Shown here in pieces: positions 1-54,345 of a stretch of 54,345 nucleotides of DNA. Source of the stretch: an uncultured Porphyromonadaceae bacterium (lineage in GTDB: Bacteria; Bacteroidota; Bacteroidia; Bacteroidales; Muribaculaceae); the NCBI GenBank assembly GCA_947177575.1, contig CAMWVA010000005.1:1-54345 (forward strand). Direction: 5' to 3'. The notes below the pieces were generated by a model, which was not told the DNA's origin, searched no databases, and saw only the letters and a list, made by a program, of their open reading frames with translations. A program made the translations under genes and the position numbers. How positions within the stretch are numbered: the stretch's first letter is position 1; each line of letters starts with the position of its first letter.

Positions 1-26
1 CCTCGCTTTCATAAGTCAAAGCGAGG
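1..26 (-). terminator. Stem-loop at window edge, probable terminator
   Basis: CCTCGCTTT and AAAGCGAGG form a perfect 9-bp stem around an 8-nt loop, about 40 nt after the stop codon of the minus-strand gene ending at 69. Any U-run on the minus strand would lie outside the window, so termination is inferred from position and stem strength only. Confidence 0.55.
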
Positions 27-68
27 CGCTTGCTTCACAGATATATATTTATGGTAATATCCAGACTG

Positions 69-1490
69 TTAAGGTATAACTACCTTACGGGCTTCGCTAC
101 CCTGACGACGGATATAGACACCGGGTTCCAAACTATTTTTATCAACACGTATACCCTGAAGTGTATAGTACTCCACATCATTTACAGAAGCTGATGGTAA
201 TGTAGCAACCTCTGTCTGCTCCGCTACATTAGTATAATCACTATAGACACACTTCATATACAGGTACATCTCCTCTGCTTCAGGATCATACATTGATGCC
301 TCGGCAACTACAGGATAGCCATAGTCAGGATCGTAACTTACAGAGTTAACCATACGTTCCTCTACTTCAGTTATCCCACCATAAGTATATGTAGTCTCGA
401 CAAGAAGTTCGATACCATAGTCATCATATATTACACATTCGGTAACGATTTCCTCATCAAGAGTCTCATCGCCAAGAGAAATAGCAGTAGTGGCTGTAGT
501 ACGGTAACTACCTTTACCATAGCCGGAGGCATCAAGCATCTCAACTTTGCCGGTCACTATGAGCTGAAACATTTCGTCAAGTGAGGTAGCCATAGTAACT
601 GTATAGCCTTGATTTGCTTCCATGTACTCGACATTGACGTCAACCTCTATACCTTCCATATCTAACGTACAGCTCTTAATACGGTTAGCGCCGTCATATA
701 CCTCTTCTATGTCATAGAGCTGTCCGTCGGTAGTGTCCCATACTATATTATCCAGTTTTTGTGCTATTTCCCATACGAGCTGACCGGCATCGTCATAGGT
801 CAGTACTTCTTCCACCATTGATATGGCTTCGCCGTTGTCGCCGTATGTGACTGTGAGACGCTGGGAAGGCTCAAACTCACCCATATAGAGTGTGGCAATT
901 ACAACCGACGTTATATTACCTGATTCATTACGCTCTATGATACGACGGTAGTTGTTACCTATCTGACTCCACTCGCCGTCAACCCAGAACCAGCTATTAT
1001 TTTCAATAATAACATCTGTAAGACGTTCATCATAAGCTCGTTCCACAAGCTGTGAGTTTTCGAGCTCACTGACACCTTCTTCACCGACTTGCGTAAGTCT
1101 ACGTGAGAGCATACCGTTGGCATTATATGTATTACTCTCTCGTGACATACTGCCATCAATAAGGTCAGTACATTCCTCAACTTCTATAAGGCCTTTATCG
1201 GTGTAAGTATCAGTATACTTCTCTATAGGTAGCCATTCATCTTCCCAATAGAATACCTCACGTGTACCGGCACGCCATATAGGTGTTCCATCAGTGACTT
1301 CGCGCTGCGGAGCACTAAAACCGCTGCGCATACCTAAAATAGGTGTGACTATTTTACCTTGTCTGAAGTGCGGAATGGTACTCTTGACAAAATTGAGCAT
1401 CGATGCTTTCGCCATCTCCGGCGACGGAGAAGCGATAGCGGTTGAGACCGCAGTAAGAGCTATAAGCCCTGAAAGTAGATATTTCTGCAT
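69..1490 (-). CDS. Secreted protein of unknown function with a possible C-terminal sorting tail
   Basis: Function not recognised. The 473-aa protein begins with a good signal peptide (MQKYLLSGLIALTAVSTAIA, cleavage probably near residue 20). The middle is rich in Tyr, Asp, Glu and Thr with recurring strand-like segments such as YDDAGQLVWE and YDDYGIELL, resembling the repetitive beta strands of secreted Bacteroidales proteins. The last 30 residues (YYTLQGIRVDKNSLEPGVYI, then RRQGSEARKVVIP) match the general look of type IX secretion C-terminal tails (LxGxxV ... PGVYI). I chose the start at 1490 because the longer frame up to 1562 runs across a TATATTTG promoter box at 1550-1557; an alternative ATG lies at 1520. 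It is transcribed divergently from the permease at 1621. Secretion is well supported; sorting by PorU/PorV, encoded later in the window, is inference. Confidence 0.75.
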   Translation of the reverse strand: MQKYLLSGLIALTAVSTAIASPSPEMAKASMLNFVKSTIPHFRQGKIVTPILGMRSGFSAPQREVTDGTPIWRAGTREVFYWEDEWLPIEKYTDTYTDKGLIEVEECTDLIDGSMSRESNTYNANGMLSRRLTQVGEEGVSELENSQLVERAYDERLTDVIIENNSWFWVDGEWSQIGNNYRRIIERNESGNITSVVIATLYMGEFEPSQRLTVTYGDNGEAISMVEEVLTYDDAGQLVWEIAQKLDNIVWDTTDGQLYDIEEVYDGANRIKSCTLDMEGIEVDVNVEYMEANQGYTVTMATSLDEMFQLIVTGKVEMLDASGYGKGSYRTTATTAISLGDETLDEEIVTECVIYDDYGIELLVETTYTYGGITEVEERMVNSVSYDPDYGYPVVAEASMYDPEAEEMYLYMKCVYSDYTNVAEQTEVATLPSASVNDVEYYTLQGIRVDKNSLEPGVYIRRQGSEARKVVIP

Positions 1491-1549
1491 AGTGTGATAT
1501 TTAGGTGATAGAGTCTTCATACTTGAAGACGATAACATACTTGAGACTG

Positions 1550-1557
1550 CAAATATA
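1550..1557 (-). promoter_or_regulatory. Bacteroidota -7 box for the secreted-protein gene
   Basis: The minus strand reads TATATTTG, a full match to the TAnnTTTG -7 consensus of the Bacteroidota primary sigma factor. It predicts transcription from about 1543 and decides against the longer reading frame starting at 1562. No clear -33 TTTG is seen. Confidence 0.6.
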
Positions 1558-1579
1558 GGCATATTAATTATTTTTTAGC

Positions 1580-1587
1580 TATTTTTG
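1580..1587 (+). promoter_or_regulatory. Bacteroidota -7 box for the SLC13-type permease
   Basis: TATTTTTG fits TAnnTTTG and lies 34 nt before the ATG at 1621. It forms a divergent promoter pair with the box at 1550-1557. It overlaps the TTG at 1585, which makes that TTG unlikely as a start codon. Confidence 0.6.
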
Positions 1588-1620
1588 CACATTATTTTTT
1601 CATGCCTTCTATCTTACCTT

Positions 1621-3453
1621 ATGCTTATTACCCTGATTACACTAACTTTGGCGGCTATCGGATTTGTCTGGGGCCGTATACGTGCTGACATCGTAGCTTT
1701 GCTTGCGCTGATGGCTCTCACAGTCTCAGGTATCATTACCACTCAGGAAGCCCTGTCAGGTTTTTCAAACTCCATTGTCATAATGATGGTAGGTTTGTTT
1801 GTGGTAGGTGGTGCTATATTCAATACAGGTCTTGCCAAGACTATCGGTACACGTCTGCTCAAATTAGGAGGAGGTAGTGAGACACGTCTGTTTATAGTAG
1901 TTATGTGTGGCACAGCCCTTATAGGTGGTTTTGTCAGTAATACCGGCACAGTAGCCCTGATGTTGCCTATCGTAGTGAGTATGACAGCTGCTGCAGGCGG
2001 TACTCCGCGCCGGTTACTGATGCCTTTAGCTTTTGCAAGTTCGTTAGGTGGTATGTTGACTTTGATAGGTACACCTCCGAACCTTGTAGTGGCTGAAGTG
2101 TGGGAAGATTTTTCCGGCCAACCTCTTACCTTCTTTACTTTTCTACCGGCAGGTGCTGTGTGCCTTATAGCCGGCACCTTACTACTGATTCCCCTAAGCA
2201 AATGGTTTCTTGGTCAGCGTCCGGACAGCACCGATGAGGAAAGTCAGCATCGTTCGCTTACAGACCTTGTTGAGGAATATGGTCTGAACGCCGATCTCTA
2301 TCGTGTGACTGTAGGCACAGGTTCGCCTATATGTGGCAAGTCATTGGGTGAGTTACACCTGAGAAGCGATTTCGGTATTGAAATTCTTGAAGTACGAAGC
2401 GGTGATACTTCACGTGGACTTATACGTAATGTCTCACAACAGGCACCTACAGCTGCAACTGTTATCGAAAGTGGCGACACACTCTATCTACGCGGTTCAA
2501 AAGAGGATATAGGACGCTTTGTAGTTGATTTCCGACTGACCCTCGATGCAACGAATAGCGAACGCGGACGCCTGCAGTTTTACGACATCGGTATAGCGGA
2601 AATCGTGCCTATGCCTAATTCTCCGATTCTGAAAGATACAATAGCTGCACTTGATTTCAGTAACCGTTTCGGAGTCAATGTCATCGGTATACGCCGTAAG
2701 AATACCTATCTGACACATAATCTGGGAGAGGAAACCGTACGACAAGGTGATGTTCTGTTAGTGCAGGGTTCATGGCAAAACATAGGTAAACTTGGTGACC
2801 ACACACGTGACTGGGTGGTCATGGGACAGCCACTTTCAGATGCTGCCAAAGTAACTTTGGATTATAAAGCTCCAGTGGCAGCTATCATTATGCTCGCTAT
2901 GGTATTGGGGCTTGTCTTCGAAGTAGTACCTGCCGTAGTGACTGTGATGCTGGCAGCATTAGCTATGGTACTGACAGGCTGCTTCCGCAATGTAAGTGAT
3001 GCTTATAAGACCATCAACTGGGAGAGCATCGTACTGATTGCCGCTATGATGCCGATGTCGTTCGCACTGGACAAAACCGGTGTCTCGGCTTGGGTAGCTG
3101 ATTCATTAGTTGAATCGCTCGGTGGTTTAGGTCCTCACTGGCTACTGGCCGGTGTCTATTTCACTACCTCCGTCATGACTCTTTTCATCAGCAATACCGC
3201 TACTGCCGTACTGTTAGCTCCGATAGCCCTTGAAAGTGCCGTATCATTCGGAGTCAGTCCGCTACCGTTCCTGTTTGCTGTCACCTTTGGTGCCAGCCTA
3301 TGCTTTGCCTCACCCTTCTCAACACCCCCTAACGCACTCGTTATGCCGGCTGGTCAATACACCTTCACAGACTATCTCAAAGTCGGCGCGCCTCTCCAAT
3401 TCCTGCTTGGCCTCCTGATGATATTCGTGCTGCCTTTAATTTTTCCTTTCTAA
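1621..3453 (+). CDS. SLC13-family anion permease with two TrkA-C (RCK) domains
   Basis: A 610-aa inner-membrane transporter of the DASS/SLC13 type, expected to move sulfate, dicarboxylates or similar anions with Na+ or H+. The N-terminal third holds hydrophobic helices with the family-like segment GFVSNTGTVALMLPIV and the conserved IGTPPNLVVAE around residues 145-160. The central part (about 205-390) carries two soluble TrkA-C-like domains (TVGTGSPICGKSLGELHLR and IVPMPNSPILKDTIAALDF). A second membrane half follows, with FISNTATAVLLAPIAL and FSTPPNALVMPAGQYTF mirroring the first-half motifs. This layout is usual for the bacterial SLC13 subgroup with RCK domains. The ATG at 1621 is used because the in-frame TTG at 1585 sits in a promoter box. 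The gene ends where a period-9 repeat array begins. Substrate cannot be told from sequence. Confidence 0.88.
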   Translation: MLITLITLTLAAIGFVWGRIRADIVALLALMALTVSGIITTQEALSGFSNSIVIMMVGLFVVGGAIFNTGLAKTIGTRLLKLGGGSETRLFIVVMCGTALIGGFVSNTGTVALMLPIVVSMTAAAGGTPRRLLMPLAFASSLGGMLTLIGTPPNLVVAEVWEDFSGQPLTFFTFLPAGAVCLIAGTLLLIPLSKWFLGQRPDSTDEESQHRSLTDLVEEYGLNADLYRVTVGTGSPICGKSLGELHLRSDFGIEILEVRSGDTSRGLIRNVSQQAPTAATVIESGDTLYLRGSKEDIGRFVVDFRLTLDATNSERGRLQFYDIGIAEIVPMPNSPILKDTIAALDFSNRFGVNVIGIRRKNTYLTHNLGEETVRQGDVLLVQGSWQNIGKLGDHTRDWVVMGQPLSDAAKVTLDYKAPVAAIIMLAMVLGLVFEVVPAVVTVMLAALAMVLTGCFRNVSDAYKTINWESIVLIAAMMPMSFALDKTGVSAWVADSLVESLGGLGPHWLLAGVYFTTSVMTLFISNTATAVLLAPIALESAVSFGVSPLPFLFAVTFGASLCFASPFSTPPNALVMPAGQYTFTDYLKVGAPLQFLLGLLMIFVLPLIFPF

Positions 3454-3696
3454 TCGAGTAGTCGGTTTTATCCGATTACTCCGATTAGTCGGAACTATCG
3501 GAGTAATCGGAGCAATCGGAATTAATCAGAGTAATCTGAATTGTCGGAACTATCGGAGTAGGCGGAGTGTCTAAGACAGGCTGACTATTACGCTCACTTC
3601 GATAATTCCGATAGTTCGGATTGCTCCGATTATTCCGACTATCCGATAAATCCGATTACTCCGATAGTTCCGACTACTCCGACTACTTCCGATTAT
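3451..3696. repeat. Period-9 degenerate repeat array 1 with inverted halves and a core
   Basis: About 245 bp of 9-nt units. Left of about 3565 most units read as ATCGGAGTA variants; right of about 3600 they read as TCCGATTAC variants, so the halves are inverted copies. Between them is a non-repetitive core, 3580-3603, containing CTGACTATTACGCTCACTTC. The same core occurs inverted in the array at 27738. The array starts at the stop codon of the permease and runs into the last codons of the minus-strand four-helix-bundle gene, whose TAG (3683-3685) lies within a repeat unit. Confidence 0.9.
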
Positions 3697-4261
3697 CCTG
3701 CGGGCCGTTTCGGTTGTTTCTTGCTTCACGTCTTGCCTTACTCATAGCTTCACGGATACCACCTTCCTCCAGAAATCGTTGTTCCTGTACCTGTAACATT
3801 CTGTCAAGAAGGTACTGTGCCTGTTTAACAAGAGTTATCATCAGATTACAGAAATCCTCAGCCGGAAGACGTTGACCTAACTGTATATATTCCTCCTCAA
3901 ATGCCTGTGTGCGCACATACACCCTAAGCTGCTGCAGACGTACGTGATTCCCAACCCAGCGCTCCAGTCCATTGAATAGCAGATAATCAATATAATCCTC
4001 CTCAAGTTCGGCCAAAGATGCACGTGCCACATTAGTAAGTTTGATTTCTGTCTCTTTAGAAGTCACAGCCGCCTTACTCCCCTCCACAATATTCTGTTTA
4101 CATGAACGGGCAGCCTGCTGCATCTGCCCGACAGTACGTGAGCTCAAAGGTAAAAACCGGCGTACAAATATCTCGGTCAGTACCGATATCTGCTGTGACA
4201 CTTTATACACAACCAGATTACGCACATCGCCATTATGATTAAGAAATCCTTCAGTTTGCAT
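3683..4261 (-). CDS. Four-helix-bundle protein with suffix domain (S23/IVP-like)
   Basis: A 192-aa cytoplasmic, helix-rich protein. Residues about 10-115 (LVVYKVSQQISVLTEIFVRR; QMQQAARSCKQNIVEGSKAA; ASLAELEEDYIDYLLFNG) show the pattern of the four-helix-bundle family first described from 23S rRNA intervening sequences; the key segment is A-x-S-x-x-x-NI-x-EG. The C-terminal part (about 120-180) matches the four-helix-bundle suffix type in character: amphipathic helices ending in an Arg/Asn-rich tail. Members are thought to be nucleic-acid binding, but no function is established. No reverse transcriptase or variable repeat is nearby, so a diversity-generating-element role is not supported. The gene is bracketed by repeat arrays 1 and 2, and its last residues (DNRK) and stop are encoded by array 1 units. 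No promoter is obvious. Confidence 0.8.
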   Translation of the reverse strand: MQTEGFLNHNGDVRNLVVYKVSQQISVLTEIFVRRFLPLSSRTVGQMQQAARSCKQNIVEGSKAAVTSKETEIKLTNVARASLAELEEDYIDYLLFNGLERWVGNHVRLQQLRVYVRTQAFEEEYIQLGQRLPAEDFCNLMITLVKQAQYLLDRMLQVQEQRFLEEGGIREAMSKARREARNNRNGPQDNRK

Positions 4262-4290
4262 ATACTTTAGTATTATATTATCTTATGTAT

Positions 4291-4492
4291 CTGATAGTTC
4301 TGACTTCTCGGATTAATCCGAATTATCGGATTGATCTGATTTCTCTGACTTATCCGATTATTCGGATTGCTCCGATTTATCTGATTAATCCGATTGTTCG
4401 GATTGCTCCGATTAATCCGACTTTCCGATAGTTCTGATAACTCCGATAACTCCGACTTCTCAGATTAATCCGATTACTCTGACAACTCCGAT
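4291..4492. repeat. Period-9 degenerate repeat array 2
   Basis: About 200 bp of units such as TCCGATTAC, TCGGATTGC and TCTGATAGT, largely in one orientation with a few reversed units. It has no copy of the core found in arrays 1 and 3. It fills most of the 334-bp gap between the four-helix-bundle gene and the membrane-protein gene at 4596; the rest holds the latter's promoter. Confidence 0.85.
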
Positions 4493-4543
4493 CTAATCTC
4501 AATCTGCAAAGTTACTGATTTTCTTAAGAAAGAAAAATAATAA

Positions 4544-4575
4544 TTTGTCAGCCGTTAATAAATTCCCTACTTTTG
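4544..4575 (+). promoter_or_regulatory. Complete -33/-7 promoter for the membrane-protein gene
   Basis: TTTG at 4544-4547 and TACTTTTG at 4568-4575 are separated by 20 nt, an exact fit to the Bacteroidota promoter layout. The -33 box overlaps the TTG at 4545, so the coding start must be the ATG at 4596. Confidence 0.75.
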
Positions 4576-4595
4576 TAAAAAATACACTTAAAAAC

Positions 4596-5735
4596 ATGAA
4601 ATCATCAACTAAGTGGCTCCAACGTATATTCCGCTGGGAAGTAGCCGGTGTCGTAATAGCTGCCGTCAGCCTTATCTATGCATATAAAAGCTTCAAGATT
4701 GACGAAGGTGGCGAATTGCAGATAACCTCCAATTTCCCTACCTCCGACAATACGGGCGATATTGCAGTCGTCACCGATGCTACCGATTTAGCATCCACAC
4801 TTAACCAGCTATTGCCGGAATTCCGTAACTCAATAAAGTACTCACTCAAAAATTTCAATCTTACCTACGATATTACTACCTCTGAGCCAGTCAACTTCAC
4901 CTTCTCTCCTGATTTTTCCATGCGGCAGGTATCACCGACACGGCTCAGCGCCACTCTTGCCGACCATACTCTCTACGCCCACAGTCAGGTTGAAGCGCCA
5001 TTCGTCACAGCTACACCCTCGCAAAACAACTTCAACATGACTGTAGCTATACGCGCAACTTTCGACGGAGCAGCCGAACCATACGCCGCTACCTACCGTT
5101 ACCGCTTCTACCCTACTTCAGCACTCAATACCCTTAAAGAAAGAACCAATCATTATGCATATATACTTGAATCTTATAATGATCATCTGACAGAAATCAA
5201 TATTACACCTGCAACTTCTCAATCAGAAGCAGTAACTTCAGAATCCGAAGCTACTAAAACTACTACAACAGGCAAAAATACTACAGCAGTAGAAAATACT
5301 ACATCTGTTTATTCACAAAAGCCCACTTTTAAAGCTGATGAAGGCACCTCACCTCAAGTTTCCAATATCGAAAGCAAACACAAAAATAAGACTACTTCAT
5401 GGGTATATTGGTTTGAGAAATATAAATGGATAATAATTGTTGTAGGAGGAATCTTATTTATAATACTTGTTTTCTCTGATTCATCTGCAATGGAAGCTGT
5501 ATGGGACGATATACATACATGGCCATGGAAACCTAAAGAAATCAGAAACGACGTAAGAACCACTCTTTACGGCTATAGAAAGCACACAACATGGCAAAAA
5601 GTCAAGGCAGATCTGATAATTATACACTCTCTTATAGCCGATATTCTTATGATAGGTATATTTGGAGTGATAATCTACTTTATAATAGGGTGGATTATAG
5701 ATGCTTGTAAATGGTGTATAGGGCTATTCCAATAA
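4596..5735 (+). CDS. Membrane protein of unknown function
   Basis: Not recognised. The 379-aa protein has an N-terminal membrane segment (about residues 14-30, VAGVVIAAVSLIYAY), then an extracytoplasmic-looking region of about 170 residues rich in Thr, Ser, Asn and aromatic residues with beta-type alternation. A Thr/Ser/Glu-rich linker follows (about 210-275; SESEATKTTTTGKNTT). Next is a second membrane segment (about 288-304, WIIIVVGGILFIILVF), a basic aromatic stretch containing PWKPKEIRN, and a C-terminal hydrophobic segment (ILMIGIFGVIIYFIIGWII). Codon use in the second half is more AT-rich than in neighbouring housekeeping genes, and no homologue comes to mind, so it may be lineage-restricted. 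It has its own promoter and ends before a long perfect hairpin at 5821. Confidence 0.65.
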   Translation: MKSSTKWLQRIFRWEVAGVVIAAVSLIYAYKSFKIDEGGELQITSNFPTSDNTGDIAVVTDATDLASTLNQLLPEFRNSIKYSLKNFNLTYDITTSEPVNFTFSPDFSMRQVSPTRLSATLADHTLYAHSQVEAPFVTATPSQNNFNMTVAIRATFDGAAEPYAATYRYRFYPTSALNTLKERTNHYAYILESYNDHLTEINITPATSQSEAVTSESEATKTTTTGKNTTAVENTTSVYSQKPTFKADEGTSPQVSNIESKHKNKTTSWVYWFEKYKWIIIVVGGILFIILVFSDSSAMEAVWDDIHTWPWKPKEIRNDVRTTLYGYRKHTTWQKVKADLIIIHSLIADILMIGIFGVIIYFIIGWIIDACKWCIGLFQ

Positions 5736-5820
5736 TTAAACCATCTTCTTTCAAGAATTACCCTTAGCAAGTTCTAATTCTAACCTCGTATTCAAAAAAA
5801 TGAGTTTAATAACCAATAAG

Positions 5821-5867
5821 AAGTACTCAGAGCCTGTAAGCCGACGGCTTACAGGCTCTGAGTACTT
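5821..5867. terminator. Long perfect hairpin, probable bidirectional terminator
   Basis: Two 22-nt arms (beginning AAGTACTCAGAGCCTG) are perfect reverse complements around the 3-nt loop GAC. It lies between the plus-strand membrane-protein gene and the 3' end of the minus-strand tRNA-Leu. Position suggests termination of both transcripts, although U-runs are weak on each side. Confidence 0.65.
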
Positions 5868-5870
5868 CTG

Positions 5871-5952
5871 TGCGCACGAAGGGACTCGAACCCCCACGTC
5901 GTAAGACACTAGATCCTAAGTCTAGCGCGGCTACCAATTACGCCACGTGCGC
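5871..5952 (-). tRNA. tRNA-Leu (anticodon UAG)
   Basis: The minus strand folds as an 82-nt class II tRNA. The acceptor stem is GCGCACG/CGTGCGC with discriminator A. The D arm contains AATTGGTAG, the anticodon stem is CTAGA/TCTAG, and the loop CTTAGGA gives anticodon UAG. A long variable arm precedes the T arm with loop TTCGAGT. CUA-reading leucine identity follows from the anticodon, the class II shape and the A73 discriminator. The 3' CCA is not encoded. A promoter lies upstream at 5983-6014. Confidence 0.95.
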
Positions 5953-5982
5953 GAGTCATAACCTGTTTGGGTTATGGTTCTG

Positions 5983-6014
5983 CAAAGTTAGATATACTTT
6001 TTGATTTAACCAAA
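5983..6014 (-). promoter_or_regulatory. Promoter for tRNA-Leu
   Basis: On the minus strand TTTG (6014-6011) and TAACTTTG (5990-5983) are spaced by 20 nt, the full consensus arrangement. Predicted transcription starts about 25 nt before the mature tRNA 5' end. The short leader contains an ATAACC/GGTTAT inverted repeat. Confidence 0.75.
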
Positions 6015-6061
6015 CTTCAGCCGTATTTTTTGTGTTTTTTCAGTCAAAAGTCGGAAGGCGA

Positions 6062-6092
6062 TTGCAAATAAGCGTGTTTTTTTGTATCTTTA
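6062..6092 (+). promoter_or_regulatory. Probable parC operon promoter
   Basis: TTG (6062-6064) and TATCTTTA (6085-6092) are 20 nt apart. The -7 box differs from TAnnTTTG only in its last base. It would give a leader of roughly 18 nt before the parC ATG at 6116. Confidence 0.55.
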
Positions 6093-6115
6093 CACGATTT
6101 TTCACTACTTGACTC

Positions 6116-8893
6116 ATGGACGAAATCAACGATAAAGATACAGATATAGAAGCTATAAACAATGATATGGCCGAGGTCGGAAGCGTAGATATAACCACTG
6201 GTGAGGTTATAGAAGCTGATACCGTTGAAGGTGAGGCCATGATTACCGACGAGGCAATGGAAGCCGAAGCGGTAGAAGCCGACAATCAGGTACCCGACTA
6301 TTTCGTACCCGGCTCCGGTGACAAAAAGACTATCCTCTCCGGCATGTTCCGCAATTGGTATCTGGAATACGCCTCATACGTTATACTCGAACGTGCCGTA
6401 CCTCATATTGAAGACGGTCTCAAACCGGTGCAACGTCGTATCCTGCACGCAATGCAGACTCTTGACGACGGACGTTACAATAAAGTTGCCAATGTCGTGG
6501 GTCACACCATGCAGTATCATCCTCACGGTGATGCTTCGATAGGCGATGCACTTGTACAACTTGGCCAGAAGGAACTGCTTATTGACACTCAGGGAAACTG
6601 GGGTAATATACTCACCGGCGATTCGGCTGCCGCTCCCCGTTATATCGAGGCGCGCCTGTCAGAATTTGCTCTTGAGACTGTGTTCAATCCGAAAATTACT
6701 GAATGGACTGTATCATACGACGGCCGTAAGCGTGAACCGGTTACGCTGCCCGTCAAATTCCCGCTGCTGTTAGCTCAGGGTGTTGAAGGTATTGCCGTAG
6801 GCTTATCATCTAAGATTCTGCCCCACAATTTCAACGAAATCATCGAAGCTGCCATAGCCTACCTGCACGACAAGCCATTCCAGCTGCTACCCGACTTTCA
6901 GACAGGTGGCTTTATGGACGTATCGCGCTACAACGACGGTGCACGCGGTGGTTCAGTGAAGGTACGTGCCAAGATAGAGAAAATAGATAATAAAACCCTT
7001 GCCATTACCGAAATACCATTCGGTAAAACAACTTCAACCCTCATCAGTTCGATACTGAGCGCGATGGAGAAAGGCAAGATAAAAATACGTAAGGTCGATG
7101 ACAATACTTCGGCTACAGCCGAAATACTTGTGCATCTACAGGCCGGTACCTCATCAGATAAAGCTATAGATGCCCTCTACGCCTTCACCGACTGCGAAGT
7201 CAGCATCTCGCCTAACTGCTGTGTCATCTGTGACCGGAAACCACACTTTATCTCTGTCAGCCAGCTGCTGCGCTTCTCGGTTGACCACACACGCGAATTA
7301 CTCAGGCGTGAACTTGAAATCCGCCTTGCAGAACTGCGCGAGGCACGACTCTTCGCTCTGCTTGAGAAAATATTTATCGAAGAGCGTATCTACAAGGATC
7401 AAGAGGTTGAAACCGCTGCTAACATGACCGCTGCTTTAGCACACGTAGACAGTCGTCTTGAACCTTTTAAAGCCGAGTTTTTCCGTCCTCTCAACCGTGA
7501 CGATCTTGTACGTCTGTGGGAGATAAAGATGGCTCGTATCCTGAAGTTCAATTCAGATAAAGCTAACGAACGAATCACCGCACTTCAGAAAGATATAGAG
7601 AAACTTACCAATAATCTCGAAAATCTGACCGAATACACAATCCAGTGGTTCCGTCACCTCGGTAAGAAATACGGTTCACACTATCCGCGCCGCACAGTGA
7701 TACGCGGCTTCGATTCTATTGAAGCCACTAAAGTGGCAGAAGCCAACAAGCGGCTCTACTTCGACAAAGAAGGAGGCTTTATAGGCACTGCCCTCAAGGA
7801 CCACAAGTTTATGTTCACCTGTTCGGATATTGACGATATTCTTATCATTTACCGTGACGGTACATATAAACTTGTCAAGGTACAGGATAAGATATATATC
7901 GGTAAGAAAGTACTGCATATAGGTCTGTTTAAGAAAGGTGACAAGCGCACCATCTATAACGTTATATACCGCAACGGAGGTAAAGAAGCATTCTCCTATA
8001 TGAAACGTTTCTTTATCACCGGTCTTACACGTGACAAGGAATATAACATTACCAAGGGTATACCGGGTTCTCGTATAGACTGGCTTACGGTCAATCCTAA
8101 CGGCGAGGCAGAGATTGTCAAGGTTGCTCTGAAAGACGAGCCCAACGAAACAATGCGGCGTCCGAGAGCTAAAGAGATAATGGTTAACTTTGCCGAACTT
8201 GACATCAAAGGCAAAGAATCGTTAGGAAATCTTGTGACCAAATATCAGATCCGAGACATAACCCTTCAGGAACGTGGCGGCAGCACGTTAGGTGGCCGTG
8301 AAGTATGGTTCGACCGTGATGTATTACGTCTCAATTATGACGGACGCGGTGAAAGTCTCGGAATATTCCAAGGTGAGGATAAAGTGCTTATCCTCACTAA
8401 GACCGGCGAATTTTTCACTTCCTCCTATTCAGACGGCAACCATTATGATGACAATATACTGCGTATAGAAAAATTTGTCCCTGATAAGGTATGGACTCTT
8501 GTTCTTTTCGATGCCGGACAGGGTTTTCCGTATCTAAAACGTTTCACTTTCGAGCCTTCGAGTCGTCCGCAACGTTTCGTGGGTAATGAGCCGACTTCGC
8601 GTATCATAATCCTTACAGACGTAGCCTTTCCCCGATTTGAGGTGCGTTTCGGTGGCAACGACGCGGTGCGCCCTGCACTTGAGATAGATGCTGACGAATT
8701 TATCGGTGTCAAGAGTTTTAAAGCCAAAGGTAAACGTATCTCCAACTTTAATATCGACTCCATTACCGAACTTGAACCCTTACGCTTCCCGGAGTCTGCG
8801 GAAACTGTCTCCGAAGAAGAACAGAAACCGGAAACTTCTTCCAGCAGACCTAAGACTATACTGGACGATCTTTTTAAAATCGACGATTTATGA
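6116..8893 (+). CDS. parC: DNA topoisomerase IV subunit A (ParC)
   Basis: Breakage-rejoining subunit of topoisomerase IV, which decatenates replicated chromosomes together with ParE (encoded at 52083). The 925-aa protein has the winged-helix/tower core with KPVQRRILHAM and the catalytic tyrosine Y176 in AAPRYIEARLSE. A coiled-coil tower region follows (about 380-500), then a C-terminal beta-pinwheel-like part from about residue 560. The short, divergent pinwheel and the neighbouring genes favour ParC over GyrA, but the two families are close. An unusual acidic N-terminal tail of about 65 residues (MDEINDKDTDIEAINND..., rich in Glu, Asp and Ala) precedes the conserved domain. The stop codon overlaps the next start (ATGA), implying coupled translation with the two downstream envelope genes. 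Confidence 0.93.
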   Translation: MDEINDKDTDIEAINNDMAEVGSVDITTGEVIEADTVEGEAMITDEAMEAEAVEADNQVPDYFVPGSGDKKTILSGMFRNWYLEYASYVILERAVPHIEDGLKPVQRRILHAMQTLDDGRYNKVANVVGHTMQYHPHGDASIGDALVQLGQKELLIDTQGNWGNILTGDSAAAPRYIEARLSEFALETVFNPKITEWTVSYDGRKREPVTLPVKFPLLLAQGVEGIAVGLSSKILPHNFNEIIEAAIAYLHDKPFQLLPDFQTGGFMDVSRYNDGARGGSVKVRAKIEKIDNKTLAITEIPFGKTTSTLISSILSAMEKGKIKIRKVDDNTSATAEILVHLQAGTSSDKAIDALYAFTDCEVSISPNCCVICDRKPHFISVSQLLRFSVDHTRELLRRELEIRLAELREARLFALLEKIFIEERIYKDQEVETAANMTAALAHVDSRLEPFKAEFFRPLNRDDLVRLWEIKMARILKFNSDKANERITALQKDIEKLTNNLENLTEYTIQWFRHLGKKYGSHYPRRTVIRGFDSIEATKVAEANKRLYFDKEGGFIGTALKDHKFMFTCSDIDDILIIYRDGTYKLVKVQDKIYIGKKVLHIGLFKKGDKRTIYNVIYRNGGKEAFSYMKRFFITGLTRDKEYNITKGIPGSRIDWLTVNPNGEAEIVKVALKDEPNETMRRPRAKEIMVNFAELDIKGKESLGNLVTKYQIRDITLQERGGSTLGGREVWFDRDVLRLNYDGRGESLGIFQGEDKVLILTKTGEFFTSSYSDGNHYDDNILRIEKFVPDKVWTLVLFDAGQGFPYLKRFTFEPSSRPQRFVGNEPTSRIIILTDVAFPRFEVRFGGNDAVRPALEIDADEFIGVKSFKAKGKRISNFNIDSITELEPLRFPESAETVSEEEQKPETSSSRPKTILDDLFKIDDL

Positions 8894-9702
8894 AACTGAA
8901 GGCTATTCTGCTGTGGCTGGCGGCGCTAATAGCTGCCGGCCTACAGCTCCGGGCCGAAGAGAACCCTGACCGTTCTGTACACAGCGTATGGGCTTTGGAG
9001 TGGGGAGCTGAAAGTGTACTTGACACTTATCTGTCTCCTTTGCGCTATCATGGTACCGGGTTGGGTCTTTCAGCCTCATGGCAGAAAAACTTCACTGCAC
9101 GCCCTGATTTATGGGTAATGCACAACGACGCGGCAGTACACGGTGCTAATACACATAATCCTGCCCATAACGCACGTATGTTTGACCTTGACATACGCTA
9201 TGACTGGGGTGTAAGCCGACGCTTCACATTACCTCGGAGTCTGCAACTGTTTGCCGGTGCTTCAACTGGTCTGCAGGGAGGAGTAATCTATCTGCCGCGC
9301 AACGGTAATAATCCTGCCAGTGCAAAAGCTGAACTGCGTCTGTCTCTGACGGCAGGTGCCGAATGGCACACCCGTCTGGGTCGTATGCCTCTGCGCCTTG
9401 TGGAAAGCGTACGTCTGCCTTCTTTGTCCGCTTTCTTCTCACCTCAGTACGGTGAGACTTACTACGAGATATATCTCGGTAACCACAAAGGCCTGGCACA
9501 TTGCGGCTGGTGGGGAAATCATTTCGCTATCGACAATCTGATAGCGGCTGATCTCGGTCTCGGACGCACTGCTCTGCGTGTAGGCTACCGTTTCGACGCT
9601 CGCACTTCGTGGGTAAACAATATCAATACACAAGTCTTTACTCATGCCTTGGTCATAGGTGTCATACCCGGTGGTCTCGGCTCAAAAACCAAACGCCAAT
9701 GA
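8890..9702 (+). CDS. DUF3316-like exported protein, probable outer-membrane barrel
   Basis: A 270-aa protein with a signal peptide (MKLKAILLWLAALIAAGLQL, then RAEE). The rest alternates hydrophobic and polar residues with aromatic-rich strands: GTGLGLSASWQKNF, MFDLDIRYDWGV, LRLSLTAGAEWHTRL, TALRVGYRFDARTSWV. This suggests a beta-barrel or beta-sandwich, and the pattern resembles Bacteroidales DUF3316 proteins; the assignment is from memory. The motif YYEIYLGNHKGL and the near-C-terminal NNINTQVFTHALVIG look conserved. It starts inside the parC stop codon (ATGA) and ends inside the start of the S41 peptidase in the same way, so the three are almost certainly co-translated. Function is unknown. 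Confidence 0.72.
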   Translation: MKLKAILLWLAALIAAGLQLRAEENPDRSVHSVWALEWGAESVLDTYLSPLRYHGTGLGLSASWQKNFTARPDLWVMHNDAAVHGANTHNPAHNARMFDLDIRYDWGVSRRFTLPRSLQLFAGASTGLQGGVIYLPRNGNNPASAKAELRLSLTAGAEWHTRLGRMPLRLVESVRLPSLSAFFSPQYGETYYEIYLGNHKGLAHCGWWGNHFAIDNLIAADLGLGRTALRVGYRFDARTSWVNNINTQVFTHALVIGVIPGGLGSKTKRQ

Positions 9703-10778
9703 TTTCTTTACGCCGTCATTTATACCGCTCTATCCGTTATGTGCTACTGACACTGACCACCACCCTTATATTACCTTCCTGCCATGAACATGAGGAATAT
9801 GCAGATGACGGTGCAGGTAATTTCTTACAACTGTGGGAAATCATTGATCAGCATTACTGCTTCTTCGAAGAGAAAGATATTGATTGGACCGAAGTTGGCC
9901 GTAAATATGCCGCACAGCTTAAAGGCACCATGACATACGACGAATATTTCAATATTCTTGCCGCTATGCTCGACGAGCTTGAAGACGGTCATGTCAATCT
10001 CTCTTCCACTTTCAACACCAGCTATTACCGTAAATGGTGGTCTGATTATCCGCAGGATTTCAACCTCCGTACGCTGCAACAGTATTATCTTGATTTCGAT
10101 TACCGTCAGACCAGCGGCATATCCTACCGTATGCTCGACGGCGAGATAGGCTATATCTACTACCCTTCTTTCTCCTCAACCGTAGGTAATACAAATCTTG
10201 ACCAGATTTTAGCTTATTTCGAGAAAAGCCGTGCCCTTATAATCGACATACGCGACAACGGCGGCGGTGCACTGACTAACATTGATACCTACGTGGCACG
10301 CTTCATAACCGAGCCGACATTAGGCGGCTATATCTGTCACAAAACCGGTCCCGGACACAACGACTTCTCCGAGCCCTATGCCATAGTCTACAAACCATGT
10401 CCGGCTAACCGTGTCAGCTATCTTGACCGCCCGATAATGCTACTTACCAACCGCAGCTGCTTCAGTGCAGCCAATGCTTTCGCCTCAGTCATGAGCCAGC
10501 TTCCCAATGTCCGTATCGTAGGTGCACGCACCGGCGGCGGCGGCGGTCTCCCCTTCTCGTCCGAACTCCCTATCGGCTGGACAGTCCGTTTCTCCGCCTG
10601 TCCTCTGTTTGACGCGGACCTCAACAGTATCGAAAACGGTATCGACCCGACCCCCGGCTACGAAGTACACTGTACCGACACCGAACTTGCCCTTGGTCAC
10701 GATGCCATACTCGACTTCGCTCTCTCCACTCTCCGCGAAGAAACTGCCGACCCATCTGAAGAAGAACAAACAAAATAA
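9699..10778 (+). CDS. S41-family peptidase lipoprotein
   Basis: Tail-specific-protease-type serine peptidase, 359 aa, likely anchored at the envelope: the N-terminus ends in a lipobox-like LPSC (Cys about residue 24). An N-terminal cap of helices covers about residues 35-95 (FFEEKDIDWTEVG; YDEYFNILAAMLDELEDGHV). The S41 core follows: ALIIDIRDNGGGALTN (about 180-195), the nucleophile serine in RSCFSAANAFA (probably S256), and VGARTGGGGGLPFSSELP. The C-terminal IDPT motif is also typical. A recognisable PDZ domain is lacking. I use the ATG at 9699 because it overlaps the upstream stop (ATGA) and starts a proper signal peptide; the in-frame GTG at 9609 would lie inside the preceding gene. Substrate unknown. 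Confidence 0.87.
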   Translation: MISLRRHLYRSIRYVLLTLTTTLILPSCHEHEEYADDGAGNFLQLWEIIDQHYCFFEEKDIDWTEVGRKYAAQLKGTMTYDEYFNILAAMLDELEDGHVNLSSTFNTSYYRKWWSDYPQDFNLRTLQQYYLDFDYRQTSGISYRMLDGEIGYIYYPSFSSTVGNTNLDQILAYFEKSRALIIDIRDNGGGALTNIDTYVARFITEPTLGGYICHKTGPGHNDFSEPYAIVYKPCPANRVSYLDRPIMLLTNRSCFSAANAFASVMSQLPNVRIVGARTGGGGGLPFSSELPIGWTVRFSACPLFDADLNSIENGIDPTPGYEVHCTDTELALGHDAILDFALSTLREETADPSEEEQTK

Positions 10779-10874
10779 TCTACGGCCAACAATGCTTAAA
10801 AGTAAGCAACTCAGCCTAATACTTTAATATAAACAATACATTTAAAATATTTTTCAAAAAAATCACCAAAAAAA

Positions 10875-10906
10875 TTTGTGTAATTAAAAAAACATCCGTA
10901 TATTTG
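10875..10906 (+). promoter_or_regulatory. Consensus promoter for the 78-aa gene
   Basis: TTTG (10875-10878) and TATATTTG (10899-10906) are separated by 20 nt, one of the best promoter matches in the window. It predicts a leader of about 40 nt before the ATG at 10950. Confidence 0.75.
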
Positions 10907-10949
10907 CGCAAAGTTTAACCCCAAGTTTAACACCTAAATTTTTTCAACC

Positions 10950-11186
10950 ATGAAAAAGAAATTTATTCTATTAGGCTGCTGTATAATTGCTGCCTTGGGA
11001 TGTTCAGCCGGAGGATATATAATAACCTCCTGTGGTGTATCTGTTCCTACTGTAGGACCTGAGACTTTTACACCTGACGATTGGGAAGCCTATCTCAACG
11101 AAGTCAATCAACATTATTGTCCTGGAAGTACTGGCGTTGCGATATACCTTAAATCACAGGAGCCTATCTGTCCAAATATCCCATAA
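10950..11186 (+). CDS. Small exported or lipoprotein-like protein
   Basis: Not recognised. The 78-aa product has a strong signal sequence (MKKKFILLGCCIIAALGC); C18 follows a lipobox-like AALG, and a second possible site is C28 in IITSCG. The mature part contains PETFTPDDWEAYLNEVNQHY and two further cysteines (C69-like positions near the end). A strong consensus promoter directly upstream supports a real gene, as does the long perfect hairpin immediately downstream (11189-11245), which makes it a short discrete transcription unit. It sits just before two GLPGLI-family genes, so a role beside that system is possible but unproven. Tiny leader-bearing proteins of this type are common in Bacteroidales. 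Confidence 0.7.
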   Translation: MKKKFILLGCCIIAALGCSAGGYIITSCGVSVPTVGPETFTPDDWEAYLNEVNQHYCPGSTGVAIYLKSQEPICPNIP

Positions 11187-11188
11187 TA

Positions 11189-11245
11189 TTAATTTATAGT
11201 ACTGTAATTTACCACTGAGTGGTAAATTACAGTACTATAAATTAA
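11189..11245. terminator. 57-nt near-perfect palindrome, probable terminator
   Basis: Two 28-nt arms (the left arm begins TTAATTTATAGTACTG) are perfect reverse complements around a single G. It lies 3 nt after the 78-aa gene and 110 nt before the first GLPGLI gene. The stem is AT-rich, longer than a normal terminator and without a clear U-run, so it may also act in RNA processing or stability. Confidence 0.6.
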
Positions 11246-11354
11246 ATAAGAGATAAAAATTCAGTTTTGTTTAATTTCCATAAGATTCTATGACAAAGTA
11301 TGGATAAACAACAATTGGATTTTTATTTCTTTAAGTTTTAAGCCATATTACATC

Positions 11355-12269
11355 ATGAAGTATATTCTCAACTTTATTCTTTTGGTAGCTACCATAACTA
11401 TTTCCGGTCTTGACATCAAGGCTCAGCTACCGCAGGAGATAATAGAAAAAGCCCAACTCCCACCTGAGGTACTGAAAAATCTACGTCCCGTAGATATGCC
11501 TATGACATGGGACAAAAGAAATTTACTTGACACCTCAGCCAATGAATTCATATACTATCATTTTCGTTATGATCCGGTTTCCGATCTGGCAATGGATAGC
11601 GAGGAGATATTACAAATAGCACCATTTATTTCCAGATATACTGACTATGGTAAATATCGCAGGGATTCTCTCAGCTATGAGTGTGCAAAAAATCTTACCT
11701 TTATGATGTTTTCAGAGTATAGTCGTATCGTAAATCAATGGCCAATAGGTCTTAAGTATTCTGTCTATACTCATCACAATAAGGAAGAGTTGGAAGTTAC
11801 AGATGCAATATCGCTGAATTATTTCCGATACTATGAGCCTGTACCGGATTTTAAATGGACACTTCATAATGATTCTATAAGACAGATAGGACCCTATACT
11901 TGCAGTATGGCCACAACTTCTTTCCGCGGACGCAATTGGACAGCATGGTACACTCCTGAAATACCTATACCACAAGGGCCATGGAAATTTTCTGGACTTC
12001 CCGGACTTATCGTAATGGTACGAGACACAGACGGAGAGCACATCTTCAAACTCCTACGTACACACACCGCAAGTAATCCGGTACTTTCACCGGATAAACT
12101 TTACAGCCGTACCGAACGCACTACCTTCAACGCCCGTAAGCGCGAATATGATGCAGATCCTATTAAAGCTTGGGAAGGCACCGCATTGATGCCAACTGAT
12201 GCAAACGGAAACCCTGTATATCCCTCAAAAGATATAAAACGTTTCGTAAATCCGATTGAAAAAGAATAA
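11355..12269 (+). CDS. GLPGLI family protein, copy 1
   Basis: A 304-aa exported protein of the GLPGLI family (TIGR01200-type), named for the motif seen here at about residues 214-219 in GPWKFSGLPGLIVMVRD. A signal peptide covers about the first 23 residues (MKYILNFILLVATITISGLD, then IKAQ). Family members are Bacteroidota proteins of unknown function, commonly encoded beside TonB-receptor-like barrels, as here. The region FKWTLHNDSIRQIGPYTC and the FRGRNWTAWYTPEIP stretch are shared almost unchanged with the next gene, indicating recent tandem duplication. Copy 1 has an extra QLPQEIIEKA-like N-terminal repeat. No strong promoter was found between the palindrome at 11189 and the ATG. Confidence 0.9.
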   Translation: MKYILNFILLVATITISGLDIKAQLPQEIIEKAQLPPEVLKNLRPVDMPMTWDKRNLLDTSANEFIYYHFRYDPVSDLAMDSEEILQIAPFISRYTDYGKYRRDSLSYECAKNLTFMMFSEYSRIVNQWPIGLKYSVYTHHNKEELEVTDAISLNYFRYYEPVPDFKWTLHNDSIRQIGPYTCSMATTSFRGRNWTAWYTPEIPIPQGPWKFSGLPGLIVMVRDTDGEHIFKLLRTHTASNPVLSPDKLYSRTERTTFNARKREYDADPIKAWEGTALMPTDANGNPVYPSKDIKRFVNPIEKE

Positions 12270-12314
12270 ATCCGATGTGACGCTGAATTAATCTAAGTAT
12301 TTAGAGCAGAACTT

Positions 12315-13208
12315 ATGAAAATGAACCTTTACACATTGATTATGACACTAACTGTAGCAATACTAAACTATGACAGTGTTATGGCTCAGCTATCCCCGGA
12401 AATAATGAAAAATCTTAAGCCTGTTGATATGCCTATGACATGGGGTCATGAAAAAGTACTTGATACATCTACCAATGAATTTATATACTATCATTTCCGT
12501 TATGACCCGGTATCTGATTTGGCACTTGATAGCGAGGAAATATTACAGGTAGGTTCCATGATTTCAAGATATGTCGATTATGGATATTACCGTTGTGACT
12601 CAATCGGTAGAGAAGGTACAGAAAAAAATATCTCCATGATGTTCTCAGAATATCAGAGTATAACCGAAAATTGGCCGACAGGGCTTAAATATTCTATTTA
12701 CACTCATCATGACAAAGACGAGCTGGAGGTGACTGACAAGATTTTTATTAATAATTTCCGCTATTCCGAACCTGTACCGGACTTTAAATGGATACTTAAC
12801 AATGACTCTGTCAGACAGATTGGACCCTACACCTGCTTTATGGCCACAACCTCCTTCCGCGGACGAGACTGGACAGCTTGGTACACTCCCGAAATACCCA
12901 TATCACTCGGGCCATGGAAATTCTCAGGACTGCCCGGACTTATCGTGATGGTACGCGACAAAGACGGAGAGCACATCTTTAAACTTCTTCGCTCAAAGGA
13001 AGCCGGAAATCCTATTCTTCTGCCCGACCGTCTTTACTGCCGCAAGGAAAGAACTGAGTTCAACGCTGCAAAGCGGGAGTATGAAGAAAATCCGTTTAAA
13101 ACTTTTGAAAGTATGGGAACAGTAGCCGTTGATGCCAACGGTAAGCCTCTTCCACCGCCGAATCCGAAAGAAAGAAAAACTTTCAGTAACCTAATCGAAA
13201 GAGACTGA
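12315..13208 (+). CDS. GLPGLI family protein, copy 2
   Basis: A 297-aa paralogue of the preceding gene, with the motif GPWKFSGLPGLIVMVRDKDG near residues 201-210. It starts 45 nt downstream of copy 1 in the same direction and precedes the TonB-receptor-like gene by 31 nt, so the three probably form one operon. The signal peptide ends near TVAILNYDSVMAQ. The two copies differ mostly in the N-terminal 20 residues, around residues 90-120, and in the C-terminal 40 residues. The central and GLPGLI regions are nearly the same. Function unknown; divergence after duplication could mean separate partners for one receptor. Confidence 0.9.
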   Translation: MKMNLYTLIMTLTVAILNYDSVMAQLSPEIMKNLKPVDMPMTWGHEKVLDTSTNEFIYYHFRYDPVSDLALDSEEILQVGSMISRYVDYGYYRCDSIGREGTEKNISMMFSEYQSITENWPTGLKYSIYTHHDKDELEVTDKIFINNFRYSEPVPDFKWILNNDSVRQIGPYTCFMATTSFRGRDWTAWYTPEIPISLGPWKFSGLPGLIVMVRDKDGEHIFKLLRSKEAGNPILLPDRLYCRKERTEFNAAKREYEENPFKTFESMGTVAVDANGKPLPPPNPKERKTFSNLIERD

Positions 13209-13239
13209 AAGATAGTAACCTTCTAATTCTGCAGTAGCT

Positions 13240-15879
13240 ATGACAAGAATAAAATTGTTGACATATCTGAGTTTAGGGATACTGCTGCAGGTGGTCACCC
13301 TAACTGTCCGTGCCGACGACAGTACAGGACAGTTGCAGGGGACCGTCAAGGCCGACGATACCGGCAAACCGTTGAAGGGTGTAATAGTCAGAATCAATGA
13401 CTCCGAGGATAAGATATTAGCCTATACACTTACCAAAAACGAGGGACAATATACACTTACTATACCAGACTCTACGGCTGGCGAACAAACAGTGACTTTT
13501 GAAAAAAACGGCTATGACCGCTTACGTTGTCCTTTAGCCACTCTGCGACGCTCGCCAGATGTCACACTCTTACCCGGAGGGCAAGCACTCCAAGAGGTGG
13601 TAGTGATGCCCTCTCCTATTATTGCACGCAAGGATACAATAATATATAGTGTTGATGCCATACGCAACGCTTCAGACCGTACCATCGAAGACGTAATATC
13701 CCATCTGCCGGGTATTAATGTCACACCGGAGGGTATTATAAAATATAATGGAGAAAGTATAAACCGTTTCTATATTGAGGGGCTCGATATGTTGCAAGGC
13801 CGTTATTCGCTGGCAACACGCAATATACGCGCCGACGATGTGGCTTCGGTAGATGTGTATCAGAATCACCAGCCGGTAAAAGCTCTTAAGGATATTGCCT
13901 TCTCGGATAAGGCCGCCTTAAATCTTAAACTTAAAAAGAAAGCATTGATACGTCCGAGCGGTTATATAACCGCCGGCGCAGGCGCAGGCTATCCTGATGT
14001 GGCATGGAAAGGAGAACTGTACGCTATGTTTCTCGCGGCACGTTCGCAGACTTTTGTAACAGCAAAAGCCACTGATTTCGGCGAGGGCTACGAACTTGAG
14101 AACCGTATTCAGGCCGGACAGCCGCAATGGGCCGGAAGTCCGCTGACAGGTATCTATCATATCTCACCGACCGTACAATCGGCACCTGTCAGCGCCTCAC
14201 GTTACACTGCCCTGACCTCACAACTCTATTCTGTAACTTCGGGTATCAAACTCTCGCAAAACACAACTTTATCGGCTACAGTCTCCTATAACAACAGCCG
14301 TACAAACTGGCACGGTATTTCGACCACCACCTATACCTCCGGCGACAAAGGCAGTGAGACTGTCATAAGTCAGGATGACCGCAGTAATGCCGATAAATAT
14401 TCCCTTCTGGCTATGTTAGGAATAGAAATAAACAGCAGCCGTCTTTATCTGTCGGAACGTGTCAATTTCCGGATAGGAGGTTCTACCGCCCACTCAACAC
14501 TGGCTAACATTCCCCCGCCCGACGTCACACAACAGACACGACTTAAACTTATAGACGTGGTAAATGACCTCGCCTTGGTGCGCCGGCACAACGGTAATGT
14601 GTTCGATTTTTACAGTACCATAGCTTTCACCTCTTTGCCACACAATTATCTATCTGTCCATTCTACCGAACAGGACTTATGGCAACATGCCATGTCCCGG
14701 AAATTTACCACGACACATTCCACATCATTTTCCAGAGCATTCGGACAACGGTTTATGAGTGGTCTGCAACTAAAACTTTACACCGATTATCTTGACCTCG
14801 ACACATATAATTCCCTCCCTGAACACTCCGATAACCGTCAGCACGGTATCAGTATAAATCTCGACGTAGGACCTTATATAGAATTAAAGAATACAAGATT
14901 TTCATGGCGTACAGATATTCCGCTTAATCTTATATGGCTTGATTTCGGCAATCTGCATCTGCCTGACGGCGAAAATACATTCCGTAAAATGTGTGTCAAT
15001 ATAGGAGTACGCTCACGCCTGAATTACCGTATCAGTTACTTTATGAAAGGCTCACTGAGTATCGGACGTAACGCTTCGACAGGCGGACTCACGAACTTTG
15101 TCGACGCACCGCTGCTAAATTCGTATAATGCCGTAAGTGTAATGGGAGACGGTGCTTTACGTCATAACAGTGCATGGTCGGCAATGATAAACTTGGAATA
15201 CACCAATGTAATAAGCGGACTGTTTGGTAACTTACGGGCCTCGGGACGACTGGCACGCTCATCGGCTTTCGCCGTCTCCAATGTCTCCGGCACCGGGAGT
15301 ACCTCAAGTATGACCATACAGCAGGCCAGTCACTCACGTACTGCCGATGCTTCGGCTACAGTAAGCAAACTTTTGGGCCGTTCGACCACACTGCGCGCAG
15401 GTATAGAAACAGCATGTATGGCCGGACGAATGATGCGCAACGCTAACGAAATGTCGTACACGAATGCCACCACAGCTTTCAATGTCAATGCCACTCTCGA
15501 CCTAAAACATTTGTCCTGTGTAATAACTCCGAAGATAACCTGCACACTTAACACATCTGTGACCGACGGCAACAGTGTGACGTTGCCCCAATACGAAGGT
15601 ATCTTACAATTAGCTGTATTTCCACACCGTTCGGTAGAGCTTAAGGTTACTCCTCTGTGGAAGATTAACCGTCTTTCGGGAGGAGAATACCGGAAATGGT
15701 TTTTCCTTGACGCCTCGGCACGTTATACATTCGGTGCGTGGCAGACAGAAGTAACGTTAGCCAATATTACCGACCGGCGTATGTACAGCGCCACATCGTT
15801 CAGTCCGCTTATGACCGCTACCACCGCTGTATGGCTCAGAGGGTTTGAGGCATTGGCTTCTGTCAAATATTCATTTTAA
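13240..15879 (+). CDS. TonB-receptor-like outer-membrane barrel with carboxypeptidase-like domain
   Basis: An 879-aa outer-membrane protein. A signal peptide (about 1-25) is followed by a carboxypeptidase-regulatory-like beta-sandwich (about 28-110; GQLQGTVKADDTGKPLKGVIV). Next is a plug-like domain (about 115-230) with DVISHLPGINVTPEGIIKYN and FYIEGLDMLQGRYSLATRN. A long beta-barrel then ends in LASVKYSF, a typical C-terminal barrel-assembly signal with terminal Phe. No separate TonB box is obvious. This subtype regularly follows GLPGLI genes in Bacteroidota, and the operon arrangement here repeats that. The substrate is unknown; neither glycan-binding SusD nor metal-binding motifs are next to it. 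Confidence 0.85.
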   Translation: MTRIKLLTYLSLGILLQVVTLTVRADDSTGQLQGTVKADDTGKPLKGVIVRINDSEDKILAYTLTKNEGQYTLTIPDSTAGEQTVTFEKNGYDRLRCPLATLRRSPDVTLLPGGQALQEVVVMPSPIIARKDTIIYSVDAIRNASDRTIEDVISHLPGINVTPEGIIKYNGESINRFYIEGLDMLQGRYSLATRNIRADDVASVDVYQNHQPVKALKDIAFSDKAALNLKLKKKALIRPSGYITAGAGAGYPDVAWKGELYAMFLAARSQTFVTAKATDFGEGYELENRIQAGQPQWAGSPLTGIYHISPTVQSAPVSASRYTALTSQLYSVTSGIKLSQNTTLSATVSYNNSRTNWHGISTTTYTSGDKGSETVISQDDRSNADKYSLLAMLGIEINSSRLYLSERVNFRIGGSTAHSTLANIPPPDVTQQTRLKLIDVVNDLALVRRHNGNVFDFYSTIAFTSLPHNYLSVHSTEQDLWQHAMSRKFTTTHSTSFSRAFGQRFMSGLQLKLYTDYLDLDTYNSLPEHSDNRQHGISINLDVGPYIELKNTRFSWRTDIPLNLIWLDFGNLHLPDGENTFRKMCVNIGVRSRLNYRISYFMKGSLSIGRNASTGGLTNFVDAPLLNSYNAVSVMGDGALRHNSAWSAMINLEYTNVISGLFGNLRASGRLARSSAFAVSNVSGTGSTSSMTIQQASHSRTADASATVSKLLGRSTTLRAGIETACMAGRMMRNANEMSYTNATTAFNVNATLDLKHLSCVITPKITCTLNTSVTDGNSVTLPQYEGILQLAVFPHRSVELKVTPLWKINRLSGGEYRKWFFLDASARYTFGAWQTEVTLANITDRRMYSATSFSPLMTATTAVWLRGFEALASVKYSF

Positions 15880-15933
15880 TCCTGTCAGAACAACTTTTTT
15901 CCTTAAAATTAATATTGGTCAGTATAAAATGTG

Positions 15934-15941
15934 TAATTTTG
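15934..15941 (+). promoter_or_regulatory. -7 box for purF
   Basis: TAATTTTG matches TAnnTTTG and lies 33 nt before the purF ATG. A TTG at 15915-15917 is at a shorter-than-usual 16-nt spacing. Confidence 0.5.
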
Positions 15942-15974
15942 TAGTCTTAGGGGAATTTATTACAGTAAGACAAG

Positions 15975-17852
15975 ATGGAACTGATAAAACACGAGTGCGG
16001 TATCGCAATGATACGGCTGCTCAAACCGCTGGCTTATTATAAGGAAAAATATGGCAGTGAGCTTTACGGTCTCGACAAGCTCTATCTCCTCATGGAAAAG
16101 GAGCACAATCGTGGTCAGGAAGCCGCCGGTATCGGATGTGTGAAACTCGACACACCGCCTGGACAGGAGTATCTCTACCGGGAACGGGCACAGGGCTCGG
16201 ATGCGATAAGCACAATATTCGCCGAGGCACACCGTCAGATAGCCGAGGCAATCAGTGAAGGTGACTCGATAGAAGCGGCGCCTTTCGTAGGTGAAGTGTA
16301 TATGGGCCACCTGCGTTATAGCACTACTGGACGCTCAGGCATAAAGTATGTTCATCCTTTTATGCGTCGCAATAACTGGTGTTCGCGTAATATGCTGCTG
16401 TGCGGTAATTTCAATCTGACCAATGTAGACGAGATATTCAATTCAATCACCGCTACAGGTCAGCATCCGCGTCTGTATGGCGATACATTTCTGTTGCTTG
16501 AACAGTTAGGGCACGGTCTTGACCGTGAGAATGAAAGGCTTTTCGCCCGTCACAGCGCTGACGGTCTGAAAGGTCTCGAACTTGCCGAGGCTATAGCACG
16601 CGATCTGAATGTGTCCAACATGTTACGACGTTATGCTCCGACATGGGATGGCGGCTATGTGATATGCGGTATCGTAGGTAACGGTGATATGTGGGCTCTG
16701 CGTGACCCGAACGGCATACGTCCGGCATTTTTCTATAAAGATGAAGAGATTGTGGTGGTAGCCAGCGAACGTCCGGTGATTCAGACAGCTTTTAATCTTA
16801 CTTCCGCACAGGTAAAGGAACTTGCTCCGGGAGAAGCTATAATTGTTGACCGTGACGGTTCGGTACGTACAGACCGTATTCTGCCTGAAGGACACAATGC
16901 ACGATGCAGTTTCGAGCGTATATACTTCTCACGCGGTTCTGATGAGGACATCTACCGCGAGCGTAAAGCACTCGGGGCTTATCTTGTCAATCCCGTACTT
17001 AATGCCATAGGTCATGACATAGAACGTAGTGTTTTCTCTTTCATCCCCAATACGGCTGAAGTAGCTTTCTACGGTCTTGTGGAGGGTGCGGAGGATTATC
17101 TTATACAACGTAAAATCGCTGATATACGCAATCTCGCACTGACTAATAACCTCAGCGACGATAATATAGAGAAAGTGTTGCGCCGTCGTGTACGACGTGA
17201 GAAAGTAGCTATAAAGGATATCAAACTGCGTACCTTTATCGCCGAGGGCTCGACACGTAATGACCTCGCCACACATGTCTACGATATAACTTACGGCTCG
17301 ATACGTCCGGGCGACAATCTGATTGTAATCGATGACAGTATCGTGCGTGGTACAACGCTGCGGCAGTCTATCATCCGCATACTCAATCGTCTGAATCCGC
17401 GTAAAATGGTGATAGTATCAAGTTCGCCACAGGTACGTTATCCGGACTGCTACGGCATCGACATGTCGCGTATGGGTGAGTTCATCGCTTTCCGTGCGGC
17501 AATGGCACTGCTCGAAGAGCGCGGCATGAGGTACATCATAGACTGGGTTTATCAGTTATGCAAAGAACAGGATTCGCTGCCGAAAGAACAGATTGTCAAT
17601 CACGTCAAGAAGATATACGAACCTTTCACCGACGAAGAAGTAGCGGCCAAGATAGCCCAGCTGCTGACTCCTGAAGGGGTAACGGCTGAAGTACAGATTG
17701 TGTATCAATCAGTGAAAAATCTTCACAAGGCAATCCCTGATCACCCCGGAGACTGGTACTTCACAGGCAACTATCCCACCCCCGGAGGTAACCGGCTTGT
17801 CAACCGTGCTTTCATCAACTATTACGAAGGTCGGGCCTCGGCACGTGACTGA
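15975..17852 (+). CDS. purF: Amidophosphoribosyltransferase, long Bacteroidales form
   Basis: First enzyme of purine synthesis: transfers glutamine amide nitrogen to PRPP. The 625-aa protein starts MELIKHECGIAMI. Cys8 is the expected class II amidotransferase nucleophile after propeptide removal, followed by NRGQEAAGIG and a GEVYMGHLRYSTTG segment. The phosphoribosyltransferase half has the PRPP-binding motif VIDDSIVRGTT around residues 451-461. At 625 aa it is well over 100 residues longer than E. coli-type PurF, with extra sequence between the domains and a C-terminal extension (LCKEQDSLPKEQ to the end). Bacteroidales commonly carry such a long homologue, sometimes besides a standard PurF, so a paralogous role cannot be excluded. 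It appears monocistronic. Confidence 0.82.
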   Translation: MELIKHECGIAMIRLLKPLAYYKEKYGSELYGLDKLYLLMEKEHNRGQEAAGIGCVKLDTPPGQEYLYRERAQGSDAISTIFAEAHRQIAEAISEGDSIEAAPFVGEVYMGHLRYSTTGRSGIKYVHPFMRRNNWCSRNMLLCGNFNLTNVDEIFNSITATGQHPRLYGDTFLLLEQLGHGLDRENERLFARHSADGLKGLELAEAIARDLNVSNMLRRYAPTWDGGYVICGIVGNGDMWALRDPNGIRPAFFYKDEEIVVVASERPVIQTAFNLTSAQVKELAPGEAIIVDRDGSVRTDRILPEGHNARCSFERIYFSRGSDEDIYRERKALGAYLVNPVLNAIGHDIERSVFSFIPNTAEVAFYGLVEGAEDYLIQRKIADIRNLALTNNLSDDNIEKVLRRRVRREKVAIKDIKLRTFIAEGSTRNDLATHVYDITYGSIRPGDNLIVIDDSIVRGTTLRQSIIRILNRLNPRKMVIVSSSPQVRYPDCYGIDMSRMGEFIAFRAAMALLEERGMRYIIDWVYQLCKEQDSLPKEQIVNHVKKIYEPFTDEEVAAKIAQLLTPEGVTAEVQIVYQSVKNLHKAIPDHPGDWYFTGNYPTPGGNRLVNRAFINYYEGRASARD

Positions 17853-17972
17853 ATTTCTTTGAAGTAGGAACTAATCTTTATGCGGCCGGGCAGTGTTATA
17901 ATATAAAAGAGATGCCCAAAAGCATCAGATAAATAAAATTTATAGACACACTATTAAAAACACACAATTGTT

Positions 17973-18209
17973 ATGAGCGAAATTCTTGATACTGCCGAAC
18001 GTGAGGCCCTTCCCGATAGCTTATACGGTCTGCCCGAACGCAGAGAATATCCTATGCCTGACGCAGCACATGTACGTGCTGCGGAGGCCTACTTCCGTTA
18101 CTGTCCCGAAGAACTGAAACCGAAATTAGCGCGGGCCATACTGCGTTTCGGACGTGAATACGGCATGGACATAGAGAGTCCTACTATTCTGCATTATGCA
18201 GCAATGTAA
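17973..18209 (+). CDS. Small protein with LPDSxYGLPERREYPMPD domain
   Basis: A 78-aa soluble protein of unknown function. Its core, LPDSLYGLPERREYPMPD followed by AHVRAAEAYFRYC, is a short domain that I recall from many phage-encoded proteins (similar to DUF6582) where a proline-rich entry is followed by HVRxA helices. Here it stands alone, without phage neighbours, between purF and aspS. The start at 17973 is the only ATG giving the whole motif. It ends with a helical segment (LARAILRFGREYGMDI) and the short tail SPTILHYAAM. It may be a domesticated phage gene; this is inference. Confidence 0.65.
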   Translation: MSEILDTAEREALPDSLYGLPERREYPMPDAAHVRAAEAYFRYCPEELKPKLARAILRFGREYGMDIESPTILHYAAM

Positions 18210-18236
18210 GGATTACGGAACAGAAAGAAAATCATA

Positions 18237-18267
18237 TTGCATAGATTGCAAAAAATAGCTATCTTTG
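18237..18267 (+). promoter_or_regulatory. Consensus promoter for aspS
   Basis: TTG (18237-18239) and TATCTTTG (18260-18267) are 20 nt apart. Predicted transcription begins near 18273, leaving a leader of about 80 nt with two hairpins before aspS. Confidence 0.7.
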
Positions 18268-18281
18268 CACATTAAGCACGT

Positions 18282-18348
18282 ACCACGGACGACCAATGAT
18301 GTCGCCCGTGGTGTTATGCGTCATATAAACTGTAGAGTATCATATACT
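18282..18348 (+). promoter_or_regulatory. Folded 5' leader of aspS
   Basis: ACCACGG (18282-18288) pairs with CCGTGGT (18306-18312), extended by CGAC/GTCG with an A-C mismatch and a 7-nt loop. A second small hairpin, AGTAT-CAT-ATACT (18336-18348), ends 6 nt before the start codon. No T-box sequence is recognised. A regulatory role is inference. Confidence 0.4.
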
Positions 18349-18354
18349 TACACC

Positions 18355-20121
18355 ATGTATAGAGACAGGACATGCGGCGAGCTGAGACTCACCGACGCGG
18401 GCACCGAAGCAAAGATAGCCGGCTGGGTGCAGCGCACACGTAAAATGGGCGGCATGACTTTTGTTGATGTCCGCGACCGTTACGGCATCACTCAGGTAGT
18501 GTTTGATCAGGAACGTAATCCCGAACTCTGGGAGGCCGCCAATAATCTCGGCCGTGAGTTTGTGGTGCAGATTAAAGGCCGTGTCGAAGAGCGTGCCAGC
18601 AAAAATGCAAAAAATCCCACAGGCGATATCGAGATTTTCGCCGACGAGCTTAAAGTGCTCAACCGTTCGAAAGTGCCTCCCTTCACTATCGAGGAGAATA
18701 CTGATGGCGGTGACGATTTGCGCATGAAATACCGCTATCTGGACCTGCGTCGTCCCAATGTACGTCGCAATCTCGAACTACGTCATAAAATGGCTTTTGA
18801 GATACGCCGTTATCTCGACTCTGAAGGGTTCCTCGAAATCGAGACTCCTATTCTCGTTAAATCAACCCCCGAGGGAGCACGTGACTTTGTGGTACCTTCG
18901 CGTATGAACCCCGGCGAATTTTATGCTCTTCCCCAGAGTCCGCAGCTCTTCAAGCAGCTTCTTATGGTCAGCGGCTATGACCGCTACTTCCAGATAGCAA
19001 AATGTTTCCGCGACGAAGACCTGCGTGCCGACCGTCAGCCTGAGTTTACTCAGATTGACTGCGAGATGAGTTTCGTAGAACAGGAAGATGTAATACGCAT
19101 GTTCGAAGGTCTCGTAAAACATATTTTCAAATACGTAAAGGGCATAGATTTTACCGAGCCGTTCCCCCGTATGACGTGGAAAGACGCTATGGAGAAATAC
19201 GGTAGCGACAAACCCGATATTCGTTTCGGTATGCCTTTCGTCGAGCTTACCGACATAGCCAAAGGCAAAGGCTTCGGAGTTGTTGACGATGCCGAACTGA
19301 CGGTAGGAATCTGTGCTCCCGGCTGCGCCTCTTACACTCGTAAGCAGCTCGATGAACTCACTAATTTTGTAAAACGTCCGCAGGTAGGTGCCAAAGGCCT
19401 GATATGGGTTAAATTCGAACCAGACGGCTCAATCAAGAGTTCGGTAGGCAAATTCTATACCGAAGATGAACTCCGTGCATGGGGTGAACGTATGGATGCC
19501 AAACCCGGCGACCTGTTGCTTGTTATGACCGGCGAGGCTATGAAGACACGCAAACAGCTCTGTGAGCTGCGTCTGGAGATGGGCAACCGTCTCGGACTGC
19601 GTGACAGAAACGTATTCGCTCCTCTGTGGGTAATAGATTTCCCTCTCTTCGAATGGGACGAGGAAACTCAGCGTTTCTATGCTATGCACCATCCCTTTAC
19701 CTCACCGAATCCCGAGGACATACCGATGCTCCGTACCGATACAGGCAACGTACGTGCCACGGCATACGACATAGTAGTCAACGGCACAGAACTCGGCGGT
19801 GGTTCGATACGAATACACGACGCTGAGTTACAGGACGAAATGTTCGAGCTGTTAGGTTTCACTCCCGAACGTGCTCATGAGCAATTCGGTTTCCTTATGA
19901 ACGCCTTCCAATATGGCGCACCTCCTCACGGCGGTCTCGCACTCGGCTTCGACCGTTTTGTGTCGATATTAGCCGGTCTTGATACCATACGCGACGTCAT
20001 CGCATTCCCAAAAAACAATTCGGGCCGCGATGTCATGAACGAGTCGCCCTCGCCCATCGACACGGCGCAGCTCGACGAGCTCCAGCTCGAACTAAAGCCC
20101 ATCAAGGCAGACAAAAAATAA
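18355..20121 (+). CDS. aspS: Aspartyl-tRNA synthetase
   Basis: Charges tRNA-Asp in the cytoplasm. The 588-aa protein is the usual bacterial length. It has an N-terminal OB-fold (about 1-105; [20 protein letters not shown]) and a class II catalytic core with motif 2 [15 protein letters not shown] near residues 220-235. The bacterial-type GAD insertion lies between about 290 and 410. Motif 3, [15 protein letters not shown], sits near 535. The ATG at 18355 gives the conserved [12 protein letters not shown] start; the in-frame TTG 90 nt upstream overlaps the promoter box and is rejected. The next gene starts immediately after the stop, so aspS, the Nif3-like gene and the zinc-ribbon gene likely form one operon. 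Confidence 0.96.
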
Positions 20122-20907
20122 ATGATAACTGTCAAAGACATAGCCTCTACCATCGAGGCCTTCGCTCCATGCGAACTACAGGAGAATTATGATAACTCCG
20201 GACTGCAGCTCGGCAATCCCGATATGGCTGTATCAGCAGCTCTGCTTTGTCTCGATGTCACCGAAGACATTCTTAACGAGGCCATAGAGCGCCACTGCAA
20301 TCTTATCATCTCTCACCATCCGCTGCTATTCGGAGGTATAAAGCAGATAACCGGACGTACGGCCACACAGCGTATAGTAATCAAAGCCTTACGCTCCAAT
20401 ATAGCTATCTATGCCGCTCACACCAATCTCGATGCTGCATGGGAAGGCGTCAGCTATGAGATAGCCCATATCCTGAAGCTGTATAATCTGCAGGTCCTTG
20501 TACCTAACGCCAAGACTCCCGATAAAGGACTTGGTGTCATAGGCGACATAGCTCCGGTGCCAAAGATGGAATTTCTGCGTAAGGTCAAAGAAGCGTTTGG
20601 TGTCAGAGCATTGAGATTCTCGGCCCAGTCACCGCAACTTGTAATACGCAAGGTGGCGGTATGCGGCGGTTCGGGAGCCTCCTTCATACGTCAGGCATTA
20701 AACGCCGGCGCTGACGCATACGTCACAGGCGATGTCAAATATCATGATTTCACCACATACGGCCTTGACCTGCTCATAGCCGATATGGGTCACTACGAGA
20801 GTGAGCTGTGTGCACAGCGCATCTTCTCTCGTATTATACGTGAAGCTTTCCCGGACCTTGTGGTCTATTTTGCCGAGGCCGAACGTAATCCTATACAGAT
20901 AATATAA
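20122..20907 (+). CDS. Nif3-like dinuclear metal-centre protein
   Basis: A 261-aa member of the Nif3/YbgI (GTP cyclohydrolase I type 2-like) family, which forms hexameric toroids with a dinuclear metal site. Likely metal ligands are visible in LIISHHPLLFGGIK (about 61-74), AAHTNLDAAWEG (about 96-107), and the C-terminal DMGHYESE (about 228-235). The true reaction of the family is unsettled. It begins directly after the aspS stop and is followed 10 nt later by a coiled-coil zinc-ribbon protein. That Nif3/zinc-ribbon pairing is widely conserved in bacteria and supports a shared, still unclear role. Confidence 0.92.
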   Translation: MITVKDIASTIEAFAPCELQENYDNSGLQLGNPDMAVSAALLCLDVTEDILNEAIERHCNLIISHHPLLFGGIKQITGRTATQRIVIKALRSNIAIYAAHTNLDAAWEGVSYEIAHILKLYNLQVLVPNAKTPDKGLGVIGDIAPVPKMEFLRKVKEAFGVRALRFSAQSPQLVIRKVAVCGGSGASFIRQALNAGADAYVTGDVKYHDFTTYGLDLLIADMGHYESELCAQRIFSRIIREAFPDLVVYFAEAERNPIQII

Positions 20908-20917
20908 TCACAACATA

Positions 20918-21739
20918 ATGGCAGAAAAGAAAGATAAAGAACTCTCGGTAGAGGAACGTCTGCAGGCTCTCTACAAACTACAGGAGTACCTCTCTAAGAT
21001 AGACAGTATCCGCACACTGCGTGGCGAGCTTCCTCACGAGGTCAAAGACCTCGAAGACGATGTAGTGCGTTTTCAGACCCGTATTGAAAAATATCGTGAC
21101 GAGATAACCGACCTTAAGGAGTTTGTCAACACAAAAAAGGGTGAGATTGAGATGCGCAAAGAAAAAATAGCCCGTTATAACGAACAGCTTGACAACGTGC
21201 GCAACAATCGCGAATACGCCTTCCTTGAGAAAGAAAAAGAGTTTGAGACCCTTGAAATAGAACTGGCTGAAAAACAGATACGCGAAGCTCGGGACAAACA
21301 GGAGAATAAAACTCAGGAAATCGAAAAGACTCAGGAAGATCTTGCCGACAGTCAGCAGTTGCTCAGCGAGAAGACCGATGAGCTTAACGAGATTGTCCGT
21401 GAGACACAGAAACAGGAGGAGGAACTTATGGCAAAAGCCAAAGAACTTGAACCTCTCGTAGAGCCCCGCACTCTTGCCGCCTTCAAACGTATACGTAAGA
21501 ACGCCCGTAACGGTCTGGGTATCGTCACCGTACAGCGTAATGCCTGCGGCGGCTGTTTCAACCGTATCGCCCCACAGCGTCAGCTCGAAATCAAGATGCA
21601 CAAGAAGGTTATCGTATGTGAATACTGCGGACGTATTCTTGTCGATGGTGCTATGGTAGGCGTCGAGGAAGTTGTACCCGAAGTACCTGTTAAGCCGATA
21701 CGCAAAGGTCTGCGCAGTCGTATCGAAAAGAGCGAATAA
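20918..21739 (+). CDS. Coiled-coil protein with C4-type zinc ribbon
   Basis: A 273-aa cytoplasmic protein. Residues about 20-190 are a long charged helical coiled coil (heptad-like runs of Glu, Lys, Leu and Gln). A zinc ribbon follows with CGGC near residue 209 and CEYC near 234, the CxxC pairs spaced as in CT398-like proteins. This family is proposed to bind nucleic acids or secretion-related partners; no reaction is established. It is the last gene of the aspS-nif3 cluster; a long perfect hairpin at 21802-21856 follows and likely ends the transcript. Confidence 0.9.
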   Translation: MAEKKDKELSVEERLQALYKLQEYLSKIDSIRTLRGELPHEVKDLEDDVVRFQTRIEKYRDEITDLKEFVNTKKGEIEMRKEKIARYNEQLDNVRNNREYAFLEKEKEFETLEIELAEKQIREARDKQENKTQEIEKTQEDLADSQQLLSEKTDELNEIVRETQKQEEELMAKAKELEPLVEPRTLAAFKRIRKNARNGLGIVTVQRNACGGCFNRIAPQRQLEIKMHKKVIVCEYCGRILVDGAMVGVEEVVPEVPVKPIRKGLRSRIEKSE

Positions 21740-21801
21740 GGTCAGCTACCCTCATTACTGACAAAAACAAGAATACCAAATTAAATATTTGTAAATATCT
21801 G

Positions 21802-21860
21802 AATAGCAGTGCTGTGGCTATTATACATTATGTATAATAGCCACAGCACTGCTATTTTTA
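21802..21860 (+). terminator. Long perfect hairpin with T-run
   Basis: Two 27-nt arms (left arm begins AATAGCAGTGCTGTGG) are perfect inverted copies around one T; TTTTA follows. Placed 62 nt after the zinc-ribbon gene and 76 nt before the efflux operon. Terminator function is likely; the arm length is unusual. Confidence 0.7.
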
Positions 21861-21935
21861 CAGAGAACAAAATCGGCTTTCAGACAGTTAAAATTATAAA
21901 ACGAAATTCCACTTATTCGTTTTCCATATAATATT

Positions 21936-23360
21936 ATGATAAAATTTCTCCCCCTGTTTGCTTTTTGCAGTATGTCCTTTTACGGCCTTACAGCGGCCGC
22001 ACAGACAGACCGTATAAGCGAGCATCTGCGTGAGCCGATGCCGACACAATGGACAATGCAGCCTGAAGCATTCCAAAGTTTTCCTACTGAAGATAACTGG
22101 TGGCAGACCTTAGGTGACCCTACACTGCTACAGCTACTTGATATGGCTGAAAGTAACAATTTTGATATTCTCGCTACAGCCAAACGTATCGAGGCAGCCC
22201 GACAGAGTATGAACGAAGTACGGGCAGCCTACTTTCCTACAGTAAACGCTACTGCCGGATGGTCCAAACTACAGAATTCGGGACGTCAGACTGCTGCATC
22301 TGTACCGGCAACAGATATGAGTTATTTCTCGCTCGGTCTTTCAGCTCAGTGGGAAGTCGATCTGTTCGGACGTGTGGCTGCCAATACTAAGGCAAGCCGA
22401 CAGGCTTACAATGCTACACGGGCCGAATATGCCGGGGCAATGGTATCGTTGGCTGCCAACGTAGCCAAGGCCTACATAAACCTGCGTCTGTATCAGGAAC
22501 AGTTGCATGTCGCTTTAGCTCATATCGAACAACAACGTAAAGTAACCGTAATCGCCGAAGCCCGTTTTGAGGCCGGCTTAGGCAATATGCTTGAGGTCAA
22601 TCAGGCAAGGATTGTACTCTATTCTACAGAAGCATCTCTTCCCGGTATTGAAGCTATGGTTAAAACATCGGTCAATGCCATAGCTCTGTTAACAGGTCGT
22701 TATCCGAATGAGATTGTCGGATTACTCGCTCAAAATGAAAGAGACTTGCCTGAGATAACTTCGGTATTCGATACCGGTGTACCGCTTGATTTGTTGCGGA
22801 GACGGCCTGATATTGTACAGTCTGAACTTAATATGGCACAATTGGCAGCTCAGATAGGTATTCAGAAAAAGGATTTTCTTCCTGTCCTCTCAATAACCGG
22901 TGCTATAGGTACGAGCGCCCATAAAGCTGATGCTTTGTTCGGCAGCCACAGTATGACTTACTCGGTTGCACCTCAGCTCAGCTGGACTATTTTTGACGGT
23001 CTGGCACGTAATTACCGCGTTGCAGAAGCAAAAGCTGATTTCGAAGCTGCAATCGACTCATACAATCTTACTGTAATGACAGCTGTACAGGAAGTGGACA
23101 ACGCTATGATTAATTACACCGAGTCCCTGAAAACAATACAGCTCTACAAAAAGGTAGTCGAGGCAAGTCACGAAGCACTGAAGCTATCTATGGAGCGATA
23201 TAAGCAGGGACTGTCGGAATTTACCAATGTTGCCGATGCGCAGATGAATTATCTTACTTACCAAAATTCGCTGGTATCTTCAAAAGCGAAGACCATTACA
23301 GCCCTTATTTCACTCTATGAAGCATTAGGTGGAGGCTGGAACGGCTCACTTCCCGACTGA
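21936..23360 (+). CDS. TolC/NodT-type outer-membrane efflux channel
   Basis: Outer-membrane duct of a tripartite efflux pump, 474 aa. The signal peptide covers about the first 23 residues (MIKFLPLFAFCSMSFYGLTA, then AAQ). Two outer-membrane-efflux-protein repeats follow, each with a helical hairpin and barrel strands: SYFSLGLSAQWEVDLFGRVAANTKAS in the first half (split here for length: SYFSLGLSAQ, then WEVDLFGRVAAN) and the counterpart SWTIFDGLARNYRVAEA in the second. GVPLDLLRRRPDIVQSE, the RRPDI motif, is diagnostic of the NodT/OprM group. Unlike most OprM relatives it shows no lipobox cysteine. It is first in the operon, 47 nt before the adaptor gene. Substrate cannot be read from sequence. 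Confidence 0.93.
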   Translation: MIKFLPLFAFCSMSFYGLTAAAQTDRISEHLREPMPTQWTMQPEAFQSFPTEDNWWQTLGDPTLLQLLDMAESNNFDILATAKRIEAARQSMNEVRAAYFPTVNATAGWSKLQNSGRQTAASVPATDMSYFSLGLSAQWEVDLFGRVAANTKASRQAYNATRAEYAGAMVSLAANVAKAYINLRLYQEQLHVALAHIEQQRKVTVIAEARFEAGLGNMLEVNQARIVLYSTEASLPGIEAMVKTSVNAIALLTGRYPNEIVGLLAQNERDLPEITSVFDTGVPLDLLRRRPDIVQSELNMAQLAAQIGIQKKDFLPVLSITGAIGTSAHKADALFGSHSMTYSVAPQLSWTIFDGLARNYRVAEAKADFEAAIDSYNLTVMTAVQEVDNAMINYTESLKTIQLYKKVVEASHEALKLSMERYKQGLSEFTNVADAQMNYLTYQNSLVSSKAKTITALISLYEALGGGWNGSLPD

Positions 23361-23407
23361 ACATGCCGGTCTCTGACTTTTAAAAATATCCACACACTAT
23401 TCCCGAC

Positions 23408-24529
23408 ATGAAAAACTTATATATCCCCGCCATAGTCTGTCTTACCCTTTGTTCGGTAGTAATGACAGCATGCCACAAGAAAGAAAAAGCCGAAGCTCCA
23501 TACATACCCGAAATCAGTGTGGCTGTTCCGGTAATAGATTCGGTAGTGCTTTATAAAACCTACCCCGGTACTCTCTCAACTACCAGTTCGGCTAAAGTTA
23601 TGGCGCGTGTCAACGGACTGCTTGAGAAGAAACATTTTCAGGATGGTTCCCGTGTACGTGCCGGCCAGCCTTTATATACAATCGAATCGTCTCGATACCG
23701 TGACCTTGTGCATCAGGCCGAAGCTACTCTCGCTTCAGCCCGTAGCCAATATGATTATGCCTCACGCCAATATGCCGCCATGACTAAGGCACTACAGAGT
23801 GATGCAGTGTCACAGATGGATGTGGCTCAGGCTAAAAACAGTATGGAGAGTGCTCAGGCTGCTATAAAGAGTGCGGAAGCTGCTCTTAATACAGCACGTA
23901 CTAATCTGGGTTACTGTACAGTTACGGCCCCGACCGACGGATGGGTAACGGACGGAGTGTACAGCGTCGGTAATTATGTCAACGGTGAAGGTGCACCTGT
24001 CCAAGTGACTACAATCGTCAATAACGATGCCTTCAATCTCAGGTTCAATATTGAGGACAGTCAGTATGAAAATATGGTAGGCAGAAACGGCGGTCCTTCA
24101 AATCCGCTGTACCGAGCCATGCCGGTACACTTCTCGGAACCTCTGCCTCACGACTATACAGCAAACCTTCTGTATGAATCACCTTCTATCGACCCTTCGA
24201 CCGGCACACTGCTGCTGAAAGCCAGAGTTCATAATATTGACAATGAGCTTAAGAACGGTATGTATGTCACTGTGTCTCTTCCATACGGTGTCAATCCAAA
24301 AGCCATACTGATAAATGATGCCTCGATAGGTACCGACCAGTTAGGTAAATACATCTATCTGGTCAACGACTCTAACCGTGTGGTACTCCAGCATATAGAA
24401 GTAGGCGAGGTATATCATGACTCTCTGCGTATAGTAGAGAAAGGTATAGAACCGGGACAGCGTTACGTAACAAAGGCTCTGCTGTCTGTGCGTACGGGCA
24501 TGGAAATAAAACCTGTGCTTGAGAAATAA
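23408..24529 (+). CDS. RND efflux periplasmic adaptor lipoprotein
   Basis: Membrane-fusion adaptor joining the RND pump to the outer-membrane channel, 373 aa. The lipobox MTAC (C22) suggests inner-membrane lipid anchoring. The barrel-sandwich lipoyl half-motifs (VNGLLEKKHFQDGSRVRAGQ and the returning TVTAPTDGWVTDGVYSVG) flank a coiled-coil hairpin of Ala/Gln/Ser-rich helices (about 100-165). A beta-barrel domain and the membrane-proximal domain (GQRYVTKALLSVRTG) follow. The gene order channel-adaptor-pump is regular for Bacteroidales RND operons. It ends 31 nt before the pump start codon used here. Confidence 0.93.
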   Translation: MKNLYIPAIVCLTLCSVVMTACHKKEKAEAPYIPEISVAVPVIDSVVLYKTYPGTLSTTSSAKVMARVNGLLEKKHFQDGSRVRAGQPLYTIESSRYRDLVHQAEATLASARSQYDYASRQYAAMTKALQSDAVSQMDVAQAKNSMESAQAAIKSAEAALNTARTNLGYCTVTAPTDGWVTDGVYSVGNYVNGEGAPVQVTTIVNNDAFNLRFNIEDSQYENMVGRNGGPSNPLYRAMPVHFSEPLPHDYTANLLYESPSIDPSTGTLLLKARVHNIDNELKNGMYVTVSLPYGVNPKAILINDASIGTDQLGKYIYLVNDSNRVVLQHIEVGEVYHDSLRIVEKGIEPGQRYVTKALLSVRTGMEIKPVLEK

Positions 24530-24560
24530 AACCGAGTCAATCACTTCCAAGACCCACAGA

Positions 24561-27500
24561 ATGTTCTCTAAATTCTTCATAACACGTCCTATTTTCGCCA
24601 CAGTTCTCGCTATACTGATGGTGCTCGCAGGCATCATGTGTATGACGACACTGCCGGTAGCACAGTATCCTGATATTTCGCAGCCTACTGTAATGGTGAG
24701 TGCGGCCTATCCCGGTGCCAACGCACAGACTGTGGCGCAGACCATAGGTATACCAATAGAACAGCAGCTCAACGGTGTTGAGAACATGCTCTACATGAGT
24801 TCTACTTCAGGCTCTGATGGTAGTTACTCGCTGACAGTGACCTTCAAAAACGGTACTGACCTTGATGAAGCTGCTATTGACGTACAGAACCGTATATCGC
24901 TTGTATCCGGTTCGCTACCTTCCGAAGTCACCCAACAGGGTGTAAGTGTCAACAAGGAATCCAGTAATCAGGTACTGTTCGCCTCACTTGAAACCTCCCG
25001 TCCGGAACTTTATGATGCCCTCTATCTCACTAACTATGCCACACTTTACCTCATCGACCCTATAACACGTGTCGAAGGCGTAGGTGGTGTGCAGGCTTTC
25101 GGTGCCGGTGATTACAGTATGCGCGTATGGCTCGATCCGCAGGCTATGCGTATACGTAACCTAACACCGCAGCAAGTTATAGCTGCCATAGAAGGACAGA
25201 ACACTAACGTCACAGCCGGTTCAGTCGGTACTCCTCCCGGCAGCGGTGATACACAGTTTGAATTCACACTTACCAGTCAGGGACGTCTGGCTACAGCTGA
25301 AGAATTCGGTAATATCATTATCCGCAGTAACGATAGCGGTCTGTTGCGCCTGAAAGATGTGGCAAAAGTCGAGCTTGGCAGCGAGAGCTATTCAATGGTG
25401 TCACGTGTCAACGGTCGTGAATGTGCTCTTATAGGTGTACAGCAGCTGCCGGGGGCTAATGCTCTTGAAGTAGCCGACGGAGTGATAAAGGAACTCGACC
25501 GTCTCAGTCAGTATTTTCCGGAAGGTATCACATATAACGTCGTTCTGAATCAGACGGTATTCGTACGTGAGTCGATAGATGACGTACTCTCTACTTTCGT
25601 CATCACTTCGCTTATCGTACTTGTAGTGATTCTGATTTTCCTTCAGAACTGGCGTGCAGTAATTATTCCTATGCTTACGATTCCTGTATCGCTTATAGGT
25701 ACATTTGCCGTCATGAAACTGATGGGCTTTACTATCAACACGCTCACACTGTTCGGTCTGGTACTGGCCATAGCTATCGTCGTCGATGATGCTATAGTAG
25801 TGGTTGAAGACTGTTCACGTCTTGTAGATAAGGGAATACTTAACCGTATACAGGCTGCTGAAAAAGCTATGCAGGAGCTTACAGGACCTGTTGTGGGTGA
25901 GGTACTTGTACTTATGTCGGTGTTCATACCTACAGCATTTATATCAGGTATCACAGGGCAGCTTTACAAACAATTCGCACTGACCATAGCCATCTCAACG
26001 GCCTTTTCCGGTTTTAATGCTCTCACCCTTACTCCGGCCTTATGTGCTCTGTTCCTTACACCTCGTAAACCGGCCAAGTTCTTTGTCTATGTATGGTTCA
26101 ATAAATTATGGACTAAGGTACTACATCTTTACGACAGAATCATATCGAAGATGCTTGCCCATCCGTTTGTATCAATGATGATATTCCTTATTGTGGCCGG
26201 TGCGGGTATATACGGTTTCATAGCGATGCCTACAAGTTATATTCCTTCTGAGGATATGGGATATTTCATGACGTCGGTACAATTACCTACCGGTGCATCG
26301 CTGGAACGTACTGAAAAAGTTGTCAATGCTCTGAGTGAAGAAATAAAAAAACTGCCCGAAGTCAAAGACGTGATGACTATTACCGGTTTTTCGATGATGG
26401 GTGGAGGTGCCGGCTCAAACATGGCTTCGCTCAATATTATGCTTGTACCTTGGAAAGAACGCGGACGAAAGGGCTCTATAAATAATGTGATAGCTAAAGT
26501 TGATGAGATTTCGGCACAGTTCCAGGAAGCTATAATCTTCTCGGTTAATCCTCCGGCAATTCCCGGCATAGGTATGTCGAGCGGCTTACAGATGCAGTTG
26601 CTTGATATAAACAGTCTCGGTCCCGAAGAAATGCTGAAAGCCATAGGTGAATTGCGCATAGCAGCCGAAGCTGATCCGCGTATAGCCTCTCTGACCTCGC
26701 TCTACGAAGGTGTTGTACCGCAGTACTCACTTCTTATAGATCGTGACCGTGTCGAGATGCAGGGTGTTGACCTCGATAATATCTTCTCCGCACTTTCAGC
26801 CTATATGGGTGGTAACTATGTCAACGACTTCATAAAACTCGGCCACATTTATCAGGTACGTTTACAGGCTGAAGGCAGCTCACGCCGCAACGTGGCTGAT
26901 GTCTTGCAGATAGCCGTACCTAACTCGCAGGGTAATATGGTACCTTTAAGTTCGTTTGTCACAATCAAGCCTACTATGGGTCAGGAACTCGTATCGCGTT
27001 ACAACATGTATTCCACTGCATCAGTAACGGCTACTCCCGCTCATGGAGTGTCGAGTTCTGAAGCTATAAAGGCAATGGAAGAACTTGTCACCGAACATCT
27101 TGGCAAAAACTATTCATACGCATGGACCGGCATGGCCTATCAGGAGACACAGTCAGGCACAACAATCTCTTTCGTATTCTTCTTTGCCATAATCATGACT
27201 ATCCTCGTGCTGGCCGCCCAATATGAAAGCTGGACAGACCCTATAGCTGTTGTACTCAGTATGCCGGTGGCTATCTTAGGCACAGTGGTAGGCTGTCTGG
27301 CTATGAGTCAGAGCATCAGTATCTATACTGAAATCGGTCTGATACTACTGTTGGGTATGTCGGCTAAGAATGCTATTCTTATCGTTGAATACGCAATGGA
27401 CTTCCGTAAGTCAGGCATGGATATAGTCAAAGCGGCCCATGATGCAGGCGTAATACGCTTCCGCCCTATCATGATGACCGCCTTAGCATTCGTATTCGGC

Positions 27501-27749
27501 GTGATGCCGATGATGTTCTCTACCGGTGCCGGTGCCAACAGCCGTATCGAATTAGGCACAGCCGTAGTCTTCGGCATGGCCCTCAACGGCCTTATCGGCA
27601 CTCTGTTCGTACCTACCTTCTGGGAAGTAATGCAGCGCTTTAACGAGAACTACCTCTCAAAACTCATCAAAAAGCCAACCTTCAAAGCAACCCAGGCACA
27701 GATGGACGCTGTCGATAGTGCCCAATCGCTGGACAGTCAATCCGAGTAA
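24561..27749 (+). CDS. RND multidrug efflux permease (AcrB/HAE1 type)
   Basis: Proton-driven inner-membrane pump, 1062 aa. It starts MFSKFFITRPIFATVLAILM, the classic first transmembrane helix. The conserved paired aspartates of helix 4 appear in AIAIVVDDAIVVVED (about 404-418), and the porter domain carries GANAQTVAQTIGIPIEQQLNG near the start. The second half repeats the 6-helix pattern with GLILLLGMSAKNAILIVEYA and FRPIMMTALAFVFGVMP. HAE1-type drug export is the best reading; the exact drug range is unknown. The in-frame TTG at 24519 would overlap the adaptor gene, so the ATG at 24561 is preferred. The last residues (SQSE) and TAA stop come from the first unit of repeat array 3. Confidence 0.95.
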   Translation: MFSKFFITRPIFATVLAILMVLAGIMCMTTLPVAQYPDISQPTVMVSAAYPGANAQTVAQTIGIPIEQQLNGVENMLYMSSTSGSDGSYSLTVTFKNGTDLDEAAIDVQNRISLVSGSLPSEVTQQGVSVNKESSNQVLFASLETSRPELYDALYLTNYATLYLIDPITRVEGVGGVQAFGAGDYSMRVWLDPQAMRIRNLTPQQVIAAIEGQNTNVTAGSVGTPPGSGDTQFEFTLTSQGRLATAEEFGNIIIRSNDSGLLRLKDVAKVELGSESYSMVSRVNGRECALIGVQQLPGANALEVADGVIKELDRLSQYFPEGITYNVVLNQTVFVRESIDDVLSTFVITSLIVLVVILIFLQNWRAVIIPMLTIPVSLIGTFAVMKLMGFTINTLTLFGLVLAIAIVVDDAIVVVEDCSRLVDKGILNRIQAAEKAMQELTGPVVGEVLVLMSVFIPTAFISGITGQLYKQFALTIAISTAFSGFNALTLTPALCALFLTPRKPAKFFVYVWFNKLWTKVLHLYDRIISKMLAHPFVSMMIFLIVAGAGIYGFIAMPTSYIPSEDMGYFMTSVQLPTGASLERTEKVVNALSEEIKKLPEVKDVMTITGFSMMGGGAGSNMASLNIMLVPWKERGRKGSINNVIAKVDEISAQFQEAIIFSVNPPAIPGIGMSSGLQMQLLDINSLGPEEMLKAIGELRIAAEADPRIASLTSLYEGVVPQYSLLIDRDRVEMQGVDLDNIFSALSAYMGGNYVNDFIKLGHIYQVRLQAEGSSRRNVADVLQIAVPNSQGNMVPLSSFVTIKPTMGQELVSRYNMYSTASVTATPAHGVSSSEAIKAMEELVTEHLGKNYSYAWTGMAYQETQSGTTISFVFFFAIIMTILVLAAQYESWTDPIAVVLSMPVAILGTVVGCLAMSQSISIYTEIGLILLLGMSAKNAILIVEYAMDFRKSGMDIVKAAHDAGVIRFRPIMMTALAFVFGVMPMMFSTGAGANSRIELGTAVVFGMALNGLIGTLFVPTFWEVMQRFNENYLSKLIKKPTFKATQAQMDAVDSAQSLDSQSE

Positions 27750-27962
27750 TCCGAGTTATCAGAATTATCCGAGTCATCGGAGAGTCGGAGTAATCGGAGT
27801 AATCGGAGCAATCGGAATTATCGGAGTAATCGAAGTGAGCGTAATAGTCAGCTTGTCCTATGTGCTCTGACTGCTCCTGATTATTCCGATAGTTCCGATT
27901 GCTCCGATTACTCCGACTACTCCGATAGCTCGGAGAAATCCGATTACTCGGACAACTCGGAC
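27738..27962. repeat. Period-9 degenerate repeat array 3 with inverted halves and core
   Basis: About 225 bp. The left half (27741-27832) is mostly ATCGGAGTA-type units and the right half (about 27880-27962) TCCGATTAC-type. About 40 nt on each side of the centre pair with few mismatches. The centre contains GAAGTGAGCGTAATAGTCAG (27832-27851), the exact reverse complement of the array 1 core. The array begins in the last codons of the RND pump gene and ends about 10 nt from queE, between convergent genes. Confidence 0.9.
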
Positions 27963-27970
27963 ACCACCCC

Positions 27971-28594
27971 TCACGGAATATCCAGATACCTGTGCAGCTG
28001 CACACTCAGCGTCCAGCGCGGGTCAGCCAGCACACGACGCACCGTGCTAAGACGGTTCATCTCGAACTGCTTGGGGTCAGAGACATAGCATGGCTGAAGG
28101 TACATCAGAGTGCGTTCGCTACGACAAGGCAGTTCAAAGTAAGGATCGAGAGGCTGTCCGAGGTCAACTACCTTTATTTCGTCGGCACGGTCAGCCACAA
28201 TATCATGAGGCGCTACACCCGGCAGATTGTTCTTAGGAGACACGCACACCCAGTCAATTGAAGGAGGCACAGGACGACTACCGTTAGTCTCGATAGCCAC
28301 CATTTTGCCTGTGGCTCGTTTGAGCATACGCACAAAATCATCATCAATGACAAGTGTAGGTTCACCGCCGGTAAGCACTATCCAGCGCGCCGAATATAAT
28401 TTTATGGCACGTATTATGTCATCGTCGCTCATCAGTATGCCCTGCTCGTGACGTGTGTCACAGAAAGGACATTCAAGATTGCAACCAGAAAAACGGACAA
28501 ACACAGAGGGGTACCCTGTATGGTGCCCCTCGCCTTGTAACGAATAGAATATTTCGTTTACTCTCTTCATTTCAAAAGTTGTTTTATTTGACAT
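27971..28594 (-). CDS. queE: 7-carboxy-7-deazaguanine synthase (QueE)
   Basis: Radical SAM enzyme converting 6-carboxytetrahydropterin to 7-carboxy-7-deazaguanine in preQ1/queuosine synthesis. The 207-aa protein has the iron-sulfur motif C38-x3-C42-x2-C45 (SGCNLECPFCD), then WIVLTGGEPTL for SAM binding. EIFYSLQGEGHHTGYPSVFV is the substrate-side N-terminal signature. The spacing of three residues then two is the classical radical SAM form. The ATG at 28594 follows the queD stop by one base; an alternative is the ATG at 28570 (MKRVNEIF). Last gene of the minus-strand queF-queC-queD-queE operon. Confidence 0.94.
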   Translation of the reverse strand: MSNKTTFEMKRVNEIFYSLQGEGHHTGYPSVFVRFSGCNLECPFCDTRHEQGILMSDDDIIRAIKLYSARWIVLTGGEPTLVIDDDFVRMLKRATGKMVAIETNGSRPVPPSIDWVCVSPKNNLPGVAPHDIVADRADEIKVVDLGQPLDPYFELPCRSERTLMYLQPCYVSDPKQFEMNRLSTVRRVLADPRWTLSVQLHRYLDIP

Positions 28595-28595
28595 C

Positions 28596-28952
28596 TCACA
28601 GCTCAGGCACCGCAGTTACGTCATCACTGACGTAACTGGCCACATTACCTTGGCTTTCCTGCACATCGCAGCGGTAACATTCGTCGATTGAGTCTACTAC
28701 CCAGCGAGCAATGTTCTCAGCTGTAGGATTAAACGGCAGGACGTCATTAAGTACAGCGTGGTCAAGATGCTCACTGACCTGCTGTTTGATATGAGTAAAA
28801 TCCACTACCATACCATCAGGATTCAACTCACGACTACGGCAATAGATAGTTATAATCCAGTTATGGCCGTGCAGACAAGCACACTTACTCTCATAGCTTA
28901 GCGAAAGGTAGTGAGCTGCACTTATTTCCAGAGTCTTCTTTATGTAATACAT
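28596..28952 (-). CDS. queD: 6-carboxytetrahydropterin synthase (QueD)
   Basis: Second step of deazapurine synthesis: dihydroneopterin triphosphate to 6-carboxytetrahydropterin. The 118-aa protein has the zinc histidines in AAHYLS (H14) and CLHGHNW, with the catalytic cysteine candidates in SKCACLHGHN. Later residues VDFTHIKQQVSEHLDHAVLN and PTAENIARWV are typical of the PTPS/QueD fold. Length is normal for the family. It lies 17 nt after queC and one base before queE, so translation is likely coupled. Confidence 0.95.
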   Translation of the reverse strand: MYYIKKTLEISAAHYLSLSYESKCACLHGHNWIITIYCRSRELNPDGMVVDFTHIKQQVSEHLDHAVLNDVLPFNPTAENIARWVVDSIDECYRCDVQESQGNVASYVSDDVTAVPEL

Positions 28953-28969
28953 CTTTTTCTGTACAGGGT

Positions 28970-29680
28970 CTATGGTGTATTATCGTCTGTTATGGTATCG
29001 ACAGACGCAGATTCGTATGGCACCGGGTCTTCTATACCGGCATAGGCCATAGCCTCGCGGCGTTCCACACACGTACCACATCGGCCGCAATGTGCCTCAC
29101 CACCTTTATAACAGGAATAAGTCAGGCTGTAGTCTACTCCCAGACGTTTTCCTTCACAGGCTATTTCACCTTTTGTCAGGTGGGTAAACGGTGCTATTAT
29201 GTCCACACCGTCGTATGTACCGGCGCTCATAGCTTTCGACATAGCACTAACAAATTCCGGTCGGCAATCGGGATAGATAGCATGGTCACCGCCATGATTG
29301 GCAATCATCACATGGCGTAGGCCGCGTGACTCAGCCAGCCCGCAGGCTATCGAAAGCATTATACCGTTACGGAAAGGAACAACCGTAGATTTCATATTCG
29401 AATCTTCGTAATGTCCTTCCGGTATGGCGTCCGCACCTTCAAGCAGCGAACTGTGAAAATAGCGGCCCATAAATTCCAACGGTATCACTATATGCTCCAC
29501 ACCGGTCAGCGCACACTGACGCCGTGCACATTCTATCTCACGGGCATTATGATTGCTACCGTAGTCAAAGGTCACAGCCAATGCTATCCGGTCAAGAGCA
29601 TAATGTAATAATGTAGTCGAATCCATACCGCCCGACAACACTATCACAGAATCTTTTTCCATTTCTAAGTCTTTTATCAT
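28970..29680 (-). CDS. queC: 7-cyano-7-deazaguanine synthase (QueC)
   Basis: ATP-dependent conversion of 7-carboxy-7-deazaguanine to preQ0. The 236-aa protein carries the PP-loop SGGMDS (residues 16-21), the internal VVPFRNGIMLSIA, and a C-terminal zinc cluster, SCYKGGEAHCGRCGTC (about 197-212). ATG 29680 lies 9 nt after queF; the alternative ATG at 29662 (MEKDSVIVLSGG) fits family starts equally well. Between queF and queD in the operon. Confidence 0.95.
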   Translation of the reverse strand: MIKDLEMEKDSVIVLSGGMDSTTLLHYALDRIALAVTFDYGSNHNAREIECARRQCALTGVEHIVIPLEFMGRYFHSSLLEGADAIPEGHYEDSNMKSTVVPFRNGIMLSIACGLAESRGLRHVMIANHGGDHAIYPDCRPEFVSAMSKAMSAGTYDGVDIIAPFTHLTKGEIACEGKRLGVDYSLTYSCYKGGEAHCGRCGTCVERREAMAYAGIEDPVPYESASVDTITDDNTP

Positions 29681-29689
29681 ACGTAGTTT

Positions 29690-30178
29690 TCAGCGACGTA
29701 ACGCAGCGGTCATATTTTCGCTCAGTATTTCACGCCGGCGTGCCTCAAGCAATTCACGATGTTCTTCATCACTCTTGTTAGCAAAAGGGAAAATACTGAT
29801 ACCGCCACGTGGCATAAACAGACCGCGCACTTCTATATAACAAGGGTCCATGAGTCGCCACAAGTCATTAAGTATAATATTTACACAGTCTTCATGAAAA
29901 TCGCCGTGATTACGAAAACTGAAAAGATACAACTTCAGACTTTTGCTTTCCACCATCTTAAGACGCGGTATATAAGATATGAAAATATGACCGAAGTCGG
30001 GTTGTCCGGTCTTAGGACAAAGTGTTGTAAACTCCGGACAGTCGAAGGTAACTACATAGTCACGGTCGGTGTGCTTGTTATCGAAGGTCTCAAGCAGTTG
30101 CGGAGCATAATCGGTCGGATACGACACGTTCTGATTGCCAAGCAATGTTACGCCTTCAAGCTCTTTATCAGTGCGCAT
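29690..30178 (-). CDS. queF: NADPH-dependent preQ0 reductase (QueF)
   Basis: Reduces the nitrile preQ0 to preQ1, which is then inserted into tRNA. The 162-aa protein is the short unimodular type with [20 protein letters not shown], including the catalytic cysteine and nearby aspartate. [20 protein letters not shown], the family QueF motif, follows. First gene of queFCDE, so this operon covers the deazapurine pathway from QueD onward to preQ1; the GTP cyclohydrolase and the tRNA-inserting Tgt are not in the window. A short hairpin lies in its leader. Confidence 0.95.
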
Positions 30179-30196
30179 AATTGACTGTTTTGCTAG

Positions 30197-30236
30197 GTCC
30201 CTAAAAGGGACATATTTATTTATATTTGCAAAAATA
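30197..30236 (-). promoter_or_regulatory. Promoter and leader hairpin of the que operon
   Basis: On the minus strand TATTTTTG (30236-30229) fits the -7 consensus, giving a leader of about 45 nt before queF. The leader contains the hairpin GTCCC-TTTTA-GGGAC (30212-30197 read on the minus strand). No known preQ1 riboswitch class could be fitted. Confidence 0.5.
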
Positions 30237-30312
30237 GTATTTTTTTTCCTCTTTTCCTACTGCGAAAAATATTTTTTATCATTTGATAATAGTATTATAT
30301 AATTTTTTATTG

Positions 30313-30320
30313 TAACTTTG
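30313..30320 (+). promoter_or_regulatory. -7 box for the 140-aa gene
   Basis: TAACTTTG matches the -7 consensus and lies 66 nt before the ATG at 30387. A TTTG at 30282-30285 is at a wider spacing than ideal. Confidence 0.5.
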
Positions 30321-30386
30321 CTGAATACTGAAATAAATATTGTTTTAACAATATTATTCTACGACAATTATTAATTTCTATTTATC

Positions 30387-30809
30387 ATGACAAGACAAGA
30401 AACAGTCGAAAAATATCAGGAGGCTTTTCTCGCAGGTCGCACTGACGAACAACGTGCCCAGTTTCAGGCCAAAGATGTCAATAAACAGTATGCCTCAATC
30501 AAACAATGGATGCGTAAGAGTAATCTTAAAGAGCCGGCAAACGATAGCGGTAAACTTTCGGCTATCCTAAAGATGGTACGTTCGATACATAAATCTATAG
30601 AGAAAACTCCCACCCTCTCAGACAAAGATCTTGAACGTATCCATGCCGAGCTTGATACGGTAAAAGAACTACTCAGTGATTATGATACACGTGTCAGAAA
30701 AGTTGCATATCGTAAAGAACTTGAACGTGATCTTAAAGCTGTAGAAGCGGACGAAAATAAGAACGCTATTCGTCGTGCTAATATTGAGAAAAAACTAGCT
30801 GAGCTTTAA
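30387..30809 (+). CDS. Small coiled-coil protein of unknown function
   Basis: Not recognised. The 140-aa soluble protein is very rich in Lys, Glu, Arg, Ala and Leu. The first 55 residues (MTRQETVEKYQEAFLAGRTD; QYASIKQWMRK) are helical with a KQWMRK basic patch. From about residue 65 to the end it is a probable coiled coil (LERIHAELDTVKELLSDYDT; ELERDLKAVEADENKNAIRR). The repeated KQY/IKQW basic-aromatic segment might bind nucleic acid, but that is only a guess. It stands alone in a low-GC region with its own -7 box, opposite to the que operon, and is probably restricted to related Bacteroidales. Confidence 0.7.
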   Translation: MTRQETVEKYQEAFLAGRTDEQRAQFQAKDVNKQYASIKQWMRKSNLKEPANDSGKLSAILKMVRSIHKSIEKTPTLSDKDLERIHAELDTVKELLSDYDTRVRKVAYRKELERDLKAVEADENKNAIRRANIEKKLAEL

Positions 30810-30993
30810 ATAGCAGACAATTACATTGTAAATAATTATAACAGTAAATAATTATCCAACTCGAATAAAAATTCTATCTAAAAAATTTTTTAATCTTATG
30901 AACATTATTCGCACTTAGGTGTTGTTAAGTGAAAGAAGATAGATTTTTGTTCATTAAGTTTATTACTGACACATGGGCCAAACGGTCCATAAC

Positions 30994-31029
30994 AATAAAA
31001 CGGCCGCTCGTGAGAGCAGCCGTTTTATT
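30994..31029. terminator. Hairpin between convergent genes, overlapping the lptF/G stop
   Basis: AATAAAACGGC (30994-31004) pairs with GCCGTTTTATT (31019-31029), with an inner GCTC/GAGC extension across a C-A mismatch and a GTGA loop. It overlaps the minus-strand stop codon at 31028-31030 and ends in T-rich arms on both strands, so it can act as a bidirectional terminator. Confidence 0.75.
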
Positions 31030-33070
31030 ATTGTCGTTCATCACTTCCAGCACTGCGGTTGCCATAACGCTCAAGAAGATTATTTATTTCCTCACACGTC
31101 TGTACCACACGCTCCATTTCTGATTTAAGACGACGGCGTGCCATACGGTCGGCAAGATATACGGGAAATCCTAAAGGAAACAGAATGCGCAATGTCTTAC
31201 CTATCCATACATGTCCGAACGTCGGATTAAGCATCCAGCGCCATAAAACCACAGGGAAATTAACCAGTTTATTTACCGCCATTGCATTACGGCAGTCAGT
31301 CAGATAATCAACTGTGCTATCAATTTCCTCAGCTACAGCTTCCACTTGTGTACGGTCAAGGCCGTGAGTCCAGATATTCATATAACTGACCGGAACAGAG
31401 CATACAGCTTCAAGCTTTTTGGCTGATTCACTAAGCTGAGCCAGCATTTGGTGAGCCGCAGAAAGTGAGATATCGTTGATAATAACTTCCTTATAGCGTA
31501 CACTACGGTCCGGCCGACGTCCGAGTATCTTACGTATGACAGCCATATAGCGGTCTTTGTCAAATACCGCCGAATCATTCATAGCCTTATAGGTCAAATA
31601 TATGCCCAAAGGAGCTAATATAGACGTCGAAAGCCACATACCGGCCCAGACAGCCCAATGGCCGTCACGAGCCATTTTATATCCTGTATTATCAATAATA
31701 TAATACACAAGAAAGAGTAACACCGATATAACCAGCGGAGTTCCTAATCCTCCCTTACGGATAATAGCTCCAAGCGGGGCACCTATAAAGAAGAAAATCA
31801 GACATGCTACGGAGAGGGTAAATTTCTTGATAAGCTCTATGGCATGACGGCGTATGGTTTTCTTTTCATCAGCGACAGTCATAGCTTTAAACTGAAGCTC
31901 CGAACTTTGACGCTCTATACTGCGCTGTGCCTGTTCAAACACCTGACTGCGCTGCGACGCTGATAATTTCATAAGCACTGTGTCCAAATCCACAGCCGGT
32001 ACATCAGGCTCTGCCGGCTTGTCGCTTTCTGTCGAAACTGTCTGAGATAACGAAGAGGCTGAAGGTGAAGTGGCTGAACTCCCGGGGCGACTACCTGCAG
32101 ATAAAGAACGTGCCCGCTGCGAACCTATCGGCTCAGCTCTGTTCATACCGTTGTTACGCGAACCTGGCAGATAGCGTCCCGATGATGTAAGTAATTCATC
32201 GGCATAAGTACGTCCCATTGAGTCTACACGCTGACCGACAGAATCAATGGTGTGACGAAGCTGAGCTATGTTCTTTCCGACATACTGTTTGCGCATACCA
32301 CCCTCGTCAAGACGATTGAAGTTCGCATCGAAAGGTATCAGTACCTCTTTCTCGACAAATGTCTCGCGACGGAAAGGCACATTACGGTCACGCTGGTTCT
32401 GCTCACGCAGATTCTCGAACTGTTCACCCTGAAAGAGATGAAGATAGAGATAACGCATGTCAGGAGTAAAGGTCAGACGCGTGGAGTCGGCAAGTAATAT
32501 GGTAGAGTTATCTCCCGGACGCGACACATCGTATATCATCACATCGTAGAGCATACCTGTGTCGCGGTTTTTAGTTTTCACATAGAGATTGTAACCCGGA
32601 ATCTGGTCATAGAACACACCCTCCGGAATTTCCAGCTCAGGAGATTTCTGTCTCACTGAAAAGAGCAGGGTCCACATCTTGACCTGTGCATGAGGTAAGA
32701 CATCATTCTGGAAGAAAAAAGCCCCTACAGCTATGGCACCGACGGTCCACATCACGGGCAGCATACTGCGGAACAGCGATATGCCGGAGGCTTTCATAGC
32801 TGTAAGCTCGAATTTCTCACCGAAGTTACCGTAAGTCATCAGTGAGGCAAGCAGTATTGCCAGCGGTAGCGCCATAGGCACCATACTTACCGCTGCATAA
32901 AAAAACAACTCGGCAAGCACACCCATGCTCAGACCTTTACCCACAAGGTCGTCGATAAACTTCCACAGGAACTGCATGAGCACAATAAAAAGCACGATGA
33001 AAAAAGTCATCGCGAAGAGTGGGAGAAAACTTTTCAGTATAAAGAGGTCAAGACGCTTGATCAGTCGCAT
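31028..33070 (-). CDS. LptF/LptG-family lipopolysaccharide export permease
   Basis: YjgP/YjgQ-type inner-membrane component of the LptB2FG lipopolysaccharide extractor, 680 aa. Three N-terminal helices are clear (about 12-120), including FLPLFAMTFFIVLFIVLMQF and the ELTAMKASGIS coupling helix typical of LptF/LptG. A periplasmic jellyroll follows (about 125-260), then three more helices (about 415-500) with FFIGAPLGAIIRKGGLG. Two things make it much longer than the usual 360 aa: a Ser/Pro/Ala-rich insert at about 315-350 (GSRPGSSATSPSASS) and a cytoplasmic C-terminal extension of about 170 residues. I cannot assign F versus G; a single long homologue is common in Bacteroidales. Confidence 0.88.
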   Translation of the reverse strand: MRLIKRLDLFILKSFLPLFAMTFFIVLFIVLMQFLWKFIDDLVGKGLSMGVLAELFFYAAVSMVPMALPLAILLASLMTYGNFGEKFELTAMKASGISLFRSMLPVMWTVGAIAVGAFFFQNDVLPHAQVKMWTLLFSVRQKSPELEIPEGVFYDQIPGYNLYVKTKNRDTGMLYDVMIYDVSRPGDNSTILLADSTRLTFTPDMRYLYLHLFQGEQFENLREQNQRDRNVPFRRETFVEKEVLIPFDANFNRLDEGGMRKQYVGKNIAQLRHTIDSVGQRVDSMGRTYADELLTSSGRYLPGSRNNGMNRAEPIGSQRARSLSAGSRPGSSATSPSASSLSQTVSTESDKPAEPDVPAVDLDTVLMKLSASQRSQVFEQAQRSIERQSSELQFKAMTVADEKKTIRRHAIELIKKFTLSVACLIFFFIGAPLGAIIRKGGLGTPLVISVLLFLVYYIIDNTGYKMARDGHWAVWAGMWLSTSILAPLGIYLTYKAMNDSAVFDKDRYMAVIRKILGRRPDRSVRYKEVIINDISLSAAHQMLAQLSESAKKLEAVCSVPVSYMNIWTHGLDRTQVEAVAEEIDSTVDYLTDCRNAMAVNKLVNFPVVLWRWMLNPTFGHVWIGKTLRILFPLGFPVYLADRMARRRLKSEMERVVQTCEEINNLLERYGNRSAGSDERQ

Positions 33071-33141
33071 TGGCTCGGACTTGGTTATGCCGGTACCTCA
33101 GATAACTGTGACTGTCGGGCACCGGCAATGGTTTCGGGGCG

Positions 33142-33149
33142 TAAAGTTA
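33142..33149 (-). promoter_or_regulatory. Probable -7 box for the LptF/LptG gene
   Basis: The minus strand reads TAACTTTA, one base from TAnnTTTG, about 72 nt before the ATG. It is back-to-back with the pta promoter. Confidence 0.4.
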
Positions 33150-33181
33150 ATAATTTATTATCACATTCCGTAGGTTTTTAT

Positions 33182-33189
33182 TAACTTTG
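33182..33189 (+). promoter_or_regulatory. -7 box for pta-ackA
   Basis: TAACTTTG is a full consensus match, 77 nt before the pta ATG. No TTTG at the expected -33 position was found. Confidence 0.6.
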
Positions 33190-33266
33190 CAGCAACAGCC
33201 ACGGGAGAGGTCGTCACCGGGGCGTTATCCTTAAATAATCCGACCAAACTTAAAATGTAATATATC

Positions 33267-34280
33267 ATGACACTTTTCGAAAGGCTCACCAAAAAAGCAC
33301 AGGAACACCCCCAGCGCCTTGTGCTGCCCGAGTCGCTTGAGCCGCGCACACTGCAGGCTGCCGACCGCATTCTCGCCGACAAGATCGCTGAAATTATCTT
33401 CATCGGTAAGAAAGATGAGATTCTTGCTAAAGCCGAAGAACTCGGCCTTGCCCACATAGCCGAGGCTTCAATCTATGACCAGAACGATACGGACTTTACA
33501 GAGAAGTATGCCGAACTCTTCTGCGAGCTGCGTAAGAAAAAAGGCGTCACCATCGAGGAAGCCCGCGAAACTGTCAAAAATCCTCTCTATCTGGGCTGTC
33601 TGCTTATCAAGGGCGGTTTTGCCGACTGTATGGTAGCCGGTGCTCTCAGTCCTACATCACACGTGCTGCGTGCTGCCTTCCAGGTGCTCAAGATGAAACC
33701 GGGTATCACCGTTGTGTCGGGCGCCTTTATCATGCTGCTGCCCGAAGATGTGCCTTTCGGTGAAGACCACATGCTTGTTTTCGCTGACTGTGCCGTTGTG
33801 CCCGACCCCACTACAGAAGAACTTGCACAGATAGCCATAGCCACAGCCAAGACTACCCGCGATATAGCAGGTCTCGACCCGGTAGTAGCTATGCTGAGCT
33901 TCTCTACCAAGGGCAGTGCCAGTCATGAGCGTGTAGACAAAGTACGCCTCGCCACTGAATTGGCTCACCAACTCGACCCGACACTTAAAATCGACGGTGA
34001 GCTGCAGAGCGATGCCGCTATCGTACCCTCGGTAGGCGCACAGAAAGCTCCCGGAAGTCCTGTAGCCGGTCACGCTAACACACTTATCTTCCCCTCGCTC
34101 GAAGTAGGTAATATCGCGTATAAACTCGTGCAGCGTCTGGCAGGTGCAGGTGCCGTAGGTCCTATTCTTCAGGGTCTCGCAGCTCCGGTAAATGACCTTT
34201 CACGCGGTGCTACAGTAGATGACATAGTTAATACTATCATCGTGACCTGTAATCAGGCTATAGGTGACAAAAATCTCTGA
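33267..34280 (+). CDS. pta: Phosphate acetyltransferase
   Basis: Converts acetyl-CoA and phosphate to acetyl-phosphate; with AckA it makes acetate and ATP. The 337-aa protein is the short form lacking the E. coli N-terminal regulatory region. Typical segments: QRLVLPESLEPRTLQAADRI at the start, FADCMVAGALSPTSHVLRAA (about 118-137), LDPVVAMLSFSTKGSASHER with the substrate-site Ser/Arg, and KAPGSPVAGHANTLIFPSLE near residue 265. ackA follows 52 nt downstream in the same direction, so the pair is almost surely co-transcribed from the promoter at 33182. Confidence 0.96.
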   Translation: MTLFERLTKKAQEHPQRLVLPESLEPRTLQAADRILADKIAEIIFIGKKDEILAKAEELGLAHIAEASIYDQNDTDFTEKYAELFCELRKKKGVTIEEARETVKNPLYLGCLLIKGGFADCMVAGALSPTSHVLRAAFQVLKMKPGITVVSGAFIMLLPEDVPFGEDHMLVFADCAVVPDPTTEELAQIAIATAKTTRDIAGLDPVVAMLSFSTKGSASHERVDKVRLATELAHQLDPTLKIDGELQSDAAIVPSVGAQKAPGSPVAGHANTLIFPSLEVGNIAYKLVQRLAGAGAVGPILQGLAAPVNDLSRGATVDDIVNTIIVTCNQAIGDKNL

Positions 34281-34332
34281 ATAGACTGACTTTACCTTTT
34301 TCCACAACAACGCCAACAACTTATCTCTTGTT

Positions 34333-35532
34333 ATGAAAATACTTGTGCTCAACTGCGGCAGCAGCAGCGTTAAATACAAACTCATCGACAGCACCGATAA
34401 GAAGGTGCTCGCCGAAGGCGGTGTCGAGAAAATCGGTCTGCCCGATTCTTTCCTGAAGTTTAAGCGTCCGGACGGATCTAAAGAGACTATTGTAGTCGAT
34501 ATGCCTACTCATAAGGAGGCTGTTAAGAATGTGCTCGACATTCTTACCGATCCTAAGGAGGGTGTTATCAAGAGCTATGATGAAATCGGTGCCGTAGGTC
34601 ACCGCGTGGTACATGGTATGGACAAATTCTCGAAGTCTGTACTTATCACTCCGGAAGTTATCGAGAAAGTTAAGGAGTGCTATGATGTAGCTCCTCTTCA
34701 TAACCCGGCCAACATCACAGGTATCGAAGCTGTCACTGATCTGATACCGGGTGTACCTCAGGTCGGTGTCTTTGACACTGCTTTCCATCAGACTATGCCG
34801 CCTAAGGCATACATGTACGCTCTGCCATACGAAGCTTATGAGAAGTACGGCGTACGCCGCTACGGTTTCCACGGCACCAGTCATCGTTATGTAAGCCGCC
34901 GTGCCTGCGAGTTCCTCGGTCTGCCATACGACAAACAGCGCATTATCACCTGCCATATCGGTAACGGTGCCAGCATCACAGCTATAGCTGACGGCAAGAG
35001 TGTCGATACTTCTATGGGTCTGACTCCTACCGAGGGCCTTATGATGGGTACCCGTGTAGGTGACGTTGATCCGGGAGCTTTGGCTTACCTCATCAAGAAA
35101 GACAATCTCGATGCTGACGGCCTTATGAAACTTATCAACAAACAGTCAGGCGTAGCCGGTGTATCAGGTATATCAAGCGATATGCGTGACATCGAGAATG
35201 CTGTGGCAGCCGGTGACGAGCGTGCCAAATTAGCCCTCGACATGTACGAATACCGCATTCTCAAATATATCGGTGCGTACGCAGCCGTACTCGGCGGTGT
35301 AGACGTAATCGTCTTTACCGGCGGTGTAGGCGAAAATCAGACCTCAACCCGCGAGAAGATATGCAAGCAGTTAGCTTTCATGGGAATTACCTTTGATGCC
35401 GAAGCTAACAAAGTACGCGGCGAGGAAATCGAGATTTCCGGTAAGGACTCCAAAGTGCATGTTGTCGTTATTCCTACCGACGAGGAGATGATGATAGCAC
35501 AGGATACCGCCGAGATAGCCGGCAAGCTCTAA
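34333..35532 (+). CDS. ackA: Acetate kinase
   Basis: Makes ATP from acetyl-phosphate in the acetate overflow pathway. The 399-aa protein has the ASKHA-fold signature MKILVLNCGSSSVKYKLID at the N-terminus. Other signatures are VGHRVVHGMDKFS, FDTAFHQTMPPKAYMYALPY, YGFHGTSHRYVS with the catalytic histidine, and CHIGNGASITAI. The C-terminal VFTGGVGENQTSTRE is the adenosine-site motif. Length is normal. The intergenic region behind it contains a strong hairpin (35573-35621) and then the 42-bp tandem repeats. Confidence 0.97.
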   Translation: MKILVLNCGSSSVKYKLIDSTDKKVLAEGGVEKIGLPDSFLKFKRPDGSKETIVVDMPTHKEAVKNVLDILTDPKEGVIKSYDEIGAVGHRVVHGMDKFSKSVLITPEVIEKVKECYDVAPLHNPANITGIEAVTDLIPGVPQVGVFDTAFHQTMPPKAYMYALPYEAYEKYGVRRYGFHGTSHRYVSRRACEFLGLPYDKQRIITCHIGNGASITAIADGKSVDTSMGLTPTEGLMMGTRVGDVDPGALAYLIKKDNLDADGLMKLINKQSGVAGVSGISSDMRDIENAVAAGDERAKLALDMYEYRILKYIGAYAAVLGGVDVIVFTGGVGENQTSTREKICKQLAFMGITFDAEANKVRGEEIEISGKDSKVHVVVIPTDEEMMIAQDTAEIAGKL

Positions 35533-35572
35533 TCAACTGCTGATAACACTCAGCTACGACTAATGCTTCAGC

Positions 35573-35621
35573 TACGGACGCCACCTGCGGCCATCATACC
35601 AGGCCACACGTGGTGTCCGTA
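35573..35621 (+). terminator. Strong hairpin after ackA, probable terminator
   Basis: TACGGAC (35573-35579) pairs with GTCCGTA (35615-35621), continued by CCAC/GTGG and an inner GGCC/GGCC. It lies 40 nt past the ackA stop. There is no U-run, so it may terminate weakly or guard the mRNA 3' end. Confidence 0.55.
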
Positions 35622-35627
35622 ACTTTG
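35620..35627 (+). promoter_or_regulatory. Possible -7 box for lgt
   Basis: TAACTTTG is an exact consensus -7 match just behind the ackA hairpin. If used, transcription would start near 35634 and place the whole 42-bp tandem repeat in the lgt leader. No -33 box is seen. Confidence 0.45.
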
Positions 35628-35645
35628 TCATCGCGAAGCTTCTAC

Positions 35646-35812
35646 TATCGCGAAGCTAGTCTCCGCTCGGAGCTCTGCTCCGTAAGCCATCGCGAAGCTA
35701 GTCTCCGCTCGGAGCTCTGCTCCGTAAGCCATCGCGAAGCTAGTCTCCGCTCGGAGCTCTGCTCCGTAAGTCATCGCGAAGCTGGTCTCCGCCCGGAGCT
35801 CTGCTCCGTAAT
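35646..35812 (+). repeat. Four tandem copies of a 42-bp hairpin-bearing repeat
   Basis: Units start at about 35646, 35688, 35730 and 35772, exactly 42 bp apart. Each reads ATCGCGAAGCTAGTCTCCGC and continues with CGGAGC-TCT-GCTCCG, a perfect 6-bp stem with a 3-nt loop. CTCCG-CT-CGGAG offers an alternative competing stem. Copies 2 and 3 are identical over the unit; copy 4 differs at about four positions. The 316-bp gap between ackA and lgt holds only this, the hairpin at 35573 and the -7 box. Confidence 0.93.
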
Positions 35813-35848
35813 AAATAATATTATTAACATCTACTCAACATCTTCCCA

Positions 35849-36709
35849 ATGCTTAACTTCATCGTCTGGAATGCCGACCCGGTGATCTTCTCACTCGGTC
35901 CTTTCAGTGTGCGCTGGTATGGTCTGGCTTTCGCCGTGGGCTTTATCATCGGCTACAACATCGTAGCCCGCATGTTCAAACATGAGGGTGCCCCCGAAAG
36001 CTGGCTCGGCATACTGCTTGCCTACGTGGTAGTAGCCACAATCGTCGGCGCACGCTTAGGCCATGTCTTCTTCTACGAATGGGATTATTACTCAGCCCAT
36101 CCGGCTGAAATCTTCAAGGTATGGCAGGGAGGACTTGCCAGCCACGGAGGAACCATAGGTAATATAATAGCCGTGTTTCTGTTCTCATGGTTTGTGGCTA
36201 AAAAACCTGCCAGCTGGACTTTCGATAAACTCGTCATTCCGATAGCTCTCGTAGGCGGTCTGATACGACTGGGCAACCTTATGAACAGCGAAATCTACGG
36301 CGGTCCCACGACACTTCCGTGGGGATTTATATTCATGCGTAACGGCGAAACAGTACCGGCTCACCCCACCCAGCTCTATGAGGCAATATGCTACTTCGCA
36401 TTGTTCGCATTGCTGATGTGGATGTACTGGAAACGCAACGCCGAAGAACGCCCGTGGCTTATAACAGGTGTATTCTTTATCGGTATATTTCTCCCCCGCT
36501 TCCTTATAGAGTATGTCAAGAATGTACAGGTACAATCTGAATATGATATGATAGCCCGTTACGGCATGAATCTTGGTCAGATGCTCAGCATACCTTTCAT
36601 ATTGTTAGGCATCGGACTGGTAATATGGGCAATGTCTCACCCGCGCCAGCACTGGGAGTTTCCTAACCGTTTCGCACCCGAACCGTCTGCACACTCACAT
36701 CGACACTGA
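35849..36709 (+). CDS. lgt: Prolipoprotein diacylglyceryl transferase
   Basis: Transfers diacylglycerol from phosphatidylglycerol to the lipobox cysteine of prolipoproteins at the inner membrane. The 286-aa polytopic protein has at least six hydrophobic segments. Conserved elements are FSVRWYGLAFAVGFIIGY (about 12-29) and GARLGHVFFYEWDYY. GGLASHGGTIGNI contains the Lgt HGG-type motif, and RLGNLMNSEIYGGPT carries the conserved Arg/Asn. PAHPTQLYEA is near residue 170. Length and order are standard. The Lgt substrate set includes the lipoprotein-like genes in this window. Its leader holds the 42-bp tandem repeats. Confidence 0.96.
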   Translation: MLNFIVWNADPVIFSLGPFSVRWYGLAFAVGFIIGYNIVARMFKHEGAPESWLGILLAYVVVATIVGARLGHVFFYEWDYYSAHPAEIFKVWQGGLASHGGTIGNIIAVFLFSWFVAKKPASWTFDKLVIPIALVGGLIRLGNLMNSEIYGGPTTLPWGFIFMRNGETVPAHPTQLYEAICYFALFALLMWMYWKRNAEERPWLITGVFFIGIFLPRFLIEYVKNVQVQSEYDMIARYGMNLGQMLSIPFILLGIGLVIWAMSHPRQHWEFPNRFAPEPSAHSHRH

Positions 36710-36735
36710 TTTTGGGTAATTACCGCCAATATTTT

Positions 36736-36767
36736 TTTGTTTGTTTGCAAATATTAATGTAATTTTG
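36736..36767 (+). promoter_or_regulatory. Consensus promoter for the cvpA-suf operon
   Basis: TTTG (36736-36739) and TAATTTTG (36760-36767) are 20 nt apart, a full match. It probably drives cvpA, sufC, sufD and possibly sufS. Confidence 0.7.
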
Positions 36768-36881
36768 TAGCAATCCGTTAATCTAACAGTCACGAAAGAC
36801 TGTGACACGGCTACAAATCTCGAAAACAAACAACGAAAAACAAACAACTTGGAACAACTGTGGCAATCATTGAGCGAGATG

Positions 36882-37568
36882 GCCCACATTGAGGCTGTCG
36901 GTGACGTAGGTTATCACGTCTTAGCGCTGCTGGCCGGTTCTCAGGCTCTCATACGCGGCTTTCGCCGCGGACTTACACGTCAGGTCTGCGCTGTGTTAGG
37001 CCTGGCGTTCGGAGTTGTATGTGCCCATCTCTTTGCCGATGAAGGACAGCGTATGGCACGTATGCTTTTCCCCGGTATAGAATCACATTATTGTTCGGGC
37101 TTTATATATAGCCTTATATCGGCTGCCGGCATCTATACGTGTGTGTTCTTATGTTTCCGTTGGCTCACACGTGTGCTCGGACGTGCTCTGGAGGTTATAC
37201 ATACAGGCATCTTCAATGCCTTACTCGGATCAGGCTTCAACTTTACAAAGACACTATTGGTACTTTCGATGGCCTATAACAGTGTTGTGTGTGTCGACCC
37301 GTCATCTAAACTAATGAAGTATGCTTCAGCGTCTGACGGTAATGTAGTCGAAGCAGTAATGCGTCTGGCACCGGCTCTGCTTGGAAGTATGAGTCTCGAA
37401 GATCTCGAACATCTTATCAAGCTGCACGAGGCACGCGACATATCACAAAACCTCGACCCAGCCGTGAGCGTTTTAAATACAGATACCGATAGTGAATTAC
37501 CTTTATATGCAGCTACCGATACCCGCGACCTCTCTCCGGTCAACATAAACCTTAGTTCATCTATATAG
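36882..37568 (+). CDS. CvpA-family membrane protein
   Basis: A 228-aa inner-membrane protein of the CvpA family (named from colicin V production; molecular role poorly defined). The N-terminus has the family pattern of a hydrophobic helix followed by basic residues: [24 protein letters not shown]. More helices follow ([55 protein letters not shown]). The C-terminal 70 residues are soluble. A TTG at 36849 would add 11 residues; I prefer the ATG at 36882, giving the usual short lead into helix 1. It ends 5 nt before sufC, exactly where sufB would be expected in many relatives. Confidence 0.85.
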
Positions 37569-37573
37569 AAAAA

Positions 37574-38359
37574 ATGCTAAAAGTCAAAGACCTGCATGCC
37601 CGCATCAACGGCAAAGAAATACTGAAAGGCATAAATCTCGAAGTTCGTCCCGGAGAGGTACACGCAATAATGGGTCCTAACGGGTCAGGTAAGTCAACTC
37701 TTTCGATGGTACTTGCCGGCAACCCGGCTTATGAGGTCACCGGAGGTGAAGCTGAGTTCTACGGAAAGGACTTACTGGCAATGGCACCGGAAGTTAGAAG
37801 TCATGAGGGATTATTCCTCGGTTTTCAGTATCCTGTTGAAATTCCGGGAGTATCAATGGTCAATTTCATGCGTGCCGCTGTCAACGCACGCCGCGAATAC
37901 TTAGGCCAGCCCCCGATGAGTGCCACAGACTTTCTGAAACTTATGCGTGAAAAACGGGCGGTAGTCGAACTTGATACCAAACTGGCCTCGCGTTCGGTCA
38001 ACGAAGGCTTCTCAGGCGGAGAGAAAAAACGCAACGAAATTTTCCAAATGGCTGTGCTTGAACCGCGTCTGTCAATTCTTGACGAGACAGACTCAGGTCT
38101 TGATATAGATGCACTGCGTATCGTAGCCGAGGGCGTCAATAAACTTAAGACCGACCGCAACGCAACAATCGTCATAACCCATTATCAACGTCTGCTTGAC
38201 TACATAAAGCCTGATTTTGTACATATACTTTACAAAGGCCGTATAGTCGAGACAGGCGGTCCGGAATTGGCTCTCGAACTCGAGGAGAAAGGTTACGACT
38301 GGATAAAGGCCAGAGAGGACGAAAAAGAAAAACACGACCCTGACAAGAAGCAGTTATGA
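37574..38359 (+). CDS. sufC: Fe-S cluster assembly ATPase SufC
   Basis: ABC-type soluble ATPase of the SUF scaffold, which drives the SufBCD complex for iron-sulfur cluster building. The 261-aa protein shows Walker [10 protein letters not shown] (about 35-43), [14 protein letters not shown] typical of SufC, the signature [13 protein letters not shown], and Walker B with [16 protein letters not shown]. That D-E-T-D-S-G-L-D form is the SufC mark. The C-terminus ([24 protein letters not shown]) is normal. The stop overlaps the sufD start (ATGA), implying translational coupling. It follows cvpA by 5 nt with no sufB between. Confidence 0.96.
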
Positions 38360-39708
38360 GTGCAATTCACCAGTATTTAGATCTTTATGAGTCGAATCGC
38401 GAGCTTATAGACTCTAAGAGCGCTCCGCTGCTCAATGCGCTGCGTCCGAAAGCTGCCGAAGCCTTACAGACCATGCGCCTACCGACACGTGGCTCTGAAG
38501 ATTATGAACTCACCGATCTCGAAAAGATGCTCGCTCCTGATTTCGGTGTCAACATAGCACGTGTGCCGTTACCTGTAGACCCGGCACGGACGTTCCGCTG
38601 TGATGTGCCACACATGTCGACCACACTGTTTATGCTCGTCAACGACAAGTGTGCCGAGACAGATACTACACGCCGTGGACTACCTGATGGTGTACTGGCC
38701 GGAAGTCTGCGCGATATAGCCGCTTCGCATCCTGACGTGTTAGCACCTTATTTCGGACATATAGCACCGCTTTCAAACCCTGTGGTAGCACTCAACTCAC
38801 TGCTTGCACAAGACGGTTTCGTGCTTTATGTACCTCGTGGTGTACGTATTGAAAAGACTATACAGCTTGTCGATATCCTTAGTCACGAAGCTCCGCTTAT
38901 GGCTGTACGCCGATTGCTTATAATAATGGAAGCTGACAGTGCGGCTACTCTGTTAGTATGCGATCACACACAGAACGCCGGTGTGCAGCTTTTCAATCTC
39001 CAGACAGTCGAAGTCTTTGCCGGTGCCGGCGCAAGACTTGATATCTATGACCTTGAGGAATCATCGACAGCTACCTCACGCTTGTCAGCTATGTATATAA
39101 AGCAGGAGCAGAACAGTAATGTTCTTATCGACAGCATAACCCTCTACAACGGCAGCACACGCAACGAGTATCATTGTAAACTCGATGGCCGTGGCGCACA
39201 TCTGCGTCTGCTTGGCATGGGTATAGAAGACGACACACGTCATCTTGACACATATAGTCGTATCGAGCATAATGTGCCTGATTGTACCACTGACGAACTG
39301 TTCAAGTATGTAGTCGATGATGAAGCTACCGGTGCCTTTACAGGCCGGATATATGTAGCTAAAGGTGCCAGCGGCACCGAGGCTTACCAGTCAAACCGTA
39401 ATCTGGTAGGTAGTGACACAGCACGGATGCACTCCAAACCGCAACTCGAAATCTATAACGATGACGTCAAGTGCTCACATGGCACCGCCATAGGCCAGCT
39501 CGACCCGATGCAGGTGTTCTATATGCGCACCCGTGGCCTGAGCGAAGCCAAGGCACGCCTGCTGCTCAAACAGGCCTTTATGGCCGATGTGCTCGACGGC
39601 ATACGCGAAGAGAGCCTGCGCGACAGACTGCGCCACCTTGTGGAACGGCGCTTCGCAGGCGATACCACACCCTGTACAAGCTGCGGCGCTGAAGGGTGTA
39701 AGTTTTAA
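38356..39708 (+). CDS. sufD: Fe-S cluster assembly protein SufD
   Basis: Partner of SufB and SufC in the SUF scaffold. The 450-aa protein has an N-terminal helical region ([17 protein letters not shown]) and a right-handed beta-helix core (about 150-390). The core has [40 protein letters not shown] and [20 protein letters not shown], and then the SufBD C-terminal signature [39 protein letters not shown] is a common SufB/SufD end. The ending [12 protein letters not shown] adds three cysteines that could bind metal. I call it SufD rather than SufB from size, the N-terminal type and the position behind sufC. Its stop is followed 3 nt later by repeat array 4. Confidence 0.92.
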
Positions 39709-39710
39709 AT

Positions 39711-39970
39711 CAGTCGGAGTAATCCGAGTAATCCGAGTAATCGGATTTAGCAGAATTATCGGAGTTATCGGAGAGTCGGAGTAATCCGAACTATCCGAAT
39801 TATCGGAGTTATCCAATAGCTCAGACCTCTCCGATTACTCTGATAATTCTGATAGCTCTGATAATTCTGATAGCTCTGATAATTCTGATAGCTCCGATAA
39901 TTCCGATTAATCCGACAATTCCGATAGCTCCGATTACTCCGATAATTCCGATTACTCTGATAGTTCCGAT
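39711..39970. repeat. Period-9 degenerate repeat array 4, inside the suf operon
   Basis: About 260 bp. The left side (to about 39825) is in the CGGAGTAAT-type orientation, the right side (from about 39830) in the TCCGATTAC type. The right half includes an 18-bp unit, GATAGCTCTGATAATTCT, in about three tandem copies. No core like those in arrays 1 and 3 is visible. It fills the sufD-sufS gap completely; the sufS ATG is formed by the last CCGAT plus GG. Confidence 0.9.
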
Positions 39971-41189
39971 GGCACTTGACATAGCCGAAATAAGAACCCG
40001 CTTCCCTATTCTGGAACGGAAAGTAGAAGGCAGACCGCTAATTTATCTTGACAATACGGCCACTTCACAGACTCCGCGTATCGTGGTCGATGATATTGTG
40101 TATAATTATGAGCACTGCAAAGCCAATGTGCATCGCGGTGTTCATGCCCTCTCACAGGAAGCCACTGAGCGTCAGGAACACACCCGACGCAGAGTACGCG
40201 ACTACATACACGCTTCAAGTGTGGAAGAGGTTATATTTACACGTGGCACAACAGAAGCCATAAATCTGGTAGCCGCGTCATACGGAGATCGCTTCCGTGA
40301 CGGTGACGAAATCATACTTACCGTCATGGAGCATCATGCCAATATAGTACCTTGGCAGCTGCTACAACGCCGTAAAAATATTAAAATACGTGTGGCGCTT
40401 ATTAACGAGCGCGGGGAAATAGATCTTGACCAGTATCGTAGCCTTTTCACACCACGTACTGTCATGGCTTCCTTCTGCCATGTCAGCAACGTGCTTGGCA
40501 CAATAAATCCGGTAAAAGAGATGACCCGCATAGCTCACGAACATGGAGCTGCGGTGCTTATCGACGGTGCCCAGGCCTCACCCCATCTTCCTATTGATGT
40601 AGCCGATCTTGACTGTGATTTCTATGCCTTTTCGAGTCATAAGATGTACGGTCCGACAGGCATAGGAGTACTCTACGGACGCAAAGAACTACTCGAGTCG
40701 ATGCCTCCTTATCAGGGTGGCGGCGAGATGATAAAACACGTCAGCTTCGAAGGCACCACTTTCGCTGATCTGCCTTTCAGATTCGAAGCCGGCACACCCG
40801 ACTTTGTAGGTATTGCGGCCTTTAGCAAGGCTCTTGACTTTATTGAAGAACTTGGTCTTGAAGCTATAGAAGCTCACGAACTCGAACTGTTGCGCCACAC
40901 AACCGAACGTCTGACCAATGAGATAGAAGGTCTACGTATTTACGGGACAGCCGACCACAAAAGCGCCGTAATATCATTCCTTGTCGGCGACACCCATCCC
41001 TACGATGTAGGTATGTTGCTTGATAAATTAGGAGTAGCTGTGCGTACAGGACATCACTGTGCACAGCCATTGATGCAGTTTTTCGGTATACCCGGCACAG
41101 TACGTGCCTCATTTGCAGTCTATAATACAATGCAAGAAGCCGATGCATTTGTCGATGCACTGAAACGTGTCATGATGATATTGCACTAA
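39969..41189 (+). CDS. sufS: Cysteine desulfurase SufS
   Basis: PLP enzyme supplying sulfur for iron-sulfur cluster assembly. The 406-aa protein begins MALDIAEIRTRFPILERKVE, typical of SufS/CsdA class II desulfurases. The PLP lysine is K225 in SSHKMYGPTGIGVLYG, and the persulfide cysteine is C364 in RTGHHCAQPLM. TRGTTEAINLVAASYG and EHHANIVPWQLL give further family matches. The start codon sits at the edge of repeat array 4, and no other start is available downstream for some distance. Expression may depend on readthrough across that array or on a promoter within it. Confidence 0.96.
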   Translation: MALDIAEIRTRFPILERKVEGRPLIYLDNTATSQTPRIVVDDIVYNYEHCKANVHRGVHALSQEATERQEHTRRRVRDYIHASSVEEVIFTRGTTEAINLVAASYGDRFRDGDEIILTVMEHHANIVPWQLLQRRKNIKIRVALINERGEIDLDQYRSLFTPRTVMASFCHVSNVLGTINPVKEMTRIAHEHGAAVLIDGAQASPHLPIDVADLDCDFYAFSSHKMYGPTGIGVLYGRKELLESMPPYQGGGEMIKHVSFEGTTFADLPFRFEAGTPDFVGIAAFSKALDFIEELGLEAIEAHELELLRHTTERLTNEIEGLRIYGTADHKSAVISFLVGDTHPYDVGMLLDKLGVAVRTGHHCAQPLMQFFGIPGTVRASFAVYNTMQEADAFVDALKRVMMILH

Positions 41190-41236
41190 ACCTTTCAGGT
41201 CCATTTAGGTCAGTATAATATATTAATAGAGTATCT

Positions 41237-42061
41237 ATGACTGACTGGCATGAACGCAAAAAAGATATTGAAGTGAGCGTCGACTTTCTTTTTGTCGCCG
41301 TTCTGATGATTTTTGCGTCGTGGTCAGCCTATTCATCATTCATGACTTCACCGCCCTACGTTGATGTAGAGCGTTATCCGGTACGCGGCATCGACGTATC
41401 GGCTCACAACGGTATGATGAATCTCGACGCCGCTGCCAGCGACGGCGTCGAATTCATATTTATCAAGGCTTCGGAAGGTGAAGACTTCCGTGACAACAAT
41501 TTTCGTCTTAATTACGATAAAGCACGCCATGCAGGTCTGAAAATCGGTGCTTATCATTTTTTCCGTTTTGACAAGGAGGGGGTGCCGCAAGCTATTAATC
41601 TTCTGCGGGCAGTAGGTAGCCGTCCGCTTGATTTAGGTCTTGTCATAGATGTGGAAGAGTTCGGCAATGCCAAAGACGTGGAGCGTGAAGTAGTAGGTCG
41701 TCGTCTCAGACACATGGTAGATTATCTCACTTTGCTCGGACGCCGTGTGACATTCTATACCAACCGTAAAGGCTATTATGACTATTTAGTTGAGGAATTT
41801 CCCGGTTTCCAGTTATGGATATGTTCCTTCAATTCGATTCCTATCAGTGCAGAGTGGACATTCTGGCAACACAATCATCACGGAGCTATAAAAGGTATCA
41901 ACGGCGATGTGGACCTGAATACTTTCTGCGGTTCTCGTGACGACTGGCAAAGATTCCTTGACGGTGCCGTCTGGCCTTATACTCCGATGACTGCCGACAA
42001 CCCCACTGATAGCGACCAAAATCTTTTTGAATTCAAGGATTTACCTGACGACGAAGGATAG
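41237..42061 (+). CDS. Membrane-anchored GH25 lysozyme-like muramidase
   Basis: A 274-aa protein of glycoside hydrolase family 25, which cuts the beta-1,4 MurNAc-GlcNAc bond. An N-terminal hydrophobic helix (about 13-32, FLFVAVLMIFASWSAYSSF) suggests inner-membrane anchoring with a periplasmic domain. The domain starts RGIDVSAHNGMMNLDAAASD. FIFIKASEGEDFRDNNF follows, and the catalytic DxE is D138-V-E140 in VIDVEEFG. The C-terminal QLWICSF and FWQHNHHGAIKGINGDVDLN are also GH25-like. It is the family found widely in Bacteroidales and in phages; there are no phage genes near it. It lies 47 nt after sufS and 51 nt before the PorU-like gene. Confidence 0.92.
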   Translation: MTDWHERKKDIEVSVDFLFVAVLMIFASWSAYSSFMTSPPYVDVERYPVRGIDVSAHNGMMNLDAAASDGVEFIFIKASEGEDFRDNNFRLNYDKARHAGLKIGAYHFFRFDKEGVPQAINLLRAVGSRPLDLGLVIDVEEFGNAKDVEREVVGRRLRHMVDYLTLLGRRVTFYTNRKGYYDYLVEEFPGFQLWICSFNSIPISAEWTFWQHNHHGAIKGINGDVDLNTFCGSRDDWQRFLDGAVWPYTPMTADNPTDSDQNLFEFKDLPDDEG

Positions 42062-42112
42062 AAATACTGAAAGACAATATAAGGATACCTGCATACGTTA
42101 TACAGATGCATT

Positions 42113-45100
42113 ATGCTGACTACAAGATTTTCATACTTTCCGATACATCACGGAGTGCGTCTGCTTAAAGGCGTACTCTCATCTCATGTCCTTATGTTAG
42201 GTTGTCTGTTAGGAGTGATCGGTGTGCCTGCGGCTCACGCTCTTCCTGCTGACACCTACGCCTCTTCGTCGGTACTTGCCGATGGGCGCTGGACCCGTGT
42301 AAAAGTTTCAGAGACCGGACTGCAATTTATCAGTAATTCGGCGCTCAAGTCAATGGGCTTTACCGACCCCTCGAAAGTGCGTGTCTACGGCTACGGAGGT
42401 CAGATGCTGCCCGAAACTCTTAATGCTTCGCTGCGCGACGACCTGCCTATGGTCAGTACTCTCCATGCTGACAATGGTCTGTATTTCTTCGCTGTCGATT
42501 ATTTCAGCTGGAATCGTTCATCTTCGGTTAATAATGGCATGAAATATAGTCATACCATTAATCCCTATGCAGAAACCAGCTATTATTTTCTGAGCGACCG
42601 TGAAGCCGGTGACGATACTCCGGAAACACGCGACTGCAGCGAACTGCGGCCGGGAGATAATTTCACTGAGTTTACCCAGCGTCTTGTCTACGAAAAAGAT
42701 TTAGTAAGCCCGGCCAATACCGGACGTCTTCTGTTAGGTGAGGACTTCCGAGGCACAGCATCGCGTTCATTTCCCTTCAATCTGACCGATTATGCCAACG
42801 GCGAACCGAAAATGCTGGTGGCCTTCGGAAGCTATACTTCCGGAAGCGGAGCTCAACTGAAGTTTACGGCTAATAATACTGATATTGATAATGGCTCTGT
42901 AGCCAGTCTATCGGCAGTCACAAGTAAAGAAGGATTCCTACGTTACGGTTCGTTCTCACGCTCAATACCGGCTGGGCTTGTATCGGGTGATAAACTGAAT
43001 ATCGGTATAGCTTATCAGAGCCAGGCTACTATACACACTGCTCGTCTTGACTATATCGAACTTGAATATCAGCGTAAATTACGTCTGAATGACGGTGAAC
43101 TGCATTTCTATGAGATTCTCAACGGCACGTCGACCTTCAACATTGACGGCTGCGGCACAAATACTGTAATCTGGGATATTACCGACCCTGTAAAACCTGT
43201 ACGTGTCAATTTCAAACTCGAAGGCTCTACAGCTCGTTTTACTGATACAGCTACCGGGCTCAAAGAGTATGTAGCTTTTAATCCCGGTTCGATACGTCGT
43301 GCTCCGGCTGCCGACGGCCATATAGCCAATCAGGATATTCACGGCCTGCCGATGCCCGATATGGTTATCATTTCTCCGACACAATACATGCAGGCTGCTA
43401 ATACAGTAGCCGATATGCACCGACGTGTGGACGGTATGACTGTACATGTACTTACCCCTGAGGCTGTATATAATGAGTTTGCCAGCGGTACGGCTGATGT
43501 CACAGCTTTCCGTAAGATGCTGAAGATGTGGTATGACCGTGCTGCTGAGGAAGGAGTATCTTATCCGCGTTATTGTATGATAATGGGTCGTCCCACTTAT
43601 GATAACAAAGGTGTTACTCCGGCCGTCGCACAGGCCCGTTATGTGCGTGTGCCTATATGGGGCTCGCCTACAGGCTGGGACCAGTCTTCTTCTTATACTA
43701 CCGATGACTACATCGGTATGCTTGACGATACAGGCACAACATTTTCTATGGGTCCAGGAAAGATTCATGTTGCTATAGGTCGCTGGCCGGTCAAATCGGC
43801 AGATGAAGCTAACATAATGGCCCGTAAACTGGTAAATTATGTCGAAAATCCGGTGCTCGGAGCATGGCGTAATAACGTGATGCTCATAGCTGATGATCAG
43901 GATAATGCCGCTCATCTCAATCAATCGGAATGGGTTTATGAAGGTATGCGTTCTGCCGGTAACGGTAAGAACTTCCTATATGATCGTCTTTATCTTGACT
44001 CCTACCCTCTGTCCTATACCGGTACCGGTGCAGGTTATCCCGAGGCTAAGGAGCACATGTTAAAGAAGATTAATGAAGGTGTAGGCTTTATATCATATAT
44101 AGGTCATGCCAATCCCAAGTCATGGACTCACGAAGGACTGCTCAACTGGACTGATATAACTACAATGAACAATCCCCACACGCCATTCCTGTACGCTGCT
44201 ACTTGTGAGTTTCTGCGTTGGGACGACGATGCTGTTAGCGGTGCGGAAATCATGTGGCTTTACCCGTCGGCCGGTTTTATCGGCATGATATGTCCTTCGC
44301 GCAGTGTTTACATTGATCAGAACGGTTCTCTGAGTAAGACCCTGTCCAATTTTGTCTATAAACGTGATGAGGATGGTGGTGCGGCACGAGTAGGTGATAT
44401 ATATATCAATGCTAAAAACGGTTTCGGTGCCACCACTTCCAATCGTCTGAAGTTCTGCCTTATGGCTGACCCGGCTATGCGTGTGGTCAGTCCGGACCTC
44501 AACATTAATGTCGAGAGTATCAATGGCGTGGAATTAGCTACTGCTGAAGAATTACCTATAATCGGTGCCCGCAGCCGTGTGACAGTCGAAGGACATGTTG
44601 CTGACAGAGAAGGTAACTTATGTTCGGATTTCGATGGTATACTTGAAGTCTCGCTTTTTGATGCCGAAAAGGTAATCACTACTTACGGCAATGGCAAAAA
44701 CGGAGTGTCTAAAGATTACAATGACCGCAAAACACGTCTCTACAACGGTCGTGTTAATGTAAAAGAAGGTCGCTGGAGTCTTACATTGCTGATGCCTTCA
44801 GAAATCGAACACAATTTTACTCCTGCTCTACTCAGCATGTATGCCAGTTCGGCCGATGGCCGTGAGGCTAACGGTGCATGTGAAAAGTTTTATGTATATG
44901 GTTTCGATTCCGAGGCTGCTCCTGATGAGAACGGACCCGAAATTACCGATTTCTATCTTAATACCGCTTCATTTGCAGAAGGAGACCGGGTAAATTCTAC
45001 TCCGGTGGTATTTGCTACTCTTACCGATGATTCCGGCATTAATCTCTCTCAGGCAGGTATAGGCCATAACATGCTTATAGTAGTTGACGGCAAAATATAT

Positions 45101-45592
45101 CATGGCGATGTAGCGGACAGTTATGTACCTGATGCTGCTGACCCGACCCGAGGTTCTATAAAATATGCTTTACCTGAAGTGACACCCGGCGAACATACAC
45201 TGACACTTACTGTATGGGACAACGCCAACAATTCAAGTTCAGCTTCGTTAGCTTTCAACGTCGGTATAGGTCTGCCTCCGAGTATTATTGACCTTTCGGC
45301 AAGTGCCACACCGGCTGTTACCTCGACAGTGTTCTCACTCACTACCGACCGTCCTATGTCGGCTATGACATGTCTGTGGGAAGTATTTGACCTCAACGGA
45401 CAGCGTCTGTGGTCTGAAGAATCAAATATGGCAACTGATATTGACAGCCGTCTACAGACTGAATGGAATCTTATCGACAACAACGGACGCCGTGTGCCAC
45501 GAGGTATCTATATATATCGCGCTACACTCACCACACCCGAAGGCTATACCTCACGTGCTTCGAGACGTATTGCCGTAGGCGGTGCTGAATGA
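42113..45592 (+). CDS. porU: PorU-like type IX secretion sortase (C25 peptidase)
   Basis: A 1159-aa peptidase C25 homologue, about the length of P. gingivalis PorU, which cuts and attaches type IX cargo at the cell surface. A signal sequence ends near AAHA (about residue 42). An N-terminal beta region follows. The C25 catalytic part has VVYNE-type FASGTADVTAFRKM, the catalytic histidine H665 in SYIGHANPKSWTH, and the cysteine C698 in YAATCEFLRWD. The C-terminal 300 residues are beta-sandwich with a tail like PRGIYIYRATL, typical of type IX substrates. Its neighbours include a second C25 gene and porV. The assignment as PorU rather than a secreted gingipain-like enzyme rests on length and context. 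Confidence 0.85.
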   Translation: MLTTRFSYFPIHHGVRLLKGVLSSHVLMLGCLLGVIGVPAAHALPADTYASSSVLADGRWTRVKVSETGLQFISNSALKSMGFTDPSKVRVYGYGGQMLPETLNASLRDDLPMVSTLHADNGLYFFAVDYFSWNRSSSVNNGMKYSHTINPYAETSYYFLSDREAGDDTPETRDCSELRPGDNFTEFTQRLVYEKDLVSPANTGRLLLGEDFRGTASRSFPFNLTDYANGEPKMLVAFGSYTSGSGAQLKFTANNTDIDNGSVASLSAVTSKEGFLRYGSFSRSIPAGLVSGDKLNIGIAYQSQATIHTARLDYIELEYQRKLRLNDGELHFYEILNGTSTFNIDGCGTNTVIWDITDPVKPVRVNFKLEGSTARFTDTATGLKEYVAFNPGSIRRAPAADGHIANQDIHGLPMPDMVIISPTQYMQAANTVADMHRRVDGMTVHVLTPEAVYNEFASGTADVTAFRKMLKMWYDRAAEEGVSYPRYCMIMGRPTYDNKGVTPAVAQARYVRVPIWGSPTGWDQSSSYTTDDYIGMLDDTGTTFSMGPGKIHVAIGRWPVKSADEANIMARKLVNYVENPVLGAWRNNVMLIADDQDNAAHLNQSEWVYEGMRSAGNGKNFLYDRLYLDSYPLSYTGTGAGYPEAKEHMLKKINEGVGFISYIGHANPKSWTHEGLLNWTDITTMNNPHTPFLYAATCEFLRWDDDAVSGAEIMWLYPSAGFIGMICPSRSVYIDQNGSLSKTLSNFVYKRDEDGGAARVGDIYINAKNGFGATTSNRLKFCLMADPAMRVVSPDLNINVESINGVELATAEELPIIGARSRVTVEGHVADREGNLCSDFDGILEVSLFDAEKVITTYGNGKNGVSKDYNDRKTRLYNGRVNVKEGRWSLTLLMPSEIEHNFTPALLSMYASSADGREANGACEKFYVYGFDSEAAPDENGPEITDFYLNTASFAEGDRVNSTPVVFATLTDDSGINLSQAGIGHNMLIVVDGKIYHGDVADSYVPDAADPTRGSIKYALPEVTPGEHTLTLTVWDNANNSSSASLAFNVGIGLPPSIIDLSASATPAVTSTVFSLTTDRPMSAMTCLWEVFDLNGQRLWSEESNMATDIDSRLQTEWNLIDNNGRRVPRGIYIYRATLTTPEGYTSRASRRIAVGGAE

Positions 45593-45647
45593 TACATTCT
45601 GCACACACGGATGCCTGTGCTTCCGGTTGTAATGAAACTATGTGAAA

Positions 45648-46253
45648 ATGAAAATTTTTGCCTTAGTCAACAATCATCCACAACAGTATGTCCCCGGCCC
45701 TTTGGCCGAGGGACCGCTTGTGTGGGATATGCTGCCTGATTCGTGTCTGCTGCGTTCAGGCAATGTTCTTTTTCTACCTGACCTCACTCACCGTTATGAG
45801 GCTGTGCCTACGCTTGCTGTCAAAATAGGACGCTTAGGAAAGTCCATAGCACCTCGGTTTGCACACCGCTATGTAGCCGAAATAACTGTTGCTCTCCATA
45901 TCCGTGACCTGACACGTCTTGACGCACTGCGTGAAGCAGGTTTACCATGGGTTATGGCCTGGGGGTTTGACCGTTCTTTAGTAACAGGAAATTTTGTACC
46001 GGCTGACGATTTAGCTGCACTTGCAGACATAAAGTTAGAAGTAACGGATACCGTCACCCACACAACGGTCGGTAGTTGCGGCCTGATTATCGACCTTCCT
46101 CATGTCATAGAAGCTGTCAGTCGTGACAATACTCTTAAAAACGGCGACCTGATACTCCCCTCTCTGGCACCTTCGGGGCTTGTCCTGAAACCGGGTCAGT
46201 TGCTTTCGGCATCGCTTGACGGACGTTCTCTGCTTGAAGTTAAGATCAAATGA
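45648..46253 (+). CDS. Fumarylacetoacetate-hydrolase-fold protein, probably altered active site
   Basis: A 201-aa cytoplasmic protein of the FAH superfamily, whose members hydrolyse, decarboxylate or isomerise keto-acids with Mg2+. The family pattern is visible in TLAVKIGRLGKSIAPRFAHR, YVAEITVALHIRDLTR (with one metal-ligand-like Asp), and LPWVMAWGFDRSLVTGNFVP. The later IIDLPHVIEAVSRDNTLKNGD also fits. The usual E-x-E metal pair (HHEVEL-type) is instead YEAVPTLAV here, so catalysis is doubtful. The ATG at 45648 is preferred over the GTG at 45642. It sits between two C25 protease genes with no metabolic neighbours. A hairpin terminator follows. Confidence 0.7.
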   Translation: MKIFALVNNHPQQYVPGPLAEGPLVWDMLPDSCLLRSGNVLFLPDLTHRYEAVPTLAVKIGRLGKSIAPRFAHRYVAEITVALHIRDLTRLDALREAGLPWVMAWGFDRSLVTGNFVPADDLAALADIKLEVTDTVTHTTVGSCGLIIDLPHVIEAVSRDNTLKNGDLILPSLAPSGLVLKPGQLLSASLDGRSLLEVKIK

Positions 46254-46287
46254 CCGGTACCACCACTAAGTCCCGGTCTGTTTTTTT
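46252..46287 (+). terminator. Rho-independent terminator after the FAH-fold gene
   Basis: GACCGG (46252-46257) pairs with CCGGTC (46273-46278), followed by TG and seven T residues. The best classical terminator in the window, separating the first C25/FAH unit from the second C25 gene. Confidence 0.8.
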
Positions 46288-46298
46288 ATTAAATTGAT

Positions 46299-49200
46299 AT
46301 GTTTGCTGCCAACAGTATAAGATATTTTCTAACAGCTGTCGCTCTGACAACCTGTACGACAGTTATGACAGCTGCACCGGCTGATGCCACTCGCTGGGTA
46401 CGTACCGGTATAACATCAACCGGAATATATCGTATCGGTTATGAACGACTACGCGAAATGGGATTTAACAATCCCGAACGGGTAACTGTCTTCGGTCGTG
46501 GCGGTGCTATGCTGCCTATGGAATTTACCGATGATAAAGGAACTCCTGTCATCAATAATGACTTGCCGCACTGCGATGTGTATCATACCGGTGAGGCTAT
46601 CCTGTTTTATGCACAAGGGCCCGACACTCACCTCTGGACTTCTGACAGTGATATTGAATCGGGAGGTGCTTTCCGTAACGCGGGCAAAAATATATACACT
46701 GATTATGCATGGTATTTTCTGACCGATACAGCCGAAGTGTCAGCCATGCAACAGACTCCTGCACCTGTCGATAGCCGTATCGTGACAGACGGTATGGATT
46801 TCGTCTGGCACGAAGCTGACCTTATGAACAATCTTTTTAATGCAGGACAGCTTTTCTGGGGCGAATCTGTAACAGATACACCGGATGGCCGTCTGGCATG
46901 GATACCTTCGACACCTGACGTGCTGCCGGGCAGAACAGGAGCCCTGGAGTGTATTGTGTACAGCAATAAAGGTGAAAAGGGAGTTCTGACGTACGGTGTT
47001 ACTGACGGGTCAGATGTTACAATCCACACTCTTAGTTATGCCAGTCAGTTTTGGACTCCGCAGGCTCCGGCTGTAAGTGCAATAACCATGCCTTCTGATT
47101 CCCAACGTCCTGAAGTATTTGTACATTATATTTCGGAGACTGGAGAATCACCGCTCTGGCTTGACAACTGGACTCTTACCTACCCATGTTCTATCCCGAC
47201 TTTGGTAGATATTGACGGTAACAACCTACCTCAGAAGGCTATTACTCTGACAGACGTGAACGCCGGTGAAAACATCAGCTTTATTGTACCGGACATACAT
47301 GAGATCATGGCTTTTGATGTGTCTGACCCGGTTCGTCCACGCCTGCTTGATGTTACTTCTGATGGGAGCGGTTGCCACGTGGCTATGACTGCACTCTGTG
47401 ATGACCCTCGTGTACTGGTTATGAATCCGGCCCTTACGCAGCCTTCACCCGAAGGCCCGATAGCCGAGGCTGCCGATATGTCAGTGCGACGGATACATGA
47501 ACTTGCCACCGAAGGTGCCGACCTGCTTATTATAACAGTACCTTCACTGCTCAGTTATGCCGAAATCTTAGCGGACACTCACCGCCACTTGCAGGGCCTG
47601 AAAGTAGCTGTAGCTACCGTAGGCGAATTATATAACGAGTTTTCAGCAGGTATGCCCGACCCGATGGCTTACCGCAGTGCAGTAAGACTGTTTCATGATG
47701 CCCCTCATTCCCTGAAAAATGTACTTCTGTTCGGTCCTATGAGTTCTGATGTCAGAGGCTTCAGAGGTGAACAGGATTATCTTGAGACCATAATAGCCCT
47801 TCAGGACCCGCGTTCATCGCGTGAGCATGTATCAAACAATATCAACAGCTATCTCGGTCTGCTTGCTGATTATTGTGGTGATACTCCCATAGAGCAGATG
47901 AAAGTGGACGTAGGTGTGGGTATACTGCCTTGCCGCTTCGGGGCCGAGGCAGAAACCATAATACATAAAATCACCGATTTTCTTACTGATGACAGTTGGG
48001 CTTATACCTTAGGGGAATTTCTGGCTGTGGGAGGTATAGGAGATCATCACACCCACGATACTCAGGCACGTGATCTGAGCACCCACATCGAGCAGGCAAG
48101 TGCAGGTGGACTCACAGCATCACTGCTGGTTATAGATGCTTACGGTAACGACCAGGCACGTCAGCGTCTGGAACAATATCTCGAAGCCGGTAAATCAATA
48201 GGTATTTACATAGGTCATGGCTCACCTACGATGCTCGGCCCTGACGAACATTTCTTCAATACCACACATGCTGCCCGACTGAATAACACACATCTGCCGT
48301 TTATGATTTTTGCAGCCTGTACTCTTACAGGTTTCGATACAGGCCAGCGCGGTATGGCTGATTTGCTTACTTACGGCTCGCACAACGGAGCTATCGGTAT
48401 GCTTATAGCCTCACGCTCAACATGGTCAGGACAGAATATGGAAATGATGAAGATGTTCTTCAACCATCTCTACCGTTCGAGTGGCACTCTCAAAGGTAGT
48501 TTACATCAAAATCCGCTCAGCATAGGTGAAGTGTGGGCAGCTACACTTTCTAACTGCAAATATAATAACGAACTGGCCTATCAGCTTATGTGTGACCCTG
48601 CTTTGGTTTTTCCGGTAGGTCTACTGTCGGCACGCGGCGAGACAAACGGCAGTGTCGTGACACCCGGCGATGTGGTCGAAATCTCAGGACGGATAGTCAC
48701 AGAAGAGGGAAATCCTTGTAATGACTTTGAAGGTGAACTTGTAGCCCGACTTATGGAACCTGAGGAAATACAGACTTCACACGATTTAGTGACCGGTGGG
48801 GATAAGATAAAACTCGATGTGCCTTACCGTGACCGTCTTTCCACTATGGCATCATGCGCTGTAAAGGAAGGTCATTTTAAATTGCGGCTTCCCGTAAGCC
48901 GTTCTCTCTGTCAATACGCAGGTAAGTCATGCCGCGTGGTACTTTCAGCATACAATGCCGCTAACCATAAAGGTGCCACAGGCAGTCTTACAGTAACACT
49001 TGGCGATACCGAGACAAATGAGGTTTCTGCTGACAGTAAAGCCCCGGTAATAGAAAACCTTACCTATGACAATATAAGCAAATGTTTGTACGTAACTGTC
49101 AGTGATGACACCTGTCTGCCGGTAAATACAGCTCTTGATAACGACCCATTCAGACTGGATCTCGACGGACTCTACTGGACTCCGGGCAATACGACGGAAG

Positions 49201-49628
49201 TACGTTTTGATCATGACACACAGACACAACAGCGTCGTGTAGATGTATCTCACCTTAGCGAAGGTGTACATAGCGCCCGTGTCACAGTACGCGACGATGC
49301 CGGTAACACCGCTACTGCCGAACTCACATTTAAAGTCGGACAAGCCACCCTACCCTGTGTGCTTACACTTGAAAAGGGATTTGCCGTTGGTGATGAAGCT
49401 TCTTTCGTTATAGAAGATTTATCAGCAGCTGAATCGGAACTGGTCATTGCTGACAGTAACGGAAATACATTAGTATGTCTGCCGATTAACAGTAACCGCA
49501 CTATATGGAATATCTGTGACAGCAACGGACATCGGGTGAAACCGGGTATGTACCGTGCTTATGTGCGTAGCCGTGCCGCCAACGGTTATCATGACTTTAG
49601 TACTGCTATCAGAGTACCTGTGGTTTGA
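46299..49628 (+). CDS. Second PorU-like C25 peptidase
   Basis: A 1109-aa paralogue of the gene at 42113. Signal peptide about 1-26 (MFAANSIRYFLTAVALTTCT...). The N-terminal region WVRTGITSTGIYRIGYERL and VTVFGRGGAMLPMEF matches the first PorU-like protein's start. The C25 core has catalytic His640 in IYIGHGSPTML and Cys674 in FAACTLTGFD. The C-terminal end, KPGMYRAYVRSRAANGYHDF, is another possible type IX-like tail. Both catalytic residues are kept, so it may be an active protease or sortase-like enzyme. Its exact job, and whether it works with PorV encoded just after it, is unknown. A hairpin at 49674 follows. Confidence 0.82.
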   Translation: MFAANSIRYFLTAVALTTCTTVMTAAPADATRWVRTGITSTGIYRIGYERLREMGFNNPERVTVFGRGGAMLPMEFTDDKGTPVINNDLPHCDVYHTGEAILFYAQGPDTHLWTSDSDIESGGAFRNAGKNIYTDYAWYFLTDTAEVSAMQQTPAPVDSRIVTDGMDFVWHEADLMNNLFNAGQLFWGESVTDTPDGRLAWIPSTPDVLPGRTGALECIVYSNKGEKGVLTYGVTDGSDVTIHTLSYASQFWTPQAPAVSAITMPSDSQRPEVFVHYISETGESPLWLDNWTLTYPCSIPTLVDIDGNNLPQKAITLTDVNAGENISFIVPDIHEIMAFDVSDPVRPRLLDVTSDGSGCHVAMTALCDDPRVLVMNPALTQPSPEGPIAEAADMSVRRIHELATEGADLLIITVPSLLSYAEILADTHRHLQGLKVAVATVGELYNEFSAGMPDPMAYRSAVRLFHDAPHSLKNVLLFGPMSSDVRGFRGEQDYLETIIALQDPRSSREHVSNNINSYLGLLADYCGDTPIEQMKVDVGVGILPCRFGAEAETIIHKITDFLTDDSWAYTLGEFLAVGGIGDHHTHDTQARDLSTHIEQASAGGLTASLLVIDAYGNDQARQRLEQYLEAGKSIGIYIGHGSPTMLGPDEHFFNTTHAARLNNTHLPFMIFAACTLTGFDTGQRGMADLLTYGSHNGAIGMLIASRSTWSGQNMEMMKMFFNHLYRSSGTLKGSLHQNPLSIGEVWAATLSNCKYNNELAYQLMCDPALVFPVGLLSARGETNGSVVTPGDVVEISGRIVTEEGNPCNDFEGELVARLMEPEEIQTSHDLVTGGDKIKLDVPYRDRLSTMASCAVKEGHFKLRLPVSRSLCQYAGKSCRVVLSAYNAANHKGATGSLTVTLGDTETNEVSADSKAPVIENLTYDNISKCLYVTVSDDTCLPVNTALDNDPFRLDLDGLYWTPGNTTEVRFDHDTQTQQRRVDVSHLSEGVHSARVTVRDDAGNTATAELTFKVGQATLPCVLTLEKGFAVGDEASFVIEDLSAAESELVIADSNGNTLVCLPINSNRTIWNICDSNGHRVKPGMYRAYVRSRAANGYHDFSTAIRVPVV

Positions 49629-49673
49629 ACTACCACATAGCTCTACGCAATAAATACGCCGATGTGAAGTTAT

Positions 49674-49706
49674 AATAAGTAGTCCTACTTATAGGGACTA
49701 CTTATT
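49674..49706 (+). terminator. Terminator after the second C25 gene
   Basis: AATAAGTAGTCC (49674-49685) and GGACTACTTATT (49695-49706) form a perfect 12-bp stem with a 9-nt loop, followed by a T-rich stretch (TTGTTTTT). Confidence 0.75.
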
Positions 49707-49732
49707 TTGTTTTTAACTCTAAACCAACATTC

Positions 49733-50956
49733 ATGAGATTAAAAATCAGGCTGGCGGCCTTTTTGCTGATATGCCTCATGCTGGGTCCGACGGCCGCCTC
49801 GGCACAGAATGACATAAAAGATAACGAGTTCAACCCGGTCAATACGGGTGTCACAACACTGAGTATAGCTCCTGACGCACGCGGAAGTGCTTTAGGCAAC
49901 TTAGGTGCGGCCACTGACCCAGATGCTAACTCACAGTTCTGGAATCCTTCGAAATATGCTTTCGCCTACAGCGAGGCTGCTTTGTCGTTAAGTTATACCC
50001 CATGGTTGCGTAAGATTGTCAACGACATCTTCCTTGCCAATCTGTCCGGTTACTGGAAATTAGGCCAAGGTGACAATCAGGCACTTAGCGCTTCTCTGCG
50101 CTATTTCTCACTCGGAGAGGTAACATTGAGCACTGAAGATTTCAACAATGTACAGACTATCAATCCCTACGAGATGGCTTTTGACTTAGGATATTCCCGT
50201 AAGCTATCCGAAAGCTTTTCTATGGGTGTAGTACTGCGCTATATTCTCTCTGACCTTTCGTATGAAGGTACTTCAGATAACGAGGTAGGAAACACAGCTG
50301 CCTCTGCATTCTCTGTTGATATTTCTGGCTACCATGTAGCTTATCCTATGATAGGACGTAACGAGTGTCAGTTCTCTTGGGGTTTCGATATTTCGAACGT
50401 TGGTACTAAGGTCAGCTATGATAATGGCGAAAACTATGCATTTCTACCTACCAATCTACGTCTGGGTGCTAATTTTATGTTTCCTTTAGCTGATTTCAAT
50501 ACATTAGCTTTCGGTCTCGATCTTAATAAACTTATGGTACCTACCAAACCGCGTGAGAGGGACTACGATATGAGTACTACTGAAGGACAGGATAAATACT
50601 ATGCGGCTCTGGATGAGTGGAAAACCATGTCTCCTATCACAGGTATTTTTAAAAGTTTCTCCGATGCTCCCAATGGTTTTAAAGAGGAGCTACAGGAAAT
50701 AAATGTTTCAGTAGGTGCTGAGTATGCCTATAATCAGCAGTTCTTTGTACGACTGGGTTATAACTATGAAAATGCCAACAAAGGTGGTCGTTCATATTTC
50801 GGCTTCGGTGCCGGCTTTTCGCTAAATGTGGTTCAGCTCGATGCTTCATATATGTTAGCTACGGCTCAGAGCTCGCCTCTTGACCAGACTCTGCGTTTCA
50901 CACTTACATTCGATATGGACGGTCTGCGTGACCTGCTTGGAAAACGTCGTCGCTGA
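49733..50956 (+). CDS. porV: Type IX secretion outer-membrane protein PorV
   Basis: A 407-aa outer-membrane beta-barrel of the FadL-like PorV (LptO) family, which shuttles type IX cargo from the SprA channel to PorU. Signal peptide about 1-25 (MRLKIRLAAFLLICLMLGPT, then AASA). Diagnostic N-terminal motif: VNTGVTTLSIAPDARGSALG, then NLGAATDPDANSQFWNPSKYA split across residues 44-66. Strands such as LSLSYTPWL, MAFDLGYSRKLSESFSMG, VRLGYNYENANKGGRSYFGFG-like segments fill the barrel. The placement right after the C25 genes matches the PorU-PorV functional unit. ispF starts 20 nt downstream. Confidence 0.9.
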   Translation: MRLKIRLAAFLLICLMLGPTAASAQNDIKDNEFNPVNTGVTTLSIAPDARGSALGNLGAATDPDANSQFWNPSKYAFAYSEAALSLSYTPWLRKIVNDIFLANLSGYWKLGQGDNQALSASLRYFSLGEVTLSTEDFNNVQTINPYEMAFDLGYSRKLSESFSMGVVLRYILSDLSYEGTSDNEVGNTAASAFSVDISGYHVAYPMIGRNECQFSWGFDISNVGTKVSYDNGENYAFLPTNLRLGANFMFPLADFNTLAFGLDLNKLMVPTKPRERDYDMSTTEGQDKYYAALDEWKTMSPITGIFKSFSDAPNGFKEELQEINVSVGAEYAYNQQFFVRLGYNYENANKGGRSYFGFGAGFSLNVVQLDASYMLATAQSSPLDQTLRFTLTFDMDGLRDLLGKRRR

Positions 50957-50975
50957 TTTAATACTGAAAACTCTT

Positions 50976-51461
50976 ATGTTTCCTTTTCGTATTGGCCAGG
51001 GGTACGATGTACACCGTCTGGTCGAAGACCGCGAACTTTGGCTATGCGGCATAAAGCTTGAACATACACTTGGCTTATTAGGTCACAGCGATGCGGACGT
51101 AGCTATTCACGCCCTGTGTGACGCTCTACTTGGAGCGGCTGCAAGACGCGACATAGGCTATCATTTTCCGGATACTGATCCGGCCTACAAGGGTGCCGAC
51201 AGCAAGCGACTGCTTGCCGAAGTATGCACTCTTATAGGCCGTGATGGATGGAAAATCGGTAATGTCGATATTACCATAATGGCTGAACGTCCGAAGCTCA
51301 AACCTCATATCGACGATATGCGCCGGTGTCTGGCTGACGTCATGAATATTGATGTGGAATGTGTCTCAGTTAAGGCCACAACCACAGAACGTCTCGGTTT
51401 TACAGGCCGGCAGGAAGGCATAGCCTCTTCGGCAGTCGCTCTTATTTATAAAGCACAGTAA
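50976..51461 (+). CDS. ispF: 2-C-methyl-D-erythritol 2,4-cyclodiphosphate synthase
   Basis: Fifth enzyme of the MEP isoprenoid pathway; cyclises CDP-ME-2-phosphate with release of CMP. The 161-aa protein has FRIGQGYDVHRLVEDREL with the metal DxH. GLLGHSDADVAIHALCDALL has the third metal histidine, and the C-terminal VSVKATTTERLGFTGRQEGI contains the nucleotide-binding motif. The ATG at 50976 gives the family start MFPFRIGQGYD; upstream in-frame codons lie inside porV. Spacing suggests co-transcription with porV. The gene faces the DUF805 gene. Confidence 0.96.
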   Translation: MFPFRIGQGYDVHRLVEDRELWLCGIKLEHTLGLLGHSDADVAIHALCDALLGAAARRDIGYHFPDTDPAYKGADSKRLLAEVCTLIGRDGWKIGNVDITIMAERPKLKPHIDDMRRCLADVMNIDVECVSVKATTTERLGFTGRQEGIASSAVALIYKAQ

Positions 51462-51488
51462 CTATCTGTGTAATTATTTATTTGCACT

Positions 51489-51857
51489 TCAATCTACAGG
51501 CTGACCGAAGCGATTGCTTCCCTGACTTGGCAGAAGCATCAGTACGAGAAACCATATACTACCGATAAGCGGTACTAAATTGATAAAAATCCAGCCACCG
51601 CCACGACCGGTGTCATGCAGACGACGTACTGACAGACCCAAACCGGGTAATATATTGATAAGACCGAAAAGTCCTAATACGCCATACCACAGGTTATACC
51701 AGAAGCCTTCACCCGCAGAGCCCATAAAGGCCGAGCAAACACCCTCTACAATAAGTATGTAGAGAGCTACCCACCAATACTGTGCACGGTTGGCACGGCC
51801 TGAAAAATCAACATATTTGCTATAAAAATCTTTGATAGCACTTGTAAAGGTTACCAT
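51489..51857 (-). CDS. DUF805 membrane protein
   Basis: A 122-aa small inner-membrane protein of the DUF805 family; function unknown. The family marks are SGRANRAQYWWVALYILIVE near the start, LPGLGLSVRRLHDTGRGGGW in the middle (the RRLHDTGRSG-like motif is typical), and a final hydrophobic segment before a short polar tail (PSQGSNRFGQPVD). About four helices are expected. It is convergent with ispF, divergent from parE, and appears to be a single-gene unit. Confidence 0.9.
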   Translation of the reverse strand: MVTFTSAIKDFYSKYVDFSGRANRAQYWWVALYILIVEGVCSAFMGSAGEGFWYNLWYGVLGLFGLINILPGLGLSVRRLHDTGRGGGWIFINLVPLIGSIWFLVLMLLPSQGSNRFGQPVD

Positions 51858-51973
51858 AATCAGATATTATTAGAAGGTTTTATATACTTTTTCTTATTTT
51901 AACTATTATCAGGCTGCATTTGTTCATTATCCAAATTGCACTTCAGCAACCTCGCATTTTCAGTATTTTTTAT

Positions 51974-51981
51974 TAACTTTG
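51974..51981 (+). promoter_or_regulatory. -7 box for parE
   Basis: TAACTTTG is a full consensus match. Transcription would begin near 51987, within the first arm of the stem-loop described next. No good -33 box was found. Confidence 0.6.
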
Positions 51982-52051
51982 CACTCCATAAGTGAACTTC
52001 AGCGCTGTGTAGCCTTACATTATGGCAGCCTGAACTCACACTTATGGAGTG
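51982..52051 (+). promoter_or_regulatory. Strong stem-loop in the parE 5' leader
   Basis: CACTCCATAAGTG (51982-51994) pairs perfectly with CACTTATGGAGTG (52039-52051), 13 bp. Inside, TTCAG/CTGAA and GCTG/CAGC add 9 bp with a bulged C, leaving an 18-nt apical loop. It ends 31 nt before the parE ATG at 52083 and has no U-run behind it, so it does not look like a terminator. No known RNA family was recognised. Confidence 0.6.
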
Positions 52052-52082
52052 AGTCGTATTTCTGACACATCTTTCTCACGCT

Positions 52083-54155
52083 ATGGCAGATAACACAGAT
52101 CTTTTCGATTATACAGACAGCACTCTTTCTTCAGACTTTGAAACACAGGCAACGGTATCCGATGACCTGACTTCCGATATGCCTACTCCCGATAATGCAG
52201 GTAGCGAAGCAGGCAACTATGACGACGCGGCTATCCAGACTCTGTCTTGGAACGAGCATATACGCCGCCGCCCGGGTATGTATATAGGTAAATTAGGTGA
52301 CGGTTCACAACCGGAGGACGGTATTTATGTACTTATCAAGGAAGTTGTCGATAACTCTATCGACGAATTCAACATGGGTGCCGGCAAGCGTATTGATATC
52401 TCAGTCAGTGAAGATGGCGAGGTGACTATTCGTGACTATGGGCGCGGCATACCTCTCGGTAAAGTCAAGGAAGTAGCTTCAGAAATCAATACCGGTGGTA
52501 AGTTTGATGACAAGAACTTCAAGAAGTCAGTAGGTCTTAACGGTGTCGGTCTTAAAGCTGTCAACGCTCTGTCTACATTCTGTAGTGTTCAGAGTGTACG
52601 TGACGGTCGCAAAGTACGTGTTGACTTTATCAAAGGTGACCTTAGCGAACACACTGACCCGGAAGTTACCTCCGAACCTAACGGTACTATGGTACGTTTC
52701 CGACCTGACGAACAGCTTTTCCGTGACTATAGGTTCAATCTCGACTTTGTCGAGACTATGGTTAATAACTATACCTATCTAAACACCGGTCTGCAGATAT
52801 ACTATAACGGTAAGCGATATGTAAGCCGTCATGGTCTGCTCGATTTGCTGCGCGAGAATATGACAGCTCAGCCTCTTTACCCTATTATCCATCTTAAAGG
52901 TGAGGATATAGAAGCTGTTATAACTCATGCCGATCAGTATGGCGAGGAATACTATTCATTTGTCAACGGCCAGCACACAACGCAGGGCGGAACTCATCTG
53001 TCGGCGTTCCGCGAACATGTGAGCCGCACTATCAAGGAGTTTTCCGGTAAAGGCTACGAATTTTCGGATATACGTAACGGTATGGTGGCGGCAGTCAGCG
53101 TCCGTATACAGGAACCCATGTTCGAAAGCCAGACCAAGACTAAACTCGGCAGCAAGGAAATAGCTCCCGGTAGTCCGGTGACGGTCAATAAGTTTGTAGG
53201 TGACTTCATCAAGAAGGCACTTGATGACTACCTGCACAAGAATCCTGATACGGCCGAAATCATGCTAAAGAAGATTGCGGCCAGTGAGAAGGAACGTAAG
53301 GCTATGGCTGGCGTGACAAAGTTAGCCCGTGAGAAGGCTAAAAAAGTCAGCCTGCACAACCGTAAGCTGCGTGACTGCCGTATTCATTATAATGATACTC
53401 TCAAAGCCAACTCCAAGACAGACCTGCGTGATGAGTCAGCTATTTTTATCACTGAGGGTGATTCGGCGTCGGGTACCATAACAAAAGTGCGTAACGCCGA
53501 AACACAGGCTGTGTTCTCACTACGCGGTAAGCCTCTCAACTCATTCGGCATGACACAGGAGGTGGTTTATAAGAATGATGAATTCAACCTGCTTCAGGCT
53601 GCTCTCAATATTGAGGAGGGTATCGAAGGCTTGCGTTATAATAAGGTCATAATAGCTACTGATGCTGATGTTGACGGTATGCACATACGTCTTCTCATCA
53701 TTACTTTCTTTCTGATGTTCTTCCCTGACCTTGTAAAGAAAGGACATGTGTATATTCTTCAGACACCTTTGTTCCGTGTACGTGACAAAACATCTACCCG
53801 ACGTAAGAAAGTGCGCCGGCGCCGTGCAACAGATAAAGATAGCGAGAAACAGGAAGGTCCGAAAGATACTTTCTACTGTTATACCGATGAAGAACGTCTG
53901 GCGGCCATAAAGCGTCTGGGCGACCGTGCTGAAATCACACGATTCAAAGGGCTTGGTGAAATCAATGATGTCGAATTTGCTGATTTTATAGGTCCTGATA
54001 TGCGGCTTGACCCCGTGAAGCTTCGTAAAGATGACACTATTGACAAACTGCTGGAGTTCTATATGGGCAAGAATACTATGGACCGTCAGAATTTTATCAT
54101 TGACAATCTTGTCATCGAAGATGACCGTGAAGACGCTGTCAACCTCGAAGAATAA
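52083..54155 (+). CDS. parE: DNA topoisomerase IV subunit B (ParE)
   Basis: ATPase subunit that pairs with ParC (6116). The 690-aa protein has the GHKL ATPase part (about 55-255) with [29 protein letters not shown] and [16 protein letters not shown] transducer domain follows. The TOPRIM region has EGDSASGT (about 458) and [10 protein letters not shown] (about 526), and the C-terminal [16 protein letters not shown] is conserved. Two extra features: an acidic N-terminal tail of about 50 residues ([20 protein letters not shown] and onward), and a basic insert [20 protein letters not shown] around 569-588. It is assigned to ParE rather than GyrB from length, because the usual GyrB insert is absent. 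It is followed 65 nt later by coaD. Confidence 0.93.
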
Positions 54156-54219
54156 GCAGCTACGATAGCAAGAATCCGGAATTATACTACTGACCAAGTT
54201 ACAAACTTATTAATTTAAG

Positions 54220-54345
54220 ATGAGTACTGCCGTCTACGCCGGGTCATTCGACCCTTTCACTATAGGCCATAAAGACATTGTCAGCCGTGCCCTACAGATG
54301 TTCGACCGTGTAGTGATAGCTATCGGTGTAAACGAACACAAAAAA
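54220..54345 (+). CDS. coaD: Phosphopantetheine adenylyltransferase, partial (runs off the window)
   Basis: Only the first 42 codons are present. They read [20 protein letters not shown] and continue with [20 protein letters not shown], the conserved start of CoaD, with the nucleotidyltransferase TIGH (HxGH-type) motif and the phosphate-binding AGSFDPFT segment. The enzyme makes dephospho-CoA from phosphopantetheine. The gene continues past 54345. Confidence 0.93.

Follow-up and report, generated by a model that had tools for sequence, protein, structure and literature searches.

Several described families of bacterial repeats and small elements can be compared with the one reported here; the statements on them draw on portions of the papers cited. 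The RAYT-REP system is the nearest in behaviour (PMC2817692, PMC8266576). As in REP/REPIN-RAYT, hairpin-forming repeats are dispersed between genes, a gene is flanked by its cognate repeats, the units are specific to a lineage, and repeat and protein appear to drift together. Neither partner is shared, however. A REP is by definition a palindrome of 20-40 bp (PMC3733652), whereas the repeats of our source genome are arrays of 9-nt units with a length of 136-348 bp, often built from two converging halves. RAYT is a transposase of the HUH (Y1) type, and the partner found here is a four-helix bundle of S23 type, the four helix bundle suffix (4HBS) protein. A GTAG or CGTC tag at one end of the repeat is a further mark of REPs. 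The first-pass annotation of this DNA had called the repeats REP/BIME-like, which is appropriate for their behaviour but not for membership in that class. The best reading of our data would be a two-part system working like RAYT-REP. No description of a link between 4HBS and repeats was found among the open-licence papers listed.

Other systems share single features. Like the IVS of 23S rRNA, the element has a protein of the S23 fold family and is small with an ORF of its own. In Coxiella, the IVS is situated within the 23S rRNA, from which RNase III removes it (PMC4990558). In contrast, our gene lies outside rRNA and its product has an additional suffix domain; the portions of PMC4990558 drawn on here make no mention of period-9 arrays. 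The Avd protein of DGRs is also a four-helix bundle, whose fold may be similar. TAACTGA heptamers are short intergenic direct repeats that occur in some Bacteroidetes as well, but they are 7 nt long and have a single spelling, and in the genome mainly studied most of them immediately precede start codons; the binding proteins proposed as candidates belong to families other than 4HBS (PMC4679880). The BrickBuilt MITE of Porphyromonas gingivalis is an intergenic tandem-repeat element with 19 copies in one Bacteroidales genome, but its unit has 23 nt with a leader and a tail, and the sections of PMC4596501 used here name no partner gene.

Four period-9 arrays in the window

The window, i.e., the whole stretch of 54,345 nt that was analysed, is part of a draft genome of 3.2 Mb in 210 contigs that is 86.5% complete (the source genome). 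A lag scan over the whole window found a self-match above 0.58 over 60 nt solely at four arrays, with a period of 9 (Table 1), and no such stretch for the other periods from 4 to 14. The lag-9 output consists of five stretches, with array 1 split into two pieces. TRF reported the identical arrays, so that both methods bear out the four positions given in the first-pass annotation. Each unit combines a 4-nt spacer with a 5-nt core that reads either TCGGA or, as the complement, TCCGA.

Table 1. Period-9 arrays and the gene lying between the first two of them (window coordinates).
Feature	Position	Strand	Description
Array 1	3451..3696	no strand	period-9, TCGGA-type half, then TCCGA-type half
4HBS gene	3683..4261	minus	four helix bundle suffix, 192 aa; TIGR04258
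Array 2	4278..4498	no strand	period-9, upstream of 4HBS gene, mostly one orientation
Array 3	27738..27962	no strand	converging hairpin, between RND efflux permease gene end and queE-like gene end
Array 4	39711..39970	no strand	converging hairpin, sufD-sufS junction, reaches sufS start codon

A flip of orientation near the middle, as claimed earlier for arrays 1, 3 and 4, was recovered in all three. It is single and clear in arrays 3 and 4, where 19/20 and 27/27 units are explained, and noisier in array 1 (17/20 units, p 0.024). Array 2, for which no flip had been claimed, has 20/23 units in one orientation and no clear switch (p 0.36). As RNA, all four arrays fold far better than 200 dinucleotide shuffles, with z values of −12.6, −6.9, −15.7 and −10.6 for arrays 1 to 4.

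Array 1 starts at the stop codon of a transporter gene and at its other end extends into the 4HBS gene from the 3′ side, and the permease stop codon sits within the first unit of array 3. The statement that every array abuts a coding end does not apply to array 2, which after trimming has a gene start on each side, 28 bp away in one case and 53 bp in the other. Arrays 1 and 2 thereby bracket one small gene. This partner gene was overlooked in the earlier interpretation, which on the whole is partly supported. At gathering scores, Rfam matched a single tRNA in the window, and there is no 23S rRNA gene around the element.

Arrays 1 and 3 have a short non-repeat centre in common, which is present in exact form in these two alone among the 41 arrays collected from the source genome (see below). 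Arrays 1 and 3 are therefore recent relatives, and a role of the shared centre as a general core was rejected (exact in 2/41 arrays). The motif CACTTCGAT is located in the centres of arrays 1 (3595-3603) and 3 (27829-27837), and is also seen beside an unrelated TATAAG array (L060 50-58). Sequence resembling CGAAGTGA adjoins arrays of other genomes (L066, L068). The window additionally contains a 42-bp tandem repeat unrelated to the 9-nt unit (35647-35811, 3.9 copies, 97% match).

The arrays are dispersed over the source genome and run one way

Array 3 as query gave at least 84 matches in the source genome, with 40 of the 63 candidates scored. The window unit forms arrays at 41 places at least, four in the window and 37 in other stretches. 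An internal switch is present in 32 of these 41 arrays and runs forward-then-reverse in 31, an order that does not depend on which strand is read. The recurrence of the switch, proposed earlier as a whole-genome check, is thus confirmed: 26/41 arrays reach p<0.05 against 500 shuffles of the unit order and 26/26 of them have the TCGGA half first. All these arrays were recruited through their resemblance to array 3, so that the sample may be biased towards the order seen there.

Placement relative to genes is also far from random. For 28 arrays, the genes on both sides were called. In 18 of these, a gene is found within 30 bp on one side or more, and in nine on both sides, versus 0.5% of random placements for the latter. 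Five of the 28 arrays fall inside an open frame, compared to 69% of 2050 random placements, so that the random positions inside genes named earlier as evidence against a structured element are not what is found. In two of these five frames, a Pfam domain is encoded N-terminally of the array, which may or may not be a true interruption of the gene. The claim that no array interrupts a gene holds within the window.

Arrays were often seen at contig ends (L033, L039, L042, L043, L045, L046, L049, L053, L058; L102, L105, L106). The assembly seems to break at arrays, and considering this frequency the true copy number is likely to be higher. Stretch L036 carries two arrays of equal length (1965-2256 and 4066-4357), separated by 2.1 kb, that agree exactly in unit order and in fold energy; a 248-aa ORF follows each of them. 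This looks like a recent tandem duplication.

Strong folding is a general property of the family: the median z over the 41 arrays is −11.5, and 35 of them are below −4 (20 shuffles each). This could be expected if the arrays were ordinary gene-end hairpins, i.e., structures that terminate transcription or stabilise mRNA and have the period as a mere by-product, and nine of the 23 non-interrupting arrays indeed lie between convergent genes. However, eight of the 23 have neighbours in ++ orientation, four in −− and two in divergent orientation, and array 4 splits the operon pair sufD-sufS. The arms also lack specific matching to each other, with a similarity of 0.739 within an array versus 0.734 between arrays (p 0.33; 26 arrays, ungapped comparison). 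Considering in addition that the link to the 4HBS gene is left unexplained, we regard gene-end hairpins as very unlikely to account for the arrays. The same comparison led us to reject inverted duplication as the source of the two halves, since in these 26 arrays the similarity of arms within an array does not significantly exceed that across arrays.

Array 4 separates sufD from sufS

In the source genome, 260 bp of array separate sufD from sufS. Among congeners, the junction was compared in 29 of the 58 other genomes with a match. The two genes are adjacent in 29/29 of these junctions, with a gap of −37 to +61 bp (longest-ORF starts), and an array is present in 0/29. The sole congener with a lag-9 spot is L181, where it is found within sufS. 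The simplest reading of these sequences would be that array 4 is an insertion touching the sufS start codon. Together with the one-sense switch and the avoidance of open frames, this strongly supports the earlier view of a structured, dispersed and probably selfish repeat.

Contact with start codons, as seen for array 4 and some others, would also be in agreement with regulatory sites for a translation factor or RNA-binding factor. Such a role was proposed for the TAACTGA direct repeats, and short direct repeats near start codons are explained in this way in Beggiatoaceae (PMC4679880, in the part used here). Our arrays are placed at gene ends in addition to starts, and the single junction compared, sufD-sufS, is not conserved, which makes a regulatory function of this kind hardly probable.

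The gene between arrays 1 and 2 encodes a 4HBS protein

The gene bracketed by arrays 1 and 2 encodes a four-helix protein of the S23/IVP type. Its product scores 68.6 bits with TIGR04258 (cut-off 40), 25.9 bits with TIGR02436 (cut-off 24) and 27.7 bits with PF05635, the last being under its cut-off of 33.8, and no other profile matched. The AlphaFold model has a pLDDT of 91.5. No catalytic motif was recognised in the 4HBS protein, and none of the invariant or near-invariant columns of 50 aligned homologues contains histidine. At E 0.01 no solved structure was related to 4HBS by sequence, and defence-system models gave no match for three 4HBS proteins. In samples of genomes from the phylum and from the family, TIGR04258 was present in 50 of 395 and in 108 of 198, respectively, with the source genome included in both samples; none was found in 14 control genomes.

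The incomplete source genome has one further TIGR04258 match. This second 4HBS gene adjoins a period-9 array with another unit, TATAAGnnt, and similar DNA is present on the opposite side near the contig end. The TATAAGnnt array as query gave 41 matches at 21 places of the source genome, its own place included. The source genome thus has two 4HBS genes with two different units, both of them dispersed.

Period-9 DNA flanks 4HBS genes in many bacteria

The same association was seen at 4HBS loci from other genomes. The first locus set comprised 60 usable loci of 62 from phylum and family searches. At a lag-9 threshold of at least 0.6, the downstream flank was positive in 37/60 loci versus 3/217 windows further off, and among the remaining periods between 5 and 15 none exceeded 10% (period 10: 6/60 versus 0/217). 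The second set consisted of 80 loci kept from at least 573 confirmed in named records. Here 58/77 upstream and 42/78 downstream flanks were positive, compared to 70/1230 distant windows, and other periods reached at most 10.3%.

From the combined 142 loci, eight with an unusable start or frame and seven near-duplicates were removed, leaving 127, of which 117 were testable. Period-9 DNA is located within 220 bp on either flank in 91/117 non-redundant loci versus 77/594 control pairs, and on both flanks in 35/117. A stricter cut-off gave 70/117 versus 16/594. At the loose cut-off there was a small but significant excess for period 8 (8/117 versus 13/594) and period 10 (12/117 versus 11/594); period-9 DNA was absent from 26/117 testable loci, although 13% of the control pairs pass this cut-off. 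As a further control, the two flanks of sufD in congeners showed period-9 DNA in 1/29 and 2/29 cases.

The association of repeat and gene extends over several phyla. At the strict cut-off, arrays were found at 11/22 testable loci in records with titles other than Bacteroidota, nearly all of which are metagenome bins with possible misbinning. These loci include Kiritimatiellae, Verrucomicrobia, Planctomycetaceae, Deltaproteobacteria, Acidobacteria and Mariprofundaceae. The complete genome of Prevotella nigrescens (NZ_CP082843.1) has a short period-9 array with a CTAG core downstream of its 4HBS gene and none upstream.

Inverted orientation of the arrays on the two flanks of 4HBS genes was noticed by eye. 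The purine-rich half comes first in 23 of 28 hairpin-like, clearly asymmetric segments at these flanks (p 0.0009), in 19/24 after removal of four segments whose locus had already been counted from another source, and in 31/45 without the hairpin condition. Five dispersed arrays of genome G475, recruited through their resemblance to a converging array, follow this order in 5/5 cases.

The unit tracks the protein and is dispersed in some lineages

The similarity of units grows with the identity of the 4HBS proteins. For the 105 of 132 genes that yielded a unit, some of them weak, the Mantel r was 0.255 (maximum of 300 permutations 0.10). It was 0.19 among pairs with less than 60% identity, and 0.27 for 74 non-redundant genes with better units (maximum of 500 permutations 0.16). 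Such tracking could also be brought about by co-inheritance of adjacent DNA, even if the protein does not recognise the unit. Columns 159 and 12 exceeded the 99% null maximum and contain candidate specificity residues, for which clade structure could likewise account.

Dispersal is specific to the lineage in some genomes. The 4HBS-linked array of G475 has 41 matches in G475 and none in 13 other genomes, six of which have 4HBS genes. Judging from the agreement of its gene and flanks with L245, G475 is apparently Muribaculaceae bacterium Isolate-013 (NCI), and on this basis the source genome is probably a member of the Muribaculaceae as well. The 4HBS gene of this isolate has a unit of its own, GTGGGACnn. 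The array linked to 4HBS in G484 gave six matches at home versus one weak match elsewhere, and that of G571 matched itself alone in G571, plus one weak match in G542. Dispersal is thus not universal among 4HBS-linked units. The window unit has matches, often weak ones, in 26/110 congeners, in each of which no more than seven candidates were scored. One congener match to array DNA adjoins a 4HBS gene whose product is 66% identical to that of the window, and the next best protein compared has 59%.

These data also bear on the idea that the arrays spread protein-free by slippage and recombination, and that 4HBS is a small mobile gene homing into them as safe sites. ISPpu9, copies of which are located in REPs (PMC8450116, in the portion drawn on), would be a precedent. 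The 4HBS gene is indeed found inside or between arrays, which offer abundant intergenic targets, and G571 shows no array besides that of the gene itself. On the other hand, each of the two 4HBS genes of the source genome lies beside its own unit, the unit tracks the protein across phyla, and slippage alone is no explanation for a fixed order of the two halves. Homing itself would still require recognition of the unit. We consider homing unlikely, and favour arrays that depend on the protein.

A possible two-part repeat system

Repeat and gene look like the two halves of an undescribed repeat system. On balance, we think it probable that the arrays are dispersed copies of such a system, composed of the 4HBS protein, with its suffix at the C-terminus, and the arrays of 9-nt units. 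A wider proposal is put forward more tentatively, as possible rather than probable: a new kind of two-part repeat, in which arrays with converging halves would originate and spread through an S23-type four-helix protein that reads their 9-nt units. Each protein lineage would have a private unit, and the system would occur in Bacteroidota as well as in four or more further groups. We infer that the 4HBS protein recognises and spreads the unit and that a copying enzyme takes part.

In the mechanism we propose, the 4HBS gene would be flanked by arrays of the unit that belongs to it, and copies lacking the gene would be scattered, mostly between genes. Longer arrays would usually consist of two opposed halves facing each other, with the purine-rich half first. 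Most likely, the 4HBS protein contacts the units of an array one by one, either in DNA or in a hairpin of single-stranded DNA or RNA. Recognition of units is favoured over that of one fixed hairpin, since the matching of arms reveals no selection for pairing of particular arms. Perhaps 4HBS encircles the repeated unit as a ring, for which the pentamer of Avd and the ring of TRAP are parallels. Binding may allow arrays to be made, kept or copied into new gaps by an enzyme acting in trans, and this enzyme, which would copy or join DNA, could be that of the host or another one. Unit and protein would drift jointly, giving each lineage its own units.

As to the enzyme, one idea is that arrays are retro-copied, with 4HBS acting like Avd of a DGR and a reverse transcriptase supplied in trans. 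PF00078 reverse transcriptases matched in 7/14 genomes, 4HBS carriers and non-carriers alike. Unlike the situation in DGRs, none was found in the source genome (86.5% complete) or in the 4HBS-rich genomes G396 and G397, and we regard retro-copying as highly improbable. Y1_Tnp transposases also matched in 7/14 genomes. The two matches in the source genome are both weak, and the array-rich G475 has none; these weak Y1 transposases could be the mover in the source genome. A reverse transcriptase or Y1 transposase as required partner is unsupported across the 14 genomes, as neither is constant, the source genome being incomplete. Carriage by phages was considered and rejected: 33 pattern matches in viral contigs included 0 confirmed cases, and one 22-nt array pattern had no exact match.

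If the two-part system is true, it would provide a function for a widespread protein family curated by shape alone and would account for the repeat class recurring at contig ends of the source assembly. The RAYT-REP way of life would then have arisen twice, the second time from unrelated components. A nucleic-acid code would be read by a four-helix fold; to our knowledge, there is no case of this for a four-helix fold of S23 type. About 100 natural protein-unit pairs would be at hand for solving the recognition rule.

Further observations at 4HBS loci

The C-terminal low-complexity tail of the 4HBS protein is translated period-9 DNA in 6/126 cases (L227, L232, L250, L259, L125, L144). Since nine is divisible by three, arrays can enter coding ends in frame. 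At two loci, the 4HBS gene is located between a gene for an hsdM-like methylase and hsdS (L121 347-3128, L302 2466-5757), and at a third it immediately precedes hsdS (L230 4549-5715). Start and stop codons of 4HBS and its neighbours overlap in L302 and L230. Period-9 DNA is present upstream of 4HBS in the hsd-linked loci L121, L302 and L230, too.
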